The position numbers and the translations under genes are program-made. Below the pieces are notes generated by a model that was given only the letters and a program-made list of their open reading frames with translations, had not been told where the DNA came from and ran no database searches. A stretch of DNA of 64,000 nt from Massilia frigida. Lineage in GTDB: Bacteria > Pseudomonadota > Gammaproteobacteria > Burkholderiales > Burkholderiaceae_D. The stretch spans positions 1-64,000 of the forward strand of contig NZ_WHJG01000008.1 of the NCBI RefSeq assembly GCF_011682175.1, in the 5' to 3' direction. This document shows positions 1-64,000 of this stretch, in pieces (the stretch's first letter is position 1; each line of letters begins with the position of its first letter).

Positions 1-111
1 ATCGAGAACTGCCTCGACTTGGGCGGCCTCAAAGCATTGGCCAATCAGGCCGAGCCCGGCGTGCGAGGTTAATTCCAGGTTGCGCGATTGCTTGACTTCA
101 AAGCGTGGCAT
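1..111 (-). CDS. Partial CDS at window edge, possible transposase N-terminus
   Basis: A minus-strand frame opens with ATG at 111 and stays open for all 37 codons to the window edge, so only the first 37 residues are visible. They include the stretch LELTSHAGLGLIGQC, which reminds me of the N-terminus of transposases in the IS1380/IS4-like group, but the piece is too short to be sure. No inverted repeat is evident just upstream. It could also be an ordinary chromosomal protein. The assignment is an inference from memory. Confidence 0.35.
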   Translation of the reverse strand, partial: MPRFEVKQSRNLELTSHAGLGLIGQCFEAAQVEAVLD

Positions 112-415
112 GATCAGTCGGGTGAAAACAGGAAATGCAATATTTTACTTTGCAATCAATGACTTGATCAACTATTGCATGGGCTGGAACACGGATTCAG
201 GAAATAGCATTGCCTTAGACGTTGACGGTTGATTTACACATGAAAATTATTGCCATGTTTGAAATCTTATGAAAAATCAAAGTTCACATTATCCAATACA
301 CATAAAGTTCTTTAACTGTTCATGCCGAAGTGGAATTTCGATGAGCGGTGTTGATGGAATGCATTTTGATAAATGCATTCCATTTTGAAACTTTAATTTG
401 AAAATTGGAGTGATA
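112..415. other. AT-rich intergenic region
   Basis: This 304-base stretch is clearly more AT-rich than the surrounding DNA and has no credible reading frame. It must hold the promoters of the divergent genes on either side, but I cannot pick a convincing -35/-10 pair. Its one clear structure is the perfect hairpin at 354-383. Confidence 0.6.
354..383. promoter_or_regulatory. Perfect 13-bp inverted repeat in the 5' leader
   Basis: ATGGAATGCATTT and AAATGCATTCCAT form a perfect 13-bp stem around a TGAT loop, ending 32 bases before the ATG at 416. It is not followed by a T run, so it does not look like a terminator. It could be an operator for a dimeric regulator or an RNA hairpin that affects translation or stability of the downstream gene. 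Confidence 0.6.
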
Positions 416-1192
416 ATGAATAAGCAAAGCAAACAGCGTATTCACTTGAAAACCGCGGCAATCGTTGTTGGATTATTGGCGGGACTGATCAGCATCAATG
501 CCTCCGCGCAGTCGACGCCAGCGGCAAAAGCGACGTTTGCATATACGTCGCTTACCGTTTTGCCACCATGCAATAGCACTGACGCCGGCGGCTGTGCGGG
601 CAAGGGCAGCGACGGCTGGACAAGCATTTTAATGCAGCAGCTCAAGACGGCTAATCAAAAAGACCTGTTTATCAATGCATCACTTCAATGCGGCATCGTG
701 ACCGATACGACGGTAAAAAGCGTCAATGGTTCCCTGGATACGGCGGAAGCGCGGGGAACCGTTCGCGTGAAAGTGAAGATTACCGCTCCCTCTGGCGCGG
801 TCAGTTACGCTCAGCCCTCGACCGGTCAGGATGCCACCAACACGACTGGCGATGGCATCGTGTTCTGCGACCGCGTGCAGACGCTCAAGGCCAGGTTTTC
901 AGGCCTGAACTGTAAGGCGGATTTGACAACCGGCGCGGTGACTTGCGCCGACCCGGAGGAGCTGCAGCTCATCTTGAAAACGCTGAACGCCAACGCATTT
1001 AATTTCGTGGCGCCGGGTCTCAGCTCCGGCGTGAATACCATCGAGGTGCTGGCACGGTCCTCCGCAAGTGGATCGGCAACCGGCACGAACGGGTCGCTTG
1101 GCAGCGCCAATGCGTTTATCGGCGCGGGATCGGTCGCCATTGAAGAAGTTCGCATGATCAAGGGTAATACCGGCGAGACAATCAGCTTCTAA
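416..1192 (+). CDS. Exported Cys-containing protein of unknown function
   Basis: A 258-residue protein with a classic Sec signal peptide: basic Asn-Lys-rich start, hydrophobic stretch at about residues 15-27, and a likely cleavage after ASA near residue 31. The ATG at 416 is chosen because TTGGAG lies just upstream. The mature part has six cysteines, which could form three disulfides, and a Ser/Gly/Thr-rich C-terminal third. I do not recognise a family. It is probably periplasmic or secreted, and stands alone between an AT-rich leader with a hairpin and a terminator-like hairpin, so it is likely monocistronic. Confidence 0.75.
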   Translation: MNKQSKQRIHLKTAAIVVGLLAGLISINASAQSTPAAKATFAYTSLTVLPPCNSTDAGGCAGKGSDGWTSILMQQLKTANQKDLFINASLQCGIVTDTTVKSVNGSLDTAEARGTVRVKVKITAPSGAVSYAQPSTGQDATNTTGDGIVFCDRVQTLKARFSGLNCKADLTTGAVTCADPEELQLILKTLNANAFNFVAPGLSSGVNTIEVLARSSASGSATGTNGSLGSANAFIGAGSVAIEEVRMIKGNTGETISF

Positions 1193-1213
1193 ACCAACGC
1201 TTGCATGCTGATG

Positions 1214-1248
1214 TTGCCTTGGGCGGTGAGTGATACTGCCCAAGGCAA
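1214..1248. terminator. Hairpin between convergent genes
   Basis: TTGCCTTGGGC and GCCCAAGGCAA form a perfect 11-bp stem around a 13-base loop, between the convergent genes ending at 1192 and 1286. The T tract is poor (TCTTGT), so it may act as a weak bidirectional terminator. Confidence 0.55.
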
Positions 1249-1285
1249 TCTTGTCGAGCTGATCGCCTTCCCCAAGCAATTTCCA

Positions 1286-1966
1286 TCAGGTCGACTTGGT
1301 TTCGACCGCGAAGATCGCCGTCACCCCTTCCACGCTGAACTCGACCACCTTGAAATGCGCGCGCAGGTAATCTTCCAGCGCACGTGCGTTGTCGCGCTGG
1401 TTGTTGAATACGCCGAGCGCGTTCATCAGCCACATGAACGGCCGCGCCAGCAGGTTCTTGCGCACGCCTTCCGACAGCACCGTGGTGCCGAACAGGCGTC
1501 CGCCCGGCGCCAGCAGGGCCGCCAGATGGGTGAGGGCGATGCTTTTCTGGTCCAGGCTGCCCGGCACGCAGTGCAGCACATAATTGATGCTGATCGAATC
1601 GAAGGGCGCGACCGCGTGCTTCACCGGCTCCAGGATGTTCTGCACGTACGTTTCCGGCCGGTAGCGCGCCACCTTGGGCAGCGTCTTGGCCAGGCACTCG
1701 GCACTCAGGTCCATCAGCGCCAGGCGCGCCGTGGGCACCAGCGGCGCGCGCTTGAGAAGGAACCCGGTGCCGACCCCGACTTCCAGATGATTGGCGCTGA
1801 TGTGCTTGCGGTAATGCGCATCGAGCCGGGCAATCGAGCATCCCCAGGCATATTTGGAAATCACGCCGTAGAGCAGCGCATCGTAGAAAAATAGGCTCAG
1901 CTTGTTGAAGTATTGCTGCGAACGGACAATCTTGACGTGGGTGAGTTCGCTGTCGCTGCTGATCAT
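1286..1966 (-). CDS. Class I SAM-dependent methyltransferase
   Basis: A 226-residue cytosolic protein with the Rossmann-type methyltransferase pattern: a glycine-rich motif I (LEVGVGTGFLL), an acidic residue at the end of strand 2 (LMDLS), and a motif IV-like segment (SISINYVLHCVPG) followed by a LLAPGGRLFGT post-motif typical of UbiE/COQ5-like enzymes. The start at 1966 (ATG) leaves an ordinary N-terminus; the upstream open frame is compositionally unlike a protein. Substrate is unknown; small-molecule methylation is likely. It is convergent with the exported protein to its left and divergent from the patatin lipoprotein. Confidence 0.75.
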   Translation of the reverse strand: MISSDSELTHVKIVRSQQYFNKLSLFFYDALLYGVISKYAWGCSIARLDAHYRKHISANHLEVGVGTGFLLKRAPLVPTARLALMDLSAECLAKTLPKVARYRPETYVQNILEPVKHAVAPFDSISINYVLHCVPGSLDQKSIALTHLAALLAPGGRLFGTTVLSEGVRKNLLARPFMWLMNALGVFNNQRDNARALEDYLRAHFKVVEFSVEGVTAIFAVETKST

Positions 1967-2111
1967 TGCCGGCTTTCTATGTTGGTATGAACAATTATGC
2001 CACTTTATCCATCCGGCAATCGCCGCCAGCGCCAGCGACGGCTTGCCTGGCGGCGGCCCCAGGTGACCGCGAGCAGGTACAATCGTGGTCTTCGCTTCTT
2101 TGACGACCACT

Positions 2112-3026
2112 ATGTTTACCAAACGCCGTTCCCTGATTGCCCTCGCTGTGCTGCTCGCCGGCTGCGGCAGCAACCCCACCCCTCCTGCGGCCAAACCGGC
2201 CGCCGTGCTGCAACCGGCCGCCGCCGCGCTGCCCAAGAAGATCCGCATCGGCCTGGCCCTGGGTGGCGGCGCCGCGCGCGGATTTGCCCATATCGGCGTG
2301 ATCAAGGCGCTCGAAGCACAGGGGATCTACCCGGAAATCGTGGTCGGCACCAGCGCCGGCAGCGTGGTCGGCGCCATGTATGCGGCCGGCAACGATGGCT
2401 TCGCACTGCAAAAGACCGCCATGGAGATGGATGAGGCCGAAATTTCCGACTGGGCCATGCCGCTGTTCGGCAAGTCCTCGGGCGTGCTCAAGGGAGAAGC
2501 CTTGCAAAATTACGTGAACAAGGCCGTCAAGAACGTGCCGATCGAAAAGCTCAAGATCCAGTTCGGCGCCGTCGCGACCGACCTGAACAACGGCCAGCCG
2601 ATCCTGTTCCGGCGCGGTAACACGGGGCAGGCGGTGCGTGCATCCTCGTCCGTGCCGAGCGTGTTCCAGCCGGTGCGCATCGGCGACCGTTCGTATGTCG
2701 ATGGCGGCCTGGTGGCACCGGTGCCGGTGCGCTTCGTGCGTGAAATGGGCGCCGATTTCATTATCGCCGTCAATATTTCGAGCCAGACCGACGCGCAGGC
2801 GGCCGTCAGCTCGCTGGAAGTGCTGATGCAGACCTTCGCCATCATGGGGCAGCGCCTCAATCATTACGAGCTCAAGGATGCCGACATCGTCATCTCGCCA
2901 GCGCTGGCAAAGATGGGCAGCAACGACTTTGCCGGCCGCAACCGTGCCATCATGGCGGGCGAGCAGGCGGCCGCGGCGATGATGCCGCAGATCAAAGCCA
3001 AGCTCAAGGCGCTCCAGCACTCATAA
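2112..3026 (+). CDS. Patatin-like phospholipase, lipoprotein
   Basis: A 304-residue protein starting at the ATG at 2112, with a lipoprotein signal peptide whose lipobox is LAGC (Cys18), then an Ala/Pro linker and a patatin domain. Visible hallmarks are the oxyanion motif GGGAARGFAHIG (about 51-62), the nucleophile elbow GTSAGS with Ser81, and the DGG motif with Asp197, making a Ser-Asp dyad. It should be an acyl hydrolase acting on lipids in the envelope. It resembles the RssA/NTE type patatins common in proteobacteria. Confidence 0.88.
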   Translation: MFTKRRSLIALAVLLAGCGSNPTPPAAKPAAVLQPAAAALPKKIRIGLALGGGAARGFAHIGVIKALEAQGIYPEIVVGTSAGSVVGAMYAAGNDGFALQKTAMEMDEAEISDWAMPLFGKSSGVLKGEALQNYVNKAVKNVPIEKLKIQFGAVATDLNNGQPILFRRGNTGQAVRASSSVPSVFQPVRIGDRSYVDGGLVAPVPVRFVREMGADFIIAVNISSQTDAQAAVSSLEVLMQTFAIMGQRLNHYELKDADIVISPALAKMGSNDFAGRNRAIMAGEQAAAAMMPQIKAKLKALQHS

Positions 3027-3103
3027 GCGTTATAGCCGTTCCGATATCGGCAGCGCCTGCGTTTGCCGTAAAATCTGCCGCATCTATTTACCTGGGATTG
3101 AAC

Positions 3104-3508
3104 ATGCCATCGAAACCGTACCTGAACTTCGCCGACGTCCAAAAAATCGCTGCCGCCGCACAAGCTGAAGCCATCGCCAACAACTGGGCGGTCACCATCG
3201 CCATCGTCGATGACGGTGGCCACCTGCTGTCGCTGCAACGCCTCGATGGCGCCGCGCCGCTGTCCTCGCACATCGCCCCATCCAAGGCCAAGACGGCGGC
3301 CCTGGGCCGGCGCGAGAGCAAGGTCTATGAAGACATCATCAATAACGGCCGCACGGCGTTCCTGACGGTGCCGTTCGTGGAAGGGATGCTGGAGGGGGGC
3401 GTGCCGGTGATCGTCGACGGTCACGTGATCGGCGCCGTGGGCGTGTCGGGCGTGAAGTCGGACCAGGATGCGCAGATTGCCAAGGCCGGCATCGCCGCCC
3501 TGGCCTGA
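3104..3508 (+). CDS. GlcG/HbpS-like heme-binding family protein
   Basis: A 134-residue single-domain protein of the GlcG/HbpS (DUF336) family. The family signature is visible as AxNNWAVTIAIVDDGGHLLSLQRLDGA near the N-terminus and GGVPVIVDGHVIGAVGVSG near the C-terminus. The ATG at 3104 is preferred over an in-frame TTG two codons earlier. There is no signal peptide, so it is probably cytosolic. Family members bind heme or small ligands or accompany oxidation pathways; no neighbouring gene indicates which applies here. Confidence 0.85.
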   Translation: MPSKPYLNFADVQKIAAAAQAEAIANNWAVTIAIVDDGGHLLSLQRLDGAAPLSSHIAPSKAKTAALGRRESKVYEDIINNGRTAFLTVPFVEGMLEGGVPVIVDGHVIGAVGVSGVKSDQDAQIAKAGIAALA

Positions 3509-3556
3509 GAGGGCCGGTCCGCCAGTGCGCGCGGACCCTGGACCTGGCGCTGCCGC

Positions 3557-4510
3557 TTAGCCGGCAGGCGTGGCGGCTGGCGCGGCGGCAGCGCCGCAGG
3601 CCGCTTGCGCTTCCGCCTTGCGCGGCACCGCCATCAGATTGCCGCGCAGGGTGCGCAAGACCAGGTAGTCGCAGCTTTCGCTGACCAGCTGCGCGCGCTC
3701 CATGCGCTCGCTCGCACCTTCGTTGTAGCGCACGGTTTTGTACGGCAGCGCCGGCGCGGTGGGCGTCGCCATGTCCGCTAGCGCAATATCGAGCGCTTGC
3801 GCGTACATGCGCGCACTTTCCCACTTGAGCATGCCGGCATTGTCGCCGAGCCACACATCCGGCCCAGCCTCGCCACCGCGCTCAGGCGAGACGATGCGGA
3901 TGATGGTCTCGTAGGGCGTGGCGCGGCCCGCCGTCTTGATCGAAATGGCGTTGTCGAGAATCAGCGCCTGGTGGTCTTGTGTCAGGTAAAACAGCGGCAC
4001 GCTGTCGACCATGATGTCGCCCGGAGCGGGCGCGGCCGCCTGCGCGATGATCTGCTTGGCGCCGCCGCTCTTCATGTGCGTCAGCGAGGCTTGCATCAGT
4101 TCCTGGTGGTGATAGGCATCCAGCACGCCCTGGTAGGGGACGAGGACTTTGTCCGCCTTGGTGCGGATGCGTTCCTTTTCAGCGTCGCGCATGGTGCCCG
4201 ACACGATGGCATGCGTGGCGACAGCGGCCAGCAGGCCGACCAGGCCGGGAGCGGGGTACATCACTGCGCCGCCGCCGGCCCCGCCAGCCTTGTCGAAATT
4301 GACCGCCCCATGAAACTCCACCTTGTCGGCGGCCGGAAGGCGCAGGCCCACGCGCTGCGCCGTCGCATCGCTTGCGGCCAGGCCGGCCTGGGCCGGCACT
4401 TCCCCGGCCTGCACCGCTTGCCATGGCAGGGAAAGGCCCACGCCCGCGCACAGCGCCAGGCAGGCGGAAACGAGGTGGGGGCGTGGCAGGCGGCGGGCGA
4501 AACGTATCAT
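3557..4510 (-). CDS. Exported hypothetical protein
   Basis: A 317-residue protein with an N-terminal signal peptide (basic start, hydrophobic segment ending near QAVQAG at about residue 36) and a second hydrophobic segment near residues 85-105 (PAPGLVGLLAAVATHAI) that may be a transmembrane helix. The C-terminus is Ala/Pro-rich with one Cys pair around it. I do not recognise the family. It lies 30 bases downstream of the lipoprotein gene on the same strand, so the two probably form an envelope operon. Confidence 0.7.
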   Translation of the reverse strand: MIRFARRLPRPHLVSACLALCAGVGLSLPWQAVQAGEVPAQAGLAASDATAQRVGLRLPAADKVEFHGAVNFDKAGGAGGGAVMYPAPGLVGLLAAVATHAIVSGTMRDAEKERIRTKADKVLVPYQGVLDAYHHQELMQASLTHMKSGGAKQIIAQAAAPAPGDIMVDSVPLFYLTQDHQALILDNAISIKTAGRATPYETIIRIVSPERGGEAGPDVWLGDNAGMLKWESARMYAQALDIALADMATPTAPALPYKTVRYNEGASERMERAQLVSESCDYLVLRTLRGNLMAVPRKAEAQAACGAAAAPAATPAG

Positions 4511-4540
4511 CGGGGCTGGTCTTTCAGAAAAGTGAATGGC

Positions 4541-5233
4541 TTAATTGGACAAGGGCTTGATGATCTGGTCCTTGGTCATTTCCAGCACCTGGAAATACGC
4601 ATTCGACACGCCAGGGAAGGTCGGCGGTTCATCCCATTTACCATCGGCAGCCTTTTGCACGTTCAGCGGCACGTACCATTCGTAGGAATTGTCGGTCAGG
4701 TTGACGATGTAGGCGGCACCGGCGATTTTCGCTTTCGGGTCGCTGGTCGGGATGTACGATGCGAAGGTGCGCTCAACGCCAACCATGCTCAGGCTGATCA
4801 CCAGCAGCTTGTCGATCTTGTGGCTGGCTTTCAGGCCGGACATGTCCTTGCGCGTGAATCCGGGAGCAGCCTTGCCATTGTCGGGCAGGGCGGAGAAATC
4901 GATTTTCTCGATCATGGTGACGTTGGCGCCGCGCTGTTTGAGGACGGTTGCAACCTGGGCTGGCAATTGCGGCAACTCTTCGTAAGGCAGCGTCTTGATG
5001 TGGCTGGTCAGGGATGAGTTCATGAGCGAGGCCGCAGCCATGCACAACAGGCAATCCGCGCCAGGAAACTGGGTATCGACCACCGGCAGTGCGGTCATGA
5101 CGACGCCATAGTTGTTGGCGGGCGCAACGAAGGCTTGCGGGGCCAGGGCGACCGGCGTTTGTGGCGGCGTCATGCAGCCGGTGAGGATGGCGAGGCAGGC
5201 GACCAGCGCGGCGGAGGAGAGACGTAAGTTCAC
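4541..5233 (-). CDS. Hypothetical lipoprotein
   Basis: A 230-residue protein starting with GTG at 5233, with a lipoprotein signal peptide and lipobox LTGC (Cys20). The mature part begins with a Pro/Ala-rich linker and contains a CLLC pair near residue 62. I do not recognise the domain. The next gene on the strand is the exported protein ending at 3557, so they are probably co-transcribed. Both likely act in the envelope. Confidence 0.72.
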   Translation of the reverse strand: MNLRLSSAALVACLAILTGCMTPPQTPVALAPQAFVAPANNYGVVMTALPVVDTQFPGADCLLCMAAASLMNSSLTSHIKTLPYEELPQLPAQVATVLKQRGANVTMIEKIDFSALPDNGKAAPGFTRKDMSGLKASHKIDKLLVISLSMVGVERTFASYIPTSDPKAKIAGAAYIVNLTDNSYEWYVPLNVQKAADGKWDEPPTFPGVSNAYFQVLEMTKDQIIKPLSN

Positions 5234-5538
5234 GGAAGACCTATTATCAGAGCGGTAAATGAAAACAGGCCCGCTTCACCATGGTGATTTGGGCCTGCTG
5301 ACGCGTTGCCCCGGCCGTAACGCGGCCGGCAGGACATGCATGTTTGATATTATAATCCAACTTAAATTGCCAAATGGAACTGTATTTATAAACTGTTGTT
5401 TTTGCTTGCTTACATATCAGCGGCGGGCATGGCTGTGCGCGCCCGCGAGGGCGCTGATCCGGTTTTTCGGTACTGCCTGATGCGGGTGATTACGCCGGCA
5501 ATCGCGTATCTTGTCGTTTTGATTCGAGAAAGAGCCCC
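5234..5538. other. Intergenic region without a gene
   Basis: This stretch separates the divergent lipoprotein and DUF1348 genes. The centre (about 5340-5410) is AT-rich and is the likely promoter zone. The open frames here do not look like proteins. I see no RNA gene or repeat. Confidence 0.5.
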
Positions 5539-6015
5539 ATGAGCGCTTCTGAACACCGCCCTCCATTGCCACCCTTTACGCACGACGCGGCCACCCTAAA
5601 AGTGCGCCTGGCCGAAGATGGCTGGAATTCGCGCGATCCGGCGCGCGTGGCGCTGGCCTACACCGCCGACAGCCGCTGGCGTAACCGCGCCGAATTCGTC
5701 ACCGGTCGCGAGGCGATCGCCGGGCTGCTGACGCGCAAATGGGTGCGCGAGCTCGACTACCGGCTGATCAAGGAATTGTGGGCCTTCGGCGGAAACCGCA
5801 TTGCCGTGCGCTTTGCCTACGAGTGGCGCGACGATGCCGGCAACTGGTTCCGCTCCTACGGCAACGAAAACTGGGAGTTCGACGAGCACGGCTTGATGGC
5901 GCTGCGCCATGCCAGCATCAACGACTTGCCGATCAGTGAGCGGGAGCGCAAGTTCCACTGGCCCCTGGGCCGCCGCCCGGACGATCATCCGGGGCTGAGC
6001 GAACTCGGTCTGTAA
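5539..6015 (+). CDS. DUF1348 / NTF2-like (SnoaL-type) protein
   Basis: A 158-residue soluble protein. The sequence [18 protein letters not shown] near the N-terminus, [14 protein letters not shown], and the basic-aromatic C-terminal half ([24 protein letters not shown]) are typical of the DUF1348 family of NTF2-like fold proteins. Length is normal for the family. These cone-shaped folds can be enzymes or ligand binders; the real substrate is unknown. It appears to be a single-gene unit. Confidence 0.85.
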
Positions 6016-6052
6016 GTGTTGTTTTTTGTTTCAGCAATCCGGCGGCGCCGGG

Positions 6053-6466
6053 TCAGGCGTGGATCAGCGGGCCTTCCGGCGCCGAATCGGCGGCGCTGGT
6101 GCGTTCCAGCCATTCCAGCAGCAGCGGCATGTCGCGCACCTCGATTTCCGGACCCTGGACGAAGCCGACCTGGGTCAGGTTGCTGGCGTCGCACACCAGC
6201 TTGTTGACAGTCGGCGAGAGCTCGACCATCCTGCCGTACGATTTCCACACCTTGCTTGCCCATTTATGCAGGGACGAATCGTTGAAGCGGTTATTCTCGA
6301 AGTAGACGGTGACCGAGCCATCGCTGTTACCGAAGCCCACCATTCCCGAACCATTCTTGAGCTTCTCCTTGACCGCATCGTCGGCGCTCACCTTGGGCAC
6401 GAACACGGCTGCCCGCCCGCCCGGATTGGGGCGCTCCATCGGCGTATCTCTTCCAAACGTAGACAT
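6053..6466 (-). CDS. Small hypothetical protein
   Basis: A 137-residue soluble protein. The ATG at 6466 is chosen because AGGAAA lies seven bases upstream, whereas the longer open frame is not protein-like. No signal peptide, no transmembrane segment, one Cys. The composition (mixed alpha/beta, SDGSVTVYFENNRF) is that of a normal folded protein, but I do not recognise it. Confidence 0.6.
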   Translation of the reverse strand: MSTFGRDTPMERPNPGGRAAVFVPKVSADDAVKEKLKNGSGMVGFGNSDGSVTVYFENNRFNDSSLHKWASKVWKSYGRMVELSPTVNKLVCDASNLTQVGFVQGPEIEVRDMPLLLEWLERTSAADSAPEGPLIHA

Positions 6467-6578
6467 AATCACATTTCCTGGTAAATGTTTGCCTGAGGAT
6501 GCTGTAATAAATGTATAGAGGACGGTGGGCGATGTCCAGTAAAAGCGCGAAAAGGGCCGCAATGAGGCTAGTCGGCGA

Positions 6579-6607
6579 TTGCCGGAAAGGCCGGGTTGCG
6601 CTATAAT
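6579..6607 (+). promoter_or_regulatory. Probable sigma-70 promoter of carAB
   Basis: TTGCCG (6579-6584) and TATAAT (6602-6607) are separated by exactly 17 bases, a near-consensus sigma-70 promoter. Transcription would start near 6614 and give a leader of about 145 bases before carA. I see no obvious riboswitch or attenuator in that leader. Confidence 0.65.
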
Positions 6608-6758
6608 TTGGAGGTTTAGCCATTCATACACCTACCGTAGCGACTACCCACCATCCCTCATTCAAAATGACACCATCCCCCTGAGCGCAAGCGCACCGGG
6701 AAACCATGGTCGTCGGTCTGACGTGGCGCAGCTACGGTAACTTTATCAGGAGTTGCCC

Positions 6759-7940
6759 TTGCCGCCATTTTTTTCTGGCCCCGCCGTTCCAGCCATCCTG
6801 GCTCTCGCCGATGGAACGATATTTAAAGGTTTTTCCATTGGCGCCGCCGGCCATACCACCGGGGAAGTCGTGTTCAACACGGCCATGACCGGTTACCAGG
6901 AAATCCTGACCGATCCCAGCTACTCGCGCCAGCTTGTCACGCTGACCTATCCGCACATCGGCAACACGGGCGTCAATCCGGAAGACGTCGAGGCAAGCAA
7001 GGTCCACGCCGCAGGGTTGATCATCCGTGACCTGCCGCTGCTGGCATCGAACTTCCGTTCGACCCAGTCGCTGTCCGATTACCTCAAGGCCGAAAACATC
7101 GTCGCCATCTCCGGTATCGATACCCGCAAGCTGACGCGCCTGCTGCGCGAAAAAGGCGCGCAGGGCGGCGCCATTTTGGTCGGCACCCAGGGTAACGAGC
7201 CTTCGCAGGTGCAGGCACTGGAACTGGCGCGCTCGTTCCCTGGCCTGGCCGGCATGGACCTGGCCAAGGTGGTCTCGACCACCGCCGCCTACGAGTTCAC
7301 AGAGACCGAATGGAAGCTGGGCGAAGGCTACGGCAAGCTGGCCGACGCCTTGGCGGCCCCCCAATTCCACGTGGTCGCGTTCGACTTCGGCGTCAAGCGC
7401 AACATCCTGCGCATGCTGACCGAACGTGGCTGCAAGGTCACGGTGTTGCCGGCCCAGTCCAGCGCCGCCGATGCGCTGGCGCTGAACCCGGACGGGATCT
7501 TCCTGGCCAATGGCCCGGGCGACCCGGAGCCGTGCGACTACGCGATCGCGGCCAGCCGCGAGCTGATCGAGCGCGGCATCCCGACCTTCGGCATCTGCCT
7601 GGGTCACCAGATCATGGCGCTCGCTTCCGGCGCGCGCACGCTCAAGATGAAGTTCGGCCACCACGGCGCCAACCACCCGGTGCAGGATCTCGATTCGCGC
7701 AAGGTGATGATCACCTCGCAGAACCACGGTTTCGCGGTCGACGCGCAAACCCTGCCGGCCAACTGCCGCGTGACCCACGTGTCGCTGTTCGACGGCTCGC
7801 TGCAGGGCTTCGCCCGCACCGACAAGCCGGCCTTCTGCTTCCAGGGCCACCCTGAAGCATCGCCAGGCCCGAACGACGTAGCTTACCTGTTTGACCGCTT
7901 CATCAGCATGATGCAAGCCGCTGAGAAAAACGAATTGTAG
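6759..7940 (+). CDS. carA: Carbamoyl-phosphate synthase small subunit
   Basis: The glutamine amidotransferase subunit of carbamoyl-phosphate synthase, which hydrolyses glutamine and passes ammonia to CarB to make carbamoyl phosphate for pyrimidines and arginine. About 393 residues: the N-terminal CarA domain ([17 protein letters not shown]) is followed by a class I glutamine amidotransferase domain with the GICLGHQ motif (Cys near residue 280) and the [10 protein letters not shown] His/Glu motif. No ATG is available. TTG at 6759 is preferred because AGGAG (6748-6752) sits six bases upstream; an in-frame TTG at 6753 is too close. carB follows ten bases later. Confidence 0.97.
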
Positions 7941-7950
7941 AAAGAGCCCA

Positions 7951-11181
<3,231 letters not shown>

Positions 11182-11201
11182 GCAGCACGCAGTACCTCTT
11201 G

Positions 11202-11252
11202 ACCACAGGGCGCGCGCCGGGAGCATTTTCCGGCGCGTGCCCTGTGGTTTTC
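11202..11252 (+). terminator. Rho-independent terminator after carB
   Basis: A very long GC-rich stem pairs 11202-11220 with 11230-11248 (one non-Watson-Crick position), with a nine-base loop and TTTTC after it. It lies between carB and greA, so greA probably has its own promoter or depends on read-through. Confidence 0.75.
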
Positions 11253-11279
11253 ACTTTTCAGTAGAAACGCGAATACGAC

Positions 11280-11759
11280 ATGAACACATCAGTTCCACTT
11301 ACCAAATACGGCGCCGAACTGCTCAAGGACGAGCTGCACCAGCTCAAGACCAAAGAGCGCCGCATTGTGATCGACGCGATCGCCGAGGCGCGCTCGCATG
11401 GCGATTTGTCCGAGAACGCCGAATACGACGCCGCCAAGGAGCGCCAGGCTTTCGTCGAAGGCCGCATTGCGGAGCTGGAAGGTAAATTGGGCGCCGCGCA
11501 GATCATCGACCCGACCACCCTGGACGCCGAAGGGCGCGTGGTGTTCGCCGCGACCGTCGACCTGGAAGACCTGGACAACGGCACCAAGGTGACCTACCAG
11601 ATCGTGGGCCTGGACGAAGCGGACCTCAAGCTCAATAAAGTGTCGGTCACCTCGCCGATCGCGCGCGCGCTGATTGGCAAGTACGCCGGCGACGTGGTCG
11701 AAGTGCAGGCGCCATCGGGCCCGCGCGAATACGAAATCCTCGAAGTCAAGTACATCTGA
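11280..11759 (+). CDS. greA: Transcription elongation factor GreA
   Basis: A 159-residue GreA, the usual length. The N-terminal coiled coil carries the catalytic acidic tip (GDLSENAEYDAAKERQ) that reaches into the RNA polymerase secondary channel and stimulates cleavage of backtracked RNA. The C-terminal FKBP-like domain contains the SPIARALIGK motif and ends in the typical YEILEVKYI. The stop overlaps the start of the next gene (TGATG), so the two are translationally coupled. Confidence 0.97.
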   Translation: MNTSVPLTKYGAELLKDELHQLKTKERRIVIDAIAEARSHGDLSENAEYDAAKERQAFVEGRIAELEGKLGAAQIIDPTTLDAEGRVVFAATVDLEDLDNGTKVTYQIVGLDEADLKLNKVSVTSPIARALIGKYAGDVVEVQAPSGPREYEILEVKYI

Positions 11760-12208
11760 TGCTGCTGGGGCGGGCCCGCCTGCTGCTCGTGACCGCGTGG
11801 GCGGGCAGCTTGTGGACGGTGGGTTACCTGGTGGCCCCGACCTTGTTCCGCACCCTGTCCGACAGCGTGCTGGCCGGGACGATCGCGGGCAGCATGTTCA
11901 GGAGCGCGGCGATGGTGTCGCTGGTGTGCGGCGTGGGTTTGCTGGTGCTGCTGGCGCTGGCGAAGGATGTCGACGCGCAGCGCAAGCGCTTGCTGATGCT
12001 GGTGGTGGCCGCGATGCTGGTGCTGCTGGCGGTCAGCAGCCTGGGACTGGGGCCGATGATGGCGGCGCTGAAGGAAGCGGCGCCTGGCGGCGTGATGGAG
12101 CCGGCCGCGCGCAAGCAGTTCGGCATGCTGCACGGGGTGTCGATGGTGTTGTATCTGATTCAGAGCGTGCTGGCGGGGGTGCTGGTGTTCAAGAACCCCG
12201 GGCCGTAG
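11759..12208 (+). CDS. DUF4149 family membrane protein
   Basis: A 149-residue integral membrane protein with about four transmembrane helices (roughly residues 5-30, 45-70, 78-100 and 125-148). The order after greA and the N-terminal pattern LWTVGYLVAPTLFRTL fit the DUF4149 family, which sits downstream of greA in many betaproteobacteria. Function unknown. The start overlaps the greA stop codon, so it is co-translated with greA. Confidence 0.85.
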   Translation: MLLGRARLLLVTAWAGSLWTVGYLVAPTLFRTLSDSVLAGTIAGSMFRSAAMVSLVCGVGLLVLLALAKDVDAQRKRLLMLVVAAMLVLLAVSSLGLGPMMAALKEAAPGGVMEPAARKQFGMLHGVSMVLYLIQSVLAGVLVFKNPGP

Positions 12209-12241
12209 CAATGCCGCTTCTACCGTCTCGGCCACAATCTG

Positions 12242-12267
12242 GTCGTTCCCGCCTGCGCGGGAACGAC
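12242..12267. repeat. REP-like palindrome
   Basis: GTCGTTCCCGC and GCGGGAACGAC form a perfect 11-bp stem around CTGC. The sequence matches the common bacterial REP-type element with a TTCCCGC..GCGGGAA core. It lies between the convergent DUF4149 and yhbY genes and may also end transcription. Confidence 0.6.
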
Positions 12268-12287
12268 GTGGATTTGCAACGCGGGGA

Positions 12288-12758
12288 TTATTTTCCCAGC
12301 GCGCCTTTCTTGGGGCTGGACTGGCGCGGCTTGGCGCGCTTGATGGAGCCGCCTTCCGTCACACGCTCATTACCCTTGATCATCACCTTGGTCACGGACG
12401 GACGCTTGGTACCGCTTGCGCTCGCTTTAACAATGGTAACTTCGCGCATTCCTTTACCCGACTTGCCGCTGCGTTCCTTTACCACTTCCACTTTGGGACG
12501 GTAAATGACCAGCAGTTTGCCGATGTGTTGTACCGGAGCCGCATCGAGCTCGGTACAAATGTTCTCGTAGATTTCTGAGCGCATGGCGCGATCGTCGCCG
12601 AACACGCGGACCTTGATCAGGCCGTGCGAGTCGAGGCTGGCCGAGATCTCTTTGATCACGGCTGGCGTCAGGCCCGCTTCGCCGATGATGACGACAGGCT
12701 TGAGCGCATGCGCTTCAGCGCGCAGTGCACTGCGCTCGACGGGGGTAAGTTTTTGCAT
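12288..12758 (-). CDS. yhbY: YhbY/CRS1 family RNA-binding protein
   Basis: A 156-residue protein whose first ~95 residues are a CRM (YhbY) domain: LTPVERSALRAEAHALKPVVIIGEAGLTPAVIKEI followed by KVRVFGDDRAMR. E. coli YhbY associates with pre-50S ribosomal particles. The C-terminal 60 residues are very basic (Lys/Arg-rich, ending SSPKKGALGK) and are an extension beyond the E. coli length, probably extra RNA contacts. It is divergent from rlmE, a conserved arrangement that links both genes to 50S maturation. Confidence 0.92.
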   Translation of the reverse strand: MQKLTPVERSALRAEAHALKPVVIIGEAGLTPAVIKEISASLDSHGLIKVRVFGDDRAMRSEIYENICTELDAAPVQHIGKLLVIYRPKVEVVKERSGKSGKGMREVTIVKASASGTKRPSVTKVMIKGNERVTEGGSIKRAKPRQSSPKKGALGK

Positions 12759-12799
12759 AATATTTTTAGTTAATCCTTTAAAAGCAGTATTCTACGCGA

Positions 12800-13486
12800 A
12801 TGGCAAAGAACAAATTAAACAAAAACTGGTTGCACGACCACATAAACGACCCCTACGTGAAGTTAGCGCAGAAAGAGGGTTACCGTGCACGCGCCGCCTA
12901 CAAGCTCAAGGAAATCGACGAGAGCGAGAAGCTGATCAAATCCGGCCAGGTCATCGTCGACCTCGGCTGCACCCCGGGCAGCTGGGGCCAGTACGTCCGG
13001 CGTAAGCTGGCCGGCAAGGATGGCGGCGGCATCAACGGCACCATCATCGGCCTCGACATGCTGCCGATGGAGCCGATCGCCGACATGCACTTCATCCTGG
13101 GCGACTTCCGCGAGGCGCGCATCCTGCGCCAGCTCGACACGATCCTGGCTGGCCGCAAATGCGACCTGGTGCTGTCGGACATGGCACCGAACCTGTCGGG
13201 CATCCCCACGGCCGATTCGGCCCGCATGGAGCACCTGATCGACCTGGCCATCGAATTTTCGCAATTCCACATGAAACCGTCCGGCGCCCTGGTCGTGAAA
13301 TGCTTTAAAGACATGGGTTTCAGCCAGATCGTGGAGAAGTTCCGGGCCGAGTTCAAGGTGGTCAAGCAGATCAAGCCGAAGGCGAGCCGCGACAAATCGT
13401 CGGAAATTTTCCTCGTTGGCAAGGGCTTGAAAAATCCTACCGACAAGAATACCGCGCTGGAAGAAGAATCTCCCCTTGATATTTGA
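12800..13486 (+). CDS. rlmE: 23S rRNA 2'-O-methyltransferase RlmE (FtsJ/RrmJ)
   Basis: A 228-residue SAM-dependent methyltransferase that modifies U2552 in the 23S rRNA A loop. Visible are the start region with the basic RNA-binding segment ([13 protein letters not shown], catalytic Lys), motif [14 protein letters not shown], the catalytic Asp in [10 protein letters not shown], and the late Lys in [10 protein letters not shown], which together give the K-D-K-E tetrad pattern. The C-terminus is about 20 residues longer than E. coli RlmE and acidic. It lies upstream of ftsH, as in many proteobacteria. Confidence 0.96.
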
Positions 13487-13678
13487 CGGGTTTAGCCGCA
13501 CATCAGCCAAGGAAAGCCGCAAAAGACATGGAAATTGGGTAAGAATTGCCTAATGTTCATGGCTTTTCAGTAGTTTTTCAGCCCGGCAGCGGGGCGTGCG
13601 TGGCACCGCCTGCTTATTGCGAGTAAAATCGGCGTTCTAAAATTGGTAAAAAGATGCGCCTGCATCGAAGGAGTTTTC

Positions 13679-15568
13679 GTGAATAATATGTTTTCAAAAT
13701 CCGCCATCTGGGTAGTTGTTGCCCTGCTGTTGTTCATGCTGTTCAGGCAGTTTGACAACCACAGCGCTGCCGGCGGCAGCAAGTCCATCCCTTATTCCGA
13801 ACTGCTCGATGAGGTCAAGGCCCGCCGCATCAAGGATGTGGTCATCGAAGGGCAGAACATCACCGCGACGCGCTCGGATGACACCAAGGTGCGCGCCACC
13901 GCGTCCATGCTCGACCGCGGCCTGGTATCGGACTTGCGCGATGCGAATGTGCATTTCGACATCAAACCGCCTGAAGATCCATCGTTCCTGACCACCGTGT
14001 TCATTTCCTGGTTCCCGTTCCTGTTGCTGATCGGCGTCTGGGTCTTCTTCATGCGCCAGATGCAGGGCGGCGGCAAGGGCGGCGCTTTCTCGTTCGGCAA
14101 GTCCAAAGCACGCATGATGGATGAAACCAACAACACCGTCACTTTCGCCGACGTCGCCGGTTGCGACGAAGCGAAAGAAGAAGTCAACGAAATCGTCGAC
14201 TTCCTCAAGGATCCGACCAAGTTCCAGAAGCTGGGCGGACGCATTCCGCGCGGCGTGCTGATGGTGGGCCCTCCGGGTACCGGTAAAACCCTGCTGGCAC
14301 GCGCCATTGCCGGCGAAGCCAAGGTCCCGTTCTTCTCGATTTCCGGTTCGGACTTCGTTGAAATGTTCGTCGGCGTGGGCGCGAGCCGCGTGCGCGACAT
14401 GTTCGAAAACGCCAAGAAACACTCGCCCTGCATCATCTTCATCGACGAGATCGACGCGGTCGGCCGTCATCGTGGCGCCGGCATGGGCGGCGGTAACGAC
14501 GAGCGCGAACAGACCTTGAACCAGTTGCTGGTCGAGATGGACGGTTTTGAAGCCAGCTCCGGCGTGATCGTGGTGGCCGCCACCAACCGCGCCGACGTGC
14601 TCGACAAGGCGCTGCTGCGTCCGGGCCGTTTCGACCGCCAGGTCATGGTTGGCTTGCCGGACATCCGCGGCCGCGAACAGATTCTCAATGTGCACATGCG
14701 CAAGGTGCCTATCGGCGCCGACGTCAAGGCCGACATCCTGGCACGCGGTACGCCTGGCTTCTCGGGCGCCGACCTGGCCAACCTGGTCAACGAAGCAGCC
14801 CTGTTCGCCGCACGCCGCAGCAAGCGCCTGGTGGAAATGAGCGACTTCGAAGATGCCAAGGACAAGATCTACATGGGTCCCGAGCGGAAATCGATGGTCA
14901 TGCGCGAAGAAGAGCGCCGCAACACCGCTTACCACGAGTCTGGCCACGCCGTCATCGCCAAGCTGTTGCCGAAGGCCGATCCGGTGCACAAGGTCACGAT
15001 CATGCCGCGCGGCTATGCCCTGGGCCTGACCTGGCAGTTGCCTGAACATGACGTCCTGTCCGGCTACAAGGACAAGATGCTGGAAGAAATCTCGATCCTG
15101 TTCGGTGGCCGTATCGCCGAAGAACTGTTCGTCGGTCAAATGTCGACCGGCGCGTCGAACGACTTCTCGCGTGCCACCAAACTGGCGCGCTCGATGGTGA
15201 CGCGTTTCGGCATGAGCGACAGCATGGGCGTGATGGTCTACGAGGATAGCGAGAACGAAGGTTTCTTCGGCGGTGCCACCAAGACCATTTCCGAGGCGAC
15301 CCAGCAAAAGGTTGACGCGGAAATCCGTTCGATTCTCGACACGCAGTACGCGCTCTCGCGCCGCCTGCTGGAAGAGAACCGCGACAAGGTCGAAAAAATG
15401 ACCCGCGCGCTGCTCGACTGGGAAACCATCGACGCCGACCAGATCAACGACATCATGGCCGGGCATGAGCCGCGCGAGCCGAAGTCGGGTGTCCTGACCA
15501 AGCGCACGCCGCCTCCGGGCGACAGCGGTTCGGGCGGGGTTTCACCGAACGCGACAGCACCGGCGTAA
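13679..15568 (+). CDS. ftsH: ATP-dependent zinc metalloprotease FtsH
   Basis: A 629-residue membrane-anchored AAA+ protease that degrades misfolded membrane proteins and regulators. Two transmembrane helices near residues 4-20 and 100-122 flank a periplasmic domain; the AAA module has Walker A GPPGTGKT, Walker [12 protein letters not shown] and the second region of homology; the protease domain has the zinc motif HESGH near residue 419. GTG at 13679 is chosen because AAGGAG sits six bases upstream and FtsH usually begins MNNMFSK in this group. It is followed by a strong terminator. Confidence 0.97.
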
Positions 15569-15597
15569 ATTTCTCCGGTTCTTGCAGGGTTGTATAT

Positions 15598-15631
15598 AAT
15601 GCCGTTCAGACAAGACTGAACGGCATTTTTT
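15598..15631 (+). terminator. Rho-independent terminator after ftsH
   Basis: AATGCCGTTCAG and CTGAACGGCATT make a perfect 12-bp stem with a six-base loop, and the stem runs into a T tract (15626-15631). It separates ftsH from folP. Confidence 0.85.
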
Positions 15632-15665
15632 ATGGTCGATCAATTAACAATGCGATGTAAACGGA

Positions 15666-16502
15666 ATGCGACAATATTTTCAATGCGGCCGCTTTGGCTT
15701 CGACCTGGCGGCCAAACCCCTGGTCATGGGCATCCTCAACGTCACGCCTGATTCGTTTTCCGATGGCGGACGGTTCCAATCGCTTGAGTTTGCGCTCTCG
15801 CGCGCCGAGGAAATGGTGAGCGAAGGCGTGGACCTGATCGATATCGGCGGCGAATCGAGCCGCCCGGGCGCGCCCGGCCTGGCGCTCGACGAGGAATTGC
15901 GCCGGGTGATGCCGGTGCTGTACGCGCTGCGCGACCTCGGCAAACCCTTGTCGATCGATACCTACAAGCCCGAAGTGATGCGCGAGGCGATCCTGGCGGG
16001 GGTCGACATGATCAACGACATCAATGCGTTCCGGGCGCCCGGCGCGCTGGAGGCGGTGGCGGGCAGCGATTGCGCGCTATGCGTGATGCACATGCAGAGC
16101 ACGCCGCAGACCATGCAGCAGGAGCCTGTCTACGGCGACGTGGTGCGCGAGGTCACCGATTTCCTGCGCGAACGGGTCGAGGCCATGCTGGCCATCGGCA
16201 TCGAGCGCCAGCGCATCTGCATCGATCCGGGTTTTGGATTCGGCAAGACGGTGGAGCACAACTATGCCTTGTTGCGCAATATTGGCAACATGCAGCGGGA
16301 ACTGGGGCTGCCCGCGCTGGCGGGCGTGTCGCGCAAATCGATGATCGGCGCCGTGACCGGCAAGCCGGTCGAGCAGCGCCTGGCCGGCAGCCTCGCGGGC
16401 GCACTGGCTGCGGTGGCGCAGGGCGCGCGCATCGTGCGCGTCCATGATGTAACTGAAACGGTAGATGCACTCACAGTGTGGCAAGCTGCCACCATTCATT
16501 AA
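15666..16502 (+). CDS. folP: Dihydropteroate synthase
   Basis: A 278-residue TIM-barrel enzyme that condenses p-aminobenzoate with the pterin pyrophosphate in folate synthesis; it is the target of sulfonamides. Signatures are MGILNVTPDSFSDGG near the N-terminus, DIGGESSRPGA, SIDTYKPEV, DPGFGFGKT and GVSRKSMIG. Length is normal. Only 30 bases separate it from glmM, so the two are likely one operon, as in E. coli. Confidence 0.97.
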   Translation: MRQYFQCGRFGFDLAAKPLVMGILNVTPDSFSDGGRFQSLEFALSRAEEMVSEGVDLIDIGGESSRPGAPGLALDEELRRVMPVLYALRDLGKPLSIDTYKPEVMREAILAGVDMINDINAFRAPGALEAVAGSDCALCVMHMQSTPQTMQQEPVYGDVVREVTDFLRERVEAMLAIGIERQRICIDPGFGFGKTVEHNYALLRNIGNMQRELGLPALAGVSRKSMIGAVTGKPVEQRLAGSLAGALAAVAQGARIVRVHDVTETVDALTVWQAATIH

Positions 16503-16532
16503 TTCATTAATTCATTGAGCAAAAGAGAAAAC

Positions 16533-17870
<1,338 letters not shown>

Positions 17871-17992
17871 ACAGGCAGCAGCGAAGGGGGAGGGCGCGGC
17901 CGCATGGATGGCCGCGCAGGTGAGTAGCGCGAGGACATTGAGGTAGAGTTTTCCGGGCTTCAACATTTCACGGAAAACTTCACGATGTGCCG

Positions 17993-18022
17993 TTGACGTT
18001 TACGCGTCCCCCGACGTATAAT
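17993..18022 (+). promoter_or_regulatory. Promoter of the tRNA-Pro gene
   Basis: TTGACG (17993-17998) and a perfect TATAAT (18017-18022) with an 18-base spacer stand just before the tRNA-Pro gene, so the transcript would begin at about the tRNA 5' end. This is a strong consensus-type stable RNA promoter. Confidence 0.8.
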
Positions 18023-18030
18023 AACGTCTT

Positions 18031-18107
18031 CGGAGTGTGGCGCAGTCCGGTAGCGCACCTGGTTTGGGACCAGGGGGTCCAAGGTTCGAATCCTTGTACT
18101 CCGACCA
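18031..18107 (+). tRNA. tRNA-Pro (anticodon UGG)
   Basis: A 77-base tRNA with encoded CCA. The anticodon stem-loop CTGGTTTGGGACCAG gives the anticodon TGG for proline; the T arm is present (AAGGTTCGAATCCTT) and the acceptor CGGAGTG pairs with TACTCCG. A strong promoter lies just upstream and a terminator just downstream. Confidence 0.95.
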
Positions 18108-18116
18108 AGTTAAAAG

Positions 18117-18147
18117 ACGGGCTGTCATTCATTTGACGGCCCGTTTT
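18117..18147 (+). terminator. Terminator after tRNA-Pro
   Basis: ACGGGCTGTCA pairs with TGACGGCCCGT (one G-U pair), followed by TTTT. It lies nine bases past the tRNA-Pro CCA, so tRNA-Pro and tRNA-Arg are probably separate transcripts, or tRNA-Arg depends on read-through. Confidence 0.7.
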
Positions 18148-18178
18148 CATTTCCGCGAGGCTTCCTCCCCGCGACAGA

Positions 18179-18255
<77 letters not shown>

Positions 18256-18388
18256 CTACAATCATTCGCTGTACTGCATGTTTTCGACTCATGTCCGACT
18301 GATCGTCCTTTCGTTTTCGCGAACTAAATCGTGAATACTTGGTCAAACCTCTAGCACTGTAATTGAGCTGAAATATCGGGAGAGCCGA

Positions 18389-18658
18389 ATGAGCATGAAG
18401 ATAGTCTTGGCGCCGCAATTTGAAGAAATGGTGCGAGCAAAGTTGGCTTCTGGCTTGTACGCATCAGCGAGCGAGGTCGTTAACGATGCACTGCGACTCA
18501 TGAGTGAGAGCGACCAAGTACAAATTGCGAAGCTTGATCAGCTCCGTCAGGATATCCACGATGGCTTGGATAGTGGCCCCGTTGTTGATTGGGATCCCGA
18601 TGAAATCAAGCGCTCCGGACGTGCGCGGCGCGCGGCCAAGGTGGAAAATGGTGCGTAG
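18389..18658 (+). CDS. parD: ParD-type antitoxin (ribbon-helix-helix)
   Basis: An 89-residue antitoxin of the ParD/CC2985 type. The N-terminal ~45 residues hold the ribbon-helix-helix DNA-binding pattern (FEEMVRAKLASGLYASASEVVNDALRLM), and the C-terminal half is the acidic-then-basic tail that wraps the toxin. It should repress its own operon and neutralise ParE. The toxin start codon follows the stop directly. Confidence 0.9.
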   Translation: MSMKIVLAPQFEEMVRAKLASGLYASASEVVNDALRLMSESDQVQIAKLDQLRQDIHDGLDSGPVVDWDPDEIKRSGRARRAAKVENGA

Positions 18659-18955
18659 ATGCCCGCCATCGTTGTCCCCCCGCACGCCCGCATCGACCTC
18701 GGCGCGATCTGGGATTTCATCACGCAAGACAGCGTCATTCACGCGGATGCGTTCATTGACGGGCTGAATAAAAAATTCAAGCTGCTGGCCCAACGGCCCG
18801 AACTAGGGCGTGTACGGGTTGACCTCATGCCCGACTTGAGAAGCTTTCCATATCAGCATTACGCTATTTTTTACCGTCCGACTCAAAGCGGCATGGAAGT
18901 TGTACGCGTGTCGCACAGTGCACGGAACGTCCAGGCACAATTTTTTCCTGAGTAA
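18659..18955 (+). CDS. parE: ParE-type toxin (RelE/ParE superfamily)
   Basis: A 98-residue toxin of the RelE/ParE family. The recognisable parts are the N-terminal strand-helix (ARIDLGAIWDFITQDS), the central FKLLAQRPELGRVRVDLMPDLRSFPYQHYAIFYR segment and the C-terminal VVRVSHSARNVQAQF. ParE toxins inhibit DNA gyrase. The gene starts at the base after the parD stop. The pair lies 133 bases after tRNA-Arg and appears intact. Confidence 0.9.
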   Translation: MPAIVVPPHARIDLGAIWDFITQDSVIHADAFIDGLNKKFKLLAQRPELGRVRVDLMPDLRSFPYQHYAIFYRPTQSGMEVVRVSHSARNVQAQFFPE

Positions 18956-19393
18956 AATTTGGCGGTGGAAACTGCCTCGACTAATTCCGGCGACTGCCGG
19001 TCGTGCTAGAGGTCAAGGTGCCAATGTACCGCTCGTGCGTGACGGCGACGCCGGCCCGGCCTACGTTCGCCGCGTGCACCTTGGCGCGTGACCTCCCGCC
19101 CCCCTCAAGTACGAGGAGGCGCCTGACGCCGTCATCGCGGGTGCCTGTGCGCGACGAAGCTGGGCCGCTATCCTTGCGATGCACCGGATCGACGGCCAGG
19201 GCCGACGCCCCTGCATATGGTGAGTGCCGATCTGCTGGCGCGCTAGCGGCGCAGCGAGGCCGAGGTGGCCGCGCTCAAGGTAACGGCGCTGACGCGGCAA
19301 GCGGCGTAAGCGTCTTCCCAACAACGTCTGTAACGCCTGAACGGTCAGCGGCATGATTGAGTGCAGGCACAAATTGAATTGTGAAATGTGCGA

Positions 19394-19636
19394 TACACGA
19401 TTCAGAAACCGTCAATCACCGCGCTCCCGTGCGCCCGGAAACGGCAAGCGGGGGTACATAAGTGCCGCATTAAAAGCGCCCGCCACTGGCGCTGCGTGCA
19501 ATCCATGGCCGACGACGGTTCGACTTCAAGTCTGTCTGGACCAACACCCGTGCCGCGGAGATGGCCGCACGCCAACGCACCCTCACCATTGCCCACTCGG
19601 CTGCGCCGTATGTCGACGAGATGCATTTTCATCCCG
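19394..19636. repeat. Dispersed ~244-bp repeat, copy 1
   Basis: This segment recurs at 22362-22606 with nearly the same length and about 80% identity judged by eye; for example CGCTCCCGTGCGCCCGGAAA is shared exactly. Its right end, read on the plus strand, encodes a decayed piece (RQRTLTIAHSAAPYVDEM) of the secreted-protein family whose intact members lie at 23665 and 29534. Confidence 0.7.
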
Positions 19637-19650
19637 TACGTGCGTTTTCC

Positions 19651-19735
19651 GCGCCAAACTGCAATGTGAAGAGATGGTACGGGCAAAGGTGATTTCTGCC
19701 CTGTACGCATCAGCGGGCGAGGTGGTCCGCCATAT
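19651..19735 (+). pseudogene. parD remnant
   Basis: Translation of this stretch gives EEMVRAKVISALYASAGEVV, nearly the same as residues of the intact ParD at 18412-18486 (EEMVRAKLASGLYASASEVV). Only this central DNA-binding part survives; there is no start and no toxin. It is fused directly to the end of repeat copy 1. Confidence 0.75.
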
Positions 19736-19749
19736 GCATGAACCCGGCG

Positions 19750-20601
19750 CTAACGCAGGGTGCAAATCACCAGTTCCGGATCCGCATTGAGACGCAACGG
19801 TATCAACGTGCATCCGAACCCGCGGCTGACAATCATCGTCCCGTTGCCGGGCACCGGGAATTCGCCGTAGCAGTACTGGCGCGACAGCGGCCCAGTCGGC
19901 TGCACCAGCGGCGCCCCATCACGGCGGGCGACCTGCCCGCCGTGTGTGTGTCCAGCGAAGGCAAGGTCAAAGACTTCTTTGCCCAGATGCAGGAGCCCAT
20001 CCGGAGAATGCGTCAGGAATAGCTTGACCTGGCGGGAGTCCGAAAACGTTCGGGCCGCGTCTGCGTTACCGGTCCAGGGGTCGTCAATGCCGCAGACGCT
20101 CACCATATCGAATGGCGCTGGCAGCGCGATATTGTGATTGACCAGGACTTGCACACCCATATCCCGCAAGACGGTTTCGATCGATTCGCGTCCGTGCCGG
20201 ATGTCATGGTTGCCGATCACGGCATGGATTCCTAGTGCGGGGGCATACGCCGTCAGAACATCGCGCAACTGTGCGGCGTACCGGGCATCAAACGAGACAT
20301 AGTCGCCGCCGAGCAGCAACACGTCAGGGCGCAGCAACAGCAACTGGTCGCGCAAAAGATCGAACAGGCCTGCGTGCGTGGTCGGGCCGGCGTGCAGGTC
20401 TGAGACAAACCCAATCCTAAGCGGAGCAGGCAATCGTTTTTCCTCGCTCAGGCTCATCTCATAGCGCACGACGCTGAGTTTGCCGTGCCAGCCCCAACGA
20501 TAACTCCACGCCGCCACCTTGCCGCCCAAGAGCATGCCGCTGAGTATCCGTTCGATGATATGGCGAATAGGGCGCTGGCGCTTCTGGGGAATATCTGACA
20601 T
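19750..20601 (-). CDS. Metallophosphoesterase (YaeI-like)
   Basis: A 283-residue calcineurin-like metallophosphoesterase. The metal-binding motifs are all present in order: SDLHAG, GGDYV, GNHD, and GHTHGGQV. The N-terminal ~55 residues include a short hydrophobic region that may hold it at the membrane, as in the YaeI/UDP-diacylglucosamine-hydrolase-like group. The ATG at 20601 (MSDIPQK) is chosen over an upstream start in unlikely sequence. Substrate unknown. It stands alone in an otherwise degenerate region. Confidence 0.88.
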   Translation of the reverse strand: MSDIPQKRQRPIRHIIERILSGMLLGGKVAAWSYRWGWHGKLSVVRYEMSLSEEKRLPAPLRIGFVSDLHAGPTTHAGLFDLLRDQLLLLRPDVLLLGGDYVSFDARYAAQLRDVLTAYAPALGIHAVIGNHDIRHGRESIETVLRDMGVQVLVNHNIALPAPFDMVSVCGIDDPWTGNADAARTFSDSRQVKLFLTHSPDGLLHLGKEVFDLAFAGHTHGGQVARRDGAPLVQPTGPLSRQYCYGEFPVPGNGTMIVSRGFGCTLIPLRLNADPELVICTLR

Positions 20602-20776
20602 AGGGGATTCCGAATGCGGGAGCGGGCACTGTACACCATGTCGGCTTTGCGCCGTGCGCCCAGCCAAGAAATGTAGCCGGCAGGCGCGCTATCTACTCGT
20701 TTAGAGAGCGATCAATTTTGCTATCATGCTTCTCGCTTGTAGCGTAAGTGATCACCCGACAACCAGATGAGACGCC

Positions 20777-21205
20777 TTGAATTCTTTTTCCTTCGTGCGC
20801 CGCGCAGGGTCAATCCTGGCATTGGCGGGCATCTGTGCAGCGCTTCTTTTATTGCGACCGGCACCGCCCCGATCAATTCCCATTCGCCACGCTTGCAATA
20901 CGTTTGTGAGTCAAGCCTCTCCGACCGTAACGCCAGCGCTTCGGCGTGGCAAGCACGGTCTTCATCTGGCGATCAGTTTCACGCCCGCAAAGGATGAAGA
21001 GTCCGATGCCATCACCGACGCAGTCGAGGCGGGAACGCGGGAGCTAGTCATTTATCCGGGCAAGCAAAGCGTGAACGCGGTCGGCATTCAACGCCACGAT
21101 CTGGTCATCGCCGTCAAGTCGCGGGAGCATGCACAAGAGCTTTTGCGGCTCCTGTGCTTCTCGCGTCCTGATGAATTGGCCGACGCGACGGCAATACCTG
21201 AATAA
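20777..21205 (+). CDS. Small exported hypothetical protein, uncertain start
   Basis: A 142-residue frame with a signal-like hydrophobic N-terminus (RRAGSILALAGICAALLLL). Its only start is TTG at 20777. An ATG at 20767 lies in another frame and would supply a natural Met-Arg-Arg-Leu start if one base were changed, so the gene may be slightly damaged. The rest (VEAGTRELVIYPGKQSVNAVGI) is protein-like but unrecognised. Confidence 0.45.
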   Translation: MNSFSFVRRAGSILALAGICAALLLLRPAPPRSIPIRHACNTFVSQASPTVTPALRRGKHGLHLAISFTPAKDEESDAITDAVEAGTRELVIYPGKQSVNAVGIQRHDLVIAVKSREHAQELLRLLCFSRPDELADATAIPE

Positions 21206-21562
21206 CGCGCTTCTTCGCATTGTCGACGCTTGCGGCGGCAGGCCCCTTGGCGATGGTGCTAAACCAGGAACTACCGGCCTGACCAGCTCGACGGAACTAG
21301 TCCGAAATTGCAGAGAATCATTGTGAGGCTCGACAAGGCACTGTTGGACACGACCAAGTAAATCACGAGCGCGTTGTGTTGCAAATGCGGGCCTTGTTAG
21401 TCGTCTCTGCTACACCCGCACGGCGCTGTCGCTCTCGCATGAGTGGTAGTTGAGCGATCGGCGTGCTTTTCAAAAACTAAAATTGCATTCGTGAATCATC
21501 GGTGCCACAATCCCGCCTCGTGTATGTATAGCCGCAGTCCATCCTCACCAACCGGGAACCCG
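21206..21562. other. Intergenic region without a gene
   Basis: No credible frame, RNA gene or repeat was seen in this stretch. It belongs to the low-gene-density zone after the tRNA genes. Confidence 0.5.
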
Positions 21563-22441
21563 ATGTCACCTTCCAAAAAATCACTTGTGCTGCTGCTGGC
21601 CGCCGTCCTCACCGGGTGCGCTGGACCATAGATTGCCCCTCCCATGCAGGCACGCACGGCGGCAGGGACGCATACCATTCTCCCAACCTCGATCTTTACC
21701 ACGACGGACGGCAACACAGCCTTGCTGGACGATGCGAAAACCCAGCTGTACACGCAAAACTTCGGGGGCGGCGGTGTCGCTGTTGGCTTGTTGCTTGGCC
21801 CGATAGGCGTACTGGCGAACGCAGCCATGGTCACGGAGACAACCAAATCCGACGCCGGCAAAATGGGTAACAAAATCAACATCAAACCGCGTGATCTGTT
21901 CGCACAAGCGACCAGGGAGACGGCATTCGTGCTGGTCGAGCCAGGCCAGGGCACCCCGGGCCGTGTGAATCCCTACTTGCTGATCACCAAAATCGACGAC
22001 AAAGCACTGACCCTGGCGGCCGGCATGTTGATTGATCAAGGTGATGCACCGTCGGTGTGGCGGGGCAAGTATCTCTACCAGCTTCCGGGCAAATTTACGG
22101 TAGATCAGCTGGCTGCGCTCGACGACCCCCAGACCAGCCAGATCCAGGCTTCCATGACGAGTGCCTACGCACAACTGATCGCACGCGTGAAGGCGGACAG
22201 TCCGGAGCAACGCGCAAGCGAAGAAACGATTCACCTGGTCTCGTCTTTCGTTACGCCACGCTTTGAAACACCAATGTGGGGCTCGCTGATCAAGGAAGAG
22301 GGCGATCATGTTTGGGTGCACACCCGGCGCGATGCTGGCTATTTTGAAAGAAAATTTGCGGTACACGATTCAGAAACCGTAATTCACCGCGCTCCCGTGC
22401 GCCCGGAAACGGCAAGCGGGGGCGCATCAGTGCCGCATTAA
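21563..22441 (+). pseudogene. Lipoprotein gene interrupted by an in-frame stop
   Basis: The frame starts at ATG 21563 with a lipoprotein signal peptide (SLVLLLAAVLTGC, lipobox LTGC) but meets TAG at 21629-21631, only four codons after the lipobox Cys. The same frame then continues open to 22441 with protein-like sequence including a glycine-rich hydrophobic stretch (GGGGVAVGLLLGPIGVLANA). One base change (CAG to TAG) explains the break. Residues from about 22362 on come from the repeat copy 2 and are not original, so the 3' end is also damaged. Family not recognised. Confidence 0.7.
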
Positions 22442-22606
22442 AAGCGCGCGCCCGGCGTTGCGCAGCGCGCGATCCACGGCCGACGATGGTTTGGCTGCAA
22501 GTTTCCCTGACCAAAACCCCTGCCGTGGAGATGCTCCCAAGTCAACGCACCCTCGCCAATGCCAAATCCGTTGCGCCGTATGGCGACGAGATGGATTTCC
22601 GACCCG
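22362..22606. repeat. Dispersed ~244-bp repeat, copy 2
   Basis: Second copy of the segment at 19394-19636, same orientation. It replaces the 3' end of the interrupted lipoprotein gene and continues on its right side into more of the same decayed secreted-protein sequence. Confidence 0.7.
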
Positions 22607-22680
22607 CGTTGCCGCTGAAGCAGAATGTCGCGCACAAATCGTCACTGAAATTTATCGGCGACAAGGACTACACCGACCGC
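22540..22680 (+). pseudogene. Remnant of the secreted-protein family
   Basis: The plus-strand translation includes RTLANAKSVAPYGDEMDF and, further on, NVAHKSSLKFIGDKDY. It lines up with the C-terminal ~45 residues of the intact proteins at 23665-24333 and 29534-30277 (RTLTGTRNGSPYGGEMVF; NAVFKAHLQFIRDKVY). No start and no N-terminal part remain. Confidence 0.75.
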
Positions 22681-22767
22681 CACGCCTGCGTTGCACCCAT
22701 CTCCGCATTGCCGGCGCTCGCGGCCGCAAGACCCTTTGGCAATGCCGGTCATCCCGGAATTACCCGC

Positions 22768-23476
22768 CTACAGCACCCACGTACGCAGCGGCAGCCAGCC
22801 GATTGCTGCTGCATACGCCGCAACGCTGACCAGTCCCAGCGACGACAAGCCGACATAGGCACGAATCCATCGGGGCGCGGCATGATTGCGCACCGTCATC
22901 ACCATGCCTGTCAATGCCAGCAATGGATAGAACACGCGGCAGACCAGGATCAGCAAGGAATAGGGGCCGATGTTGGCCAATCGCAGAACGGTGGTCATGC
23001 CGGAATCTGAAAAGGCCAGCAAAGGCAGCGCAAGCGTCACCGCCAATGCGGCGACGGCGACCAGCGGCAGCAAGCGAAAGTACAAGCCACCCCTGTCTGG
23101 CAGGATTGAATCAGATGGGCGGCCGGTCCCGCGAAATCAACCCCCTCACCGCCATTGGCCATCAGCACGTAGCCGGAACCGTTGCGCAGGGTGTAACCCA
23201 GCACCGAGGTGAACGAATCGATGCTGCCGTTGTGGCCTCGAAAGGTGATGCCGCTGTCGGCCATCGGCGTATTTCCCAAGCCATATGCGTTACTGAAACC
23301 GAATGTCGCCCCCAGGTTCGACTCGGCGCGCTCGATGCGTGCCACTGATTCTGGCGTCAATATCCGCTGCCCGTCCACGCTGCCCCGCCCGATATAAAAG
23401 CGCGCCAACTGGGCCAGTTCATGGGCGCTGATGACCAGCGAGCCAGCGGTTTCAGCACGATATGCTCGTGCGCCAT
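22768..23476 (-). pseudogene. Serine hydrolase (beta-lactamase family) remnant
   Basis: On the minus strand, sequence from about 23476 reads like the C-terminal part of a beta-lactamase/penicillin-binding-like serine hydrolase (LVISAHELAQLARFYIG, then ITFRGHNGSIDSFTSVLGY with the GHNG motif that stands for the KTG-like box), then shifts frame near 23085 into a hydrophobic C-terminal domain with about three membrane helices (LLPLVAVAALAVTLALPLL). The N-terminal half with the active-site SxxK is missing. It is both truncated and frameshifted. Confidence 0.75.
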
Positions 23477-23664
23477 TGCACCGCGTGGTGCGGGCCCGGC
23501 CGGGCGTCAGCGCTCATCCGGCGTCAACGCCGCCGACTGACGGCGGAGGTGCACCGGGACTCTGCTAAGCTGGCCGGCGCGACGATATGACGTCAGTGAT
23601 CCACCTTCCGGCATCGTTACTGCCCGCCCGGCGGGCGCGGCGCCCCCATTTTTGAATCGAATAG

Positions 23665-24333
23665 ATGAGTAGAAGCATGTCGATAAAATCCGCATTTCCC
23701 CCCATCACCTTGTGCCTGTCGCTGATCGCAGCGGCAGCGTCCCCGACCGCATTGGCCGCCAGCGTGCAGCACACCCCGGTCACGCCAGCCGTTCTGAAAT
23801 CCGAACACATCGCCGTGCCAGGCAAGCTGGTCAAGGCCGCCCGCTTTGCCGACGCCGCAGGCGAGCACATTCTCGTCGTCAGCATGCGCACCGGTCCATC
23901 GAGCGCCTTCAACGCGGAGCCCGGCCGCGACGAGCTCTACGAACTGTTCTCCTCGCTGTACACCCGCAAGGCCAATCGCTGGGCCCGCGCATGGCTGATC
24001 GAAGATGCGAACGACTGCCCCGTGATCGATTCATCGGCCAGTTTTTTCCCCAAGTACATCACCATTACCGACCTCGACAACAACGGCATCGCCGAAGTGA
24101 CCGTGCCGTACAAAATGTTTTGCAGCGGCGGCGTCGATTCCAGCGACCTCAAGGTCATCCTGCGGCAGGGAACCCAGAAATTCGCGCTGCGCGGACGTAC
24201 GCTGACCGGTACCAGGAACGGTTCGCCGTATGGGGGAGAAATGGTGTTCGATGCATCCTTGTCGCTCAAAGAAAACGCCGTCTTCAAAGCGCATTTGCAA
24301 TTCATCCGCGACAAGGTCTATATCGAACATTGA
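23665..24333 (+). CDS. Secreted protein, paralogue 1 (possibly M949_RS01915-like)
   Basis: A 222-residue protein with a signal peptide (cleavage near ALAA) and a conserved C-terminal half: YITITDLDNNGIAEVTVPYK, a Cys motif, SDLKVILRQG and KFALRG. These features fit a family I recall as 'M949_RS01915 family surface polysaccharide biosynthesis protein', but the name is from memory and the function is not established. ATG at 23665 and ATG at 23677 are both possible starts. A close paralogue is at 29534 and remnants at ~19580 and 22540. Confidence 0.75.
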   Translation: MSRSMSIKSAFPPITLCLSLIAAAASPTALAASVQHTPVTPAVLKSEHIAVPGKLVKAARFADAAGEHILVVSMRTGPSSAFNAEPGRDELYELFSSLYTRKANRWARAWLIEDANDCPVIDSSASFFPKYITITDLDNNGIAEVTVPYKMFCSGGVDSSDLKVILRQGTQKFALRGRTLTGTRNGSPYGGEMVFDASLSLKENAVFKAHLQFIRDKVYIEH

Positions 24334-24485
24334 GACCCGGCGTCAACCTGATGCCAGGCAGGCGCAAGCACGCCTGCGCTGCCAGGCTGGAAAGAGGACG
24401 ATGCCAAAACGCAATATCGTCAGGAATGTTGATGGAATCGATCCACACCATCCTGCCCATCAGAATGCTTCGACATACATGCTCC

Positions 24486-24907
24486 ATGCGTCTGCCTCCG
24501 GAACCCGATACCTTCAGGGCGCGCTTGCGCCTGGGATTGGACAATATCGGATTCCCGTCGGACAACCCATGCGCATGGCGCGCGAATTCAACCGGCGCCA
24601 TCGCGGCGCATCGATCACGGTGGATACGGCCCGCAAGTGGCTGCGCGGAGAAACCGTCCCGACCCAGGCCAAGCTGCGTTCCATCGCCGCATGGCTGCTG
24701 GTCTCGCCCGAATGGCTGGGCTTTGGGGATGGTGAACAAGGCCATCCAGCCACCCGCGAGGCCTGCGTGGACCTGGCCCTGATCGCCGACCTGCACCTGC
24801 TCGATGAAAAGTACCAGCTGCTGGCGCGCGAGTTCGTGAGCAAGCTCCTCGAACTGCAGGATGCCCGAGCGAACAACGATACTGGCCCGCAGGCCCCGAT
24901 GGTATAG
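24486..24907 (+). pseudogene. Frameshifted phage-repressor-like regulator
   Basis: The frame from ATG 24486 (MRLPPEPDTFRARLRLGL) runs to about 24568 and the rest, MRMAREFNRRHRGASITVDT and onward to 24907, is in another frame. Inserting one C in the CCC at about 24567-24569 joins them into one ~140-residue protein with a helix-turn-helix-like part (TARKWLRGETVPTQAKLRSIAAWL) typical of small regulators in this family of bacteria. It may be a true frameshift or a sequencing error in a C run. Confidence 0.55.
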
Positions 24908-24970
24908 TACGGCACTGCGCTTGCCGCCGCTTGCGACGCGATTCAACTCCCCACGATCCACCAACCTGTC

Positions 24971-27900
24971 ATGAAAAAAACCAGCACGACACCGCGCAAG
25001 CAGGCCAGCCAGTCCGGCACGGCGCCGGCCCATGCGTTCGACACGCGCCCGGCCGCCACCGCAATCGTCGGCATCGGCGCCTCCGCTGGCGGACTGGAAG
25101 CGCTCGAATTGTTCCTGTCGGGCGTACCGGCCGCCAGCGGCATGGCGTTCATCGTCGTGCAGCACCTCGATCCCGAGCACAAGGCCATGATGGTCGAGCT
25201 ACTGCAGCGCGGTACCACCCTGCCCGTGGTCGAAATCAGCGACCGCCTGCGGGTCGAGCCGAATCATATGTACGTGATTCCGCCGAACCGCGATTTGTCC
25301 ATCCTGCACGGTGTCTTGCACCTGTTCGAACCGGCCGAGCCGCGCGGGCTGCGCTTGCCGATCGACTATTTCCTTCGCTCCCTGGCGGCCGACCAGCAAG
25401 CCAACAGCATCGCCGTGATTCTTTCCGGCATGGGTTCGGATGGCTCGCTGGGTTCGCGGGCGATCAAGGAAAGCGGGGGCGCGGTGTTCGTCCAGGATCC
25501 GGAATCGGCCAAGTTCGACGGCATGCCGCGCAGCGCCATCGACGCCGGCCTGGCCGACGTGATTGCGCCCGCCGACGAACTGGCCAGCCGCATCCTCGCC
25601 TACCGGCGTCACGCGCCGCTGCTGGTCAGCCCGCCCGAACTGAGCTTGTCCGACGCCGACGGCAGCGCACTCGAAAAAATCGTCGTGATCCTGCGCGCCC
25701 AAAGCGGGCACGATTTCTCGTTCTACAAGAAAAGCACCCTTTACCGCCGCATCGAGCGGCGCATGGGGCTGCACCAGTTGGCCAGCATTGCCGACTACGT
25801 GCGCTACGTGCGCGACAATATCCACGAGGCCCAGCTCTTGTTCAAGGAATTACTGATCGGCGTGACCAGCTTCTTCCGCGACACGCCCGTGTGGGAACAG
25901 ATCGAGGCCGACGTCTTTCCCGCCCTGCTGGCGGGCCCCCCCCCACGCCCCCCCGGGGGGGGGGGGCCCCCCCCGGGTGGGCCCGCGCAGGACCGGATTG
26001 GGGGGGCCGAGGGTTCCCCGCCCCCCCCCCCCCCCCCCGGGGGGGCCACCGCGCCCGCCCCCCGTCTTCCCCCCCGGGCGGGCGCCCCCCCCCCCCGCCC
26101 CCCCGTGGGGGGTGGGCCGCCAGCCTGTTCGACCGGCGAAGAAGCGTATTCGCTGGCCATCGCTTTCCGCGACACGCTCGAACGCCTCAAGCCGGAGGCC
26201 CGCTTCACCCTGCAAATCTTCGCGACCGATCTCGACAGCGACGCGATCGACCGTGCCCGCGCCGGCGAATTTCCGGGCACCATCGCCAGCGACGTGAGCG
26301 AGGCCCGCCTGCGCCGCTATTTTATCCAGCACAATGGCGGTTTCCGCGTCTGCAAGGAAATTCGCGAAATGGTCACCTTCGCGCCGCAAAACCTGGTGAT
26401 GGATCCACCGTTTACCAAGCTCGACTTGCTCACTTGCCGCAACCTGCTGATCTACCTGGAAGCGGACTTGCAGAAAAAGCTGCTGCCCCTGTTTCACTAC
26501 AGTCTCAGGCCGGGCGGCTTGCTGGTGCTCGGGAGCGCCGAAACGGTGGGCGCCGCCAGCGACCTGTTCGCCGCATGGCCAGGCAAGACGCGCATCTATC
26601 AGCGCCGCGAAAGCAGTCCGCGCACGGAGCTGGTCGATTTTCCCGCGTCGATTTATGGCCGCTCCCGCAAAGGGCTGGCCGCGCCGGTTCCCGCCGCTGG
26701 CGCGGCCCAGTCGGGTAGCGCCAGCGTGCAAACCTTGATCGATTCCTTGCTGCAGCAACGTTTTTCGCCGGCCGCGGTGCTCACGACCGACAAGGGCGAC
26801 ATCATCTATATCAGCGGCAAGACCGGGAAATACCTGGAGCCGGCCGTGGGCAAGGCCAACCTGAATATCTTCGCCATGGCGCGCGAGGGGCTGTCGGGGG
26901 CCTTGAACGAAGTCTTCGCCAGGGTCGTGCGCGAGCAGGGCAGCCAAGTGCTCAAGGGGCTGCGCGTGGGTGGCAATGACGGCGCGCTGATGGTCAATGT
27001 CGAAGTCCACAGCCTGCAGGAACCGGCACCGCTCAGCGGCATGGTCCTGATCGTGTTTTCCGACCAGCCGGCGGCGCGCGCAAAACCACCGCGCAAGGGC
27101 CAGTTGGCCGGCGCCGAGGCCGAGCGCATGGATGCCATGGCGCAGGAAATGCAGCAATCGCGCGGAGAGTTGCAGCGCGCCCGCGAAGAGATGCAAACCT
27201 CGCAGGAAGAATTGAAATCGACCAACGAAGAGCTGCAAAGCACGAATGAGGAATTGCAAAGCACCAACGAGGAATTGACGACCTCCAAGGAGGAAATGCA
27301 ATCGATGAACGAGGAGTTGCAGACGGTCAATCATGAATTGTCGGCCAAGCTCGACGAATTGTCGCAAGCCAGCGATGATATGAAAAACCTGCTCAACAGC
27401 ACGGACATCGCCACGCTTTTTCTCGATGAACAGATGTGCATCCGGCGCTTCACCAATCGCATCACCGGCATCTTCAAGCTGATCCCGGGCGATGCCGGCC
27501 GTCCGATTACCGATCTGGTGAGTACGCTGAACTATCCCGCGCTGGCCGAGGATGCCCGCGAAGTGCTGAGCTCGCTGGTGTTTCGCGAGGTCCAGGTCAG
27601 CGCGCTCGACGGACGCTGGTTCACCGTGCGCATCATGCCGTACCGCACTCAGGACAATCGCATCGACGGGGTGGTGATCACCTTTATCGACATCAGTTCC
27701 TCGAAAACCCTGGAACGCGCGCTCAGGCTCAGCGATGAGCGCTTCCGGATTGCCATCGAACACGCGCCGCTGACGGTGTTCAGCCAGGATCATGAGTTGC
27801 GCTATACCTGGGTGCACAATTTGCAGCCGCAACTGCGCTCCGGCGACGCCATCGGCAAGACCGACGCCGACCTGTTGCCACCCGACGATGCCGCGCGCCT

Positions 27901-28633
27901 GACCCAACTGAAACGCCAGGCGCTCGAACAAGGCCTCAGTGTGCACACCGAAACGACGGCGCTCCTGCACGGCACCACGCATTACTACGATTTTTATGCC
28001 GAACCGGCGCGCGACCATCACGGCGCGATTATCGGCGTCTCGGGCATGGCGTGGGAAATCACGGAACAAAAGCGCTCCGAGTCGCGTTTCCGGCAATTGC
28101 TGGAACATTCGCTGAACGCGGTCGCCTGTCACCAGGTGATCCTGGACGATGGCGTGGCGCGCGATTTTCTTGTTCTTGAAGTCAATCCCAAGTTCATGGA
28201 AATGACCGGGCTGCGCGACGTCGTCGGCAAGCGCCAGTCGGAGCTGGCCACCAGCGTCTATCCCTTCAATCCGGACTTGTTTGCCGCCTGCGCGCGGGTG
28301 GCCACCACGCGCAAGCCGGAGCGCATGGAAGTGTCCGCCCGGGATGGCGCACAATGGATCAATTGCTCGCTGTATTCTCCTGAGCCCGGCTACTTTATTT
28401 TGGTCAAGGAAGATATCACCGAGCGCAAACGGATGGAGGACACCCTGCGTCAAACCCTGTCCCTGCTGCAACGCGGCACCGCGATCCCATCGTCGCAAAC
28501 GGGCGCGGCCAGGGACTTGGAACAGGTAGTGCGGGATGCGCAGGCCTTGCTGGAAGGCAGTATGGCAAAGCACACCGGCGGGCCAGGCACGGCCGTTTCA
28601 GATGCCGGCATCAATCGGAAAAAACAATCATGA
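24971..28633 (+). CDS. CheB-CheR-PAS fusion protein
   Basis: A 1220-residue cytosolic signalling protein. Order of domains: CheB-type methylesterase (about 30-220, with Ser38 in GASAGG, His65 in VQHLD and Asp157 in GMGSDG), CheR-type methyltransferase (about 235-530, with CSTGEEAYSLAI and NLLIYL), a long coiled coil made of repeated EELQSTNEELQSTN units (about 715-800), then PAS domains to the end. There is no histidine kinase or GGDEF output, so it ends as a sensor-only fusion. The CheR part is damaged by a homopolymer block at 25935-26122, which adds about 45 odd residues. Stop overlaps the next start (ATGA). Confidence 0.85.
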   Translation: MKKTSTTPRKQASQSGTAPAHAFDTRPAATAIVGIGASAGGLEALELFLSGVPAASGMAFIVVQHLDPEHKAMMVELLQRGTTLPVVEISDRLRVEPNHMYVIPPNRDLSILHGVLHLFEPAEPRGLRLPIDYFLRSLAADQQANSIAVILSGMGSDGSLGSRAIKESGGAVFVQDPESAKFDGMPRSAIDAGLADVIAPADELASRILAYRRHAPLLVSPPELSLSDADGSALEKIVVILRAQSGHDFSFYKKSTLYRRIERRMGLHQLASIADYVRYVRDNIHEAQLLFKELLIGVTSFFRDTPVWEQIEADVFPALLAGPPPRPPGGGGPPPGGPAQDRIGGAEGSPPPPPPPGGATAPAPRLPPRAGAPPPRPPVGGGPPACSTGEEAYSLAIAFRDTLERLKPEARFTLQIFATDLDSDAIDRARAGEFPGTIASDVSEARLRRYFIQHNGGFRVCKEIREMVTFAPQNLVMDPPFTKLDLLTCRNLLIYLEADLQKKLLPLFHYSLRPGGLLVLGSAETVGAASDLFAAWPGKTRIYQRRESSPRTELVDFPASIYGRSRKGLAAPVPAAGAAQSGSASVQTLIDSLLQQRFSPAAVLTTDKGDIIYISGKTGKYLEPAVGKANLNIFAMAREGLSGALNEVFARVVREQGSQVLKGLRVGGNDGALMVNVEVHSLQEPAPLSGMVLIVFSDQPAARAKPPRKGQLAGAEAERMDAMAQEMQQSRGELQRAREEMQTSQEELKSTNEELQSTNEELQSTNEELTTSKEEMQSMNEELQTVNHELSAKLDELSQASDDMKNLLNSTDIATLFLDEQMCIRRFTNRITGIFKLIPGDAGRPITDLVSTLNYPALAEDAREVLSSLVFREVQVSALDGRWFTVRIMPYRTQDNRIDGVVITFIDISSSKTLERALRLSDERFRIAIEHAPLTVFSQDHELRYTWVHNLQPQLRSGDAIGKTDADLLPPDDAARLTQLKRQALEQGLSVHTETTALLHGTTHYYDFYAEPARDHHGAIIGVSGMAWEITEQKRSESRFRQLLEHSLNAVACHQVILDDGVARDFLVLEVNPKFMEMTGLRDVVGKRQSELATSVYPFNPDLFAACARVATTRKPERMEVSARDGAQWINCSLYSPEPGYFILVKEDITERKRMEDTLRQTLSLLQRGTAIPSSQTGAARDLEQVVRDAQALLEGSMAKHTGGPGTAVSDAGINRKKQS
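25935..26122. other. C/G homopolymer block, likely sequence artefact
   Basis: This 188-base stretch is made almost only of long C and G runs, in the middle of the CheR SAM-binding region. The expected sequence between FPALLA and GCSTGEEAYS is short (around 15 residues in relatives, from memory); here it is about 63 residues of Pro/Gly/Ala. The frame is kept. It looks like a base-calling or assembly error rather than biology. Confidence 0.8.
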
Positions 28634-29541
28634 GCCGTGAACAATCACTTCAAAGCGTATTGCGGGAGGACGCCGAACTGCGCCTGCACGAACAGCGGCG
28701 GGCGCAGGCGCCGCAGGCGGGCACGCAGCCGACGGGGCAGGCCGACAATCCGCAGCGGCTGCTGCACGAATTGCAGGTGTATCAGGTCGAACTGGAGTTG
28801 CAGAACGAACAGCTGGAAGCGGCGCGCGCCTGGATCGAGGCGGCCCTGGCCAGTTACACCGAACTGTACGATTTTGCTCCCGTGCCTTACTTTACGCTGA
28901 CCCGCAGCGGGACGATTACCGAGACCAACCTGGCCGGCGCCCGTCTGCTGGGTACCGAGCGCAGCCGCGTGATCGACAAGCGCCTCGGCGTTTTCGTGGC
29001 CGAGTCCGACCGGCCCCGGGTGGCGGCATGCCTGAAGGCGCTGTTTGCCACCCAGTCCGATGCGCAGTGCGAAGTGACGCTGGTCGCCAAGAATGGTACC
29101 CGCCGCACGGTGGAACTGCGCACCGCGCTGGCCAACGATGGGGAGAATTGCCGCGCCGTCCTGGTCGACGTGAGCCAACGCACCGCCCGGGAACGCCAGA
29201 CGCAGCGCCTGGCCGACGCCTTCACCCTGGCGCCCGAAGGCATGTTCATCAGCGACCACGATGGCATCATCACCGACATCAACCACGCGTTGACGGCCCT
29301 CACCGGGTTTGCGCATGCGCAGGTGGTGGGCCAGCATCGACGCATGCTGTGCTGCGAGGACCGCTCGCCCGGGCTGGACCAGGACATCATGCGCTCCCTC
29401 GCCATCAAAGGCAGCTGGAGCGGCGACATGTGGAACCGGCACCGCGACGGCGAGCTCTACCGGGTGACGGCTCACATCAGCGCCATGTCCGACGGCAGCG
29501 GAGCGCAAACCTGTGTCACGCGCTTTTCGCGCCATGACTGA
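28630..29541 (+). CDS. PAS-domain protein
   Basis: A 303-residue cytosolic protein starting at the ATG that overlaps the CheB-CheR stop. After a Gln-rich start there is a coiled coil (RLLHELQVYQVELELQNEQLE), a PAS domain (about 80-190, YDFAPVPYFTLTRSGTITETN) and a second PAS domain (about 195-300, LAPEGMFISDHDGIITDINHA). It ends without any enzymatic output; relatives often continue with GGDEF/EAL or a kinase, so this may be truncated or act as an adaptor to the CheB-CheR fusion. Confidence 0.82.
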   Translation: MSREQSLQSVLREDAELRLHEQRRAQAPQAGTQPTGQADNPQRLLHELQVYQVELELQNEQLEAARAWIEAALASYTELYDFAPVPYFTLTRSGTITETNLAGARLLGTERSRVIDKRLGVFVAESDRPRVAACLKALFATQSDAQCEVTLVAKNGTRRTVELRTALANDGENCRAVLVDVSQRTARERQTQRLADAFTLAPEGMFISDHDGIITDINHALTALTGFAHAQVVGQHRRMLCCEDRSPGLDQDIMRSLAIKGSWSGDMWNRHRDGELYRVTAHISAMSDGSGAQTCVTRFSRHD

Positions 29542-30277
29542 ACCGATACGCCGGCATGCGATGTGCCCGCCCGGGCGCAAGGCGCAAACGCAACAGGGCA
29601 CGATCAAGCGATCGCCAGCCAGCCAATCCTGGTTCCTTGCGCTGTGCCTGTCGCTGGCCGGCGCCGCCGCGCCGCAAGCCGTGCATGCGGCGGCGGGAGC
29701 GGTGCAAACCTTCCCGGTCGCGCCCGGATTCCTGGCGTCCGAACACCTCCCGTCCAGGGGAACGCTGGTCAAGGCCAAGCGGATCGTCGACCGTGCCGGC
29801 GAACACCTGCTGGTCGTCACGCTGCGTTCCGGGCCGTCGACCGCGGCGAATGCAACACCCGGCGCGGTGGAACGGTTCGAGCTGTATGCCGTGCTGTACA
29901 CCCACAAGGACAAGGACAAGGCCTGGACCCAGACCTGGATCATCCAGGATCACGTGGATTGCCCGGGCCTCGATTCAGGTGCGGAATTTTTCCCCGAATA
30001 CATTACGGTCACCGACCTGGACAAGAACAGCCTGGCCGAAGTGACCGTGCCCTACAAAATGTCCTGCGGGGGCGGGGTGGATGCGAGCGAGCTGAAAATC
30101 ATCCTGCGCCAGGGCGAGCAAAAGCTGGCGCTGCGCGGCACCACCCTCAGGAACACCAATGTCAGTGCTCCCTACGGTGGCGAGATGAGGTTCGACCAGG
30201 CCCTGTCGCTGAAGGAAAATGCGGTGTTCAAGGCCCATTTGAAGTTCGTGCGCGACAAGGTCTACGTCGAGGACTGA
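29534..30277 (+). CDS. Secreted protein, paralogue 2 (possibly M949_RS01915-like)
   Basis: A 247-residue protein with a longer, basic N-terminus before its signal peptide (hydrophobic WFLALCLSLAGAAAPQ, cleavage near VHAA). The conserved C-terminal part YITVTDLDKNSLAEVTVPYK and LKIILRQGEQKLALRG matches the protein at 23665; I judge roughly two thirds identical there. ATG 29534 overlaps the stop of the PAS gene; ATG 29561 is also possible. Its 3' end overlaps the convergent peroxidase gene by 16 bases. Confidence 0.75.
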   Translation: MTEPIRRHAMCPPGRKAQTQQGTIKRSPASQSWFLALCLSLAGAAAPQAVHAAAGAVQTFPVAPGFLASEHLPSRGTLVKAKRIVDRAGEHLLVVTLRSGPSTAANATPGAVERFELYAVLYTHKDKDKAWTQTWIIQDHVDCPGLDSGAEFFPEYITVTDLDKNSLAEVTVPYKMSCGGGVDASELKIILRQGEQKLALRGTTLRNTNVSAPYGGEMRFDQALSLKENAVFKAHLKFVRDKVYVED

Positions 30278-31716
30278 GCCAGCGGGCGTTCCGCCCCGGC
30301 AGCCGGCAAGGCCGCCAGGAACAGCAATCCCTTGATGCTCGGGAAAAAGCAGTACACGCCGCCGCGCGTGGTCACCAGCCGCGAAAAACCATGCAGGGTG
30401 CGGTTGGCGCTGCCTTTCGGCCCCTTGCCTGCCACGGTGAACGAACTCCTTGCCGGATCATTCACGCCGACAAGAACGTCCTCGCCGCTGATGTTGTACA
30501 CGGCATTCCCGGCGGCGGGCCCTTCCGGTCCGGTGGCGGATTTCACAAAATCGGATGCCCGGTTCCACTCGCTGCTCAGGAACTCGAACTGGTTGCGAAT
30601 GCTCGCATTGATGAAGTAGCCGATCAGCCCGCGTGCGTGCTGGTCGGGTCGCGTCTGGTCATACTGTGGACCGTAAGGCATCGAACGCCGCAGGATGCGG
30701 TGATGCGTGCTGTCGGTGCCGATCACGGCGGCATCGCGCGGATTGTTGCGCCGGATATGAGCGCCGATTGGGCACTTCAAGCCCAGCGTGTCGTCCGTGG
30801 CCGGGTCCGCGCTGACGAACTCGAAGTTGTTCAGTTCCGGGTCCGGCAGGCGCGTGCCCTGCATCGCCGGCGCCAGCGTCAGCGGATTGCCGTTGCGCCA
30901 GCGCCCGAGGATTTTTGCAGCCAGCAATTCGGTATCGATACCCGTCTCGGCCGCATGACGCGCCAGCATGGCCTCGAACCCGGCGACATCCTGCTCAAGG
31001 ATGCGAAAAACGGCATAGCTACTATTGGTCGACAGTTCCGCCGGCAACACACGGTAAGTGCCGCCAGCAGCGTTCGGGTGGCCCAGCAGAAATTCACCGG
31101 CCGGCACAGGCGCCTGGGCATCGGGCGCATGGCGCTTGCGCGGCGGCGCCCCGATGATCGTCGGCTGCGCGATGCCGTGGCGATAACCGAAATGCACGGT
31201 CCTGTCAGGGAATTGCGCCCCATCCTGCGTGTACAACTCCGCCACGCTGCCCACGAACGCCGCGCGCAAGCGGGCGGACACGCTCTCCAGCGCCGCGCAG
31301 GAATCGGTCGCCCACACGCTGAGCAGGATATGCACCTGGGCGCCGTTGTCCAAGCCGCCAATCCAGTGTTGCGGCGCGCTCGCTCCCACATCGCCCACCG
31401 TCGCGGCGCTGGCCGGATCGGTCGCGCCGCGCTGGAACGCCGCGTCGAAGCTCGCCAGCTGTTCCGGGCTGACGCCGAGCGCCGCCAGCCCGGACGCGCT
31501 GAAGCACAGGTTGACGAAGATGGCCGGCTTGGGCACGATGCGCCTGGCCGTCGTAATCGTGGGCAAGCCATGATCGCCACGCACCAGCGCCGCGATCAGC
31601 TTGCCGGTCGCCGCCGCATCCGTGATCGTGAGCACGAAATGCCGCGCCAGATTCACGCGATAGCCGCGCAGAATGGTGCCTTGCACGTCGTCGAGGTCAA
31701 TCGCAGCATCGCTCAT
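30262..31716 (-). CDS. DyP-type peroxidase with altered GxxDG motif
   Basis: A 484-residue heme peroxidase of the dye-decolorising (DyP) superfamily: CPIGAHIRRNNPRD carries the distal Arg, and HRILRRSMPYGP holds the likely proximal His. At the site of the GxxDG motif (usually GFRDGISQP) the sequence is GYRHGIAQP, so the distal Asp is replaced by His180 (codon CAC). This would change or abolish ordinary peroxidase chemistry. The ATG at 31716 is chosen; there is no signal peptide. The 152-residue protein upstream is in the same operon. Confidence 0.88.
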   Translation of the reverse strand: MSDAAIDLDDVQGTILRGYRVNLARHFVLTITDAAATGKLIAALVRGDHGLPTITTARRIVPKPAIFVNLCFSASGLAALGVSPEQLASFDAAFQRGATDPASAATVGDVGASAPQHWIGGLDNGAQVHILLSVWATDSCAALESVSARLRAAFVGSVAELYTQDGAQFPDRTVHFGYRHGIAQPTIIGAPPRKRHAPDAQAPVPAGEFLLGHPNAAGGTYRVLPAELSTNSSYAVFRILEQDVAGFEAMLARHAAETGIDTELLAAKILGRWRNGNPLTLAPAMQGTRLPDPELNNFEFVSADPATDDTLGLKCPIGAHIRRNNPRDAAVIGTDSTHHRILRRSMPYGPQYDQTRPDQHARGLIGYFINASIRNQFEFLSSEWNRASDFVKSATGPEGPAAGNAVYNISGEDVLVGVNDPARSSFTVAGKGPKGSANRTLHGFSRLVTTRGGVYCFFPSIKGLLFLAALPAAGAERPLAQSST

Positions 31717-31783
31717 CAGGTACTCCCGTCGCTCAGGCAAAAAAATCAGCGCAGCGGGATGCCAGCCCGGCGCGCGCGGCAGA

Positions 31784-32242
31784 TCAGATCGCGGCGTGGA
31801 TCGCTTGCACGGTGTGCGGGTAAGCTGCGTAGAAATAGGTGTTCGGAATATGTTCCGAGGCATTGTTCTGCGCGATAAACGCTTCAAACTCGGCCACGTG
31901 ATCGACCACCGGCGTCAGCGCCGCGCCGCCGACTGTCAGCGACAGCAGCGCGTCGAACTCGTCGCTTAATCGGGCGACGAAATCATGGATATACGTACTG
32001 AAATCGCCATCGTACGAGGTGATAATTCCAATGACCAAGTCGTCCGATGGCAGAATCGACAGCAGGTCTGGTTGAAGATTTGCTTTCGAGCGATCGAGCA
32101 AGACGAGGCGGGCAAAGTGGACAGTGCCGATCGATTCCAGCGCAGCATTGATTTGCGGCAGCAGGAGGGCCAGCTTGGCAACGACAGTGGCTGCACTGGT
32201 GCCGGGAAGCACCGGCGACACCAAGGTAAGGGGACGGGTCAT
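31784..32242 (-). CDS. Hypothetical protein paired with the DyP peroxidase
   Basis: A 152-residue soluble protein in the same direction as the peroxidase and 67 bases upstream of it. It has VHFARLVLLDRS and ITSYDGDFSTYIHDF, phrases I recall from N-terminal regions of heme peroxidase-associated proteins. No Cys, no membrane segment. It may be a partner or a separated domain of the peroxidase; function unknown. Confidence 0.65.
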   Translation of the reverse strand: MTRPLTLVSPVLPGTSAATVVAKLALLLPQINAALESIGTVHFARLVLLDRSKANLQPDLLSILPSDDLVIGIITSYDGDFSTYIHDFVARLSDEFDALLSLTVGGAALTPVVDHVAEFEAFIAQNNASEHIPNTYFYAAYPHTVQAIHAAI

Positions 32243-32403
32243 GATAAGCCTCTTTCATGAAAACCCAGGATGCGCGGCCGGCAGGTTGGCAACCGCGTCC
32301 TGTGCCAGCAAATGATAAGAGAATCCCCGCGCTGGCAAGCCCGCCGGGACGGGCAGCGAGCTTGATTCAGCTTAAGGCAGACGGACCTTGCACCAGGCAC
32401 ATG

Positions 32404-33262
32404 TCATCCCTGGAAGAGCGCCTCCAGCAGCGCACGCACCCAGGTTTTTCCCGCTTGCGTGGACCGCATCCCCTGGCTGCCGGCCGCGCCCGCGTAACTG
32501 CGGTCGCTGATCCCGTCATGCCGCAGCGCATTGGCAATGCTCACTCGCAACTGCTGCGTGCTGTCCAGTTTGCACAAGCCAACCATTTCCGGATCGCGCC
32601 GGGCGGAAGCAAATGTATATTGATCCTGCGCGAGCCGTATATGGCCCCCGCTGCTGTACACGAACCAGGCCCCGGTGGTCAGCGCACCGACCGTATAGTC
32701 GCCCCCCGCCGTGGCCGACAAGGGCACTTGCTCGGCCAGGCGATTGTCCGGCCCAGGCACCTGGTCCACCTGCGACCAGTTGCGGCTGACCGACAGGCGC
32801 AGATCGAGCGGCGGTGCGCCTGGTGCGACCGATTGCAGCGGGAAGCGCGTTTCGACCTCCAGCGTGCGCACATCGCACTGCCCGCCATTTTCCGGACGCA
32901 GGACCCAGCGTCCGCCGGTTTGGTTCAGCGCCTGCACGGTGCAGTCCTCGCTGCGGTGCGCCGCGGCGGACACCGGCAACAGCGTGCCCTTGGACCAGTG
33001 ATGCTCGTACGCGGCGTCGATGCCGAGCGCCAGTTCCGGGCGCAGGTCCGGATTGCGGGTGCTGTCGGGATTCGACGCGCTGTTATCGATGGTCAGGGCA
33101 GGCGCGCAATCAGCCTGGCTGGATCCGGCGTCTTGAAGGCGCGCGTCAGCGCCATGCGCAGCTGGTCGCCAGCGCCGCCGGGCAGTTTGTAGAGCGTGTG
33201 CAGGATCGGACTGACTACGCTGCTGTCGTTGCGCACGTCCGCCAGGCCACTACCGCCGGCGG
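32404..33262 (-). pseudogene. TonB-dependent receptor, C-terminal remnant
   Basis: Minus-strand sequence reads as the C-terminal end of a TonB-dependent outer-membrane receptor in two frames: first ILHTLYKLPGGAGDQLRMAL and AFKTPDPARLIARLP (to 33093), then, after a frameshift, NPDLRPELALGIDAAYEHHW, RLSVSRNWSQVDQVPGPDNR and so on to the stop at 32404. The plug domain and most of the barrel are missing. The remnant ends just beside the SDR gene at 33322, so the biosynthetic locus seems to have replaced the rest of the receptor. Confidence 0.8.
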
Positions 33263-33321
33263 CGACGCCTGGGCGTGCGCCACGGCGGCCACCCAGGCGG
33301 AAACGAACAATGCCGGGGCCC

Positions 33322-34062
33322 TCAAACCGCACCGTCGATCACCACGGTCGCCCCGCTCATATAGCTGTTCTTATCGGAGACAAAGAACGCCGCCGCCTCC
33401 GCCACCTCGTCCACCGTCCCCAGGCGGCCCAGCGCGCAATGGCGCAGGTACTCGCTCATTTTCGCCGCCGGCACATTGCCGCTGACGCCTTCATCGAGCA
33501 CGCCCGGCGCCAGGCAGTTGACCGTGATGCCGTAGCGGCCCACTTCCTTTGCCAGCGCCTCCGTCATGCCCTTGAGCGCCGCCTTGGCCGCGCTGTAGTG
33601 CACCGGCGCCTGCATCATCTTCACGCCCGCCAGCGAACTGATATTCAAAATGCGCCCGCGCTTCTGATGGATCATCCCGCGCAGCACCGCCTGGGTGGTC
33701 AGGAAGGCGCCCTTGACGTTGGTGTTCATCATCCGGTCCCAATCCTCTTCCTCCATCAGCGCGAGCGGCACCACCTGGCCGATGCCGGCGTTGTTGATCA
33801 GGATATCGATCGCCCCCGCATCCTGCTCGATGGTGCGCACCATCGCTTGCAGGCCCGCCTTGTCCAGCACCGACACCTGGAACGCCCACGCCTTCACGCC
33901 CAGCGCCTTCAGGGCCGCCAGCACGGCCTCCGCCTCCGCCACCGAGCGGGTATAGTTGAATGCGACATTGGCGCCTTCGCGCGCCAGTGCCATGCACAGG
34001 GCGCGACCCAGGCCGCGCGAGCCGCCGGTGACCAATGCGGTCCGTCCGTCCAGCATCCCCAT
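33322..34062 (-). CDS. FabG-like short-chain dehydrogenase/reductase
   Basis: A 246-residue SDR with the NAD(P) motif TGGSRGLG, the NNAG motif, catalytic Ser in NISSLAG, and YSAAK. It most resembles 3-oxoacyl-ACP reductases. Its start overlaps the stop of the upstream radical SAM gene (TAATG), so the two are translationally coupled. It is similar in general layout to the SDR at 46352, including the HYxAAKA and LAKEVGRYGI segments, suggesting a recent common ancestor and related substrates. Confidence 0.88.
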   Translation of the reverse strand: MGMLDGRTALVTGGSRGLGRALCMALAREGANVAFNYTRSVAEAEAVLAALKALGVKAWAFQVSVLDKAGLQAMVRTIEQDAGAIDILINNAGIGQVVPLALMEEEDWDRMMNTNVKGAFLTTQAVLRGMIHQKRGRILNISSLAGVKMMQAPVHYSAAKAALKGMTEALAKEVGRYGITVNCLAPGVLDEGVSGNVPAAKMSEYLRHCALGRLGTVDEVAEAAAFFVSDKNSYMSGATVVIDGAV

Positions 34063-35885
34063 TATTTGAGCACCACCGGCTTGCCGCCACCGAGGCCGAT
34101 CGAATGCGGCGCGCGCGCCGGCGTTTCATCAACCCCGATCCCGGTCAGCGCCTGGCGCGTGTCGGTGCGGTGGAACTGTACGATCTGCACCGGTGCATCC
34201 GTCGTCCATGGCTTCTTGCCCCATGCCGCCAGTTCGGTCTCCGGCCCCTTGGCCGCACCCCGGTGGAACATATTGAAGCCGCAGGCCGGCATGATGCGTC
34301 CGTCCACCTGCGGGTAATGGTGGCAGCACTTGCGCAGCCGTTCCAGGTCGAAGTCGTGGCGGTCCATGTAGTGGTGCAAAAAGATCGACTTGGCCTGCTG
34401 CTCGCCGAGGTGAATCGCTTCCTTGGCGCTGACAGGCCGGTTCGGGAACATCACATCGATGGTGCGGCGCAGCGCCGCCAGGATGTCGGCCGAGCGCTCG
34501 ATTTCATCCTGGCGCGCGAACACGTCGTGCACTACATCGCTCATCGCATCGTGAATCTCGGGCGACGCGCCCAGCGTGGCCGACGAACGCAGCAAGGTAC
34601 CGTGGGTGCGGAAGTCGACAAAACGCCCGAATGGAATATGGGTGCCGTCGTTCATGCGCAGCAGGTAGCTGAGCGACACGCACTGCGGGTGGGAGCAGGG
34701 CAGCGGCGCGAAATCACTCACTTTCAGCTTGCCGTTGGTCTGCTCCTCGATTGCCTTGATCACGCCGGGGATGGTCAGCCGGTCCATCGGATCATGCGCG
34801 AACTGCCCGCCGCCGGCGCCGGTAAACGCCACCGGCTGGAAGTTCAGCGACAGGAAGTGGTCTTCGGACAGGAACATCTCCACCACCTGGCCGATCTGGT
34901 GCTCGTTGACGCCACGCGCGGCGACGAAAATCAGCTGGGTTGGAATACTCAGGTCCTTGAGCATCTTGAGCGCGGCGCTCTTTTCGTCGCACAGGTCGCG
35001 TCCACGGATTTTTTCGTGCGTATCGGCCGTAAAACCGTCGAACTGCAGCGCGACGTAGGCGCCGCTGGCCTTGATTTTTTCGGCAAAGGCGCGGTCGCGC
35101 CCGAGGCGCAAGCCGTTGGTGATGATGACGATGCGGCCGATTTCCTCACGCGTGGCAATCGCAATCAGTTCCATCAGGCGCGGGTGGCTGGTAGGCTCGC
35201 CGCCCGACAGCGCAATCGACTCCACCTGGCCCTCGTTGCGCACCAGCGTGTCGATCATGCGCGTGAACGCCTCGTTCGACAGGTGATACGCATTGGTGTT
35301 GTTGACGATGCAAACCGGGCATTCGAGGTTGCAGTAGTCGGTGATTTCGATGATCGGCAGGCAGGTGTGCTGTTCATGGTCGCCGCAGGTGCTGCAATCG
35401 GTCGGACAGCCTTTCTCCACTTCGGTGGCGAACACCAGAGGTTCGGTACCGGCGCGCGCGTACGAGTACGCATCCACGTAGTAGACAGCGTCTTCCGACA
35501 CCAGCGCCTCGGACGGGCCGCACTTCTCGCAGTTCTTCACAAAATAGACTTTGCCGTCGCGGATCACCACATCGGCCGGCAGCAGCGCCAGGCACCCGGG
35601 ACAGGTCGACGTCGTATGCTTGAAATAGTGGTCGCCTTGTTTCGCCGGATCGACCTGGCCGCGCGCGAGAAAACCCGCTACCCACGCCTTGGCGTCATCG
35701 GACACGATCTGTTCGGAAGGCCCGCACTGGGTGCAGTGGATCAGGCGTACCACGCCATCGTCGCGCAGCACCACGCGCGCTTCGATCGGGGTCGCGCAGC
35801 CGCCGCAGACCGCCATCTCGTGCATGAAGAAGGTGTGCTCGCGATCCTTGCGCGCGGTGCTCGTGTCGCAGCTAGTACATTCCAT
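34062..35885 (-). CDS. Radical SAM enzyme of the Tes/MJ0619-like type with duplicated N-terminal zinc module
   Basis: A 607-residue enzyme. Two similar Cys4 modules open it (Cys27/30/51/54 and Cys95/98/119/122), then CPTDCSTCGDH (Cys160/164/167), the radical SAM CNLECPVC (Cys185/189/192), and near the C-terminus CCHHYPQVDGRIMPACGFN, which probably binds an auxiliary cluster. This order of motifs is that of the tetraether lipid synthase family (archaeal Tes, MJ0619 and bacterial homologues), enzymes that work on unactivated alkyl carbons. The second N-terminal module is an addition compared with the paralogue at 51495. It is the first gene of the minus-strand operon and divergent from the FabZ-like gene. 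Actual substrate unknown. Confidence 0.8.
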   Translation of the reverse strand: MECTSCDTSTARKDREHTFFMHEMAVCGGCATPIEARVVLRDDGVVRLIHCTQCGPSEQIVSDDAKAWVAGFLARGQVDPAKQGDHYFKHTTSTCPGCLALLPADVVIRDGKVYFVKNCEKCGPSEALVSEDAVYYVDAYSYARAGTEPLVFATEVEKGCPTDCSTCGDHEQHTCLPIIEITDYCNLECPVCIVNNTNAYHLSNEAFTRMIDTLVRNEGQVESIALSGGEPTSHPRLMELIAIATREEIGRIVIITNGLRLGRDRAFAEKIKASGAYVALQFDGFTADTHEKIRGRDLCDEKSAALKMLKDLSIPTQLIFVAARGVNEHQIGQVVEMFLSEDHFLSLNFQPVAFTGAGGGQFAHDPMDRLTIPGVIKAIEEQTNGKLKVSDFAPLPCSHPQCVSLSYLLRMNDGTHIPFGRFVDFRTHGTLLRSSATLGASPEIHDAMSDVVHDVFARQDEIERSADILAALRRTIDVMFPNRPVSAKEAIHLGEQQAKSIFLHHYMDRHDFDLERLRKCCHHYPQVDGRIMPACGFNMFHRGAAKGPETELAAWGKKPWTTDAPVQIVQFHRTDTRQALTGIGVDETPARAPHSIGLGGGKPVVLK

Positions 35886-35927
35886 TTGAACCTTTCAACG
35901 ATGATCTACTGGTGTTCGGCGTTAACT

Positions 35928-35941
35928 TTAGGATATCCTAA
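35928..35941. promoter_or_regulatory. 14-bp palindrome in the divergent promoter region
   Basis: TTAGGATATCCTAA is a perfect palindrome in the 127-base gap between the divergent radical SAM and FabZ-like genes. Its position makes it a good candidate operator for both operons. No regulator gene is adjacent except the ArsR-type one at the far right of the locus. Confidence 0.5.
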
Positions 35942-36012
35942 CCTGAATTGCATGGTTTGAGTGGCCGCCGAGGGCTGCCGGCGGCAATCGACAAGCGTAA
36001 AGGGCAGGGTGG

Positions 36013-36480
36013 ATGCGATACATACTTCTCGATAAAATTACGGCGCTTCAGCCGCCGCAACTGGCTTCGGGAGTCAAATGCGTGTCGCTGTCGGACGATA
36101 TTTTTGCCGACCATTTCCCGGGCCATCCCATCATGCCGGGTGCGATGATCATCGAATCGATGGCGCAGCTGGGCGGGGTGCTGGTCGAGGCGAGCATGCG
36201 CGAACAAGGCCGCCACGACCTGCACGCGCTGCTGGTCACGGTGGACCGCGCCAAGTTCCGCCACCAGGTGCGCGCCGGCGACAAGATGGAACTCGAATGC
36301 CACGGCATCGTGGTGCACGAAGACGGCGGCCAGGTGCGCGCACTGGCGCGGGTGGACGGCAAACTGGTCGCCGAAGCCGAACTGGCTTTCGCCTTTGCGC
36401 GCGTCACCAATCCAAAACTGCTGGCGCGGCGCCGCGAGGTGCTCAATATCTGGCTTACCGGCTCGGCCGAAGAGCCATGA
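36013..36480 (+). CDS. FabZ-like 3-hydroxyacyl-ACP dehydratase
   Basis: A 155-residue hotdog-fold protein. The FabZ motif is clear: DHFPGHPIMPGAMIIESMAQ with His34 and Glu48 at the spacing of the catalytic pair in FabZ. It should dehydrate 3-hydroxyacyl-ACP. It opens the 15-gene plus-strand operon; the stop overlaps the next start (ATGA). Confidence 0.9.
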   Translation: MRYILLDKITALQPPQLASGVKCVSLSDDIFADHFPGHPIMPGAMIIESMAQLGGVLVEASMREQGRHDLHALLVTVDRAKFRHQVRAGDKMELECHGIVVHEDGGQVRALARVDGKLVAEAELAFAFARVTNPKLLARRREVLNIWLTGSAEEP

Positions 36481-37679
36481 CGCAGGTGCGGGTGTTCGTG
36501 CGTGGCGTTGGCGCCATCACGGCATTGGGCGTGAACTGGCCCGCCTCGCTCCAGGCACTGGCCGCCGGACGCAGCGCCGTCAAGCAGGTTGCCGGCTTCG
36601 ACGTGACCGGTTTTCCCTCCACGGCCGGTGCCGAAATCCACGGTTTTACCCACACGGGTGACCGCCGCCTGGCGCTGGCCAGGGTAGCCGCGCGTGAAGC
36701 GTGGCAGGCCGCCGGGCTGGATGTGGCTCCCGACCGTCTTGGCATCTTCCTTGGCGCCGAATCGGGGCGCGCACCATTCGCCACCTTGCATGAATTGACG
36801 CGCGGCGCCGGCGGCGGTGCGCGCTTCGACCATGCGCAATTCGGCGTCAAGGCCGCCGCCCTGGTGGCCGAATTCGACGCCTCCATCATCTCGCCCGCCG
36901 CCGTCACCTCGGCGCTCGCCCGCGAATACGGCGCACATGGCCCGGCCGTGACGATCTCGCTGGCCTGCGCCTCGGGCGCGAGCGCGATTGCCGAAGCGGC
37001 ACGCGCGATCCGCCTCGGCGTGTGCGACGTAGCCCTGTGCGGCGGCGTCGGCGCCGATGTCGATCCGATGATGCTGGCCGGCTTCGGCCGTGTCGGCGCC
37101 CTGAGCGCACGCGGCGTCTCGTGCCCGTTCGACGTGCGGCGCGACGGCTTTGTGGTCGGCGAAGGCGCCGCCATCGTGGTGCTGTCGCGCGAACGCGGCA
37201 ACGCCACGGTGGAACTGGCGGGCGAAGGCCGCAGCCTGGACGCCCATCACCTCACCGCCCCCGATCCCCAGGGCGACGGCGCCGCGCGCGCCATGCGCAC
37301 CGCGCTCGCCGCCGCTGGCACGGATGCTGTCGGCTACATCCAGGCGCACGGCACATCGACACCGCTCAACGATGCGGTGGAGGCGCTGGCGTTGCGGCGC
37401 GTGCTCGGGCGCAGCCTCGACGCCGCCCACGTCAGTTCGGTGAAAGGGGGGCTCGGCCACTGGATCGCCGGCGCCGGCGCGCTCGGCTTCCTGTGCGCGC
37501 ATGCCGCGCTGGAGCAGGGCATCATCCTGCCGACCGCGAACCTGACCCAGCCCGATCCCGCCTGCGCCCTCCCGCACGTGTTGGACCACGCACTGCACGC
37601 AAACGTCGACGCCGCCCTGGTCAACGCCTTTGCCTTTGGCGGTGCCAATTGCAGCCTGCTGGCGAGGCGCTGCGCGTGA
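36477..37679 (+). CDS. Beta-ketoacyl-ACP synthase, catalytically complete (pair 1)
   Basis: A 400-residue FabF-type condensing enzyme with a complete catalytic triad: Cys164 in LACASGA, His291 in QAHGTSTPLND and His328 in GGLGHWIAGAGA. It extends acyl chains with malonyl-ACP. Its stop overlaps the GTG start of the next, catalytically dead homologue, so the two are likely to be made together and to form a heterodimer, as type II PKS ketosynthase and chain-length factor do. Confidence 0.9.
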   Translation: MTQVRVFVRGVGAITALGVNWPASLQALAAGRSAVKQVAGFDVTGFPSTAGAEIHGFTHTGDRRLALARVAAREAWQAAGLDVAPDRLGIFLGAESGRAPFATLHELTRGAGGGARFDHAQFGVKAAALVAEFDASIISPAAVTSALAREYGAHGPAVTISLACASGASAIAEAARAIRLGVCDVALCGGVGADVDPMMLAGFGRVGALSARGVSCPFDVRRDGFVVGEGAAIVVLSRERGNATVELAGEGRSLDAHHLTAPDPQGDGAARAMRTALAAAGTDAVGYIQAHGTSTPLNDAVEALALRRVLGRSLDAAHVSSVKGGLGHWIAGAGALGFLCAHAALEQGIILPTANLTQPDPACALPHVLDHALHANVDAALVNAFAFGGANCSLLARRCA

Positions 37680-38692
37680 GACAGGTATATATATCCGGCG
37701 CGGCGGCCGTTAGCGCATTCGGCTTCGCCTGGCGCGGACTGGCCGGCCATGCCGGATTTGGCGCCAGCCGCCAGCTTGCGGCAAGCCATGGCGAGGTGAT
37801 GGCGTCCGAAGTCCCTCCAATCCCGGCCGATATCGACGTCGACGCGCGCGCCCGCAAGCTGATGGCGCATCCGGCGCGGCTGGCGGCCGTTGCCCTGCGC
37901 CTGGCATTGGCCGACGCACGCTGGACGGCTGCGCAGCGCGAACAAGCGGCCCTGTACCTGGGCGTTGGCGCATCCGGCTGCTCCATGAGTGAGTTGACGC
38001 GCATGCTGGCGGCCAGCATCGCCGAGCATGCATTTTCGCTGGAGCGTTTCGGCGGCGCCGGTCTGGCCGCCTGCAATCCCTTGTTCGCGTTCCAACTGAT
38101 GAACAACTTCACGCTGTGCCACGGCGCGATCCTGAACGGCACCGGTGGCCCCAACGGCGCCTTCTATTCGCGCGGAACCGGGACCGTGGCGGCACTGGCG
38201 GAAGCACACTGGCTGGTCCAATCCGGAGAATGCGGCACGGCGCTGGCCGGCGGCGCCGATTCGGCCCTGCATCCGGTCACCTGGACGCAGCTCGACGCCG
38301 CAGGCTATCCCGCGCGCGGCCTCGTTCCAGCGGAAGGCGCGGGCCTGCTCGCCTTGTCTGCCTGCGCCGACGGCGCGCTGGCGACGCTGGACGCCGTCAG
38401 CTTTCACAGCGCGCGCGCCTGGGAGCGCAATGCGGACTTGGTGCTGAACGAGGCGCGCGACGACACCTTCGTCGTGCTTGCGCCATGGGGCAGCGAGGCG
38501 CGCACCCGCCTTGGTAACCGCGCTGCGCTCGACGTCAGCCGGGCCCTCGGCGACGCGCTCGCGGCGGCGCCGGCGCTGGCCTGGTGCGTGGCGCTTGACC
38601 TGATAAGAACGGGCCGCTGCCGGCGTGCGGTCGTCTTCAGCAGCGGCATCGATGGCGGCCTTGGAATCGCACGGTTCGGGAGCGTGGCATGA
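37676..38692 (+). CDS. Ketosynthase homologue without active-site Cys (chain-length-factor-like, pair 1)
   Basis: A 338-residue thiolase-fold protein starting at GTG 37676. At the position of the active-site Cys it has LNGTGGPNGAF, with no Cys, and the two catalytic His motifs are not recognisable. It is shorter than a normal ketosynthase. By analogy with type II PKS and aryl-polyene systems it is probably the partner subunit of the enzyme encoded upstream. Overlaps the next start. Confidence 0.75.
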   Translation: MRQVYISGAAAVSAFGFAWRGLAGHAGFGASRQLAASHGEVMASEVPPIPADIDVDARARKLMAHPARLAAVALRLALADARWTAAQREQAALYLGVGASGCSMSELTRMLAASIAEHAFSLERFGGAGLAACNPLFAFQLMNNFTLCHGAILNGTGGPNGAFYSRGTGTVAALAEAHWLVQSGECGTALAGGADSALHPVTWTQLDAAGYPARGLVPAEGAGLLALSACADGALATLDAVSFHSARAWERNADLVLNEARDDTFVVLAPWGSEARTRLGNRAALDVSRALGDALAAAPALAWCVALDLIRTGRCRRAVVFSSGIDGGLGIARFGSVA

Positions 38693-39957
38693 CGCGCGCG
38701 GTCATCACGGGCGTGGGCGCCGTCAGCGCATTTGGCATCGGCGTGCCTGCGCTGTTCGACGGCTTGGCCGATGGCCGCAGCTACATCGCCCCGGTCCGTT
38801 CTTTCGACGCAGCCGCCTTCGATACGCGCGTGGCCTGCGAAGTCGCCAATGGCGACATCGGGCGTGGCTGGCTACGCGCGCATCTCGGCGACCTGGGCGA
38901 CGCGGAAACTGTGCTCGACGGGTACGAACGCGCAGGCGCATGGCGCGACCGCAAATGCATGTTTGCCTTGCTGGCCGCCGTCGAAGCGTGGCGCATGGCT
39001 GGTTGCGGGCAGGGCGACGACGAAGCATCGATGGTGATGGCGCTTGGCCTCGAACAGGCTTTCCTCGACGATTTCGGCCCCATGTTCAGCGGCCAGGCGA
39101 TCGATTGGTCGGTCGAAGGGCAGGCAGGCATTCGCTTCCGGTCCGACGTGGACCTTGGCGCGCGCCTGGTTGGCGACGTGCTTGGCCTGGTCGGGCAGAC
39201 CGTCGTCAACGCCTCGGCGTGCGCCGCCGGCGGCCTTGCCATCGCCCACGCGGCATCGCTGATCGAGCGCGGGGCCGCATCCATCGTCCTGTGCGGCGGC
39301 GCCGACTCGATGGTCAATCCGTTCGGGCTGGGAGGCATGTCGCGCCTCGGTGCGCCATCGCCGCGCAACGACAGCGATGCCTGCCGCCCGTTCGACCTGC
39401 GCCGCGATGGCCTGGTGATTGGCGAGGGCGCCGCCATGTTCGTCATCGAATCGGAGCAGCGGGCAGCCAGCCGTGGTGCGCGTGTGCTGGCTCGCGTGCT
39501 TGGCTATGGCAGCACCCAGGACGCCTACCGGGTCACCGCGCCGCGTCCGGACGGCGCGGCTGCGCAGCGGGCAATGGAGCTGGCGCTCCGGCGCGCGCAG
39601 CTGTCGTCCCAGGACGTTGGATATATCAATGCCCATGGCACTGGCACGCCGCTCAACGACGTTGCCGAAGCGCGCGCGATCGCCGCCGTGTTCGGCCCCG
39701 GCGCGGTTCCCGTCAGCTCGGTCAAGGGCGCCATCGGCCACCTGATGGCGGCATCGGGCGCGATTGAAGCGGCGGCCTGCCTGCTCGCTTTCGAGCGAAA
39801 TCTGCTGCCGGGGACGGCCAACCACCGTGACCTGGACCCGCAGTGCGAGGTGGACGTGATCCGTGCGCCGCGCGCGGCCGCTGTTGACGTGGTACTCAGT
39901 AATTCGTTCGGTTTTGGCGGCCAGAACGTGTCCTTGATCCTCGGGAGGCCCGCATGA
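38689..39957 (+). CDS. Beta-ketoacyl-ACP synthase, catalytically complete (pair 2)
   Basis: A 422-residue FabF-type condensing enzyme with Cys178 in NASACAAGG, His316 in NAHGTGTPLND and His351 in GAIGHLMAASG. It differs strongly from the first ketosynthase, so the two probably have different chain-length or primer preference. ATG overlaps the previous stop and its own stop overlaps the next start. Confidence 0.9.
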   Translation: MTRAVITGVGAVSAFGIGVPALFDGLADGRSYIAPVRSFDAAAFDTRVACEVANGDIGRGWLRAHLGDLGDAETVLDGYERAGAWRDRKCMFALLAAVEAWRMAGCGQGDDEASMVMALGLEQAFLDDFGPMFSGQAIDWSVEGQAGIRFRSDVDLGARLVGDVLGLVGQTVVNASACAAGGLAIAHAASLIERGAASIVLCGGADSMVNPFGLGGMSRLGAPSPRNDSDACRPFDLRRDGLVIGEGAAMFVIESEQRAASRGARVLARVLGYGSTQDAYRVTAPRPDGAAAQRAMELALRRAQLSSQDVGYINAHGTGTPLNDVAEARAIAAVFGPGAVPVSSVKGAIGHLMAASGAIEAAACLLAFERNLLPGTANHRDLDPQCEVDVIRAPRAAAVDVVLSNSFGFGGQNVSLILGRPA

Positions 39958-41099
39958 AGGCGGCGCTGACCGGCCGCGCATGGCGCACCCCGCTCGGTTC
40001 CGGCATTGACGAGGTGGTCGACCGCCTGCTGGCCGGCGAGTGCGCGGCGCAGCCCAACGCGCGCTTCGACGCGCGCAGCTACGCCTGCATGCTTGCCGCC
40101 ACCATTGCCGCGCCACCGGTACCCTCGCGCCATGCGCGCTTCCTGCGGCGTATGGGCTTGTACGCGGTCGAAGTGGCTGCCGAGGCGATGCGGGACGCCG
40201 GCGTGGCCGGCGGCGACCGGGTCGGGCTGTTCTTCGGTTATGGCGGGCTGCGCGCGCACTGGGACGACCTGATGCCCGCCTTTGAACACCAGCGCGCCGA
40301 TGGACATGGCGCATGGGAGCGGGGCCTGGCGCTGCTGCACCCGTTCTGGATCCTGCAGCACCTGTCGAATAACGCGCACGCCATCGCCGCGCAGGAATTG
40401 GGCGCGCGCGGCGAAGGTGCGACCTATGGCGGCGCCAATGCCGGCGCGCAGGCGCTGGCAGGAGCAATCCGCGCGCTGGCCGCTGGCGCCGTCGACGTGG
40501 CACTGGTGGTTGGCTACGACAGCCTGGTCGAGCCGGAAACACTGGTCGAATTGGCCGCACGCGGTTCCTCTGTATCGAATGCCCTGGCGGCGCCGTACGA
40601 CATGGCTGCACAGGGTTTTGTACCTGGCGAAGCTGCCGCGGCCCTGGTCTTGCAGGGCAGCGGCGCCGCGCGCGCATTCATCCAGGCGCTTGACGGCGCC
40701 GATGGCGAAAAGAGGGAGCCCCAGCCAGCGCTGCTCGCTCGTCTCGTCGGTGCGCTTGCGCGTCCCGGCGATGCGGTCGATGGCTGCGGCCTGGCACTGC
40801 CAAGCTTCGATGCGGCAGAGCGCCGCGTGGTGGCCGATATCACCGGCGTCGATGCGCCCCTGTGTTGTATCATGAGCGCCATGGGACAAATCGGCGCCGC
40901 CACTTCAGTTGTTCAAGCCATCGCGCTGGCCGAGCTGCTGCAACGCCAGTGCATGCCGCCGCTGGCCGGCCTGCGCGAGGCCGCGCCCGGACCACTGCGC
41001 CCGATCTTGCGGGCCGAGGCTACGACCCATCGTTCCGCCATCGGCCTGTCCGCCAGCGCGCCTGGCCTGGCCGGCATCGTCCGCGTGGAGCTGCCATGA
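39954..41099 (+). CDS. Ketosynthase homologue without catalytic residues (chain-length-factor-like, pair 2)
   Basis: A 381-residue thiolase-fold protein. The active-site region reads [12 protein letters not shown], without Cys, and the second His motif is replaced by [11 protein letters not shown]. It should not condense by itself and is likely the partner of the ketosynthase at 38689. Overlapping start and stop codons place it firmly in the operon. Confidence 0.75.
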
Positions 41100-41830
41100 A
41101 AACCGCACTCGTTACCGGCGGCTCGCGCGGCATCGGCGCGGCCATTGTGCTCGAACTGGCGCGCAAGGGCTTTACCGTCATCCTCAATTACCGCAGCGAC
41201 GATGCGGCGGCCGCTGGCGTCGCCGAACAGGTTGCGTTAATCGGCGGCGAATGCGTGCTCGCGCGCGCCGACGTTTCAAGCCCCGCACAGGTCGATGCCC
41301 TGTTTGCCGACATCGACAGCAAATTCGGCCAACTCGATGTCCTCGTCTGCAATGCCGGGGTGCTGCGCGATACGCTGCTCGGCGCCAGCGAGCCGGCCGA
41401 CTTCGACGATATCTTTTCGGTGAATATTTCGGGCGTCGTCAATTGCTGCCGCCAGGCCTCGCGCCGCATGGTGTCGCGCCGGTGCGGCGTGATCGTCAAC
41501 ATGTCGTCGGTGGCGGCCACGCGTCCCGGCCGGGGTCAGAGCAATTATGCCGCGTCCAAAGGCGCGGTCGAAGCGTTTACAAAGGCGCTCGCGGTCGAAC
41601 TGGCGCCGCGCGGCATTCGCGTCAACGCGGTGGCGCCGGGCGTGATCGACACCGATATGACGCGCGACATCCGCGCATTGGCGCCGGAAGAACTGAACAA
41701 GCGCATCCTGCTCAAACGTGTCGGCAGTGCGCGCGAAGTGGCCGCCGTGGTGGCCTTCCTGTGCAGCGACGACGCCAGCTACGTCACCGCGCAGGTGTGG
41801 AACGTCGATGGAGGATTCAAGGCGGAATGA
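41096..41830 (+). CDS. FabG-like 3-oxoacyl-ACP reductase
   Basis: A 244-residue SDR with [12 protein letters not shown], catalytic Ser in NMSSVAA and YAASK, and the C-terminal WNVDGG of FabG-like enzymes. This is the most typical ketoreductase of the locus and probably reduces the products of the two ketosynthases. Starts in the ATGA overlap with the previous gene. Confidence 0.92.
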
Positions 41831-42501
41831 ACGAACAGACTACCCTGGACTGGTTTCTCTCGCGGCGCAGTACGCGCGAATTCACCGACCGCCCGGTCGA
41901 GCGCGAAACGATCGAGCGCCTGCTGCTGGCCGCGACCAGTGCGCCATCGGCCAGCAACCGCCAGCCGTGGCAATTTGCGGTGGTGCGCTCGCGCAGCCTG
42001 CGCGCCAGCATCGCCGATGCGGTGCGCGAGCGCGCCGACGACATGAAGGCGGTGATCGCGCGCGGCCACCACGCCGAGGACTTCGGCAGCTACGGCGACT
42101 TTTTCCACGAACCGTTGATGAGCGCCGCCGTGATCATCATTCCGCAGTACCGCGAATTCCCCGACCTGATCGCCAACCTGCTCGCCTCGGGCGGCGCCGA
42201 CCCGTCCGCTTACCACACGGCTGGCGCCATGCAGGCCGAACTGTGCTCCACCAGCGCCGCCGTCATGAACCTGCTGCTGCAAGCGCACGCCAGCGGCCTT
42301 GGCGGATGCTGGATGGCGGGGCCGATGATCGCGCGCGACCGCATTTGTGCATTGCTCGGCATCGCCGCGCCCTGGCAGATGGTCGGCGCGATTGCGCTGG
42401 GCTACCCGGCCGGCCCCGTACCCGAACAAAAAACCCGCAAACCGCTGGGCCGCGTGGCCCGCTGGTTTGACGACGAACATACCGACGAGGACTCCCATTA
42501 A
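41827..42501 (+). CDS. Nitroreductase-family flavoprotein
   Basis: A 224-residue FMN-dependent oxidoreductase: [12 protein letters not shown] at the N-terminus, [12 protein letters not shown] for FMN binding, and [11 protein letters not shown] near the C-terminus. Members reduce or oxidise diverse small molecules. In this setting it may act as an enoyl reductase or introduce a double bond, but this is an inference. It overlaps the FabG gene by ATGA and ends just before the ACP start. Confidence 0.88.
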
Positions 42502-42915
42502 ATGACCACCACAACTGCCCAGGAAATTGAAGACACCGTGCGCGCCATCGTGGCCGAGTCGCTGGCCATTCCCGCCAGCGACGTGCCGCCGACGGTCAGC
42601 CTGATTGGCGAACTCGGTGCCGAGTCGCTCGATTTTCTCGATATTGTGTTCAAGCTGGAACGCACCTACGGCATCCAGGTCACGCGCGGCGAATTGGAAC
42701 GGGCTGCGCGCGGCGACATGTCCGACGACGAATTCGCACCCGGCGGCGTGATCTCGGATGCGGGCCTGGCGCGCCTGCGCGAGCTGATGCCCGAAGTGGC
42801 CGACCAGATCAAACCGGGCCTGCATCCGGGCCAGATTCTCAGCCTGTTCACCGTGCAGACCTTCGTCCACCTGGTCGTCGGCAAACTCGAACAGCGCAGC
42901 AGCAACGTCGCCTGA
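42502..42915 (+). CDS. Acyl carrier protein, long form
   Basis: A 137-residue acyl carrier protein, clearly longer than the usual ~80 residues. The phosphopantetheine attachment site is Ser42 in LGAESLDFLDIVF, with Glu instead of the common Asp in the DSL motif. The extra part lies after the second helix (GDMSDDEFAPGGVISDAGLA). This long ACP type, as I recall, also occurs in lipid clusters of Planctomycetes. It is the only ACP in the locus. No phosphopantetheinyl transferase is in the window. Confidence 0.88.
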   Translation: MTTTTAQEIEDTVRAIVAESLAIPASDVPPTVSLIGELGAESLDFLDIVFKLERTYGIQVTRGELERAARGDMSDDEFAPGGVISDAGLARLRELMPEVADQIKPGLHPGQILSLFTVQTFVHLVVGKLEQRSSNVA

Positions 42916-42919
42916 CGCG

Positions 42920-43966
42920 ATGACACGCTGGATCGGCGGCCCGCTGTTCGATGCCTGCTTCTTTTTCGGCAGTGGCGTCGTCGCGCTGTTGGCGGGCTTG
43001 CTGATGCTGGCCGCGCCCGTCACCGTGCTGCCCATGTGGTTCGCCTGGATCTGGCTGGTGGAAGGCCCGCATCTGCTGGCCACGTGGCAGCGCACTTATC
43101 TCGATGCCGGCTTCCGGCGCGAGCGTGGCCGCCTGCTGTGGACCAGCCTTGCCTGGCTGCTGCCCGGCCCCGTTTTGCTGGGCGTATCGTGGATCAGCGG
43201 CCGCCCCGAGCCTTTTTTGCTGTTCCTCGGCGCTGTGGCGCTGTGGTCCTTCCATCACGGGGTGCGCCAGCACCACGGCATCTTGTCGGTATACCAGCGC
43301 CTTGGCGACGCCGATGCCGCCGCCCGCAAGGCCGACAGGCTTCTGCTGCACAGTATCCTGTGGGTGGCCTTCGGCCTGCTCGCGCTGGCGCATCCGGCCA
43401 ATGTCGACCTGGCGGCGCGTGTATCGTGGGGTGCGCACGCCATTACTGCGCTGGCCATGCTGCTGGCGATGGCCGTGCTGTTGTGGGCGGCGCTGCTGGT
43501 GCGGCGCTGGCGCAGCGGCAGCGCCGTCCTGCCAGGAATATTCGGCCTTGTGGTGGCTGTGGGAACAACCCTGTTCTCGCTGTTTGCGGTCGGCCTGCGC
43601 GAGCCGCTGCTGGCCAATCCGCTCACGACCGAACAGGTGTTCATGGCCGCGACCATCGTCGGTGGAACGCTGCATGGCTTGCAGTACATCGGCATTGTCA
43701 TCGCCACCGAGCGCCGGCGCGCGCGCTCCGGCATGGCGGCGCGATGGGTGTACGCCATCATGCTGGCCGCCTCGCTGCTGTACGTCGCCTTGAACCTGGC
43801 GCGCGGCGGGGCGCCGGTGGGTGCGGCGCCCGGATCGGCATCCGCACAGGTGTTCCTGGCGCTGTATTGGGGCCTGTTCTGCCACCACTTCTGGCTGGAT
43901 CAAAAAATCTGGCGGCCCTCGTCGGATGCGCGCCTGCGCGCCGAACTTGGACTGGAAACCGCATGA
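42920..43966 (+). CDS. Polytopic membrane protein with conserved-looking His motifs
   Basis: A 348-residue integral membrane protein with about eight helices. His residues lie in or next to the helices in striking groups: EGPHLLATW (His51), FHHGVRQHHG (His112/113/118/119), TLHGLQY (His252) and CHHFWLDQKIW (His322/323). Such a pattern suggests a metal site, as in membrane oxidases, desaturases or hydroxylases, but I do not recognise the family. It follows the ACP gene by four bases and overlaps the aminotransferase start. Confidence 0.7.
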   Translation: MTRWIGGPLFDACFFFGSGVVALLAGLLMLAAPVTVLPMWFAWIWLVEGPHLLATWQRTYLDAGFRRERGRLLWTSLAWLLPGPVLLGVSWISGRPEPFLLFLGAVALWSFHHGVRQHHGILSVYQRLGDADAAARKADRLLLHSILWVAFGLLALAHPANVDLAARVSWGAHAITALAMLLAMAVLLWAALLVRRWRSGSAVLPGIFGLVVAVGTTLFSLFAVGLREPLLANPLTTEQVFMAATIVGGTLHGLQYIGIVIATERRRARSGMAARWVYAIMLAASLLYVALNLARGGAPVGAAPGSASAQVFLALYWGLFCHHFWLDQKIWRPSSDARLRAELGLETA

Positions 43967-45330
43967 AACAGAGCGAACACCCGGTCTCGCAAACGTACGC
44001 GAAGTACATCAATCCATCCTTCATCCAGTTGCTGGGCGTGCTCGGTTACGGGCGCGTGTTCACGCGCGCCAGCGATGTCTGGCTGTGGGACAGCGAGGGA
44101 CGGCGCTACCTGGACTGCCTTGCCGGTTTCGGGTCGGTGAACCTGGGCCACAATCACCCAGCGCTGATCGCGCGCCTGCACCAGCTGCTGGACGAACAGG
44201 TGCTGCACTTCTGCCACACAGGGCCGGCCGCCGGTGCGGCGGCACTGGCCGAGGCGCTCGCAAAGCGGCTCGCCGCGCCGCTCGAAGTCAGCCTGTTCGC
44301 CAGCAGCGGGGCCGAGGCGGTGGAAGCGGGACTCAAGCTGGCGCGCGCCGCCACCGGGCGCAGCGACTTCGTTTCGTGCGACGGCGGCTTTCATGGCACC
44401 ACGCTCGGCACCTTGTCGGTGATGGGCGCCGAGCGCCTGCGCCAGCCCTTCGAGCCGCTGCTGGCCGGCTGCCACCGTATCCCTTTCGGCGACCTGGAAG
44501 CGCTGGAACGCGTTCTCAGGACGCACAAGCCGGCCGCGTTCCTGGTCGAACCACTACAGGCGGAAGGTGGCGTAATCCTGCCGCCGCCCGGCTATCTGCG
44601 CGCCGCGCAGGACCTGTGCCGCGCGCGCGGCACGCTGCTCGTCCTCGACGAAATCCAGACCGGCCTTGGCCGCACCGGCACCTTGTTCGCGCATCAGGCG
44701 GAAGATGTCGTGCCCGATGTGCTATGCCTCGCCAAGGCGCTGTCGGGTGGGCTGGCCGCCATTTCGGTGGCGGTGACATCGCGCGCGCTGTTCGACAAGG
44801 CGTACGGTGGCGCGGGGCGCTTCGATCTGCACAGTTCCACCTACCAGGGCAACGCGCTGGCCTGCGCCGCTGCCCTGAAGACGCTGGAACTGATCGACGA
44901 CGAGAATCTCGTCGCACGCAGTGCCCTGCGCGGCGCGCGCCTGTTGGACGGGCTGCGCGAGCGCCTGCGTGGGCACCCGCTGGTCAAGGAAATTCGCGGG
45001 CGTGGCCTGCTGGTCGGGATCGAGTTCGGCCCCACTGGCAGTTCCTGGCTAGACAAGCTGGCGCCGTCGCTGGTGGACAAGGTCTCCGAAGGCATGTTCG
45101 GCCAGTGGGTTGCGGTCAGGCTGCTGGAAGCGGGCATCCTGGCGCAGCCCGCGTCATCGCGCTGGAACGTGCTGCGGCTCGAACCAGCGCTGACCATCGG
45201 CGACGAAGAAATCGATTCGGTGGTGGAGGCGGTCGGCACGATCCTCGACGAGTACCGGGGTATCGCCCCCATCGTGGCGGACGTCACGCGCCGGGCGGGC
45301 GCGCAATGGAGGGGTGGATGGCAATTCTGA
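43963..45330 (+). CDS. Class III aminotransferase 1
   Basis: A 455-residue PLP enzyme of the class III (omega-type) aminotransferase fold: SSGAEAVEAGLKLARAAT, GGFHGTTLG, DEIQTGLGRTG and the PLP Lys258 in LAKALSGG. It could aminate an acyl aldehyde or keto group. Overlaps the previous stop (ATGA); the 3' end overlaps the start of the radical SAM gene by 13 bases. Confidence 0.92.
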   Translation: MKQSEHPVSQTYAKYINPSFIQLLGVLGYGRVFTRASDVWLWDSEGRRYLDCLAGFGSVNLGHNHPALIARLHQLLDEQVLHFCHTGPAAGAAALAEALAKRLAAPLEVSLFASSGAEAVEAGLKLARAATGRSDFVSCDGGFHGTTLGTLSVMGAERLRQPFEPLLAGCHRIPFGDLEALERVLRTHKPAAFLVEPLQAEGGVILPPPGYLRAAQDLCRARGTLLVLDEIQTGLGRTGTLFAHQAEDVVPDVLCLAKALSGGLAAISVAVTSRALFDKAYGGAGRFDLHSSTYQGNALACAAALKTLELIDDENLVARSALRGARLLDGLRERLRGHPLVKEIRGRGLLVGIEFGPTGSSWLDKLAPSLVDKVSEGMFGQWVAVRLLEAGILAQPASSRWNVLRLEPALTIGDEEIDSVVEAVGTILDEYRGIAPIVADVTRRAGAQWRGGWQF

Positions 45331-46355
45331 AAGGACCAGGCCTCGTCGCACGCACCAGCCGCGACCTGCGCTTCATGGGGGGCATCCTGCGCAAGCAGCC
45401 GTTCCAGGTGCTGGTGCAGGTCACCAACCGCTGCAATATGCGCTGCTCGTTCTGCGGCTTCTGGCCGAACGGCGTCGCCCCGCGCCTCGAACTGACGGTC
45501 GCCGATTACCAGCGCGTGGCGGCCGAACTGGCGCGGATCGGCACCTTCCTGGTGTCGGTCGAAGGCGGCGAGCCGCTGCTGCGGCCGGACATCATCGAGA
45601 TCGTGCGCGCTTTTGGCGAGCGCCATGCGCCGGTCCTGTATACCAATGGCTGGTTTGTCGACGACGCCAAGGCGGCGGGACTGTTCGCGGCCGGCGTGGC
45701 GCAGGTCGGCGTATCGATCGACTTTGCAGACGCGGCGCGCCACGACCAGAAACGAAGGCTGGATGGCGCTTTCGACCAAGCCTGGCGCGCCGTGGACACC
45801 CTGCTGGCGCATGCACCCCATGGCGGCAAGCAGGTGCATGTGATGACGATCCTGATGAAGGAAAACCAGGATGACGTTGAAAAGCTGCTGCAAATGAGCG
45901 CGGCGCGTGGCGTCGGCCACTGCGTCACATTGCTCTCGACCGACGGCTTCAGGCGCGGCAAGAGCGAGGAGGACCAGCTGCCGGACGCCTCGCTCAGCGC
46001 CAAAATGCTCGACCTGTGGCAGCGCTATCCGCACCTGCGCACCTTCCGCGACTACCTGGAACGCATGGATGCCTTCGTCGAACGCGGCCCCATGCCGGCC
46101 TGCCACGCCGGCGAGCAGTCTTTTAACATCGACCATCTCGGCAACGTATCGCCCTGCATCGAGCGCATCGATTCGGTGGTCGGCAACGTGCGCGACGAGC
46201 CGCTGGCGCAGATCGTCACCCGCATGCGGGGGCTCGATTCGGTAGCGCGCTGCCAGGATTGCTGGACCCTGTGCCGCGGCTTCACGCAGGCGCTGGGGCA
46301 GGGCTCGACCCTGCGCTCGCTAACAGACCTTTCCACGCGCATGCGCTCCCAATGA
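45318..46355 (+). CDS. Radical SAM enzyme with SPASM-like C-terminus
   Basis: A 345-residue enzyme with CNMRCSFC (Cys39/43/46) for the radical SAM cluster, VEGGEPLLRPD, and a C-terminal Cys-rich stretch (CHAGEQSFNIDHLGNVSPC and CQDCWTLCRG) typical of SPASM/twitch auxiliary clusters. It is unlike the two Tes-like enzymes of this locus. ATG 45318 is chosen because GGAGGGG is just upstream; ATG 45306 is an alternative. Substrate unknown. Confidence 0.85.
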   Translation: MAILKGPGLVARTSRDLRFMGGILRKQPFQVLVQVTNRCNMRCSFCGFWPNGVAPRLELTVADYQRVAAELARIGTFLVSVEGGEPLLRPDIIEIVRAFGERHAPVLYTNGWFVDDAKAAGLFAAGVAQVGVSIDFADAARHDQKRRLDGAFDQAWRAVDTLLAHAPHGGKQVHVMTILMKENQDDVEKLLQMSAARGVGHCVTLLSTDGFRRGKSEEDQLPDASLSAKMLDLWQRYPHLRTFRDYLERMDAFVERGPMPACHAGEQSFNIDHLGNVSPCIERIDSVVGNVRDEPLAQIVTRMRGLDSVARCQDCWTLCRGFTQALGQGSTLRSLTDLSTRMRSQ

Positions 46356-47143
46356 ACCATGAAACGGACCACCCTGTGATCGACTCCGATACGTCCGCGC
46401 CGCCCTTGCGGCTGGCGGGAAAACGCTGCCTCGTGACCGGCGGCTCGCGCAACCTTGGCCGCGCCATCTGCGTGGCCTTCGCCGCCGCCGGCGCGCGCGT
46501 GGCGTTCACCTATGTCAAGGACGACGAACAGGTCGAAGTCACGCGCGCCATGTTGCGCGAACTGGGTGTCGAACCGTTGGTGTTCAAGGGATCGGTCACC
46601 GATGCGGCGCATGCCAGGAGTACCGTCAATGCTATCGTCGCTGAATGGGAAGGGCTGGACATCCTCGTCAACAACGCCGGCGTGATGCAGGTGCTGCCGA
46701 TCGCCTTGCTGGAAGAGGATGACTGGGACCTGGTGCTCGATACCTGCCTCAAAGGTGCGTACATCTTCTCGCGCGCCGCGCTGCGGCCGATGCTGAGGGC
46801 AAAGAAGGGGCACATCCTCAATATCGGGTCGATTGCCGGCGAGCGGATCGTCGAGTCGCCCGTGCATTACGCGGCGGCCAAGGCCGGGCTGCAAGGCTTT
46901 ACCCGTGCGCTGGCCAAGGAAGTAGGGCGCTACGGGATCGCTGTCAATGACCTGTCGGCCGGCCTGCTTGAAGCGGGCATGGGCCAGCAGGCGCCCCAGT
47001 ACCGGCTGGACGACTACACCACGCACTGCCCGCTGGGGCGTACCGCCACGCTCGAAGAAACCGCCGCCTTTGTCACCTGGCTGGTGTCGGACGAGAACAG
47101 CTTCATGAGCGGCGCGCGCCTGACCTTCGATGGAGGATTGTGA
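46352..47143 (+). CDS. Short-chain dehydrogenase/reductase
   Basis: A 263-residue SDR. The cofactor motif is TGGSRNLG (Asn in place of the middle Gly), with NNAGV, Ser in NIGSIAG and YAAAK. The catalytic residues are present. The middle and end resemble the SDR at 33322 (SPVHYAAAK, LAKEVGRYGI, SFMSGA). It overlaps the upstream and downstream genes by ATGA-type junctions. Confidence 0.88.
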   Translation: MNHETDHPVIDSDTSAPPLRLAGKRCLVTGGSRNLGRAICVAFAAAGARVAFTYVKDDEQVEVTRAMLRELGVEPLVFKGSVTDAAHARSTVNAIVAEWEGLDILVNNAGVMQVLPIALLEEDDWDLVLDTCLKGAYIFSRAALRPMLRAKKGHILNIGSIAGERIVESPVHYAAAKAGLQGFTRALAKEVGRYGIAVNDLSAGLLEAGMGQQAPQYRLDDYTTHCPLGRTATLEETAAFVTWLVSDENSFMSGARLTFDGGL

Positions 47144-48441
47144 TGGACGCGCTGCTGCATCGGGGCTACGATGATTTCCGCGCCTTCGTCAATCCGCTCG
47201 TCTCGATGCGCGCGACATTGAGCAGCGAGCCTTACCTGCTCGAACGGGTGGAGCAGGGGCGCCTGATCGATGCCGACGGCAAGCACTACACCGACCTGCT
47301 GGCCGGTTGGGGTACGCAAGCCTTCGGGCATCGTCCGCCGGCCATCGAGGCGGCGTTGATGGCGTTCCTGAACGGCAGCGCGCCCTCGTTCTACCCGTCA
47401 GGTATCAGCCCGTATGCGGGATTGCTGGCCAGCCGCCTGCATCAGCAAACCGGATACGATGCGGCGTTTTTCGCCAGCGGCGGCACAGAGGCGGTGGAAG
47501 CGGCGCTCAAGCTGGTGCGCGGCGCCACCGGCAGGCCGCGCATCGCCTGCATCCAGGGCGCCTACCACGGCTGCACTTTCGGCAGCGTGGCGATGATGCA
47601 GGCGGGCCCGTACCGCGACATCTTCGGGCCACACCTGCCGATGATCGATGCGCTGCCGTTCGGCGACATGGACGCGCTGGAAAAAGCCCTGGCCGATCCG
47701 TCGCTGGCCGCCATCGTGCTCGAACCGATCCAGGTCGAAGCGGGCGTGCGCCTGCCCGATGCGGCTTGGCTGGCCCGCTTGTGCCACGGCACGGGCGAGC
47801 GCGGCGTGCTGCTGGTGGCCGACGAAATCCAGACCGGGCTTGGACGCACCGGCCGGTTTTTGTCGAGCGAGGACTGGCCGCGCCGGCCCGACGTGGTCAC
47901 GCTCGGCAAGGCGCTGGGCGGCGGCCTGATGCCCCTGTCGGTGATGCTCACGCGCCGTGCGATTTTCGACGGCGTGTACGGCAAGTTCGCGCTCGCCGAG
48001 GCGCACGCATCCACCTTCAGCGGCAATGCGCTGGCCTGCGTGGCGGGGCTGGCGGCGCTCGACCTGCTGGACGACGCGATGCTGGCCGAGGTGCGGCGCA
48101 AGGGTCGCCTGCTGCGCGACGCGCTCGACGAATGGGTGGCGCCGTCGCCATTGGTCAAGGCGATCCGTGGCGAAGGCCTGATGCTGGGCATCGAGCTCGA
48201 CGCCCCCGATCATCCGTGCTACCAGTTCGACTACCTTGGCGTGCCCGAACTGGCCTCGCAGCCGGCCATCGGCATGCTGCTGGTGCACCGGCTGTACAAG
48301 GCCGGCTACATTACGCAGATCTGCGGCCACGCGTGGCAGGTACTGCGCGTGCAGCCATCTTTTGCGATATCCGACGATGAGCTGCTGGCGTGCGTGCATG
48401 CGCTGCGCGACGCGCTCGACTTCCTGTGGGACCTTCAATGA
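47143..48441 (+). CDS. Class III aminotransferase 2
   Basis: A 432-residue PLP enzyme of class III with ASGGTEAVEAALKLVRGAT, GAYHGCTFG, DEIQTGLGRTG and the PLP Lys256 in LGKALGGG. It is only moderately like the first aminotransferase, so the two probably use different substrates or act at different ends of a molecule. The ATG at 47143 shares its A with the previous stop. Confidence 0.92.
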   Translation: MDALLHRGYDDFRAFVNPLVSMRATLSSEPYLLERVEQGRLIDADGKHYTDLLAGWGTQAFGHRPPAIEAALMAFLNGSAPSFYPSGISPYAGLLASRLHQQTGYDAAFFASGGTEAVEAALKLVRGATGRPRIACIQGAYHGCTFGSVAMMQAGPYRDIFGPHLPMIDALPFGDMDALEKALADPSLAAIVLEPIQVEAGVRLPDAAWLARLCHGTGERGVLLVADEIQTGLGRTGRFLSSEDWPRRPDVVTLGKALGGGLMPLSVMLTRRAIFDGVYGKFALAEAHASTFSGNALACVAGLAALDLLDDAMLAEVRRKGRLLRDALDEWVAPSPLVKAIRGEGLMLGIELDAPDHPCYQFDYLGVPELASQPAIGMLLVHRLYKAGYITQICGHAWQVLRVQPSFAISDDELLACVHALRDALDFLWDLQ

Positions 48442-49139
48442 AACGCGTACTTGTACTGGGCGGCAGCGGCGCCCTGGGTTCGGCCCTGCTGCGCGAACTA
48501 AAGCGCAGCGGCGCCGACGTGGTGTTTACTTACTGTCACGGCGCGCAGGCTGCCGCCGCCATTGGCGAGGAACTCGGTTTCCAGGCCTACGCCGCCGATT
48601 TCGTGCAGGCCGACGCGATTGAAGCGCTGTTCGATGCGCTCGCGCGCGACGCCCGCCTGCCCGACGTGGTGGTCCACTGCGCCGGCGTGGCGCCGATTGC
48701 GCTGGTCGGCGCCGTGACAGTGGCTGCCTGGGACGCGGTGCATGCCGTGCACGGGCGCGCCGCGCTGCTGTGCGCCCAGCAGATGGAACAGCGCGGCCTG
48801 CGTGGCGCCCTGGTGCTGGTGGCCGCCCTCGACGGCTTGCAGCCGGTGCCCGCGCCCGCGCATTACGCGGCCAGCCAGGCGGCCCTGTGGGGCCTGACCA
48901 TGGCGCTGGCCAAGGAACTCGGTCCCAAGGGCATCCTGGTCAATCTCGCGGTGGTGGGCGTGCTCGATGGCGGCATCGCGGCGGCGCTCGACCCCAAGCT
49001 GCGCGAATCGTACCGGCGCTACTCGGCGCTGGGCCGCACCGGCACCTGCATCGAGGCCGCGCGCGGCCTGCGCTGGCTCGCGCTCGAAAACACCTATCTG
49101 AACGGCGCCCAGTTTCCGCTCACGGGCGGGCTGGGATGA
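48438..49139 (+). CDS. SDR-fold protein lacking catalytic residues
   Basis: A 233-residue Rossmann protein with GGSGALG at the cofactor site. At the catalytic positions it reads VAALDGL where Ser is expected and HYAASQAALWG, so YxxxK is YxxxQ. It probably does not reduce like a normal SDR; a structural or binding role, or a different chemistry, is possible. It overlaps its neighbours by ATGA junctions, so it is an integral part of the operon. Confidence 0.75.
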   Translation: MKRVLVLGGSGALGSALLRELKRSGADVVFTYCHGAQAAAAIGEELGFQAYAADFVQADAIEALFDALARDARLPDVVVHCAGVAPIALVGAVTVAAWDAVHAVHGRAALLCAQQMEQRGLRGALVLVAALDGLQPVPAPAHYAASQAALWGLTMALAKELGPKGILVNLAVVGVLDGGIAAALDPKLRESYRRYSALGRTGTCIEAARGLRWLALENTYLNGAQFPLTGGLG

Positions 49140-49672
49140 ACCGTGCCGGCGGCGTCTTCTTGCTGCTGTTGCTGGCGACCCTGGCGGTGCAGAAGACGCA
49201 GGACGGCCTCGCGCCCGAACTGCTGTGGATGTGCCACGTCACCAGCGCGATGCTGGCGCTCGGCCTGGTCGCCAATGTCGCGCCGCTGATCGTCACCGGT
49301 TTCCTGTGCCAGGCGGCCATCGCCTTGCCGGCCTACGTGCTGCATGTGGCGACCAGCGGCCACACATCGGTCGCCTCGTTCATGCTGCATGTGTGCGCGC
49401 CGGCGCTCGGTGCGATGGCGTGGTGGGGCAAGCGCGTGCCGGCCGCGATTCCATGGGTCGCGCTGGCGACTTACCAGTTGCTGATCGCGTTCAGCCAGGC
49501 ATTCACGCCCGAGAGCCTGAATGTCAATCTCGCTTTCCGCCCGTGGGACCCGTTGGTAACGTTCATCCCGTGGGGCTGGCCGGTGCGGGCGCTGAACCTG
49601 GCGCTGATGCTCGCGCAACTGGTCGCGGCGCGCTGGCTGTGGAATCGCTACCTGGCGAAAACGGCTAGCTGA
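49136..49672 (+). CDS. Small integral membrane protein
   Basis: A 178-residue protein with about five transmembrane helices, and several His within them (WMCHVTS, YVLHVATSGHTS, MLHVCAP). It also contains PWDPLVTFIPWGWPV. I do not recognise it. It is the last gene of the plus-strand operon; its end overlaps the convergent flippase-like gene by eight bases. Confidence 0.7.
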   Translation: MNRAGGVFLLLLLATLAVQKTQDGLAPELLWMCHVTSAMLALGLVANVAPLIVTGFLCQAAIALPAYVLHVATSGHTSVASFMLHVCAPALGAMAWWGKRVPAAIPWVALATYQLLIAFSQAFTPESLNVNLAFRPWDPLVTFIPWGWPVRALNLALMLAQLVAARWLWNRYLAKTAS

Positions 49673-50669
49673 ACACCTTGGGCAGCTTCCATGCGCCGGC
49701 ACGGTGGAATTCGCGCGCCAGCACCGCCGCGCCGGGCACGGCCACCAGATACCAGCACAGGACCCGCAAGGTCACGCTCACCGCCATGCCCTGGGGTGTC
49801 AAGGCCGGATCGAGCATGTAGCTGGTTGCCACTTCGGCCACGCCGATTGCGCCCGGTACCGGCGCCAGGTAGGCGACCATCAGGCTGGTCGAAAAGATCG
49901 TCAGCGCTTGCAGCCAGTTCAGACTGAAGCCGAAATGGGTGGCCAGCAGCCAGCCGATAGTCACGTAGGTGAGCAGGAAAACGACTGACGCAAGGTGGCA
50001 CACCAGATGCTGCACGTCGGTCGACTTGCCGATGGCGGAAATCGCGTGCGCGCTCTGGCCGATACCGAGCAGGATTTTCTGCCACAGGCTGCCGTCCTTC
50101 ATCGTGCTGGCGCGCCGTCCGGTCCAGCGCATCACCGGTCCGGGAAAGAACGCCATCAGTGCGAGCAGCAGGGCAATGCCCAGCAGCGGCGCGGTCAGCA
50201 GCGGCAAGCCCACCTGCAAGGCGGCCGGTAGCGCAATGGCGTGGCCGAAGGTCAGGGTGGCGCACGACACCAGGCAGATCCACAAGGTCATGTAAATGCT
50301 TTTGCTGACTGACGCCGCCAGCGCCTGCGGCATCGGCACGCCCTGGCGGGTAAGCATGAACATCATGGCCGGCGTATGCAGTTCGGCGCTGGGCGTGAGG
50401 CTGGTGACGAAGTAGCTGACGCACGTCAGCTTCAGGCCCTGCGCGAAACGCAGCGGATGGCCGAGCACTGCGAGCATGCTGCGCAGGCGTATCCAGTCCA
50501 GCATGTAAAACAGGCAGGTCAGCGCCGCGAGGCCCAGCCAGAGGGGCAGGGGAATGGTGAAGATCAGGGCCAGCACGCCGGCCAGGCTGGCGCCGCTGGC
50601 ATGCGAGAAGAAACGCGCGGTCAGGTAGATGGTCAGCGCGAACAGGAGGGTGAACAGGATTTTTTTCAA
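49665..50669 (-). CDS. Flippase-like (LPG synthase TM / UPF0104-type) membrane protein
   Basis: A 334-residue polytopic membrane protein with about eight helices. SYFVTSLTPSAELHTPAMMF and the late APVPGAIGVAEVATSYML segment match the pattern of the lysylphosphatidylglycerol synthase transmembrane / AglD-like family, thought to move or handle lipid-linked molecules. In this locus it may export or flip the lipid product. Last gene of the four-gene minus-strand operon; it starts in the ATGA overlap. Confidence 0.82.
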   Translation of the reverse strand: MKKILFTLLFALTIYLTARFFSHASGASLAGVLALIFTIPLPLWLGLAALTCLFYMLDWIRLRSMLAVLGHPLRFAQGLKLTCVSYFVTSLTPSAELHTPAMMFMLTRQGVPMPQALAASVSKSIYMTLWICLVSCATLTFGHAIALPAALQVGLPLLTAPLLGIALLLALMAFFPGPVMRWTGRRASTMKDGSLWQKILLGIGQSAHAISAIGKSTDVQHLVCHLASVVFLLTYVTIGWLLATHFGFSLNWLQALTIFSTSLMVAYLAPVPGAIGVAEVATSYMLDPALTPQGMAVSVTLRVLCWYLVAVPGAAVLAREFHRAGAWKLPKVFS

Positions 50670-51331
50670 GAGGGACGGGTCGCTTCAATGAACTGCATAT
50701 ATACCGCCGCCAGGTGGCCGGCGGCGGTGGGGATGATCTGTTCCGCCTGGGCCGCGAACTCGGTGCGCGTCAGCGAGCGGCGCAGGCCCACGCGCTTGAG
50801 CAGGCGGCCCCAGTGATGGTTGGTGCGGTCCGGCGTGAAGCGGCGCGTGAATGCGGCCAGGCCGGCGGCGGCGTCGCGCGCGCTGCCGTACTGGCTTGGG
50901 ACGTCGAACGGCAGCGCCGCCAGGTGTGGGCCGTTGGCCTCGACGTACCACTCGTAGCCGTCGGTCAGGTGCGCCACGCGGCTGGCGTGGACCGGGCAGG
51001 CCATGTCGATCACCAAATGCGAGGCCATCCCCAGCTGCACGAAGGCGCGCGCGTGCTGGCCGTTGCGCCATGCCGCCACGGCGCGGTCGAAGCAGGCCTG
51101 CGCCTTTGCCGGCGCGCTGGCTGTCACGAACGGGATAAAACCGCCACCGAGATAGCGCCCGGAGAAGTGGCTCAATGACCAGTGTTCCCAGATCTTTTGG
51201 CGGCGCGGCAGGTAGACCACGTCTTCACGGATCGCACCCAGCACCAGCGCATCGCGGAAGCGGTTAAATATCGGGTCGTCCAGCTTGCGCACGGCAAGGC
51301 TGATCACCAGTTGCAGACCGTTGTATCTCAT
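50666..51331 (-). CDS. Zinc-dependent phospholipase C / S1-P1-like protein
   Basis: A 221-residue protein with His/Asp positions of the zinc-dependent phospholipase C and S1/P1 nuclease fold: GAIREDVVY, HWSLSHF, and GMASHLVIDMACPVHAS, which has the HxxxD...PxH pattern. No obvious signal peptide. It may cleave a phospholipid head group. Start and stop overlap the neighbours by ATGA. Confidence 0.72.
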   Translation of the reverse strand: MRYNGLQLVISLAVRKLDDPIFNRFRDALVLGAIREDVVYLPRRQKIWEHWSLSHFSGRYLGGGFIPFVTASAPAKAQACFDRAVAAWRNGQHARAFVQLGMASHLVIDMACPVHASRVAHLTDGYEWYVEANGPHLAALPFDVPSQYGSARDAAAGLAAFTRRFTPDRTNHHWGRLLKRVGLRRSLTRTEFAAQAEQIIPTAAGHLAAVYMQFIEATRPS

Positions 51332-51498
51332 CGCTCCTCTGCCGCCGCGGCCTGGTAGCGTGCCAGCAGGGCAAGCAGTTCGCCGTAGTGGCGCTGGCCG
51401 CCATGATCGATGCAGAACTGCGCGGCGTGCGCGAGGAAGCGGGGAATGGCTTCCTGCGGCAGGTCGAGCGCGCGCAGGATGTCGTGTTCGTCGCTCAT
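51328..51498 (-). CDS. Small 56-residue protein between radical SAM and phospholipase genes
   Basis: A 56-residue soluble protein (begins MSDEHDILRALDLPQEAI, ends YQAAAAEER) with a single Cys (FCIDHGGQRHYGELLALL). It starts in an ATGA overlap with the radical SAM stop and ends in an ATGA overlap with the phospholipase start, so it is a true gene despite its size. It could be a small accessory subunit. It has no leader-core look of a RiPP precursor. Confidence 0.7.
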   Translation of the reverse strand: MSDEHDILRALDLPQEAIPRFLAHAAQFCIDHGGQRHYGELLALLARYQAAAAEER

Positions 51499-52946
51499 GG
51501 CACGGTCAGCCTGCCGCTGCCCAGGGTGGCGACCGGCGCGCCCGGAGCCACGGAAAAGCGGGTGTCGCGGTCGCGGTACAGGATGTTGTAGGCGCACGAG
51601 GGGACGTTGCGCCCGTCCGGTTCGCGGATGCCCACGCAGCACTGGCGAATGCGGTCGGTGTCGAAGGTTTCTTCGTCCATGTGCGAATGGACGTAGATCG
51701 CCTTGGAGCTTTGCTCGCCGATGCGCATGCGCTGTTCGGTCGACAGGCCGGGGCCGAACATGCGCGCCAGCAGACCTTTGAGCGTGGCCAGCACCAGGTC
51801 GCTGTCGGGGCAATCGATCTCGCCGGCCCACAGGCGCGTGATCACGTCTTGCAGCCGCAGTTCCACCTGCGGCGTCGGTTCCAGGTACAGTGTGCCGGTC
51901 AGCAGCGCGCGCAGGTCGGCGCGCTCCATGAAGCGGGTGAAGGGTAGCCAGCGCCCGTCGTCCAGGCGCAGCATATAGGTGATCAGGTAGCACATCGGAT
52001 GGCTCGACGGCGAGGGCACGAAGTCGCTGATGCGCAGCGCGCCATCGGTCTGCTGTTCAAGGTCGGCCAGCACGTCGTAGGTGGTGTAGCGCCCGCGCCG
52101 GTCGAAGCGCGATCCTCCCTGGCCGGTGAAGGTCATCGTGTGCAGTTCGACGCTGCGGATGAAGTCCTTTTCCAGCGCGAGCTTCACGAAGGCGCCCACT
52201 TCATGGTCGTTGCTGCCGCGCGCGAGCACCGGCAGCAGGGTGGTGTCGACCTTGTATTTTTCGAGCAGGGCCAGCACCCGCATCTTCGCCTGGTAGAAAT
52301 TCCCGCCCAACATGTCGATATTGGTCCCCGGCGTGAACGAGTCGAACGACAGCACGATGCGCGCGTCCAGCGCAGCCAGGCGTTCGAGCAGCCATTCATC
52401 CTTGAGAAAGCGCAGGCCGTGGGTCGAGATGGTGATGCGGTTGATGCCTTCGGCGTGGCACAGTTCCACCAGCCGTTCAAAGTCCGGGTGCTGGGTCGGT
52501 TCGCCACCGGTCAGGTTGATCATGCGGTTGCTCGGGTCGGCGCGCCGCATGTGCCCCAGGATGGCGCGCAACTGGTCCTGCGACATGTGAAACGCGCCTT
52601 CGTTGCGGTTATGCGTGTAGCAGATCGGGCAATCGAGGTTGCAGGCCGAGGTAATCGGCACGATCGGCAGCAGCACCTGTTGTTCGTGGCTGGTGCAGGG
52701 GCCGCAGTCGAACGGGCAGCCCTGGCTGGCCGGCGCCGCGCCAGCGGGCGGGGTGAGCACGGGCGGTTCGTCCATCATGGCGTCGTACCAGGCCGCGTTG
52801 GACGAGACGATGACTTCTTCGGAGCCGTGCTGCGGGCAGCGCTTGCGCATGACGATGCGCCCCTCGCTGCGCCAGATGGTGGCGTCGATGCTGCGTTTGC
52901 AGGTCGAACACAGGCTTGTCGTTCCTCGTACCAGTTCGTCGCTCAT
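51495..52946 (-). CDS. Radical SAM enzyme of the Tes/MJ0619-like type
   Basis: A 483-residue enzyme beginning with one zinc-type module (Cys13, Cys16, Cys37, His40), then CPFDCGPCTSHEQ (Cys77/81/84), the radical SAM CNLDCPIC (Cys102/106/109), TGGEPTQHPD, and a C-terminal CCVGIREPDGRNVPSCAYN for an auxiliary cluster. The order of motifs is that of the tetraether lipid synthase family. Unlike its paralogue at 34062 it has only one N-terminal module. ATG at 52946 is chosen. First gene of the operon with the small protein, the phospholipase and the flippase. Confidence 0.82.
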   Translation of the reverse strand: MSDELVRGTTSLCSTCKRSIDATIWRSEGRIVMRKRCPQHGSEEVIVSSNAAWYDAMMDEPPVLTPPAGAAPASQGCPFDCGPCTSHEQQVLLPIVPITSACNLDCPICYTHNRNEGAFHMSQDQLRAILGHMRRADPSNRMINLTGGEPTQHPDFERLVELCHAEGINRITISTHGLRFLKDEWLLERLAALDARIVLSFDSFTPGTNIDMLGGNFYQAKMRVLALLEKYKVDTTLLPVLARGSNDHEVGAFVKLALEKDFIRSVELHTMTFTGQGGSRFDRRGRYTTYDVLADLEQQTDGALRISDFVPSPSSHPMCYLITYMLRLDDGRWLPFTRFMERADLRALLTGTLYLEPTPQVELRLQDVITRLWAGEIDCPDSDLVLATLKGLLARMFGPGLSTEQRMRIGEQSSKAIYVHSHMDEETFDTDRIRQCCVGIREPDGRNVPSCAYNILYRDRDTRFSVAPGAPVATLGSGRLTVP

Positions 52947-53039
52947 TGAGATCCACTTGGCAAATGCCGGACCAGTCCGGGTGTGCTGTGATTGTAATGG
53001 CAACGCCGTAAATCGCAAAGCCGCGCATGGCGGCGCAGT

Positions 53040-53357
53040 TCATGCCTTGGGCGCCTTCTTGCGCGCCAGCGCGCGGCTCTCCTGCTTCAGCTCTTGCGAG
53101 ACCGGGCAGACCGCCTGCATGAACGAGGCCAGGGTATTGGCCAGGTTGTCGCCCTGCAGGCGGTAGAACACGAATTGTCCGCGCTTGTCGCTGGCGATCA
53201 GGCCCGCCGTTTCGAGGATGCGCAGGTGCTTCGACAGGGACGGCTTGGTCATCTCGAAGCGCGATGCGATGTCGCCCGCCGACAGCTCCGTTTCGGAGAG
53301 ATAGGCCAGGATTTTGCGGCGCGGCGTGGAGGCCAGGGCGGCGAAGATTTGATCCAT
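53040..53357 (-). CDS. ArsR-family (SdpR-like) transcriptional repressor
   Basis: A 105-residue winged-helix regulator. TPRRKILAYLSETELSAGDI, MTKPSLSKHLRILETAGLI and GQFVFYRL match the SdpR-like branch of ArsR proteins, which sense signals without the metal-binding ELCVCD site; only one Cys is present. Start at ATG 53357. It is divergent from the DCC gene across a palindromic site and lies 94 bases from the radical SAM operon, so either side may be its target. Confidence 0.88.
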   Translation of the reverse strand: MDQIFAALASTPRRKILAYLSETELSAGDIASRFEMTKPSLSKHLRILETAGLIASDKRGQFVFYRLQGDNLANTLASFMQAVCPVSQELKQESRALARKKAPKA

Positions 53358-53410
53358 GATGTGCTGCTCGCTTGCTGGAGGATGAAGCGCCATGATACAC
53401 CACGCTTTCC

Positions 53411-53440
53411 TAATTAGATAATTAGCTAGTTAGCTAAATG
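53411..53440. promoter_or_regulatory. Near-palindromic AT-rich site, candidate ArsR operator
   Basis: TTAGCTAGTTAGCTAA (53422-53437) is palindromic at 14 of 16 positions and is preceded by a related half (TAATTAGATAATTAG). It lies between the divergent arsR and DCC genes, the typical place for an ArsR operator that overlaps both promoters. Confidence 0.65.
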
Positions 53441-53487
53441 TGGTGCATAATCGCGGCACCGACCAACTTTGCGATTGCGAGATCACC

Positions 53488-53868
53488 ATGCAAGCTCCCG
53501 AGCCGCCGGCATCCGAGCCGGCTGTCGTCTACTACAACAGCGCCTGCCCGGTGTGCGATGCCGGCGTGCGCGGCCAGCGCGAACGCATGCGCGGCTGCGT
53601 CATCGAATGGCGCGATGTGCACGCCGAACCCGAACTGGCGGCGCAGCTGGGCATCGATATCGAGCAGTTGCACGAGCGCCTCCATGTGCGCGACGCCAGC
53701 GGGCGCATGCTCTCCGGCGACCGGGCCTTTGCCGCGCTGTGGGCCGCCACGCCCGGGCAGCGCTGGCTGGCGCCTCTGGTGCGGTCCATGCACTGGCTGG
53801 CAGGCCCGCTGTACAAGCTGCTCGCGCGCCTGCTGTACCGCTGGAACCGCCGGCGCGGGCACTGGTAA
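53488..53868 (+). CDS. DUF393 (DCC family) thiol-oxidoreductase-like protein
   Basis: A 126-residue protein of the DUF393/YuxK group with the N-terminal YYNSACPVCDAGV motif (Cys20 and Cys23; here Ser-Ala-Cys replaces the common Asp-x-Cys), followed by a hydrophobic end that may touch the membrane. Members are believed to be thioredoxin-fold proteins. ATG 53488 is chosen over an upstream start. It is divergent from arsR and probably controlled by it; ubiG follows by 31 bases. Confidence 0.82.
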   Translation: MQAPEPPASEPAVVYYNSACPVCDAGVRGQRERMRGCVIEWRDVHAEPELAAQLGIDIEQLHERLHVRDASGRMLSGDRAFAALWAATPGQRWLAPLVRSMHWLAGPLYKLLARLLYRWNRRRGHW

Positions 53869-53899
53869 TCCCTTTCTACTTACTTGACGGATCACGATC

Positions 53900-54622
53900 A
53901 TGTACATACCAACTTCCGAGCTTCATCCGAACGCCGACCCGGCCGAACTGGCGCGCTTCAACAAGCTGGCCGCGCGCTGGTGGGACGAACAGTCCGAGTT
54001 CAAGCCGCTGCACCGCATCAATCCGCACCGGCTGGCATGGATCGATTCCCTGTGCCGCCTGGCGGGCAAGCAGGTGCTCGACGTCGGCTGCGGCGGCGGC
54101 ATCCTGGCCGAATCGATGGCGCGCCATGGCGCCAAGGTCACCGGCATCGACCTGGCGGACAAGCCCTTGCAGATCGCGCGCTGGCACGCGCAGGGCCAGG
54201 CGGTCGATGTGCGCTATGCCTACAGCAGCGCCGAGGCCTGGGCGACCGGTCACGCAGGGCAGTACGACGTCGTCACCTGCATGGAGATGCTGGAACACGT
54301 GCCGCAGCCGTCGGCCGTGATCGACGCTTGCGCGGCACTGGTCAAGCCGGGCGGCTGGGTGTTTTTTTCGACGATCAACCGCAACCCGCTCAGTTATCTG
54401 CTGGCGATCGTGGGGGTGGAATACGTGCTGCGTATTCTGCCGGTTGGCACGCACCAGTACAGGCGCCTGATCAAGCCGGCGGAACTGGCCGGCATGGCGC
54501 GCGACGCTGGCCTCGTGCAGACGGACCAGCGCGGCCTGGGCTACAACCCGCTGACGCAGCGCTTTCGCCTGCATGGTTTTCTCGGCGTCGGCTATTTGCT
54601 GGCGATGCAAAAAGCGGCGTGA
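53900..54622 (+). CDS. ubiG: 3-demethylubiquinone-9 3-O-methyltransferase
   Basis: A 240-residue SAM methyltransferase of the UbiG family, which carries out both O-methylations of ubiquinone synthesis. Diagnostic segments are FNKLAARWWDEQSEFKPLH near the N-terminus, VLDVGCGGGILAESMAR, MEMLEHVPQP, FFSTINRNPLSYLLAI and RGLGYNP. Full length. It lies behind the DCC gene under the likely ArsR operator, which is unusual company for a ubiquinone gene and may mark it as an extra copy. Confidence 0.93.
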   Translation: MYIPTSELHPNADPAELARFNKLAARWWDEQSEFKPLHRINPHRLAWIDSLCRLAGKQVLDVGCGGGILAESMARHGAKVTGIDLADKPLQIARWHAQGQAVDVRYAYSSAEAWATGHAGQYDVVTCMEMLEHVPQPSAVIDACAALVKPGGWVFFSTINRNPLSYLLAIVGVEYVLRILPVGTHQYRRLIKPAELAGMARDAGLVQTDQRGLGYNPLTQRFRLHGFLGVGYLLAMQKAA

Positions 54623-54631
54623 GGACAAGCT

Positions 54632-55486
54632 TCATTCGCCGGATGGCAGCAGCGGCGCCGCCATGACCGCCCAGCCGTCCTGCCAGCAGCATGCGTGGCC
54701 GAAACCGGGAACCACCGTCACGCGCGGCCTGGCGCCGGCCGGAAAGCGTGCCGCGTACGACGCCAGCACGGCGGGCGGTACGATGTCGTCATCGGCGCCT
54801 ACCCAGTGCTGCTGCGGCACGCGCGCCAGTTGCGCGGCGTAGTCGGCCGGATTGAGCGAGGCGGCCAGCGGCGACAGGTGCTGGATGCGCGCCCAGGCGG
54901 CCGTGTCCAGGTTGGCGGCCACTGTCAGCAGCAGGGCCACGTCGGCACGCCGCGCGGCCAGCAGCGCGGCCACGGCGCCGCCACCGGAATACCCCACCAG
55001 GACCAGGCGCTGTGCGCCGGCCCGCTGCATCAGCTGGTCGAGCGCGGCGTTCATGCTGTCGATGACTTGTGGGCTGTAGCGCGCATCGGTCCACACCGCG
55101 CTGCGGCATGCGGCGGGCAGGGCGCCCGCCTGGAACTGGCATGGCCGCGCCAGATACGCCACCGCGCCGCCGGGATGGCGCAGCGCCAGGTGCAGGGCCA
55201 CCGGCTGCAGCGGCGTCGGATCGGGCGAGACGGTGCTCGCGCCCAGCCACGCCAGGCCGTCGCCCTCCACGTACACCGTCAGCGTCGCTGCGCGCTGCGG
55301 CGCCGGGCTCCAGCTGGCGAGGGCAAAAGCGCCTGCCGGGAGCGTGCTGCGTTCCCAGCCTGCCGCGCGCGCCAGTGCGTCGGCTTGCTGAAGGCGCAGC
55401 GATGGATCGATGGCGCCACAGCCGGTCAGCAGACCGACCAGCAGCATGCCTGTCCGCCTGCGGTCAATGATATGATCGAATAGCAT
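54632..55486 (-). CDS. Alpha/beta hydrolase-like lipoprotein
   Basis: A 284-residue protein with a lipoprotein signal (LVGLLTGC) and a serine-hydrolase-like elbow VGYSGGGA in an alpha/beta-hydrolase setting (PCQFQAGALP, later GFGHACCWQDGW with the probable catalytic His). It is probably an envelope esterase or lipase-like enzyme. ATG 55486 gives an Arg-rich n-region; ATG 55447 is also possible. Convergent with ubiG. Confidence 0.78.
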   Translation of the reverse strand: MLFDHIIDRRRTGMLLVGLLTGCGAIDPSLRLQQADALARAAGWERSTLPAGAFALASWSPAPQRAATLTVYVEGDGLAWLGASTVSPDPTPLQPVALHLALRHPGGAVAYLARPCQFQAGALPAACRSAVWTDARYSPQVIDSMNAALDQLMQRAGAQRLVLVGYSGGGAVAALLAARRADVALLLTVAANLDTAAWARIQHLSPLAASLNPADYAAQLARVPQQHWVGADDDIVPPAVLASYAARFPAGARPRVTVVPGFGHACCWQDGWAVMAAPLLPSGE

Positions 55487-55607
55487 TGGGTCGCCATGTT
55501 TGAATACTTGATGGTCGATTATTGTCGGAACAGGACCGCATTGCCAAGTTTTAAATGTGCCGTTTCAGGGATTGATCGGGCCGGCCTGCCACCATGAATG
55601 AGCGAGT

Positions 55608-56042
55608 ATGACGACTCCAGAGAATCCCTACACACCGCCAGCATCGATGCCGGCCCGCCGCGTTTCCTCGCGCATGCGCCAGTGTGGGTATGCGCTGGGA
55701 CTGCTGGTTGCGGCGCACCTGCTGGCGGCGATCATGTACGGCAGCGACTACGTGGCGCTGGCGTCTACCGGTGCGGTATCGAGCATCAATCTGTTTGCGA
55801 GTACGGCGGCAGGCCTGTGCCTGTATATCGGTACCCTGCGGCTGCTGCGGCTGCTGCGGGAGGGTGGAGGTGGCCGGGTTTTTTTCATCGTTGCCGTGGG
55901 AGGATTCGTGATGTCGCTGCGCGGCTGGTGGACGTTCGGCGACGCGTCCATGCTCGTCATCAGCGGCATCGGACTGGCGGCCGCCGGCGCCTGGCTTGCT
56001 CACCTTTCGCAGCAACAGCTGCGCGACGCGGAACTGCGCTGA
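55608..56042 (+). CDS. Small integral membrane protein
   Basis: A 144-residue protein with about four transmembrane helices (near 28-48, 55-80, 90-103 and 112-132) and a Pro-rich N-terminus (TPENPYTPPAS). Not recognised. It is convergent with the HEAT-like gene, with ten bases between them. Confidence 0.65.
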   Translation: MTTPENPYTPPASMPARRVSSRMRQCGYALGLLVAAHLLAAIMYGSDYVALASTGAVSSINLFASTAAGLCLYIGTLRLLRLLREGGGGRVFFIVAVGGFVMSLRGWWTFGDASMLVISGIGLAAAGAWLAHLSQQQLRDAELR

Positions 56043-56052
56043 CCGGCATCGG

Positions 56053-57438
56053 TCAGGGCTGTTCGTGCACGAGTTTGCGCAGGTCTTCCAGCGCGTCGAA
56101 GCGGCACTCGGCGGCAATGTGCGGCGGCAGGCGGTGCCATTCCTGTAGTTTTTCGACTGCACGCCGGCGGCAAATGGCGCACGGGTTGGTGCGGTAGACC
56201 CATTCGGCAACGCCGGCCAGTGCGGGTGAATCGGCACTGTTGCAGATGTCAATGGCGCAGGTCCCGAGATAGTGCGCCTCGTCTCCATCGACCGTCTGCC
56301 GTTCCAGCGCGGCCAGGATCAGCGTTTCGTCACCGGGCTGATAATTGTTCTTGAATAGGTCGAGTTCTTCGGCGTAGTCGCTCGAAAAGCCCGGGGCGCC
56401 GACGCGTTCAAGCGCCAGTTCGCGTACGCGCGGGTCGCTTGTGTGGGACAGTGCCACGGCTGCCGCGTTGCGTACATCGGCCGCACTGTGGCAGGCCAGT
56501 GCCCAGACGCATTCGTCCAGGCGCGGCAGTTGCCTTCGTCTGAACGCCCATAACAATTTTTCGCACGCTTCCGGCTCGCTCTCGATGCGCAGACGGTCGA
56601 GGATGCGGTTCAGGTCATCTTCGCTTGCCCAGCGGCCAAACTGCATGAATCGTCCTCGTCCGCCCGACTTGCTTGTAGCGGCGGCCAGGATCGTGTCGAG
56701 CGGATTGTCTTGCATGAACGCGTCGCCGCGCCGCCTTGCGCTTGCGGCCGGGTCTTCCTTCGACCAGTCAGGTCGATTGCTGCTGGCGATCCTTTCCGCT
56801 TCCTCCTTGGCAACATAGGCGGCAACCGCCTCATCGCAGGCCGCGACCCGCTTGAGTTCGGCAAAAACCTCGTCGAACGGGAATGGATCATCAACCAGGT
56901 AATCCAGGGGATCGACCCACGCCTCGGGATCTTGCTGGAGGACTTTGCCCAGGCGTCGTGCGATCTCGACGATGGCGGGAAGCCCGTCGAGGTTTCTGAT
57001 GGGCCTGGCGCCGAGCACGCGGTCGGCCGAGAACGCCTGCCCCCACACGAACGCGCGCAGGGCAGCGGCTGCCTCAAGGTCGCCATCGCGTCCCATCAGG
57101 CTGGCCAGCTCGCGTTGTTGATCGCCATCGTAGTCATCGGTACTGGATATCATTGCCGCGAGGATCGCCGCAGCGAAGCGGGGATGTGCTGGCGTCCCCT
57201 TGAACAGGCTGTATATCCAGACGGCGCGGCTGCCCTCGCACTGCCTGTCGTAGGTCTGGTTTTCAAGACAGGCGGCCAGCACCAGGTCTTCCACGCCGTC
57301 CAGGCCATGCTCTTGTACATGCATCACCGCAGTGCCACGGCCATGCCGCAGGGCGACGGCGAACGCGTCGCGGCTGAGTTTTGTCGATTGAATAGGGCGC
57401 TCCGGGAAGTTGGCATGCGGGCTGCATGCATCGGCCAT
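56053..57438 (-). CDS. Hypothetical protein with HEAT-like C-terminal half
   Basis: A 461-residue soluble protein. The C-terminal half has repeated helical segments with Ala/Leu spacing (DVRNAAAVALSHTSDPRVREL) that suggest HEAT or armadillo-like repeats, and a late Cys motif (NPCAICRRRAVEKLQEW). The N-terminal half has no recognised domain. It is monocistronic as far as I can see. Function unknown. Confidence 0.7.
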   Translation of the reverse strand: MADACSPHANFPERPIQSTKLSRDAFAVALRHGRGTAVMHVQEHGLDGVEDLVLAACLENQTYDRQCEGSRAVWIYSLFKGTPAHPRFAAAILAAMISSTDDYDGDQQRELASLMGRDGDLEAAAALRAFVWGQAFSADRVLGARPIRNLDGLPAIVEIARRLGKVLQQDPEAWVDPLDYLVDDPFPFDEVFAELKRVAACDEAVAAYVAKEEAERIASSNRPDWSKEDPAASARRRGDAFMQDNPLDTILAAATSKSGGRGRFMQFGRWASEDDLNRILDRLRIESEPEACEKLLWAFRRRQLPRLDECVWALACHSAADVRNAAAVALSHTSDPRVRELALERVGAPGFSSDYAEELDLFKNNYQPGDETLILAALERQTVDGDEAHYLGTCAIDICNSADSPALAGVAEWVYRTNPCAICRRRAVEKLQEWHRLPPHIAAECRFDALEDLRKLVHEQP

Positions 57439-57561
57439 TGTAAGTGATGCGTCCCCGCGAGCGCCGATGTGAATGCGGCGTGGTGCGCCGGAGCGTCCGC
57501 CGCACGGTCGGGGAAGCGTGCTTCCCGTCGCCTGCAGCGGACGCGTTGCTACCTCCTTGGC

Positions 57562-58101
57562 TTATTTGGGGGCCGGGCAGGAGCCATAGTTGACCGACTG
57601 CTTCGACGGATAAGCCGCAACAGGACCGATTCCATTGGTCACATCACTGATGGTGATGTTAGTCCAGCTCACGCTTTCCAGCACCAGTGACATCGAGTCC
57701 GGGCATGGGTTTTTGGCCGGTTTTGGCACTTTGAGCGTGATGCATGCGGACACCGTACCGTGCTTGTCGGGCGAGTACGTGGCCGACGTGGCAACGGTTT
57801 GCTTGACGACCGTATCCTTGCCCGGAGGGCAGTTGCCGCCGTGATTGCGGCAGGCGTACGATGCCACCACCGATGCCTTGGCGGTGTAGGTGACGGCTTT
57901 GTTTTTCAGGTTGATTTCCTTGAAGCAGACTTTCACGTCGCCGGTTTTCGGATCGATCGACGAGGTGACCTTCCCCGAGAACTGAGGTTTATGCTGAGGC
58001 TGAGGCTGAGGATAGGTATTGGCCTCGGCCGTGCCGAACGCGCAGATGAGCGCTCCACACACGGCCAGCGTGCGTGCAAAATGGTTGACTGTGGAATTCA
58101 T
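57562..58101 (-). CDS. Small exported Cys-containing protein
   Basis: A 179-residue protein starting at ATG 58101 behind a good ribosome site (AAGGGG). A signal peptide (about 28 residues, ending in TAEA) is followed by a Gln/Pro-rich linker (PQPQPQHKPQ) and a beta-rich domain with two Cys pairs. It is probably periplasmic or secreted. Not recognised. Confidence 0.72.
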   Translation of the reverse strand: MNSTVNHFARTLAVCGALICAFGTAEANTYPQPQPQHKPQFSGKVTSSIDPKTGDVKVCFKEINLKNKAVTYTAKASVVASYACRNHGGNCPPGKDTVVKQTVATSATYSPDKHGTVSACITLKVPKPAKNPCPDSMSLVLESVSWTNITISDVTNGIGPVAAYPSKQSVNYGSCPAPK

Positions 58102-58310
58102 GGTGTTGCCCCTTAAAAGGTCCAGGTGTGAATGCCGCTTGACGGCTACCGCGCGCACACGTTTCCAGCGATCAAACGATCAGCCAGACCGCCAGTGCGC
58201 GCTTTTAGAGTAGGCCGCTGGAGCTGCGGAACTTTGTCCGGTCGCAGACCATGTGGTTGACGGCGGCGATATCGCGCCAGGAGATTTTTGCCGCGTCCGC
58301 CTTGGTGCCG

Positions 58311-58784
58311 CTACTTGATATACACCCCGCCGCACACCACCAGATCTTCGTACGGTTGGCAATACATCGCCTTGGGTTCGGTCTTTTTGCTCAGCGGATT
58401 GGTGAACTTGTACTCTTGCCAGAACGGCGCATTTTTCTTGGCCAACTCGATGCGTTCGCGCACGAATTCCTTGCCCTCGACATCCTTGATCTCCATGAGA
58501 TTTCGGTTAAGCATTCTGAGATTGGCGCCGTGCGCGCGCACCACGCCGTCGGTGCCGTACACGGTGATGTAGAGGTCGCGGTCGGTGAAGGGACCATCCT
58601 TGCGGTTGATCTCGGCGTAGGTTTTTTCCCTGCCGTTGGTCTTGAGGTAGGCAAGGGTCTTCTTCACCATCGCCTCGGCCTCCGGCTTGGTGACGAGCGG
58701 GTCGGCGGCAGCGGGCAGGACCAAGGTCGTGCAGAAGATTAGCGGCAACAAGGTGCGCACACGCAAGGCTGGAAGGATGTACAT
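58311..58784 (-). CDS. Single-cache-domain exported protein
   Basis: A 157-residue protein starting at ATG 58784 behind AGGGAG. A signal peptide (cleavage after PAAA near residue 26) precedes a small cache-type sensor domain: AEAMVKKTLAYLKTNGREKT, ITVYGTDGVVRAHGAN, LMEIKDVEGKEFVRER. Such stand-alone cache proteins are thought to bind small ligands in the periplasm. Divergent from the histidine phosphatase gene. Confidence 0.83.
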   Translation of the reverse strand: MYILPALRVRTLLPLIFCTTLVLPAAADPLVTKPEAEAMVKKTLAYLKTNGREKTYAEINRKDGPFTDRDLYITVYGTDGVVRAHGANLRMLNRNLMEIKDVEGKEFVRERIELAKKNAPFWQEYKFTNPLSKKTEPKAMYCQPYEDLVVCGGVYIK

Positions 58785-58920
58785 TGAAACTCCCTGGAAA
58801 ATGCGCCCCGGTGGCGCATGGTTCACGCTAGCAGCCATGTGGCCGTGGCGGTACACTCAGCTCTGCTAGTGGCCCAACACCGCGCCCTGCCCACTGGCGG
58901 CGCCCGACCGGAAAAACCCG

Positions 58921-59493
58921 ATGATCAAACACCTGCTCATGCTCCTGGCCTGCCTGGCCATCGCTCCCGCCCGCGCCGCCGGCGACGACGCCTTCTGGGA
59001 CCTGCTGAAAGGGGGAGGGCAGGTCGTGCTGATGCGCCACGCCCAGACCGATCCCGGCGTCGTCGACCCGCCCGGTTTCCAGCTGGCCGATTGCGCCACC
59101 CAGCGCAATCTGTCGGTGATCGGGCGTGCCGATGCCGTTCGCATCGGCGCCCGGTTCCGGCGCCATGCGATCCGGGTAGGCGAGGTGCTGACGAGCCACT
59201 GGTGCCGCTGCGTGGACACGGCGCGGCTGGCGTTCGGCAAGGCGGCGCCGGCCGCCATGCTCGACTCTGTCTTCGACGAGCGCGCGCCGGCCACGGCCGA
59301 CACGAGCAATGCGACCATCGCCTGGCTCGCGCGCCATCCGCGCTCCGCCGCGCGCGGCAACGTGGTGCTGGTCACCCACGCGGTCAACATCCACGCGCTG
59401 ACGGGCGTCTCGCTCAACCCGGGCGAGATGATCGTTGCCACGCTGGACGGCCCGCGCAGGCTCAAGGTGCTGGCGCGCACCCGGGTGCATTGA
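58921..59493 (+). CDS. Exported histidine phosphatase family protein
   Basis: A 190-residue protein with a signal peptide ending near ARAAG and a histidine phosphatase domain: VLMRHAQT with the catalytic His40, the SHWCRCVDTA segment and VTHAVNIHALTG with the second catalytic His. Close to the typical size for SixA/phosphoglycerate-mutase-like enzymes. Substrate unknown; periplasmic location is inferred. Confidence 0.87.
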   Translation: MIKHLLMLLACLAIAPARAAGDDAFWDLLKGGGQVVLMRHAQTDPGVVDPPGFQLADCATQRNLSVIGRADAVRIGARFRRHAIRVGEVLTSHWCRCVDTARLAFGKAAPAAMLDSVFDERAPATADTSNATIAWLARHPRSAARGNVVLVTHAVNIHALTGVSLNPGEMIVATLDGPRRLKVLARTRVH

Positions 59494-59640
59494 CTCACGC
59501 CTTGTCGCCGAAAACGCACGGCGCGGTGGTATCCCATCGCCTTCCGGAATGTTTCCTTTCTTTCATGACATGAAAATGATACTCTTCGCTATTATGCGAA
59601 AAACATCATTCCGACTGTCGCCAGTCACCATCGACACACT

Positions 59641-61209
59641 ATGAACAAGAAAAAGTTGGGTATCATCGCCGCCGGCCTCGCCGTGTGCGTGGCCGCCGTG
59701 GCCGGTTACGCCATGTTTGGCTGGAAGCGCCTGCACCATGGCCACTCCCTGAACCTGGACCTGTCGCAGCCCGATGCGCTGATCGTAACCAGGAGCCTGT
59801 CGTCGCTGCCGCGCGACCTGCTCGCCATCCCGCTGGCGCGCGACGTGCTGCGCGAAGACTTCGTGTTTTATTATGAGCAGAACGGCGACAAGCTGGGCCT
59901 GCAAGGCACTTTACGCCGCATCGCCTACGAACATGAACTGGGCTGGGGCGACCAGATGATCCGCATGGTGCTCGACGAGCCGGCCGACGTGGCCCTGTGG
60001 CGCGAGGAAGACGGTTCGCTCAAATACTTCGCCATCGCCGTCTCGCGCAACAGCATGACGCGCATGCTCGAACAGGCCGGCAAGGTCGCGCTCAAGGACA
60101 CGCAGATGAAGCTGGCCGGCGAGATCCGGGTCGACGGCGACAAGGTGCCGGTATATGCGCTCAACTATGCCCATAAACGCACCTTGCTGATTGCCGCGCG
60201 CGGCACGCGCATGGTGATCCTGTCCGATCCGGGCATGGTATTCGGCGCCGACGGCAAGGCTGACGGCAAGGCCGAAACGACGGTGGCCGGCCTGCTGGCT
60301 GCCGATCCGAAAAAGCAGCAAGTATTCCGCCAGCAGTTCCATCTCGACGCCCAGCCTACCGATGGCCACAGCGTGGCGGTCAAGGCCGACGTGCTGGCGT
60401 TCGGCTATCAGCCCTTCTTCGGCGCGCTGGACGCGCTGCGCTTCGATTTCAGCAAAGGCCAGTGGCAGACGCGCGCGCTGGTCGACGCCGGCAAGCTGGC
60501 CGCCGGCGGCTACGACAACAGCGCCCTGTGGCCGGTCCTGCCGCACAATCCGGCCGCCTGCTTCGCCTTGCCCGCCAACTGGGCAGAAATGAAGCCGGTG
60601 CTGGGTGACGTCGACGCTTCCGCGCTGACCGAACAACTGAGCGGCCCGGCCGCGGTCTGCTGGTATGGCAGCTCGCGCCTGTACACGCCGCTGGTGGTAG
60701 CGACCCGCAAGCCTGGCGGCAGCGATGAACCCTACGGCGCGCTGTTCAAGGCTGCCATCGGCAACAAGAAAAGCGGCGCGGTGGAGAAGCCGGCCGGCCC
60801 GAATGGCGCCACCCTGTGGCAGCGCGAAGTCGCCACCGGTATCGGCGCGCAGCATCCGACGCTGGCGGTCAGCGGCCAGACCGTGCTGTTTTCACCCGAC
60901 CGCAAGCTGGTAGAGCAGGCGCTGGCGGTCAGCCGCAAGCAGGCCCCGGCGATTGCCGACCGCCTGAACGACCCATCGCGCACGGTGGGCCTGATCGCGC
61001 CCGCGTCGCTGGCGGAATTGATCCGCAAGGAAGCCTTCGATGCGCTGCCGTCCGCGCGCGAGCCGGTACTGCGCGCCGCCGCCGACGCGCACCTGGTGCC
61101 GCGCCTGAACGCGCTCAAGAAATATCCGCCGTACCGGCTGGTGCTCAAGTCGCTGCCCGCCAGCGGCATGGGCTGGCAACCGGTCGAATGGCAGGCGCTG
61201 GAGAAGTGA
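59641..61209 (+). CDS. DUF2138 family protein (YfaA-like)
   Basis: A 522-residue protein with an N-terminal membrane anchor (KKLGIIAAGLAVCVAAVAGYA). It has the size, context and style of the DUF2138 family (E. coli YfaA), which accompanies DUF1175 and an alpha-2-macroglobulin-like protein. It is likely part of a periplasmic defence or envelope complex. The stop overlaps the next start (ATGATG). Family assignment rests mostly on operon context. Confidence 0.78.
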   Translation: MNKKKLGIIAAGLAVCVAAVAGYAMFGWKRLHHGHSLNLDLSQPDALIVTRSLSSLPRDLLAIPLARDVLREDFVFYYEQNGDKLGLQGTLRRIAYEHELGWGDQMIRMVLDEPADVALWREEDGSLKYFAIAVSRNSMTRMLEQAGKVALKDTQMKLAGEIRVDGDKVPVYALNYAHKRTLLIAARGTRMVILSDPGMVFGADGKADGKAETTVAGLLAADPKKQQVFRQQFHLDAQPTDGHSVAVKADVLAFGYQPFFGALDALRFDFSKGQWQTRALVDAGKLAAGGYDNSALWPVLPHNPAACFALPANWAEMKPVLGDVDASALTEQLSGPAAVCWYGSSRLYTPLVVATRKPGGSDEPYGALFKAAIGNKKSGAVEKPAGPNGATLWQREVATGIGAQHPTLAVSGQTVLFSPDRKLVEQALAVSRKQAPAIADRLNDPSRTVGLIAPASLAELIRKEAFDALPSAREPVLRAAADAHLVPRLNALKKYPPYRLVLKSLPASGMGWQPVEWQALEK

Positions 61210-61874
61210 TGTCGCCGACTCGCCGCCACCTGCTTGCCCTTGCCGCCGGCAGCGCCGTACTGCCCTGGGGGCGCGCGCTCACCGGCGCGCCGGCGCCCGA
61301 TATGCCGGCGCGACTGTCGAAGGCGCAGAGCCGCGCCTTCCAGGCCTGGATGCTGCGCATCGTGAACGCCCAGATGGAGCAGGGCCCGTCGCCGCGCTGG
61401 CAGCACCGCGACTGTGCGGGCCTGGTGCGCTTCGCCGTGAACGAAGCGCTGACCGTGCACGACGCCAAATGGATGCGCGCCAACGGCATCGGCAGCGATG
61501 GCCAGCTGCCGCCCGAACTCGAACTTACTCCGGCCCAGCAAGCCTTGCGCAACCGCTGGGTGCAGACCGGCGGCACGGTCGGGCATTACGTCTCGGCCAT
61601 CGGCCTGGTTCAAAACAACAGCCGCTTCATCGGACGCGACCTGAATCAGGCGCAGCCCGGCGACCTGCTGTTCTTCGACCAGGGCGACGAGCACCACCTG
61701 ATGGTGTGGATGGGAGCGCGCATCGCCTACCACACCGGCACCGTCACACCGAACGACAACGGACTGCGTACCGTTGATGTCCCACAACTCAAAACCTGGA
61801 AGGACACGCGGTGGCAACCAGCGGTCGACAATCCCAACTTTGCCGGCATGTTCCGGCTGGCGTTTTTAACATGA
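61209..61874 (+). CDS. DUF1175 family protein (YfaT-like)
   Basis: A 221-residue protein with a signal-peptide-like start (RRHLLALAAGSAVLPWG). The HRDCAGLVRFAVNEAL segment and AQPGDLLFFDQGDEHHLMVW look like an NlpC/P60-type cysteine peptidase fold (Cys and His positions), which matches DUF1175. It starts at the G of the DUF2138 stop region and ends overlapping the alpha-2-macroglobulin gene start. Confidence 0.82.
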   Translation: MSPTRRHLLALAAGSAVLPWGRALTGAPAPDMPARLSKAQSRAFQAWMLRIVNAQMEQGPSPRWQHRDCAGLVRFAVNEALTVHDAKWMRANGIGSDGQLPPELELTPAQQALRNRWVQTGGTVGHYVSAIGLVQNNSRFIGRDLNQAQPGDLLFFDQGDEHHLMVWMGARIAYHTGTVTPNDNGLRTVDVPQLKTWKDTRWQPAVDNPNFAGMFRLAFLT

Positions 61875-64000
61875 ACAATCCAATCACACGCGCCCTGGCG
61901 CTGCTGGTGCTGGTGTGCGGCCTGATGCCCGCGCTCGCGCCAGCCCAGGAAGCCGAAGCGGCCGATACCGCAGCCAAGCCGGCCGGCGCCAGCGCCGCGC
62001 CAGGGGGGAGCAATTACAGCACCTTCAAGGGCGAACCCTTTTTCCTGTTGTCCGATGCGGCCTATGGCAGCGGCGACGTGGCCAAGGTGCGCCTGGAAGT
62101 GCCGGGACGCGACTATGCACGCTCGAACCTGGAGCAGTACGGCGGCGTCGACGTGCTGGTGTACCGCGTGCCCGAACCGCTCGAATTCCTGAAAAAGCAG
62201 CGCAACCTGCACCGCGTGCAGGTCAATGGCAACTACAAGGGCGAGGGCTTGCTCAATACCCTGACCATGCTGTGGGACCGCTGGTGGAAGCAGTCGCGCA
62301 TGGCCTGGCGCAAGCTGTTCTCGAACGACGCGCGCACCGCCGTCACCAGCGCCCAGCCCAAGCTGGCCACCAGCGACGCGATCACGCGCCCGGTGGCGTT
62401 CCGCCAGCAGCCGCAGTACGAGCCGCTCAAGGGCTACGACCTGGTCGACCGCTTCCGCTATCCGGTCTGGAAGGCGCAGATCATCACGCCGCCGGCCGGC
62501 TTGAAGATGGAAGGTTCGAGCAGCGAATTCACCGCCAGCAGCGCCGGCAACGTGATGATCCCGATCGGCCAGCGCAAGCCCGGCCTGTACCTGGTCGAGG
62601 CGATCATCGGCGAGCACCGCGCCACCACGCTGGTGTTCGTGTCCGATACGATGGCGATCACCAAGGTGTCGGCCAGCCAGATGCTGGTGTGGGCCGCGCG
62701 CCGCGATAACGGCGCGGCGGTCGCCGACGTCGACGTCACCTGGACCGACGGCAGTGGCGTGCTGCAATCGGGCCGCACGGGCGCCAACGGCGTCGTCTCG
62801 CTCGATCGCGGCAGTCCCGAACACACGTATGTGATTGGCGAAGACCGCAGCGGCGGCGTGTTCGTGTCCGAGAATTTTTACTACGACAGCGAAATCTACA
62901 ACACCAAGGTGTACGCCGTCACCGACCGCCCGCTGTACCGGCCGGGCGATGAAGTGAACGTCAAATTCATCGGCCGCGAATTCACGGGAGCGCGCGCGTC
63001 GCAGGCAGCGGCCAGCGCGCCGCTGTCGCTCACGGTGTTTGATCCGAACGGCACGCCGCTGCTCACGCAGGCGCTGCAACTGAGTGGCGAGACCGGCAGC
63101 GACACCCACTTCCGCCTGCCGGACAACGCCGGTGCCGGCGGCTACGAGCTGCGTTTCACTTACCGCGACACTCAGTACGGCGCTGCCTTCCGCGTGGCCG
63201 ACTACGTCAAGCCGCACTTCGAGATCAACCTGGTTCCGGCCAAGGCCGACTTCAAGACCGGCGAGGACGTCAAGGGCCGCATCGAGCTGCGCTACCCGGA
63301 CGGCACGCCGGTCGCCAAGGCCAGCCTGTCGCTGACCCTGCGCGCCCAGAAGAACGCCATGGTCGAAGGCGAATTGCGCTACAGCGGCGCGTTCCCGGTC
63401 GAACTGAAAACCCAGGAACTGGTCAGCGACGGCAAGGGCAATGTCGACTTCGTGCTGCCGCAGGCCAAGGACCCGTCGCGCTACATTCTCACCGTGCTGG
63501 CCTCGGACGGCGCTGCCTACCGCGTCAGGAGCACGACCGAACTGATGATCGAACGTTCCGCCAGCCAGTACACGCTCAAGGCGCAGCGCCGCTTTTCAAG
63601 CCCTGGCGAGACGGTGCGCTTCGACGTGGCGGCGGACGGCAGCGCCGGCGCCAAGCCGGTACGCTGGGAGATGATCAAGCTCGAAAAGCAGACCAGGACG
63701 GAAGGCACCTTCGACGCCGCCAAGCCGACCTGGGACGTCAACTTCCCCGCATCCGGCTCGTATCAACTGAGCCTGCGCGACGCCCAGAACAACCTGGTGG
63801 GCGGTACCAGCCACTGGGTCAGCGGCCAGGGCCTGGCCGCCACGCCGGGCAGCATCGAGATCGTGCTTGACCATGAACGCTACCGCGCCGGCGACACCGC
63901 CGAAGCGCTGATCACCTTTGCCGACCCGGTCGAGCAGGCCTTGCTGACGCTGGAGCGCGACAAGGTCGAACAGGTCGGTCTATTGACCGCCGGCGCCGAC
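61871..64000 (+). CDS. Alpha-2-macroglobulin family protein, 5' part
   Basis: An open frame from ATG 61871 to the window edge, 710 residues visible. A signal peptide (ALLVLVCGLMPALAPAQ) is followed by MG-type domains typical of bacterial alpha-2-macroglobulins, including YAVTDRPLYRPGDEVNVKFI, YELRFTYRDTQY and later repeats. The thioester motif would lie beyond the edge. With the DUF2138 and DUF1175 genes it forms the operon known from E. coli as the yfa group. Truncated by the window, not by mutation. Confidence 0.88.
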   Translation, partial: MNNPITRALALLVLVCGLMPALAPAQEAEAADTAAKPAGASAAPGGSNYSTFKGEPFFLLSDAAYGSGDVAKVRLEVPGRDYARSNLEQYGGVDVLVYRVPEPLEFLKKQRNLHRVQVNGNYKGEGLLNTLTMLWDRWWKQSRMAWRKLFSNDARTAVTSAQPKLATSDAITRPVAFRQQPQYEPLKGYDLVDRFRYPVWKAQIITPPAGLKMEGSSSEFTASSAGNVMIPIGQRKPGLYLVEAIIGEHRATTLVFVSDTMAITKVSASQMLVWAARRDNGAAVADVDVTWTDGSGVLQSGRTGANGVVSLDRGSPEHTYVIGEDRSGGVFVSENFYYDSEIYNTKVYAVTDRPLYRPGDEVNVKFIGREFTGARASQAAASAPLSLTVFDPNGTPLLTQALQLSGETGSDTHFRLPDNAGAGGYELRFTYRDTQYGAAFRVADYVKPHFEINLVPAKADFKTGEDVKGRIELRYPDGTPVAKASLSLTLRAQKNAMVEGELRYSGAFPVELKTQELVSDGKGNVDFVLPQAKDPSRYILTVLASDGAAYRVRSTTELMIERSASQYTLKAQRRFSSPGETVRFDVAADGSAGAKPVRWEMIKLEKQTRTEGTFDAAKPTWDVNFPASGSYQLSLRDAQNNLVGGTSHWVSGQGLAATPGSIEIVLDHERYRAGDTAEALITFADPVEQALLTLERDKVEQVGLLTAGAD

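Follow-up and report, generated by a model that had tools for sequence, protein, structure and literature searches.

Archaeal Tes makes the membrane-spanning lipids of archaea. Bacterial homologues of Tes have been reported in many genomes, without a proven function (PMC8941075; PMC11868695). A bacterial pathway of Mss and Ger is described as leading to brGDGT lipids, with chain coupling in membrane lipids as a proposed step (PMC13274423). FASII clusters of the ladderane or anaerobic PUFA type, as in Kuenenia or Desulfotalea, are described as combining ketosynthase paralogues, FabZ, FabG and an acyl carrier protein (ACP) with radical SAM genes (PMC2649909), and TMEM164 is described as an acyltransferase (PMC12345273). 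No characterised system with the gene set of the Massilia frigida cluster reported here was found among the open-access PMC papers listed by searches on that gene set, and within that scope the same statement in a preliminary description of this DNA holds.

The window analysed is a stretch of 64,000 nucleotides, positions 1 to 64,000 of the forward strand of contig NZ_WHJG01000008.1 (assembly GCF_011682175.1). The cluster occupies exactly positions 33322–52946 and consists of 21 genes in three operons, with families called from Pfam and NCBIfam. The left operon, on the minus strand, encodes the Tes-like protein Tes1 (g02) followed by a FabG-like protein (g01); the central operon, on the plus strand, has 15 genes with 4-bp overlaps at 11 of its 14 junctions; and the right operon, on the minus strand, encodes Tes2, a small protein, a phospholipase C (PLC)-like protein and a flippase-like protein, in that order. 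All 21 frames are intact. The preliminary description, which had given about 20 genes in three overlapping operons, was borne out in layout and in the families it named; its gene list lacked the last plus-strand gene, g17 (49136–49672). We tentatively read the cluster as an uncharacterised, dispensable aminolipid pathway that is common to several phyla and includes Tes-type C-C bond formation. That its product is a dedicated aminated lipid is the likely part of this reading.

The central operon begins with the acyl-assembly genes, which comprise a FabA/FabZ-type dehydratase (g03, 36013–36480), ketosynthase KS1 (g04, 36477–37679) and its ketosynthase-like partner (g05, 37676–38692; Pfam match on the longer frame), ketosynthase KS2 (g06, 38689–39957) and its partner (g07, 39954–41099), a FabG-like ketoreductase (g08, 41096–41830) assigned by Pfam, SDR motif residues and its place in the SDR tree, a nitroreductase-family flavoprotein (g09, 41827–42501; Pfam on the longer frame) and an ACP of 137 residues (g10, 42502–42915; Pfam). 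The Cys-His-Lys-His residues are intact in KS1 and KS2, and the catalytic Cys is absent from both partners, as expected from the earlier proposal of two complete ketosynthases each with a dead partner. Both partners are under constraint, with dN/dS of 0.23 for g05 and 0.11 for g07. Together, the dehydratase, the ketosynthase/partner heterodimers, the ketoreductase, the flavoprotein and the long ACP would build a dedicated acyl chain. A thioester reductase for aldehyde release was not recognised among the Pfam matches of the cluster, which counts against the pathway as read here. Several ketosynthase-like paralogues beside radical SAM enzymes, with FabZ, FabG and ACP, are also what is described for ladderane or anaerobic PUFA type clusters such as those of Kuenenia or Desulfotalea (PMC2649909), but the Pfam matches here include no phytoene-desaturase-like protein, whereas Tes-like, aminotransferase and nitroreductase-family genes are present and the main text of that source mentions neither aminotransferase nor nitroreductase. 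A cluster of that type is therefore very improbable, and the ladderane pathway was rejected on the differing gene set. At the level of families, the analysis supports the earlier proposal that type II genes dedicated to acyl assembly occur here together with aminotransferases and radical SAM enzymes of the Tes type.

Three radical SAM proteins are encoded, as had been proposed, but only two of them are Tes-like; the third, g13 (45318–46355, plus strand), is a SPASM protein (Pfam on the longer frame; NCBIfam). Tes1 (g02, 34062–35885, minus strand) carries the HMPTM/Tes zinc ribbon, with a second weak N-terminal ribbon at 23.2 bits, below the cut-off, and matches the archaeal Tes structure 7tol with an E-value of 1.4e-64; Tes2 (g21, 51495–52946, minus strand) matches it at 2.4e-62. 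Like archaeal Tes (PDB 7tol/7tom, NF045702), both have the zinc ribbon, the radical SAM core, 12 shared cysteines and homology over nearly the full length; unlike it, they are two paralogues in a ketosynthase and aminotransferase setting of a bacterial host, form a clade of their own and score below the curated cut-offs. Against the NCBIfam Tes model NF045702 they reach 265.7 (Tes1) and 241.5 bits (Tes2), far below the equivalog cut-off of 450, and against the TrsS model NF045646 they score about as high, at 283.8 and 230.9 bits for a cut-off of 490. The 12 cysteine positions are identical in all aligned cluster sequences (12/12 for Tes1, 14/14 for Tes2) and are kept in 46 of 48 cells across four archaeal Tes-like sequences, which were selected by PF23545 and not by score against the Tes model; three of these positions hold other residues in a third Massilia homologue. 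A quick tree with SH-aLRT support only, in which no single branch sets the outgroup apart, joins Tes1 and Tes2 as sister clades with joint support of 99, old paralogues lying apart from archaeal Tes. Judged from sequence, Tes1 and Tes2 agree with the Tes family in their cysteine set and stand outside it by curated score and tree grouping.

As multi-cluster radical SAM enzymes, Tes1 and Tes2 could form C-C bonds at unactivated chain carbons, and we regard Tes-type coupling by this pair as evenly balanced between right and wrong. Somewhat less probable, yet to be taken seriously, is that the product is an aminated lipid whose alkyl chains are not joined by the pair; the two enzymes would form a branch distinct from Tes and TrsS, each adding a small head unit to a chain or modifying it. 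The scores below both curated cut-offs and the separate clade favour this alternative, and head-group chemistry would also suit the position of Tes1, which in related loci is often directly beside an SDR gene, as is Tes2 in L045, L046 and L054; the 12 cysteines held in common with the archaeal proteins, including the three altered in the third Massilia homologue, argue against it. In some Planctomycetota the Tes gene has a gene for a glycerol-ester-reductase-like protein in its vicinity, as seen at 6 of the 21 planctomycete loci, which links the Tes family to bacterial membrane lipids; planctomycete Tes scored above the curated cut-off in both of the two cases tested. Compared with the Mss and Ger pathway, with which it would share chain coupling, the cluster adds aminotransferases and a dedicated ketosynthase set, a comparison that concerns gene content and not the Mss sequence itself. 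With planctomycete queries at an E-value of 1e-8, no Ger/PlsA-like protein was matched in the window or in the fetched stretches of 23 related loci, which counts against our reading.

Amination is represented by two PigE-like class III aminotransferases on the plus strand, AT1 (g12, 43963–45330; Pfam on the longer frame, NCBIfam and tree) and AT2 (g15, 47140–48441; Pfam, NCBIfam and tree), which form two clades beside PigE. The prodigiosin enzyme PigE (NF053554; PDB 4ppm, which we take to be PigE) is the best match of both, although they cover only its C-terminal part and, at 427.9 (AT1) and 297.3 bits (AT2), miss the model cut-off of 850. Four cluster proteins belong to the SDR family: in addition to g08, these are the FabG-like g01 downstream of Tes1 (33322–34062, minus strand), with an S-Y-K motif, the related g14 (46352–47143, plus strand; Pfam, motif residues and SDR tree) and the SDR-like g16 (48438–49139, plus strand; Pfam), whose catalytic residues are altered (no Ser, Lys to Gln). 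The proteins g01, g14 and g16 stand apart from the other SDRs of the genome, and g01 and g14 share a clade apart from 16 of these. With these SDRs, the aminotransferases may place amines on aldehyde or keto groups. The recurrence of two aminotransferase clades and related SDRs suggests a doubled chemistry, and the occurrence of Tes and aminotransferase genes in pairs suggests that one kind of reaction takes place at two sites, such as the two ends of a single molecule. For the SDRs this doubling is partial, since g14 was recovered by best hit in 8 of the 23 related loci and one of those eight proteins clusters with g16. A two-ended (bola) product is rather unlikely in our judgement. More doubtful still is the complete proposal of a bolaform aminolipid, in which type II chains aminated at both ends would be joined by a heteromeric or sequential Tes-like pair into a membrane-spanning diamine, independent of ether lipids and found in several phyla. 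The marker of sphingolipid pathways is a serine palmitoyltransferase-like alpha-oxoamine synthase. A class I/II aminotransferase was absent from the Pfam matches of the cluster, and two-headed sphingolipids were rejected as the product and retained merely as an analogy.

Of the remaining proteins, the PLC-like protein g19 (50666–51331, minus strand), a weak Pfam match to Zn-dependent phospholipase C (28.6 bits, cut-off 26.8), and the LPG_synthase_TM/flippase-like protein g18 (49665–50669, minus strand; TIGR00374, 54.9 bits, cut-off 43.2) might trim and move a lipid. The small protein g20 (51328–51498, minus strand) adjoins g19 in those relatives that have it. On the plus strand, g11 (42920–43966), a helical membrane protein rich in His, has His and Asp residues that are invariant in the alignment; a fold search with a usable model (pLDDT 83) gave no match. 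The small helical membrane protein g17, also on the plus strand, gave a model with pLDDT 93.4 that resembles the TMEM164 structure 9lw1 (probability 1.00, TM-score 0.65, weak E-value of 0.19). It may share the fold of TMEM164/ATGY acyltransferases but has no detectable sequence match to them, with no informative Pfam match among nine orthologues scanned and no PDB match by sequence. TMEM164 has a catalytic Cys and His; in the g17 alignment His85 is invariant and Cys33 nearly so, and transacylation would fit the fold. The earlier idea of an aminated lipid with possible cross-linking gains from this acyltransferase-like fold, from the cysteines shared with Tes and from recurrence across phyla, cross-linking being its less certain part. 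A secreted secondary metabolite, such as a pigment or a pyrrole or polyamine antibiotic, is improbable as the product instead of a membrane lipid. The grouping of AT1 and AT2 with PigE and the ABC-2 exporters beside the relatives L042, L044 and L045 speak for such a metabolite, but a true PigE is encoded separately elsewhere in the same genome, and the flippase-like, PLC-like and TMEM164-like proteins and the two Tes-like enzymes point to a lipid.

The cluster is not private to M. frigida. A search with g13 retrieved 23 related loci, and one more truncated at a contig end, from six phyla and a Wallbacteria MAG. Among the 23, AT1 recurs in 21, AT2 in 13 and both in 11; any Tes in 17 and Tes1 with Tes2 in 15; FabZ in 16, ketosynthase in 15 and ACP in 14; and the membrane proteins g17 and g11 in 15 and 13. 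The processing genes are rarer (g19 in 8, g20 in 7, g18 in 6), a point against the reading. A negative control of 57 distant radical SAM loci was not empty: matches over half of the query length occurred in 25 loci for Tes1 and in 5 for Tes2, mostly in planctomycetes, whereas ketosynthase occurred in none and AT1 in one (L079), which is a true cluster truncated at a contig end. In G090 and G165, with 31% relatives of g13, the other cluster genes were absent save for scattered SDR or radical SAM matches. Comparison with M. aquatica gave dN/dS of 0.01–0.40 for 20 of the 21 genes, indicating purifying selection (Tes1 was compared over 187 codons only, and g01, which lies outside L036 and matched its paralogue, was excluded); these values and the recurrence in several phyla argue that the gene set is not due to chance. 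The cluster is dispensable, as it has been deleted from a genome of the same genus (G009), where a scar and both ends of the cluster remain. A search of 16 other genomes of the genus found g13 in only 5. Both observations would also be expected of a vestigial block devoid of current function, a scarcely credible explanation given the 21 intact frames and the dN/dS values of the genes compared. No relative of g13 was found in viral_contigs, where a single-protein query reaches close relatives only, or among plasmids at an E-value of 1e-40, and phage and plasmid origins were set aside.

A conserved Tes-like pair is now placed in a genus that has named, deposited strains and a naturally deleted relative, which makes the function of the pair directly testable. 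If the pair joins chains, this would be another bacterial route to cross-linked lipids, with consequences for the lipid divide and for the use of lipids as biomarkers. Prediction of promoters and terminators gave no excess over shuffled sequences (1 and 12 found versus 1.9 and 13.1). An ArsR-type protein (53040–53393, minus strand; Pfam) adjoins the cluster outside the scarred block, is kept at the empty site and is a possible regulator of the cluster.

The cluster in Massilia frigida (genome G000, 7.79 Mb; the window lies on contig C244) comprises 21 genes in three operons between 33322 and 52946, which agrees with the preliminary description of about 20 genes in three operons. Promoter- and terminator-like sites in the window did not exceed the number found in shuffled sequences. 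That description had also proposed two complete ketosynthases, each with a dead partner, and this was confirmed by the residues themselves: Cys-His-Lys-His is intact in both ketosynthases (KS1 and KS2), and the Cys is absent from both partners (KSb1 and KSb2). All four catalytic residues are retained in the 11 ketosynthase orthologues that span these positions, of which one comes from another Massilia, and the Cys is missing from nine of nine partner proteins from outside the genus. Massilia has two ketosynthase/partner pairs, and loci outside the genus contain at most one ketosynthase adjoining one partner within the stretch compared. In the SDR encoded by g16, two residues of the family's motif, Ser and Lys, are gone in the window and in loci L036 and L040. 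The model of the membrane protein g17 has a pLDDT of 93.4, and its sole convincing match in the PDB was TMEM164 (probability 1.00, TM 0.65, but E 0.19); part of PMC12345273 describes TMEM164 as an acyltransferase, along with a bacterial protein of the same superfamily. The other membrane protein, g11, gave no match in the fold search. Upstream of the cluster, at 24971–28633, lies a fused CheB/CheR/PAS signalling protein.

By cluster, the closest named relatives are Massilia aquatica, M. rubra, M. mucilaginosa and M. atriviolacea (94–95% identity for the radical SAM/SPASM protein g13). At E 1e-20 the g13 gene was present in five of the 16 other same-genus genomes searched, and was found in none of 19 genomes from other genera of the family and none of 24 from other families of the order. 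A search of 300 genomes drawn from the order at E 1e-15 returned 40 matches, namely the window's own, a strong one in G184 (60%) and 38 weak ones. The genome-contig scan used an alignment of four g13 proteins as query; 165 relatives were confirmed and 80 loci retained, of which 23 with at least 46% identity (L036–L056, L058 and L059) were compared gene by gene. As best-hit labels, some of which conflict with the tree in the case of the SDRs, and with several loci ending at contig ends, the counts among these 23 were g13 23, the aminotransferase AT1 21, Tes2 17, FabZ 16, Tes1, KS2 and g17 15 each, ACP 14, the aminotransferase AT2 and g11 13 each, KSb1 and g01 12 each, FabG2 and the flavoprotein 11 each, g16 10, g14 and g19 8 each, g20 7, g18 6, KSb2 5 and KS1 4. 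The remaining 57 loci, taken as a control, had no ketosynthase and a single AT1 (L079), and distant Tes-like neighbours were common among them. Six phyla are represented (Pseudomonadota, Myxococcota, Planctomycetota, Rokuibacteriota, Acidobacteriota and Elusimicrobiota) together with a Wallbacteria MAG (L079); many of the records are MAGs, and that of L041 bears an implausible species name. In L044 no Tes gene lies within the stretch, and two Tes-like genes occur in the same genome, apparently on another contig. ABC-2 transporter pairs adjoin the cluster in L042, L044 and L045, where the flippase-like gene g18 was not detected in the gene-by-gene comparison, and perhaps stand in for it. In L040 (4377–9366) the interval between AT1 and g13 contains a split transketolase along with a fatty acid hydroxylase/alkylglycerol monooxygenase-like gene.

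In the genome G009 the genes that flank the cluster are about 2 kb apart, and the intervening DNA fuses the start of Tes2 (23 codons) to the end of g01 (18 codons). The site still has its ArsR and DCC genes, as well as the flank on either side, with about 1.2 kb on the left unmatched by the window. It is a deletion scar; the cluster was therefore once present in an ancestor of G009 and could be dispensed with. In G006 the right flank, from ArsR to the methyltransferase, is kept and the cluster is absent. The gene cluster is real, conserved and dispensable.

Of the 23 loci, 15 have Tes1 as well as Tes2, and 11 have both aminotransferases. In the aminotransferase tree the AT1 clade (16 rows, support 83) and the AT2 clade (11 rows, 96) stand beside the genome's own PigE, the branching order of the three not being settled. 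Since this true PigE (L158, contig C178) scores 1421 bits against the PigE model, G000 probably carries the prodigiosin pathway as well. Among the SDRs, g01 and g14 form one clade (98), and g01, g14 and g16 are separated (97) from g08 and 16 other SDRs of G000; g14 proper is restricted to Massilia, L040, L045 and L046. Taken together with co-occurrence, the trees indicate that the Tes and aminotransferase genes are old pairs within the cluster, and the SDRs partly so. The doubling might reflect a two-ended product.

Both Tes1 and Tes2 align by phmmer to the archaeal tetraether lipid synthase (7tol) across nearly their full length, and both score far under the cut-offs for Tes and for TrsS. At twelve positions a Cys is conserved in all 12 cluster rows of the 13-row Tes1 set, in its remaining row, the planctomycete Tes of L057, and in all 14 Tes2 rows; four archaeal rows agree in 46 of 48 cells. 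A third Tes/TrsS-like protein of G000, encoded outside the cluster (L120:8310–9773, contig C191), lacks the Cys at three of these positions, one of which is directly followed by a Cys. In a quick tree without bootstrap, Tes2 forms a single group (15 rows, support 100) with Tes1 as sister (94; joint 99) and the third homologue next (96); no branch of this tree separates the archaeal outgroup from all other rows, and two rows that belong to none of these groups sit on very long branches. Close to the N terminus of Tes1 (34062–35885) lies a second zinc ribbon, which is degenerate; the genomes of L036, L040 and L051 encode a comparable additional ribbon.

All recognised parts of the cluster belong to known families. 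No description of the gene set appeared among the matches listed (titles and abstracts) in the open-access PMC literature, in line with the earlier statement that no characterised system is known to have it; bacterial Tes homologues are reported, with no function demonstrated, in excerpts of PMC8941075 and PMC11868695. Of the aminated, possibly cross-linked lipid proposed at the outset, an aminated lipid is the most likely product; coupling by Tes1 and Tes2 is a plausible prediction.

At 21 planctomycete control loci (L061, L063–L071, L074, L075, L081, L087, L097, L098, L100, L103–L105 and L110) a relative of the 439-aa DUF2229-like protein of L068 adjoins a Tes-like gene, and 18 of these loci also carry a distinct gene for a SPASM radical SAM protein; no relative of the 439-aa protein was found in the window or the 23 cluster loci. 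A BadF/BcrA-DUF2229 (Ger/PlsA-like) protein is visible in six of the 21: it is whole or almost whole in L061, L068 and L071, and partial in L063, L069 and L110. At some of the others the stretch starts too late to show it; it is missing from several kb upstream in, for example, L064, L070 and L074. The L068 protein consists of DUF2229 and two activase stretches, the layout given for glycerol ester reductase in part of PMC13274423, and the L068 Tes-like protein, the one tested among these loci, exceeds the Tes cut-off (498.7 versus 450 bits). This lends indirect support to a membrane-lipid role for the Tes-like family. All 21 loci are candidates for a bacterial membrane-spanning-lipid operon. 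The planctomycete Tes at L057:178–3320, which also exceeds the curated cut-off (576.7 bits), adjoins an alkaline ceramidase-like gene.
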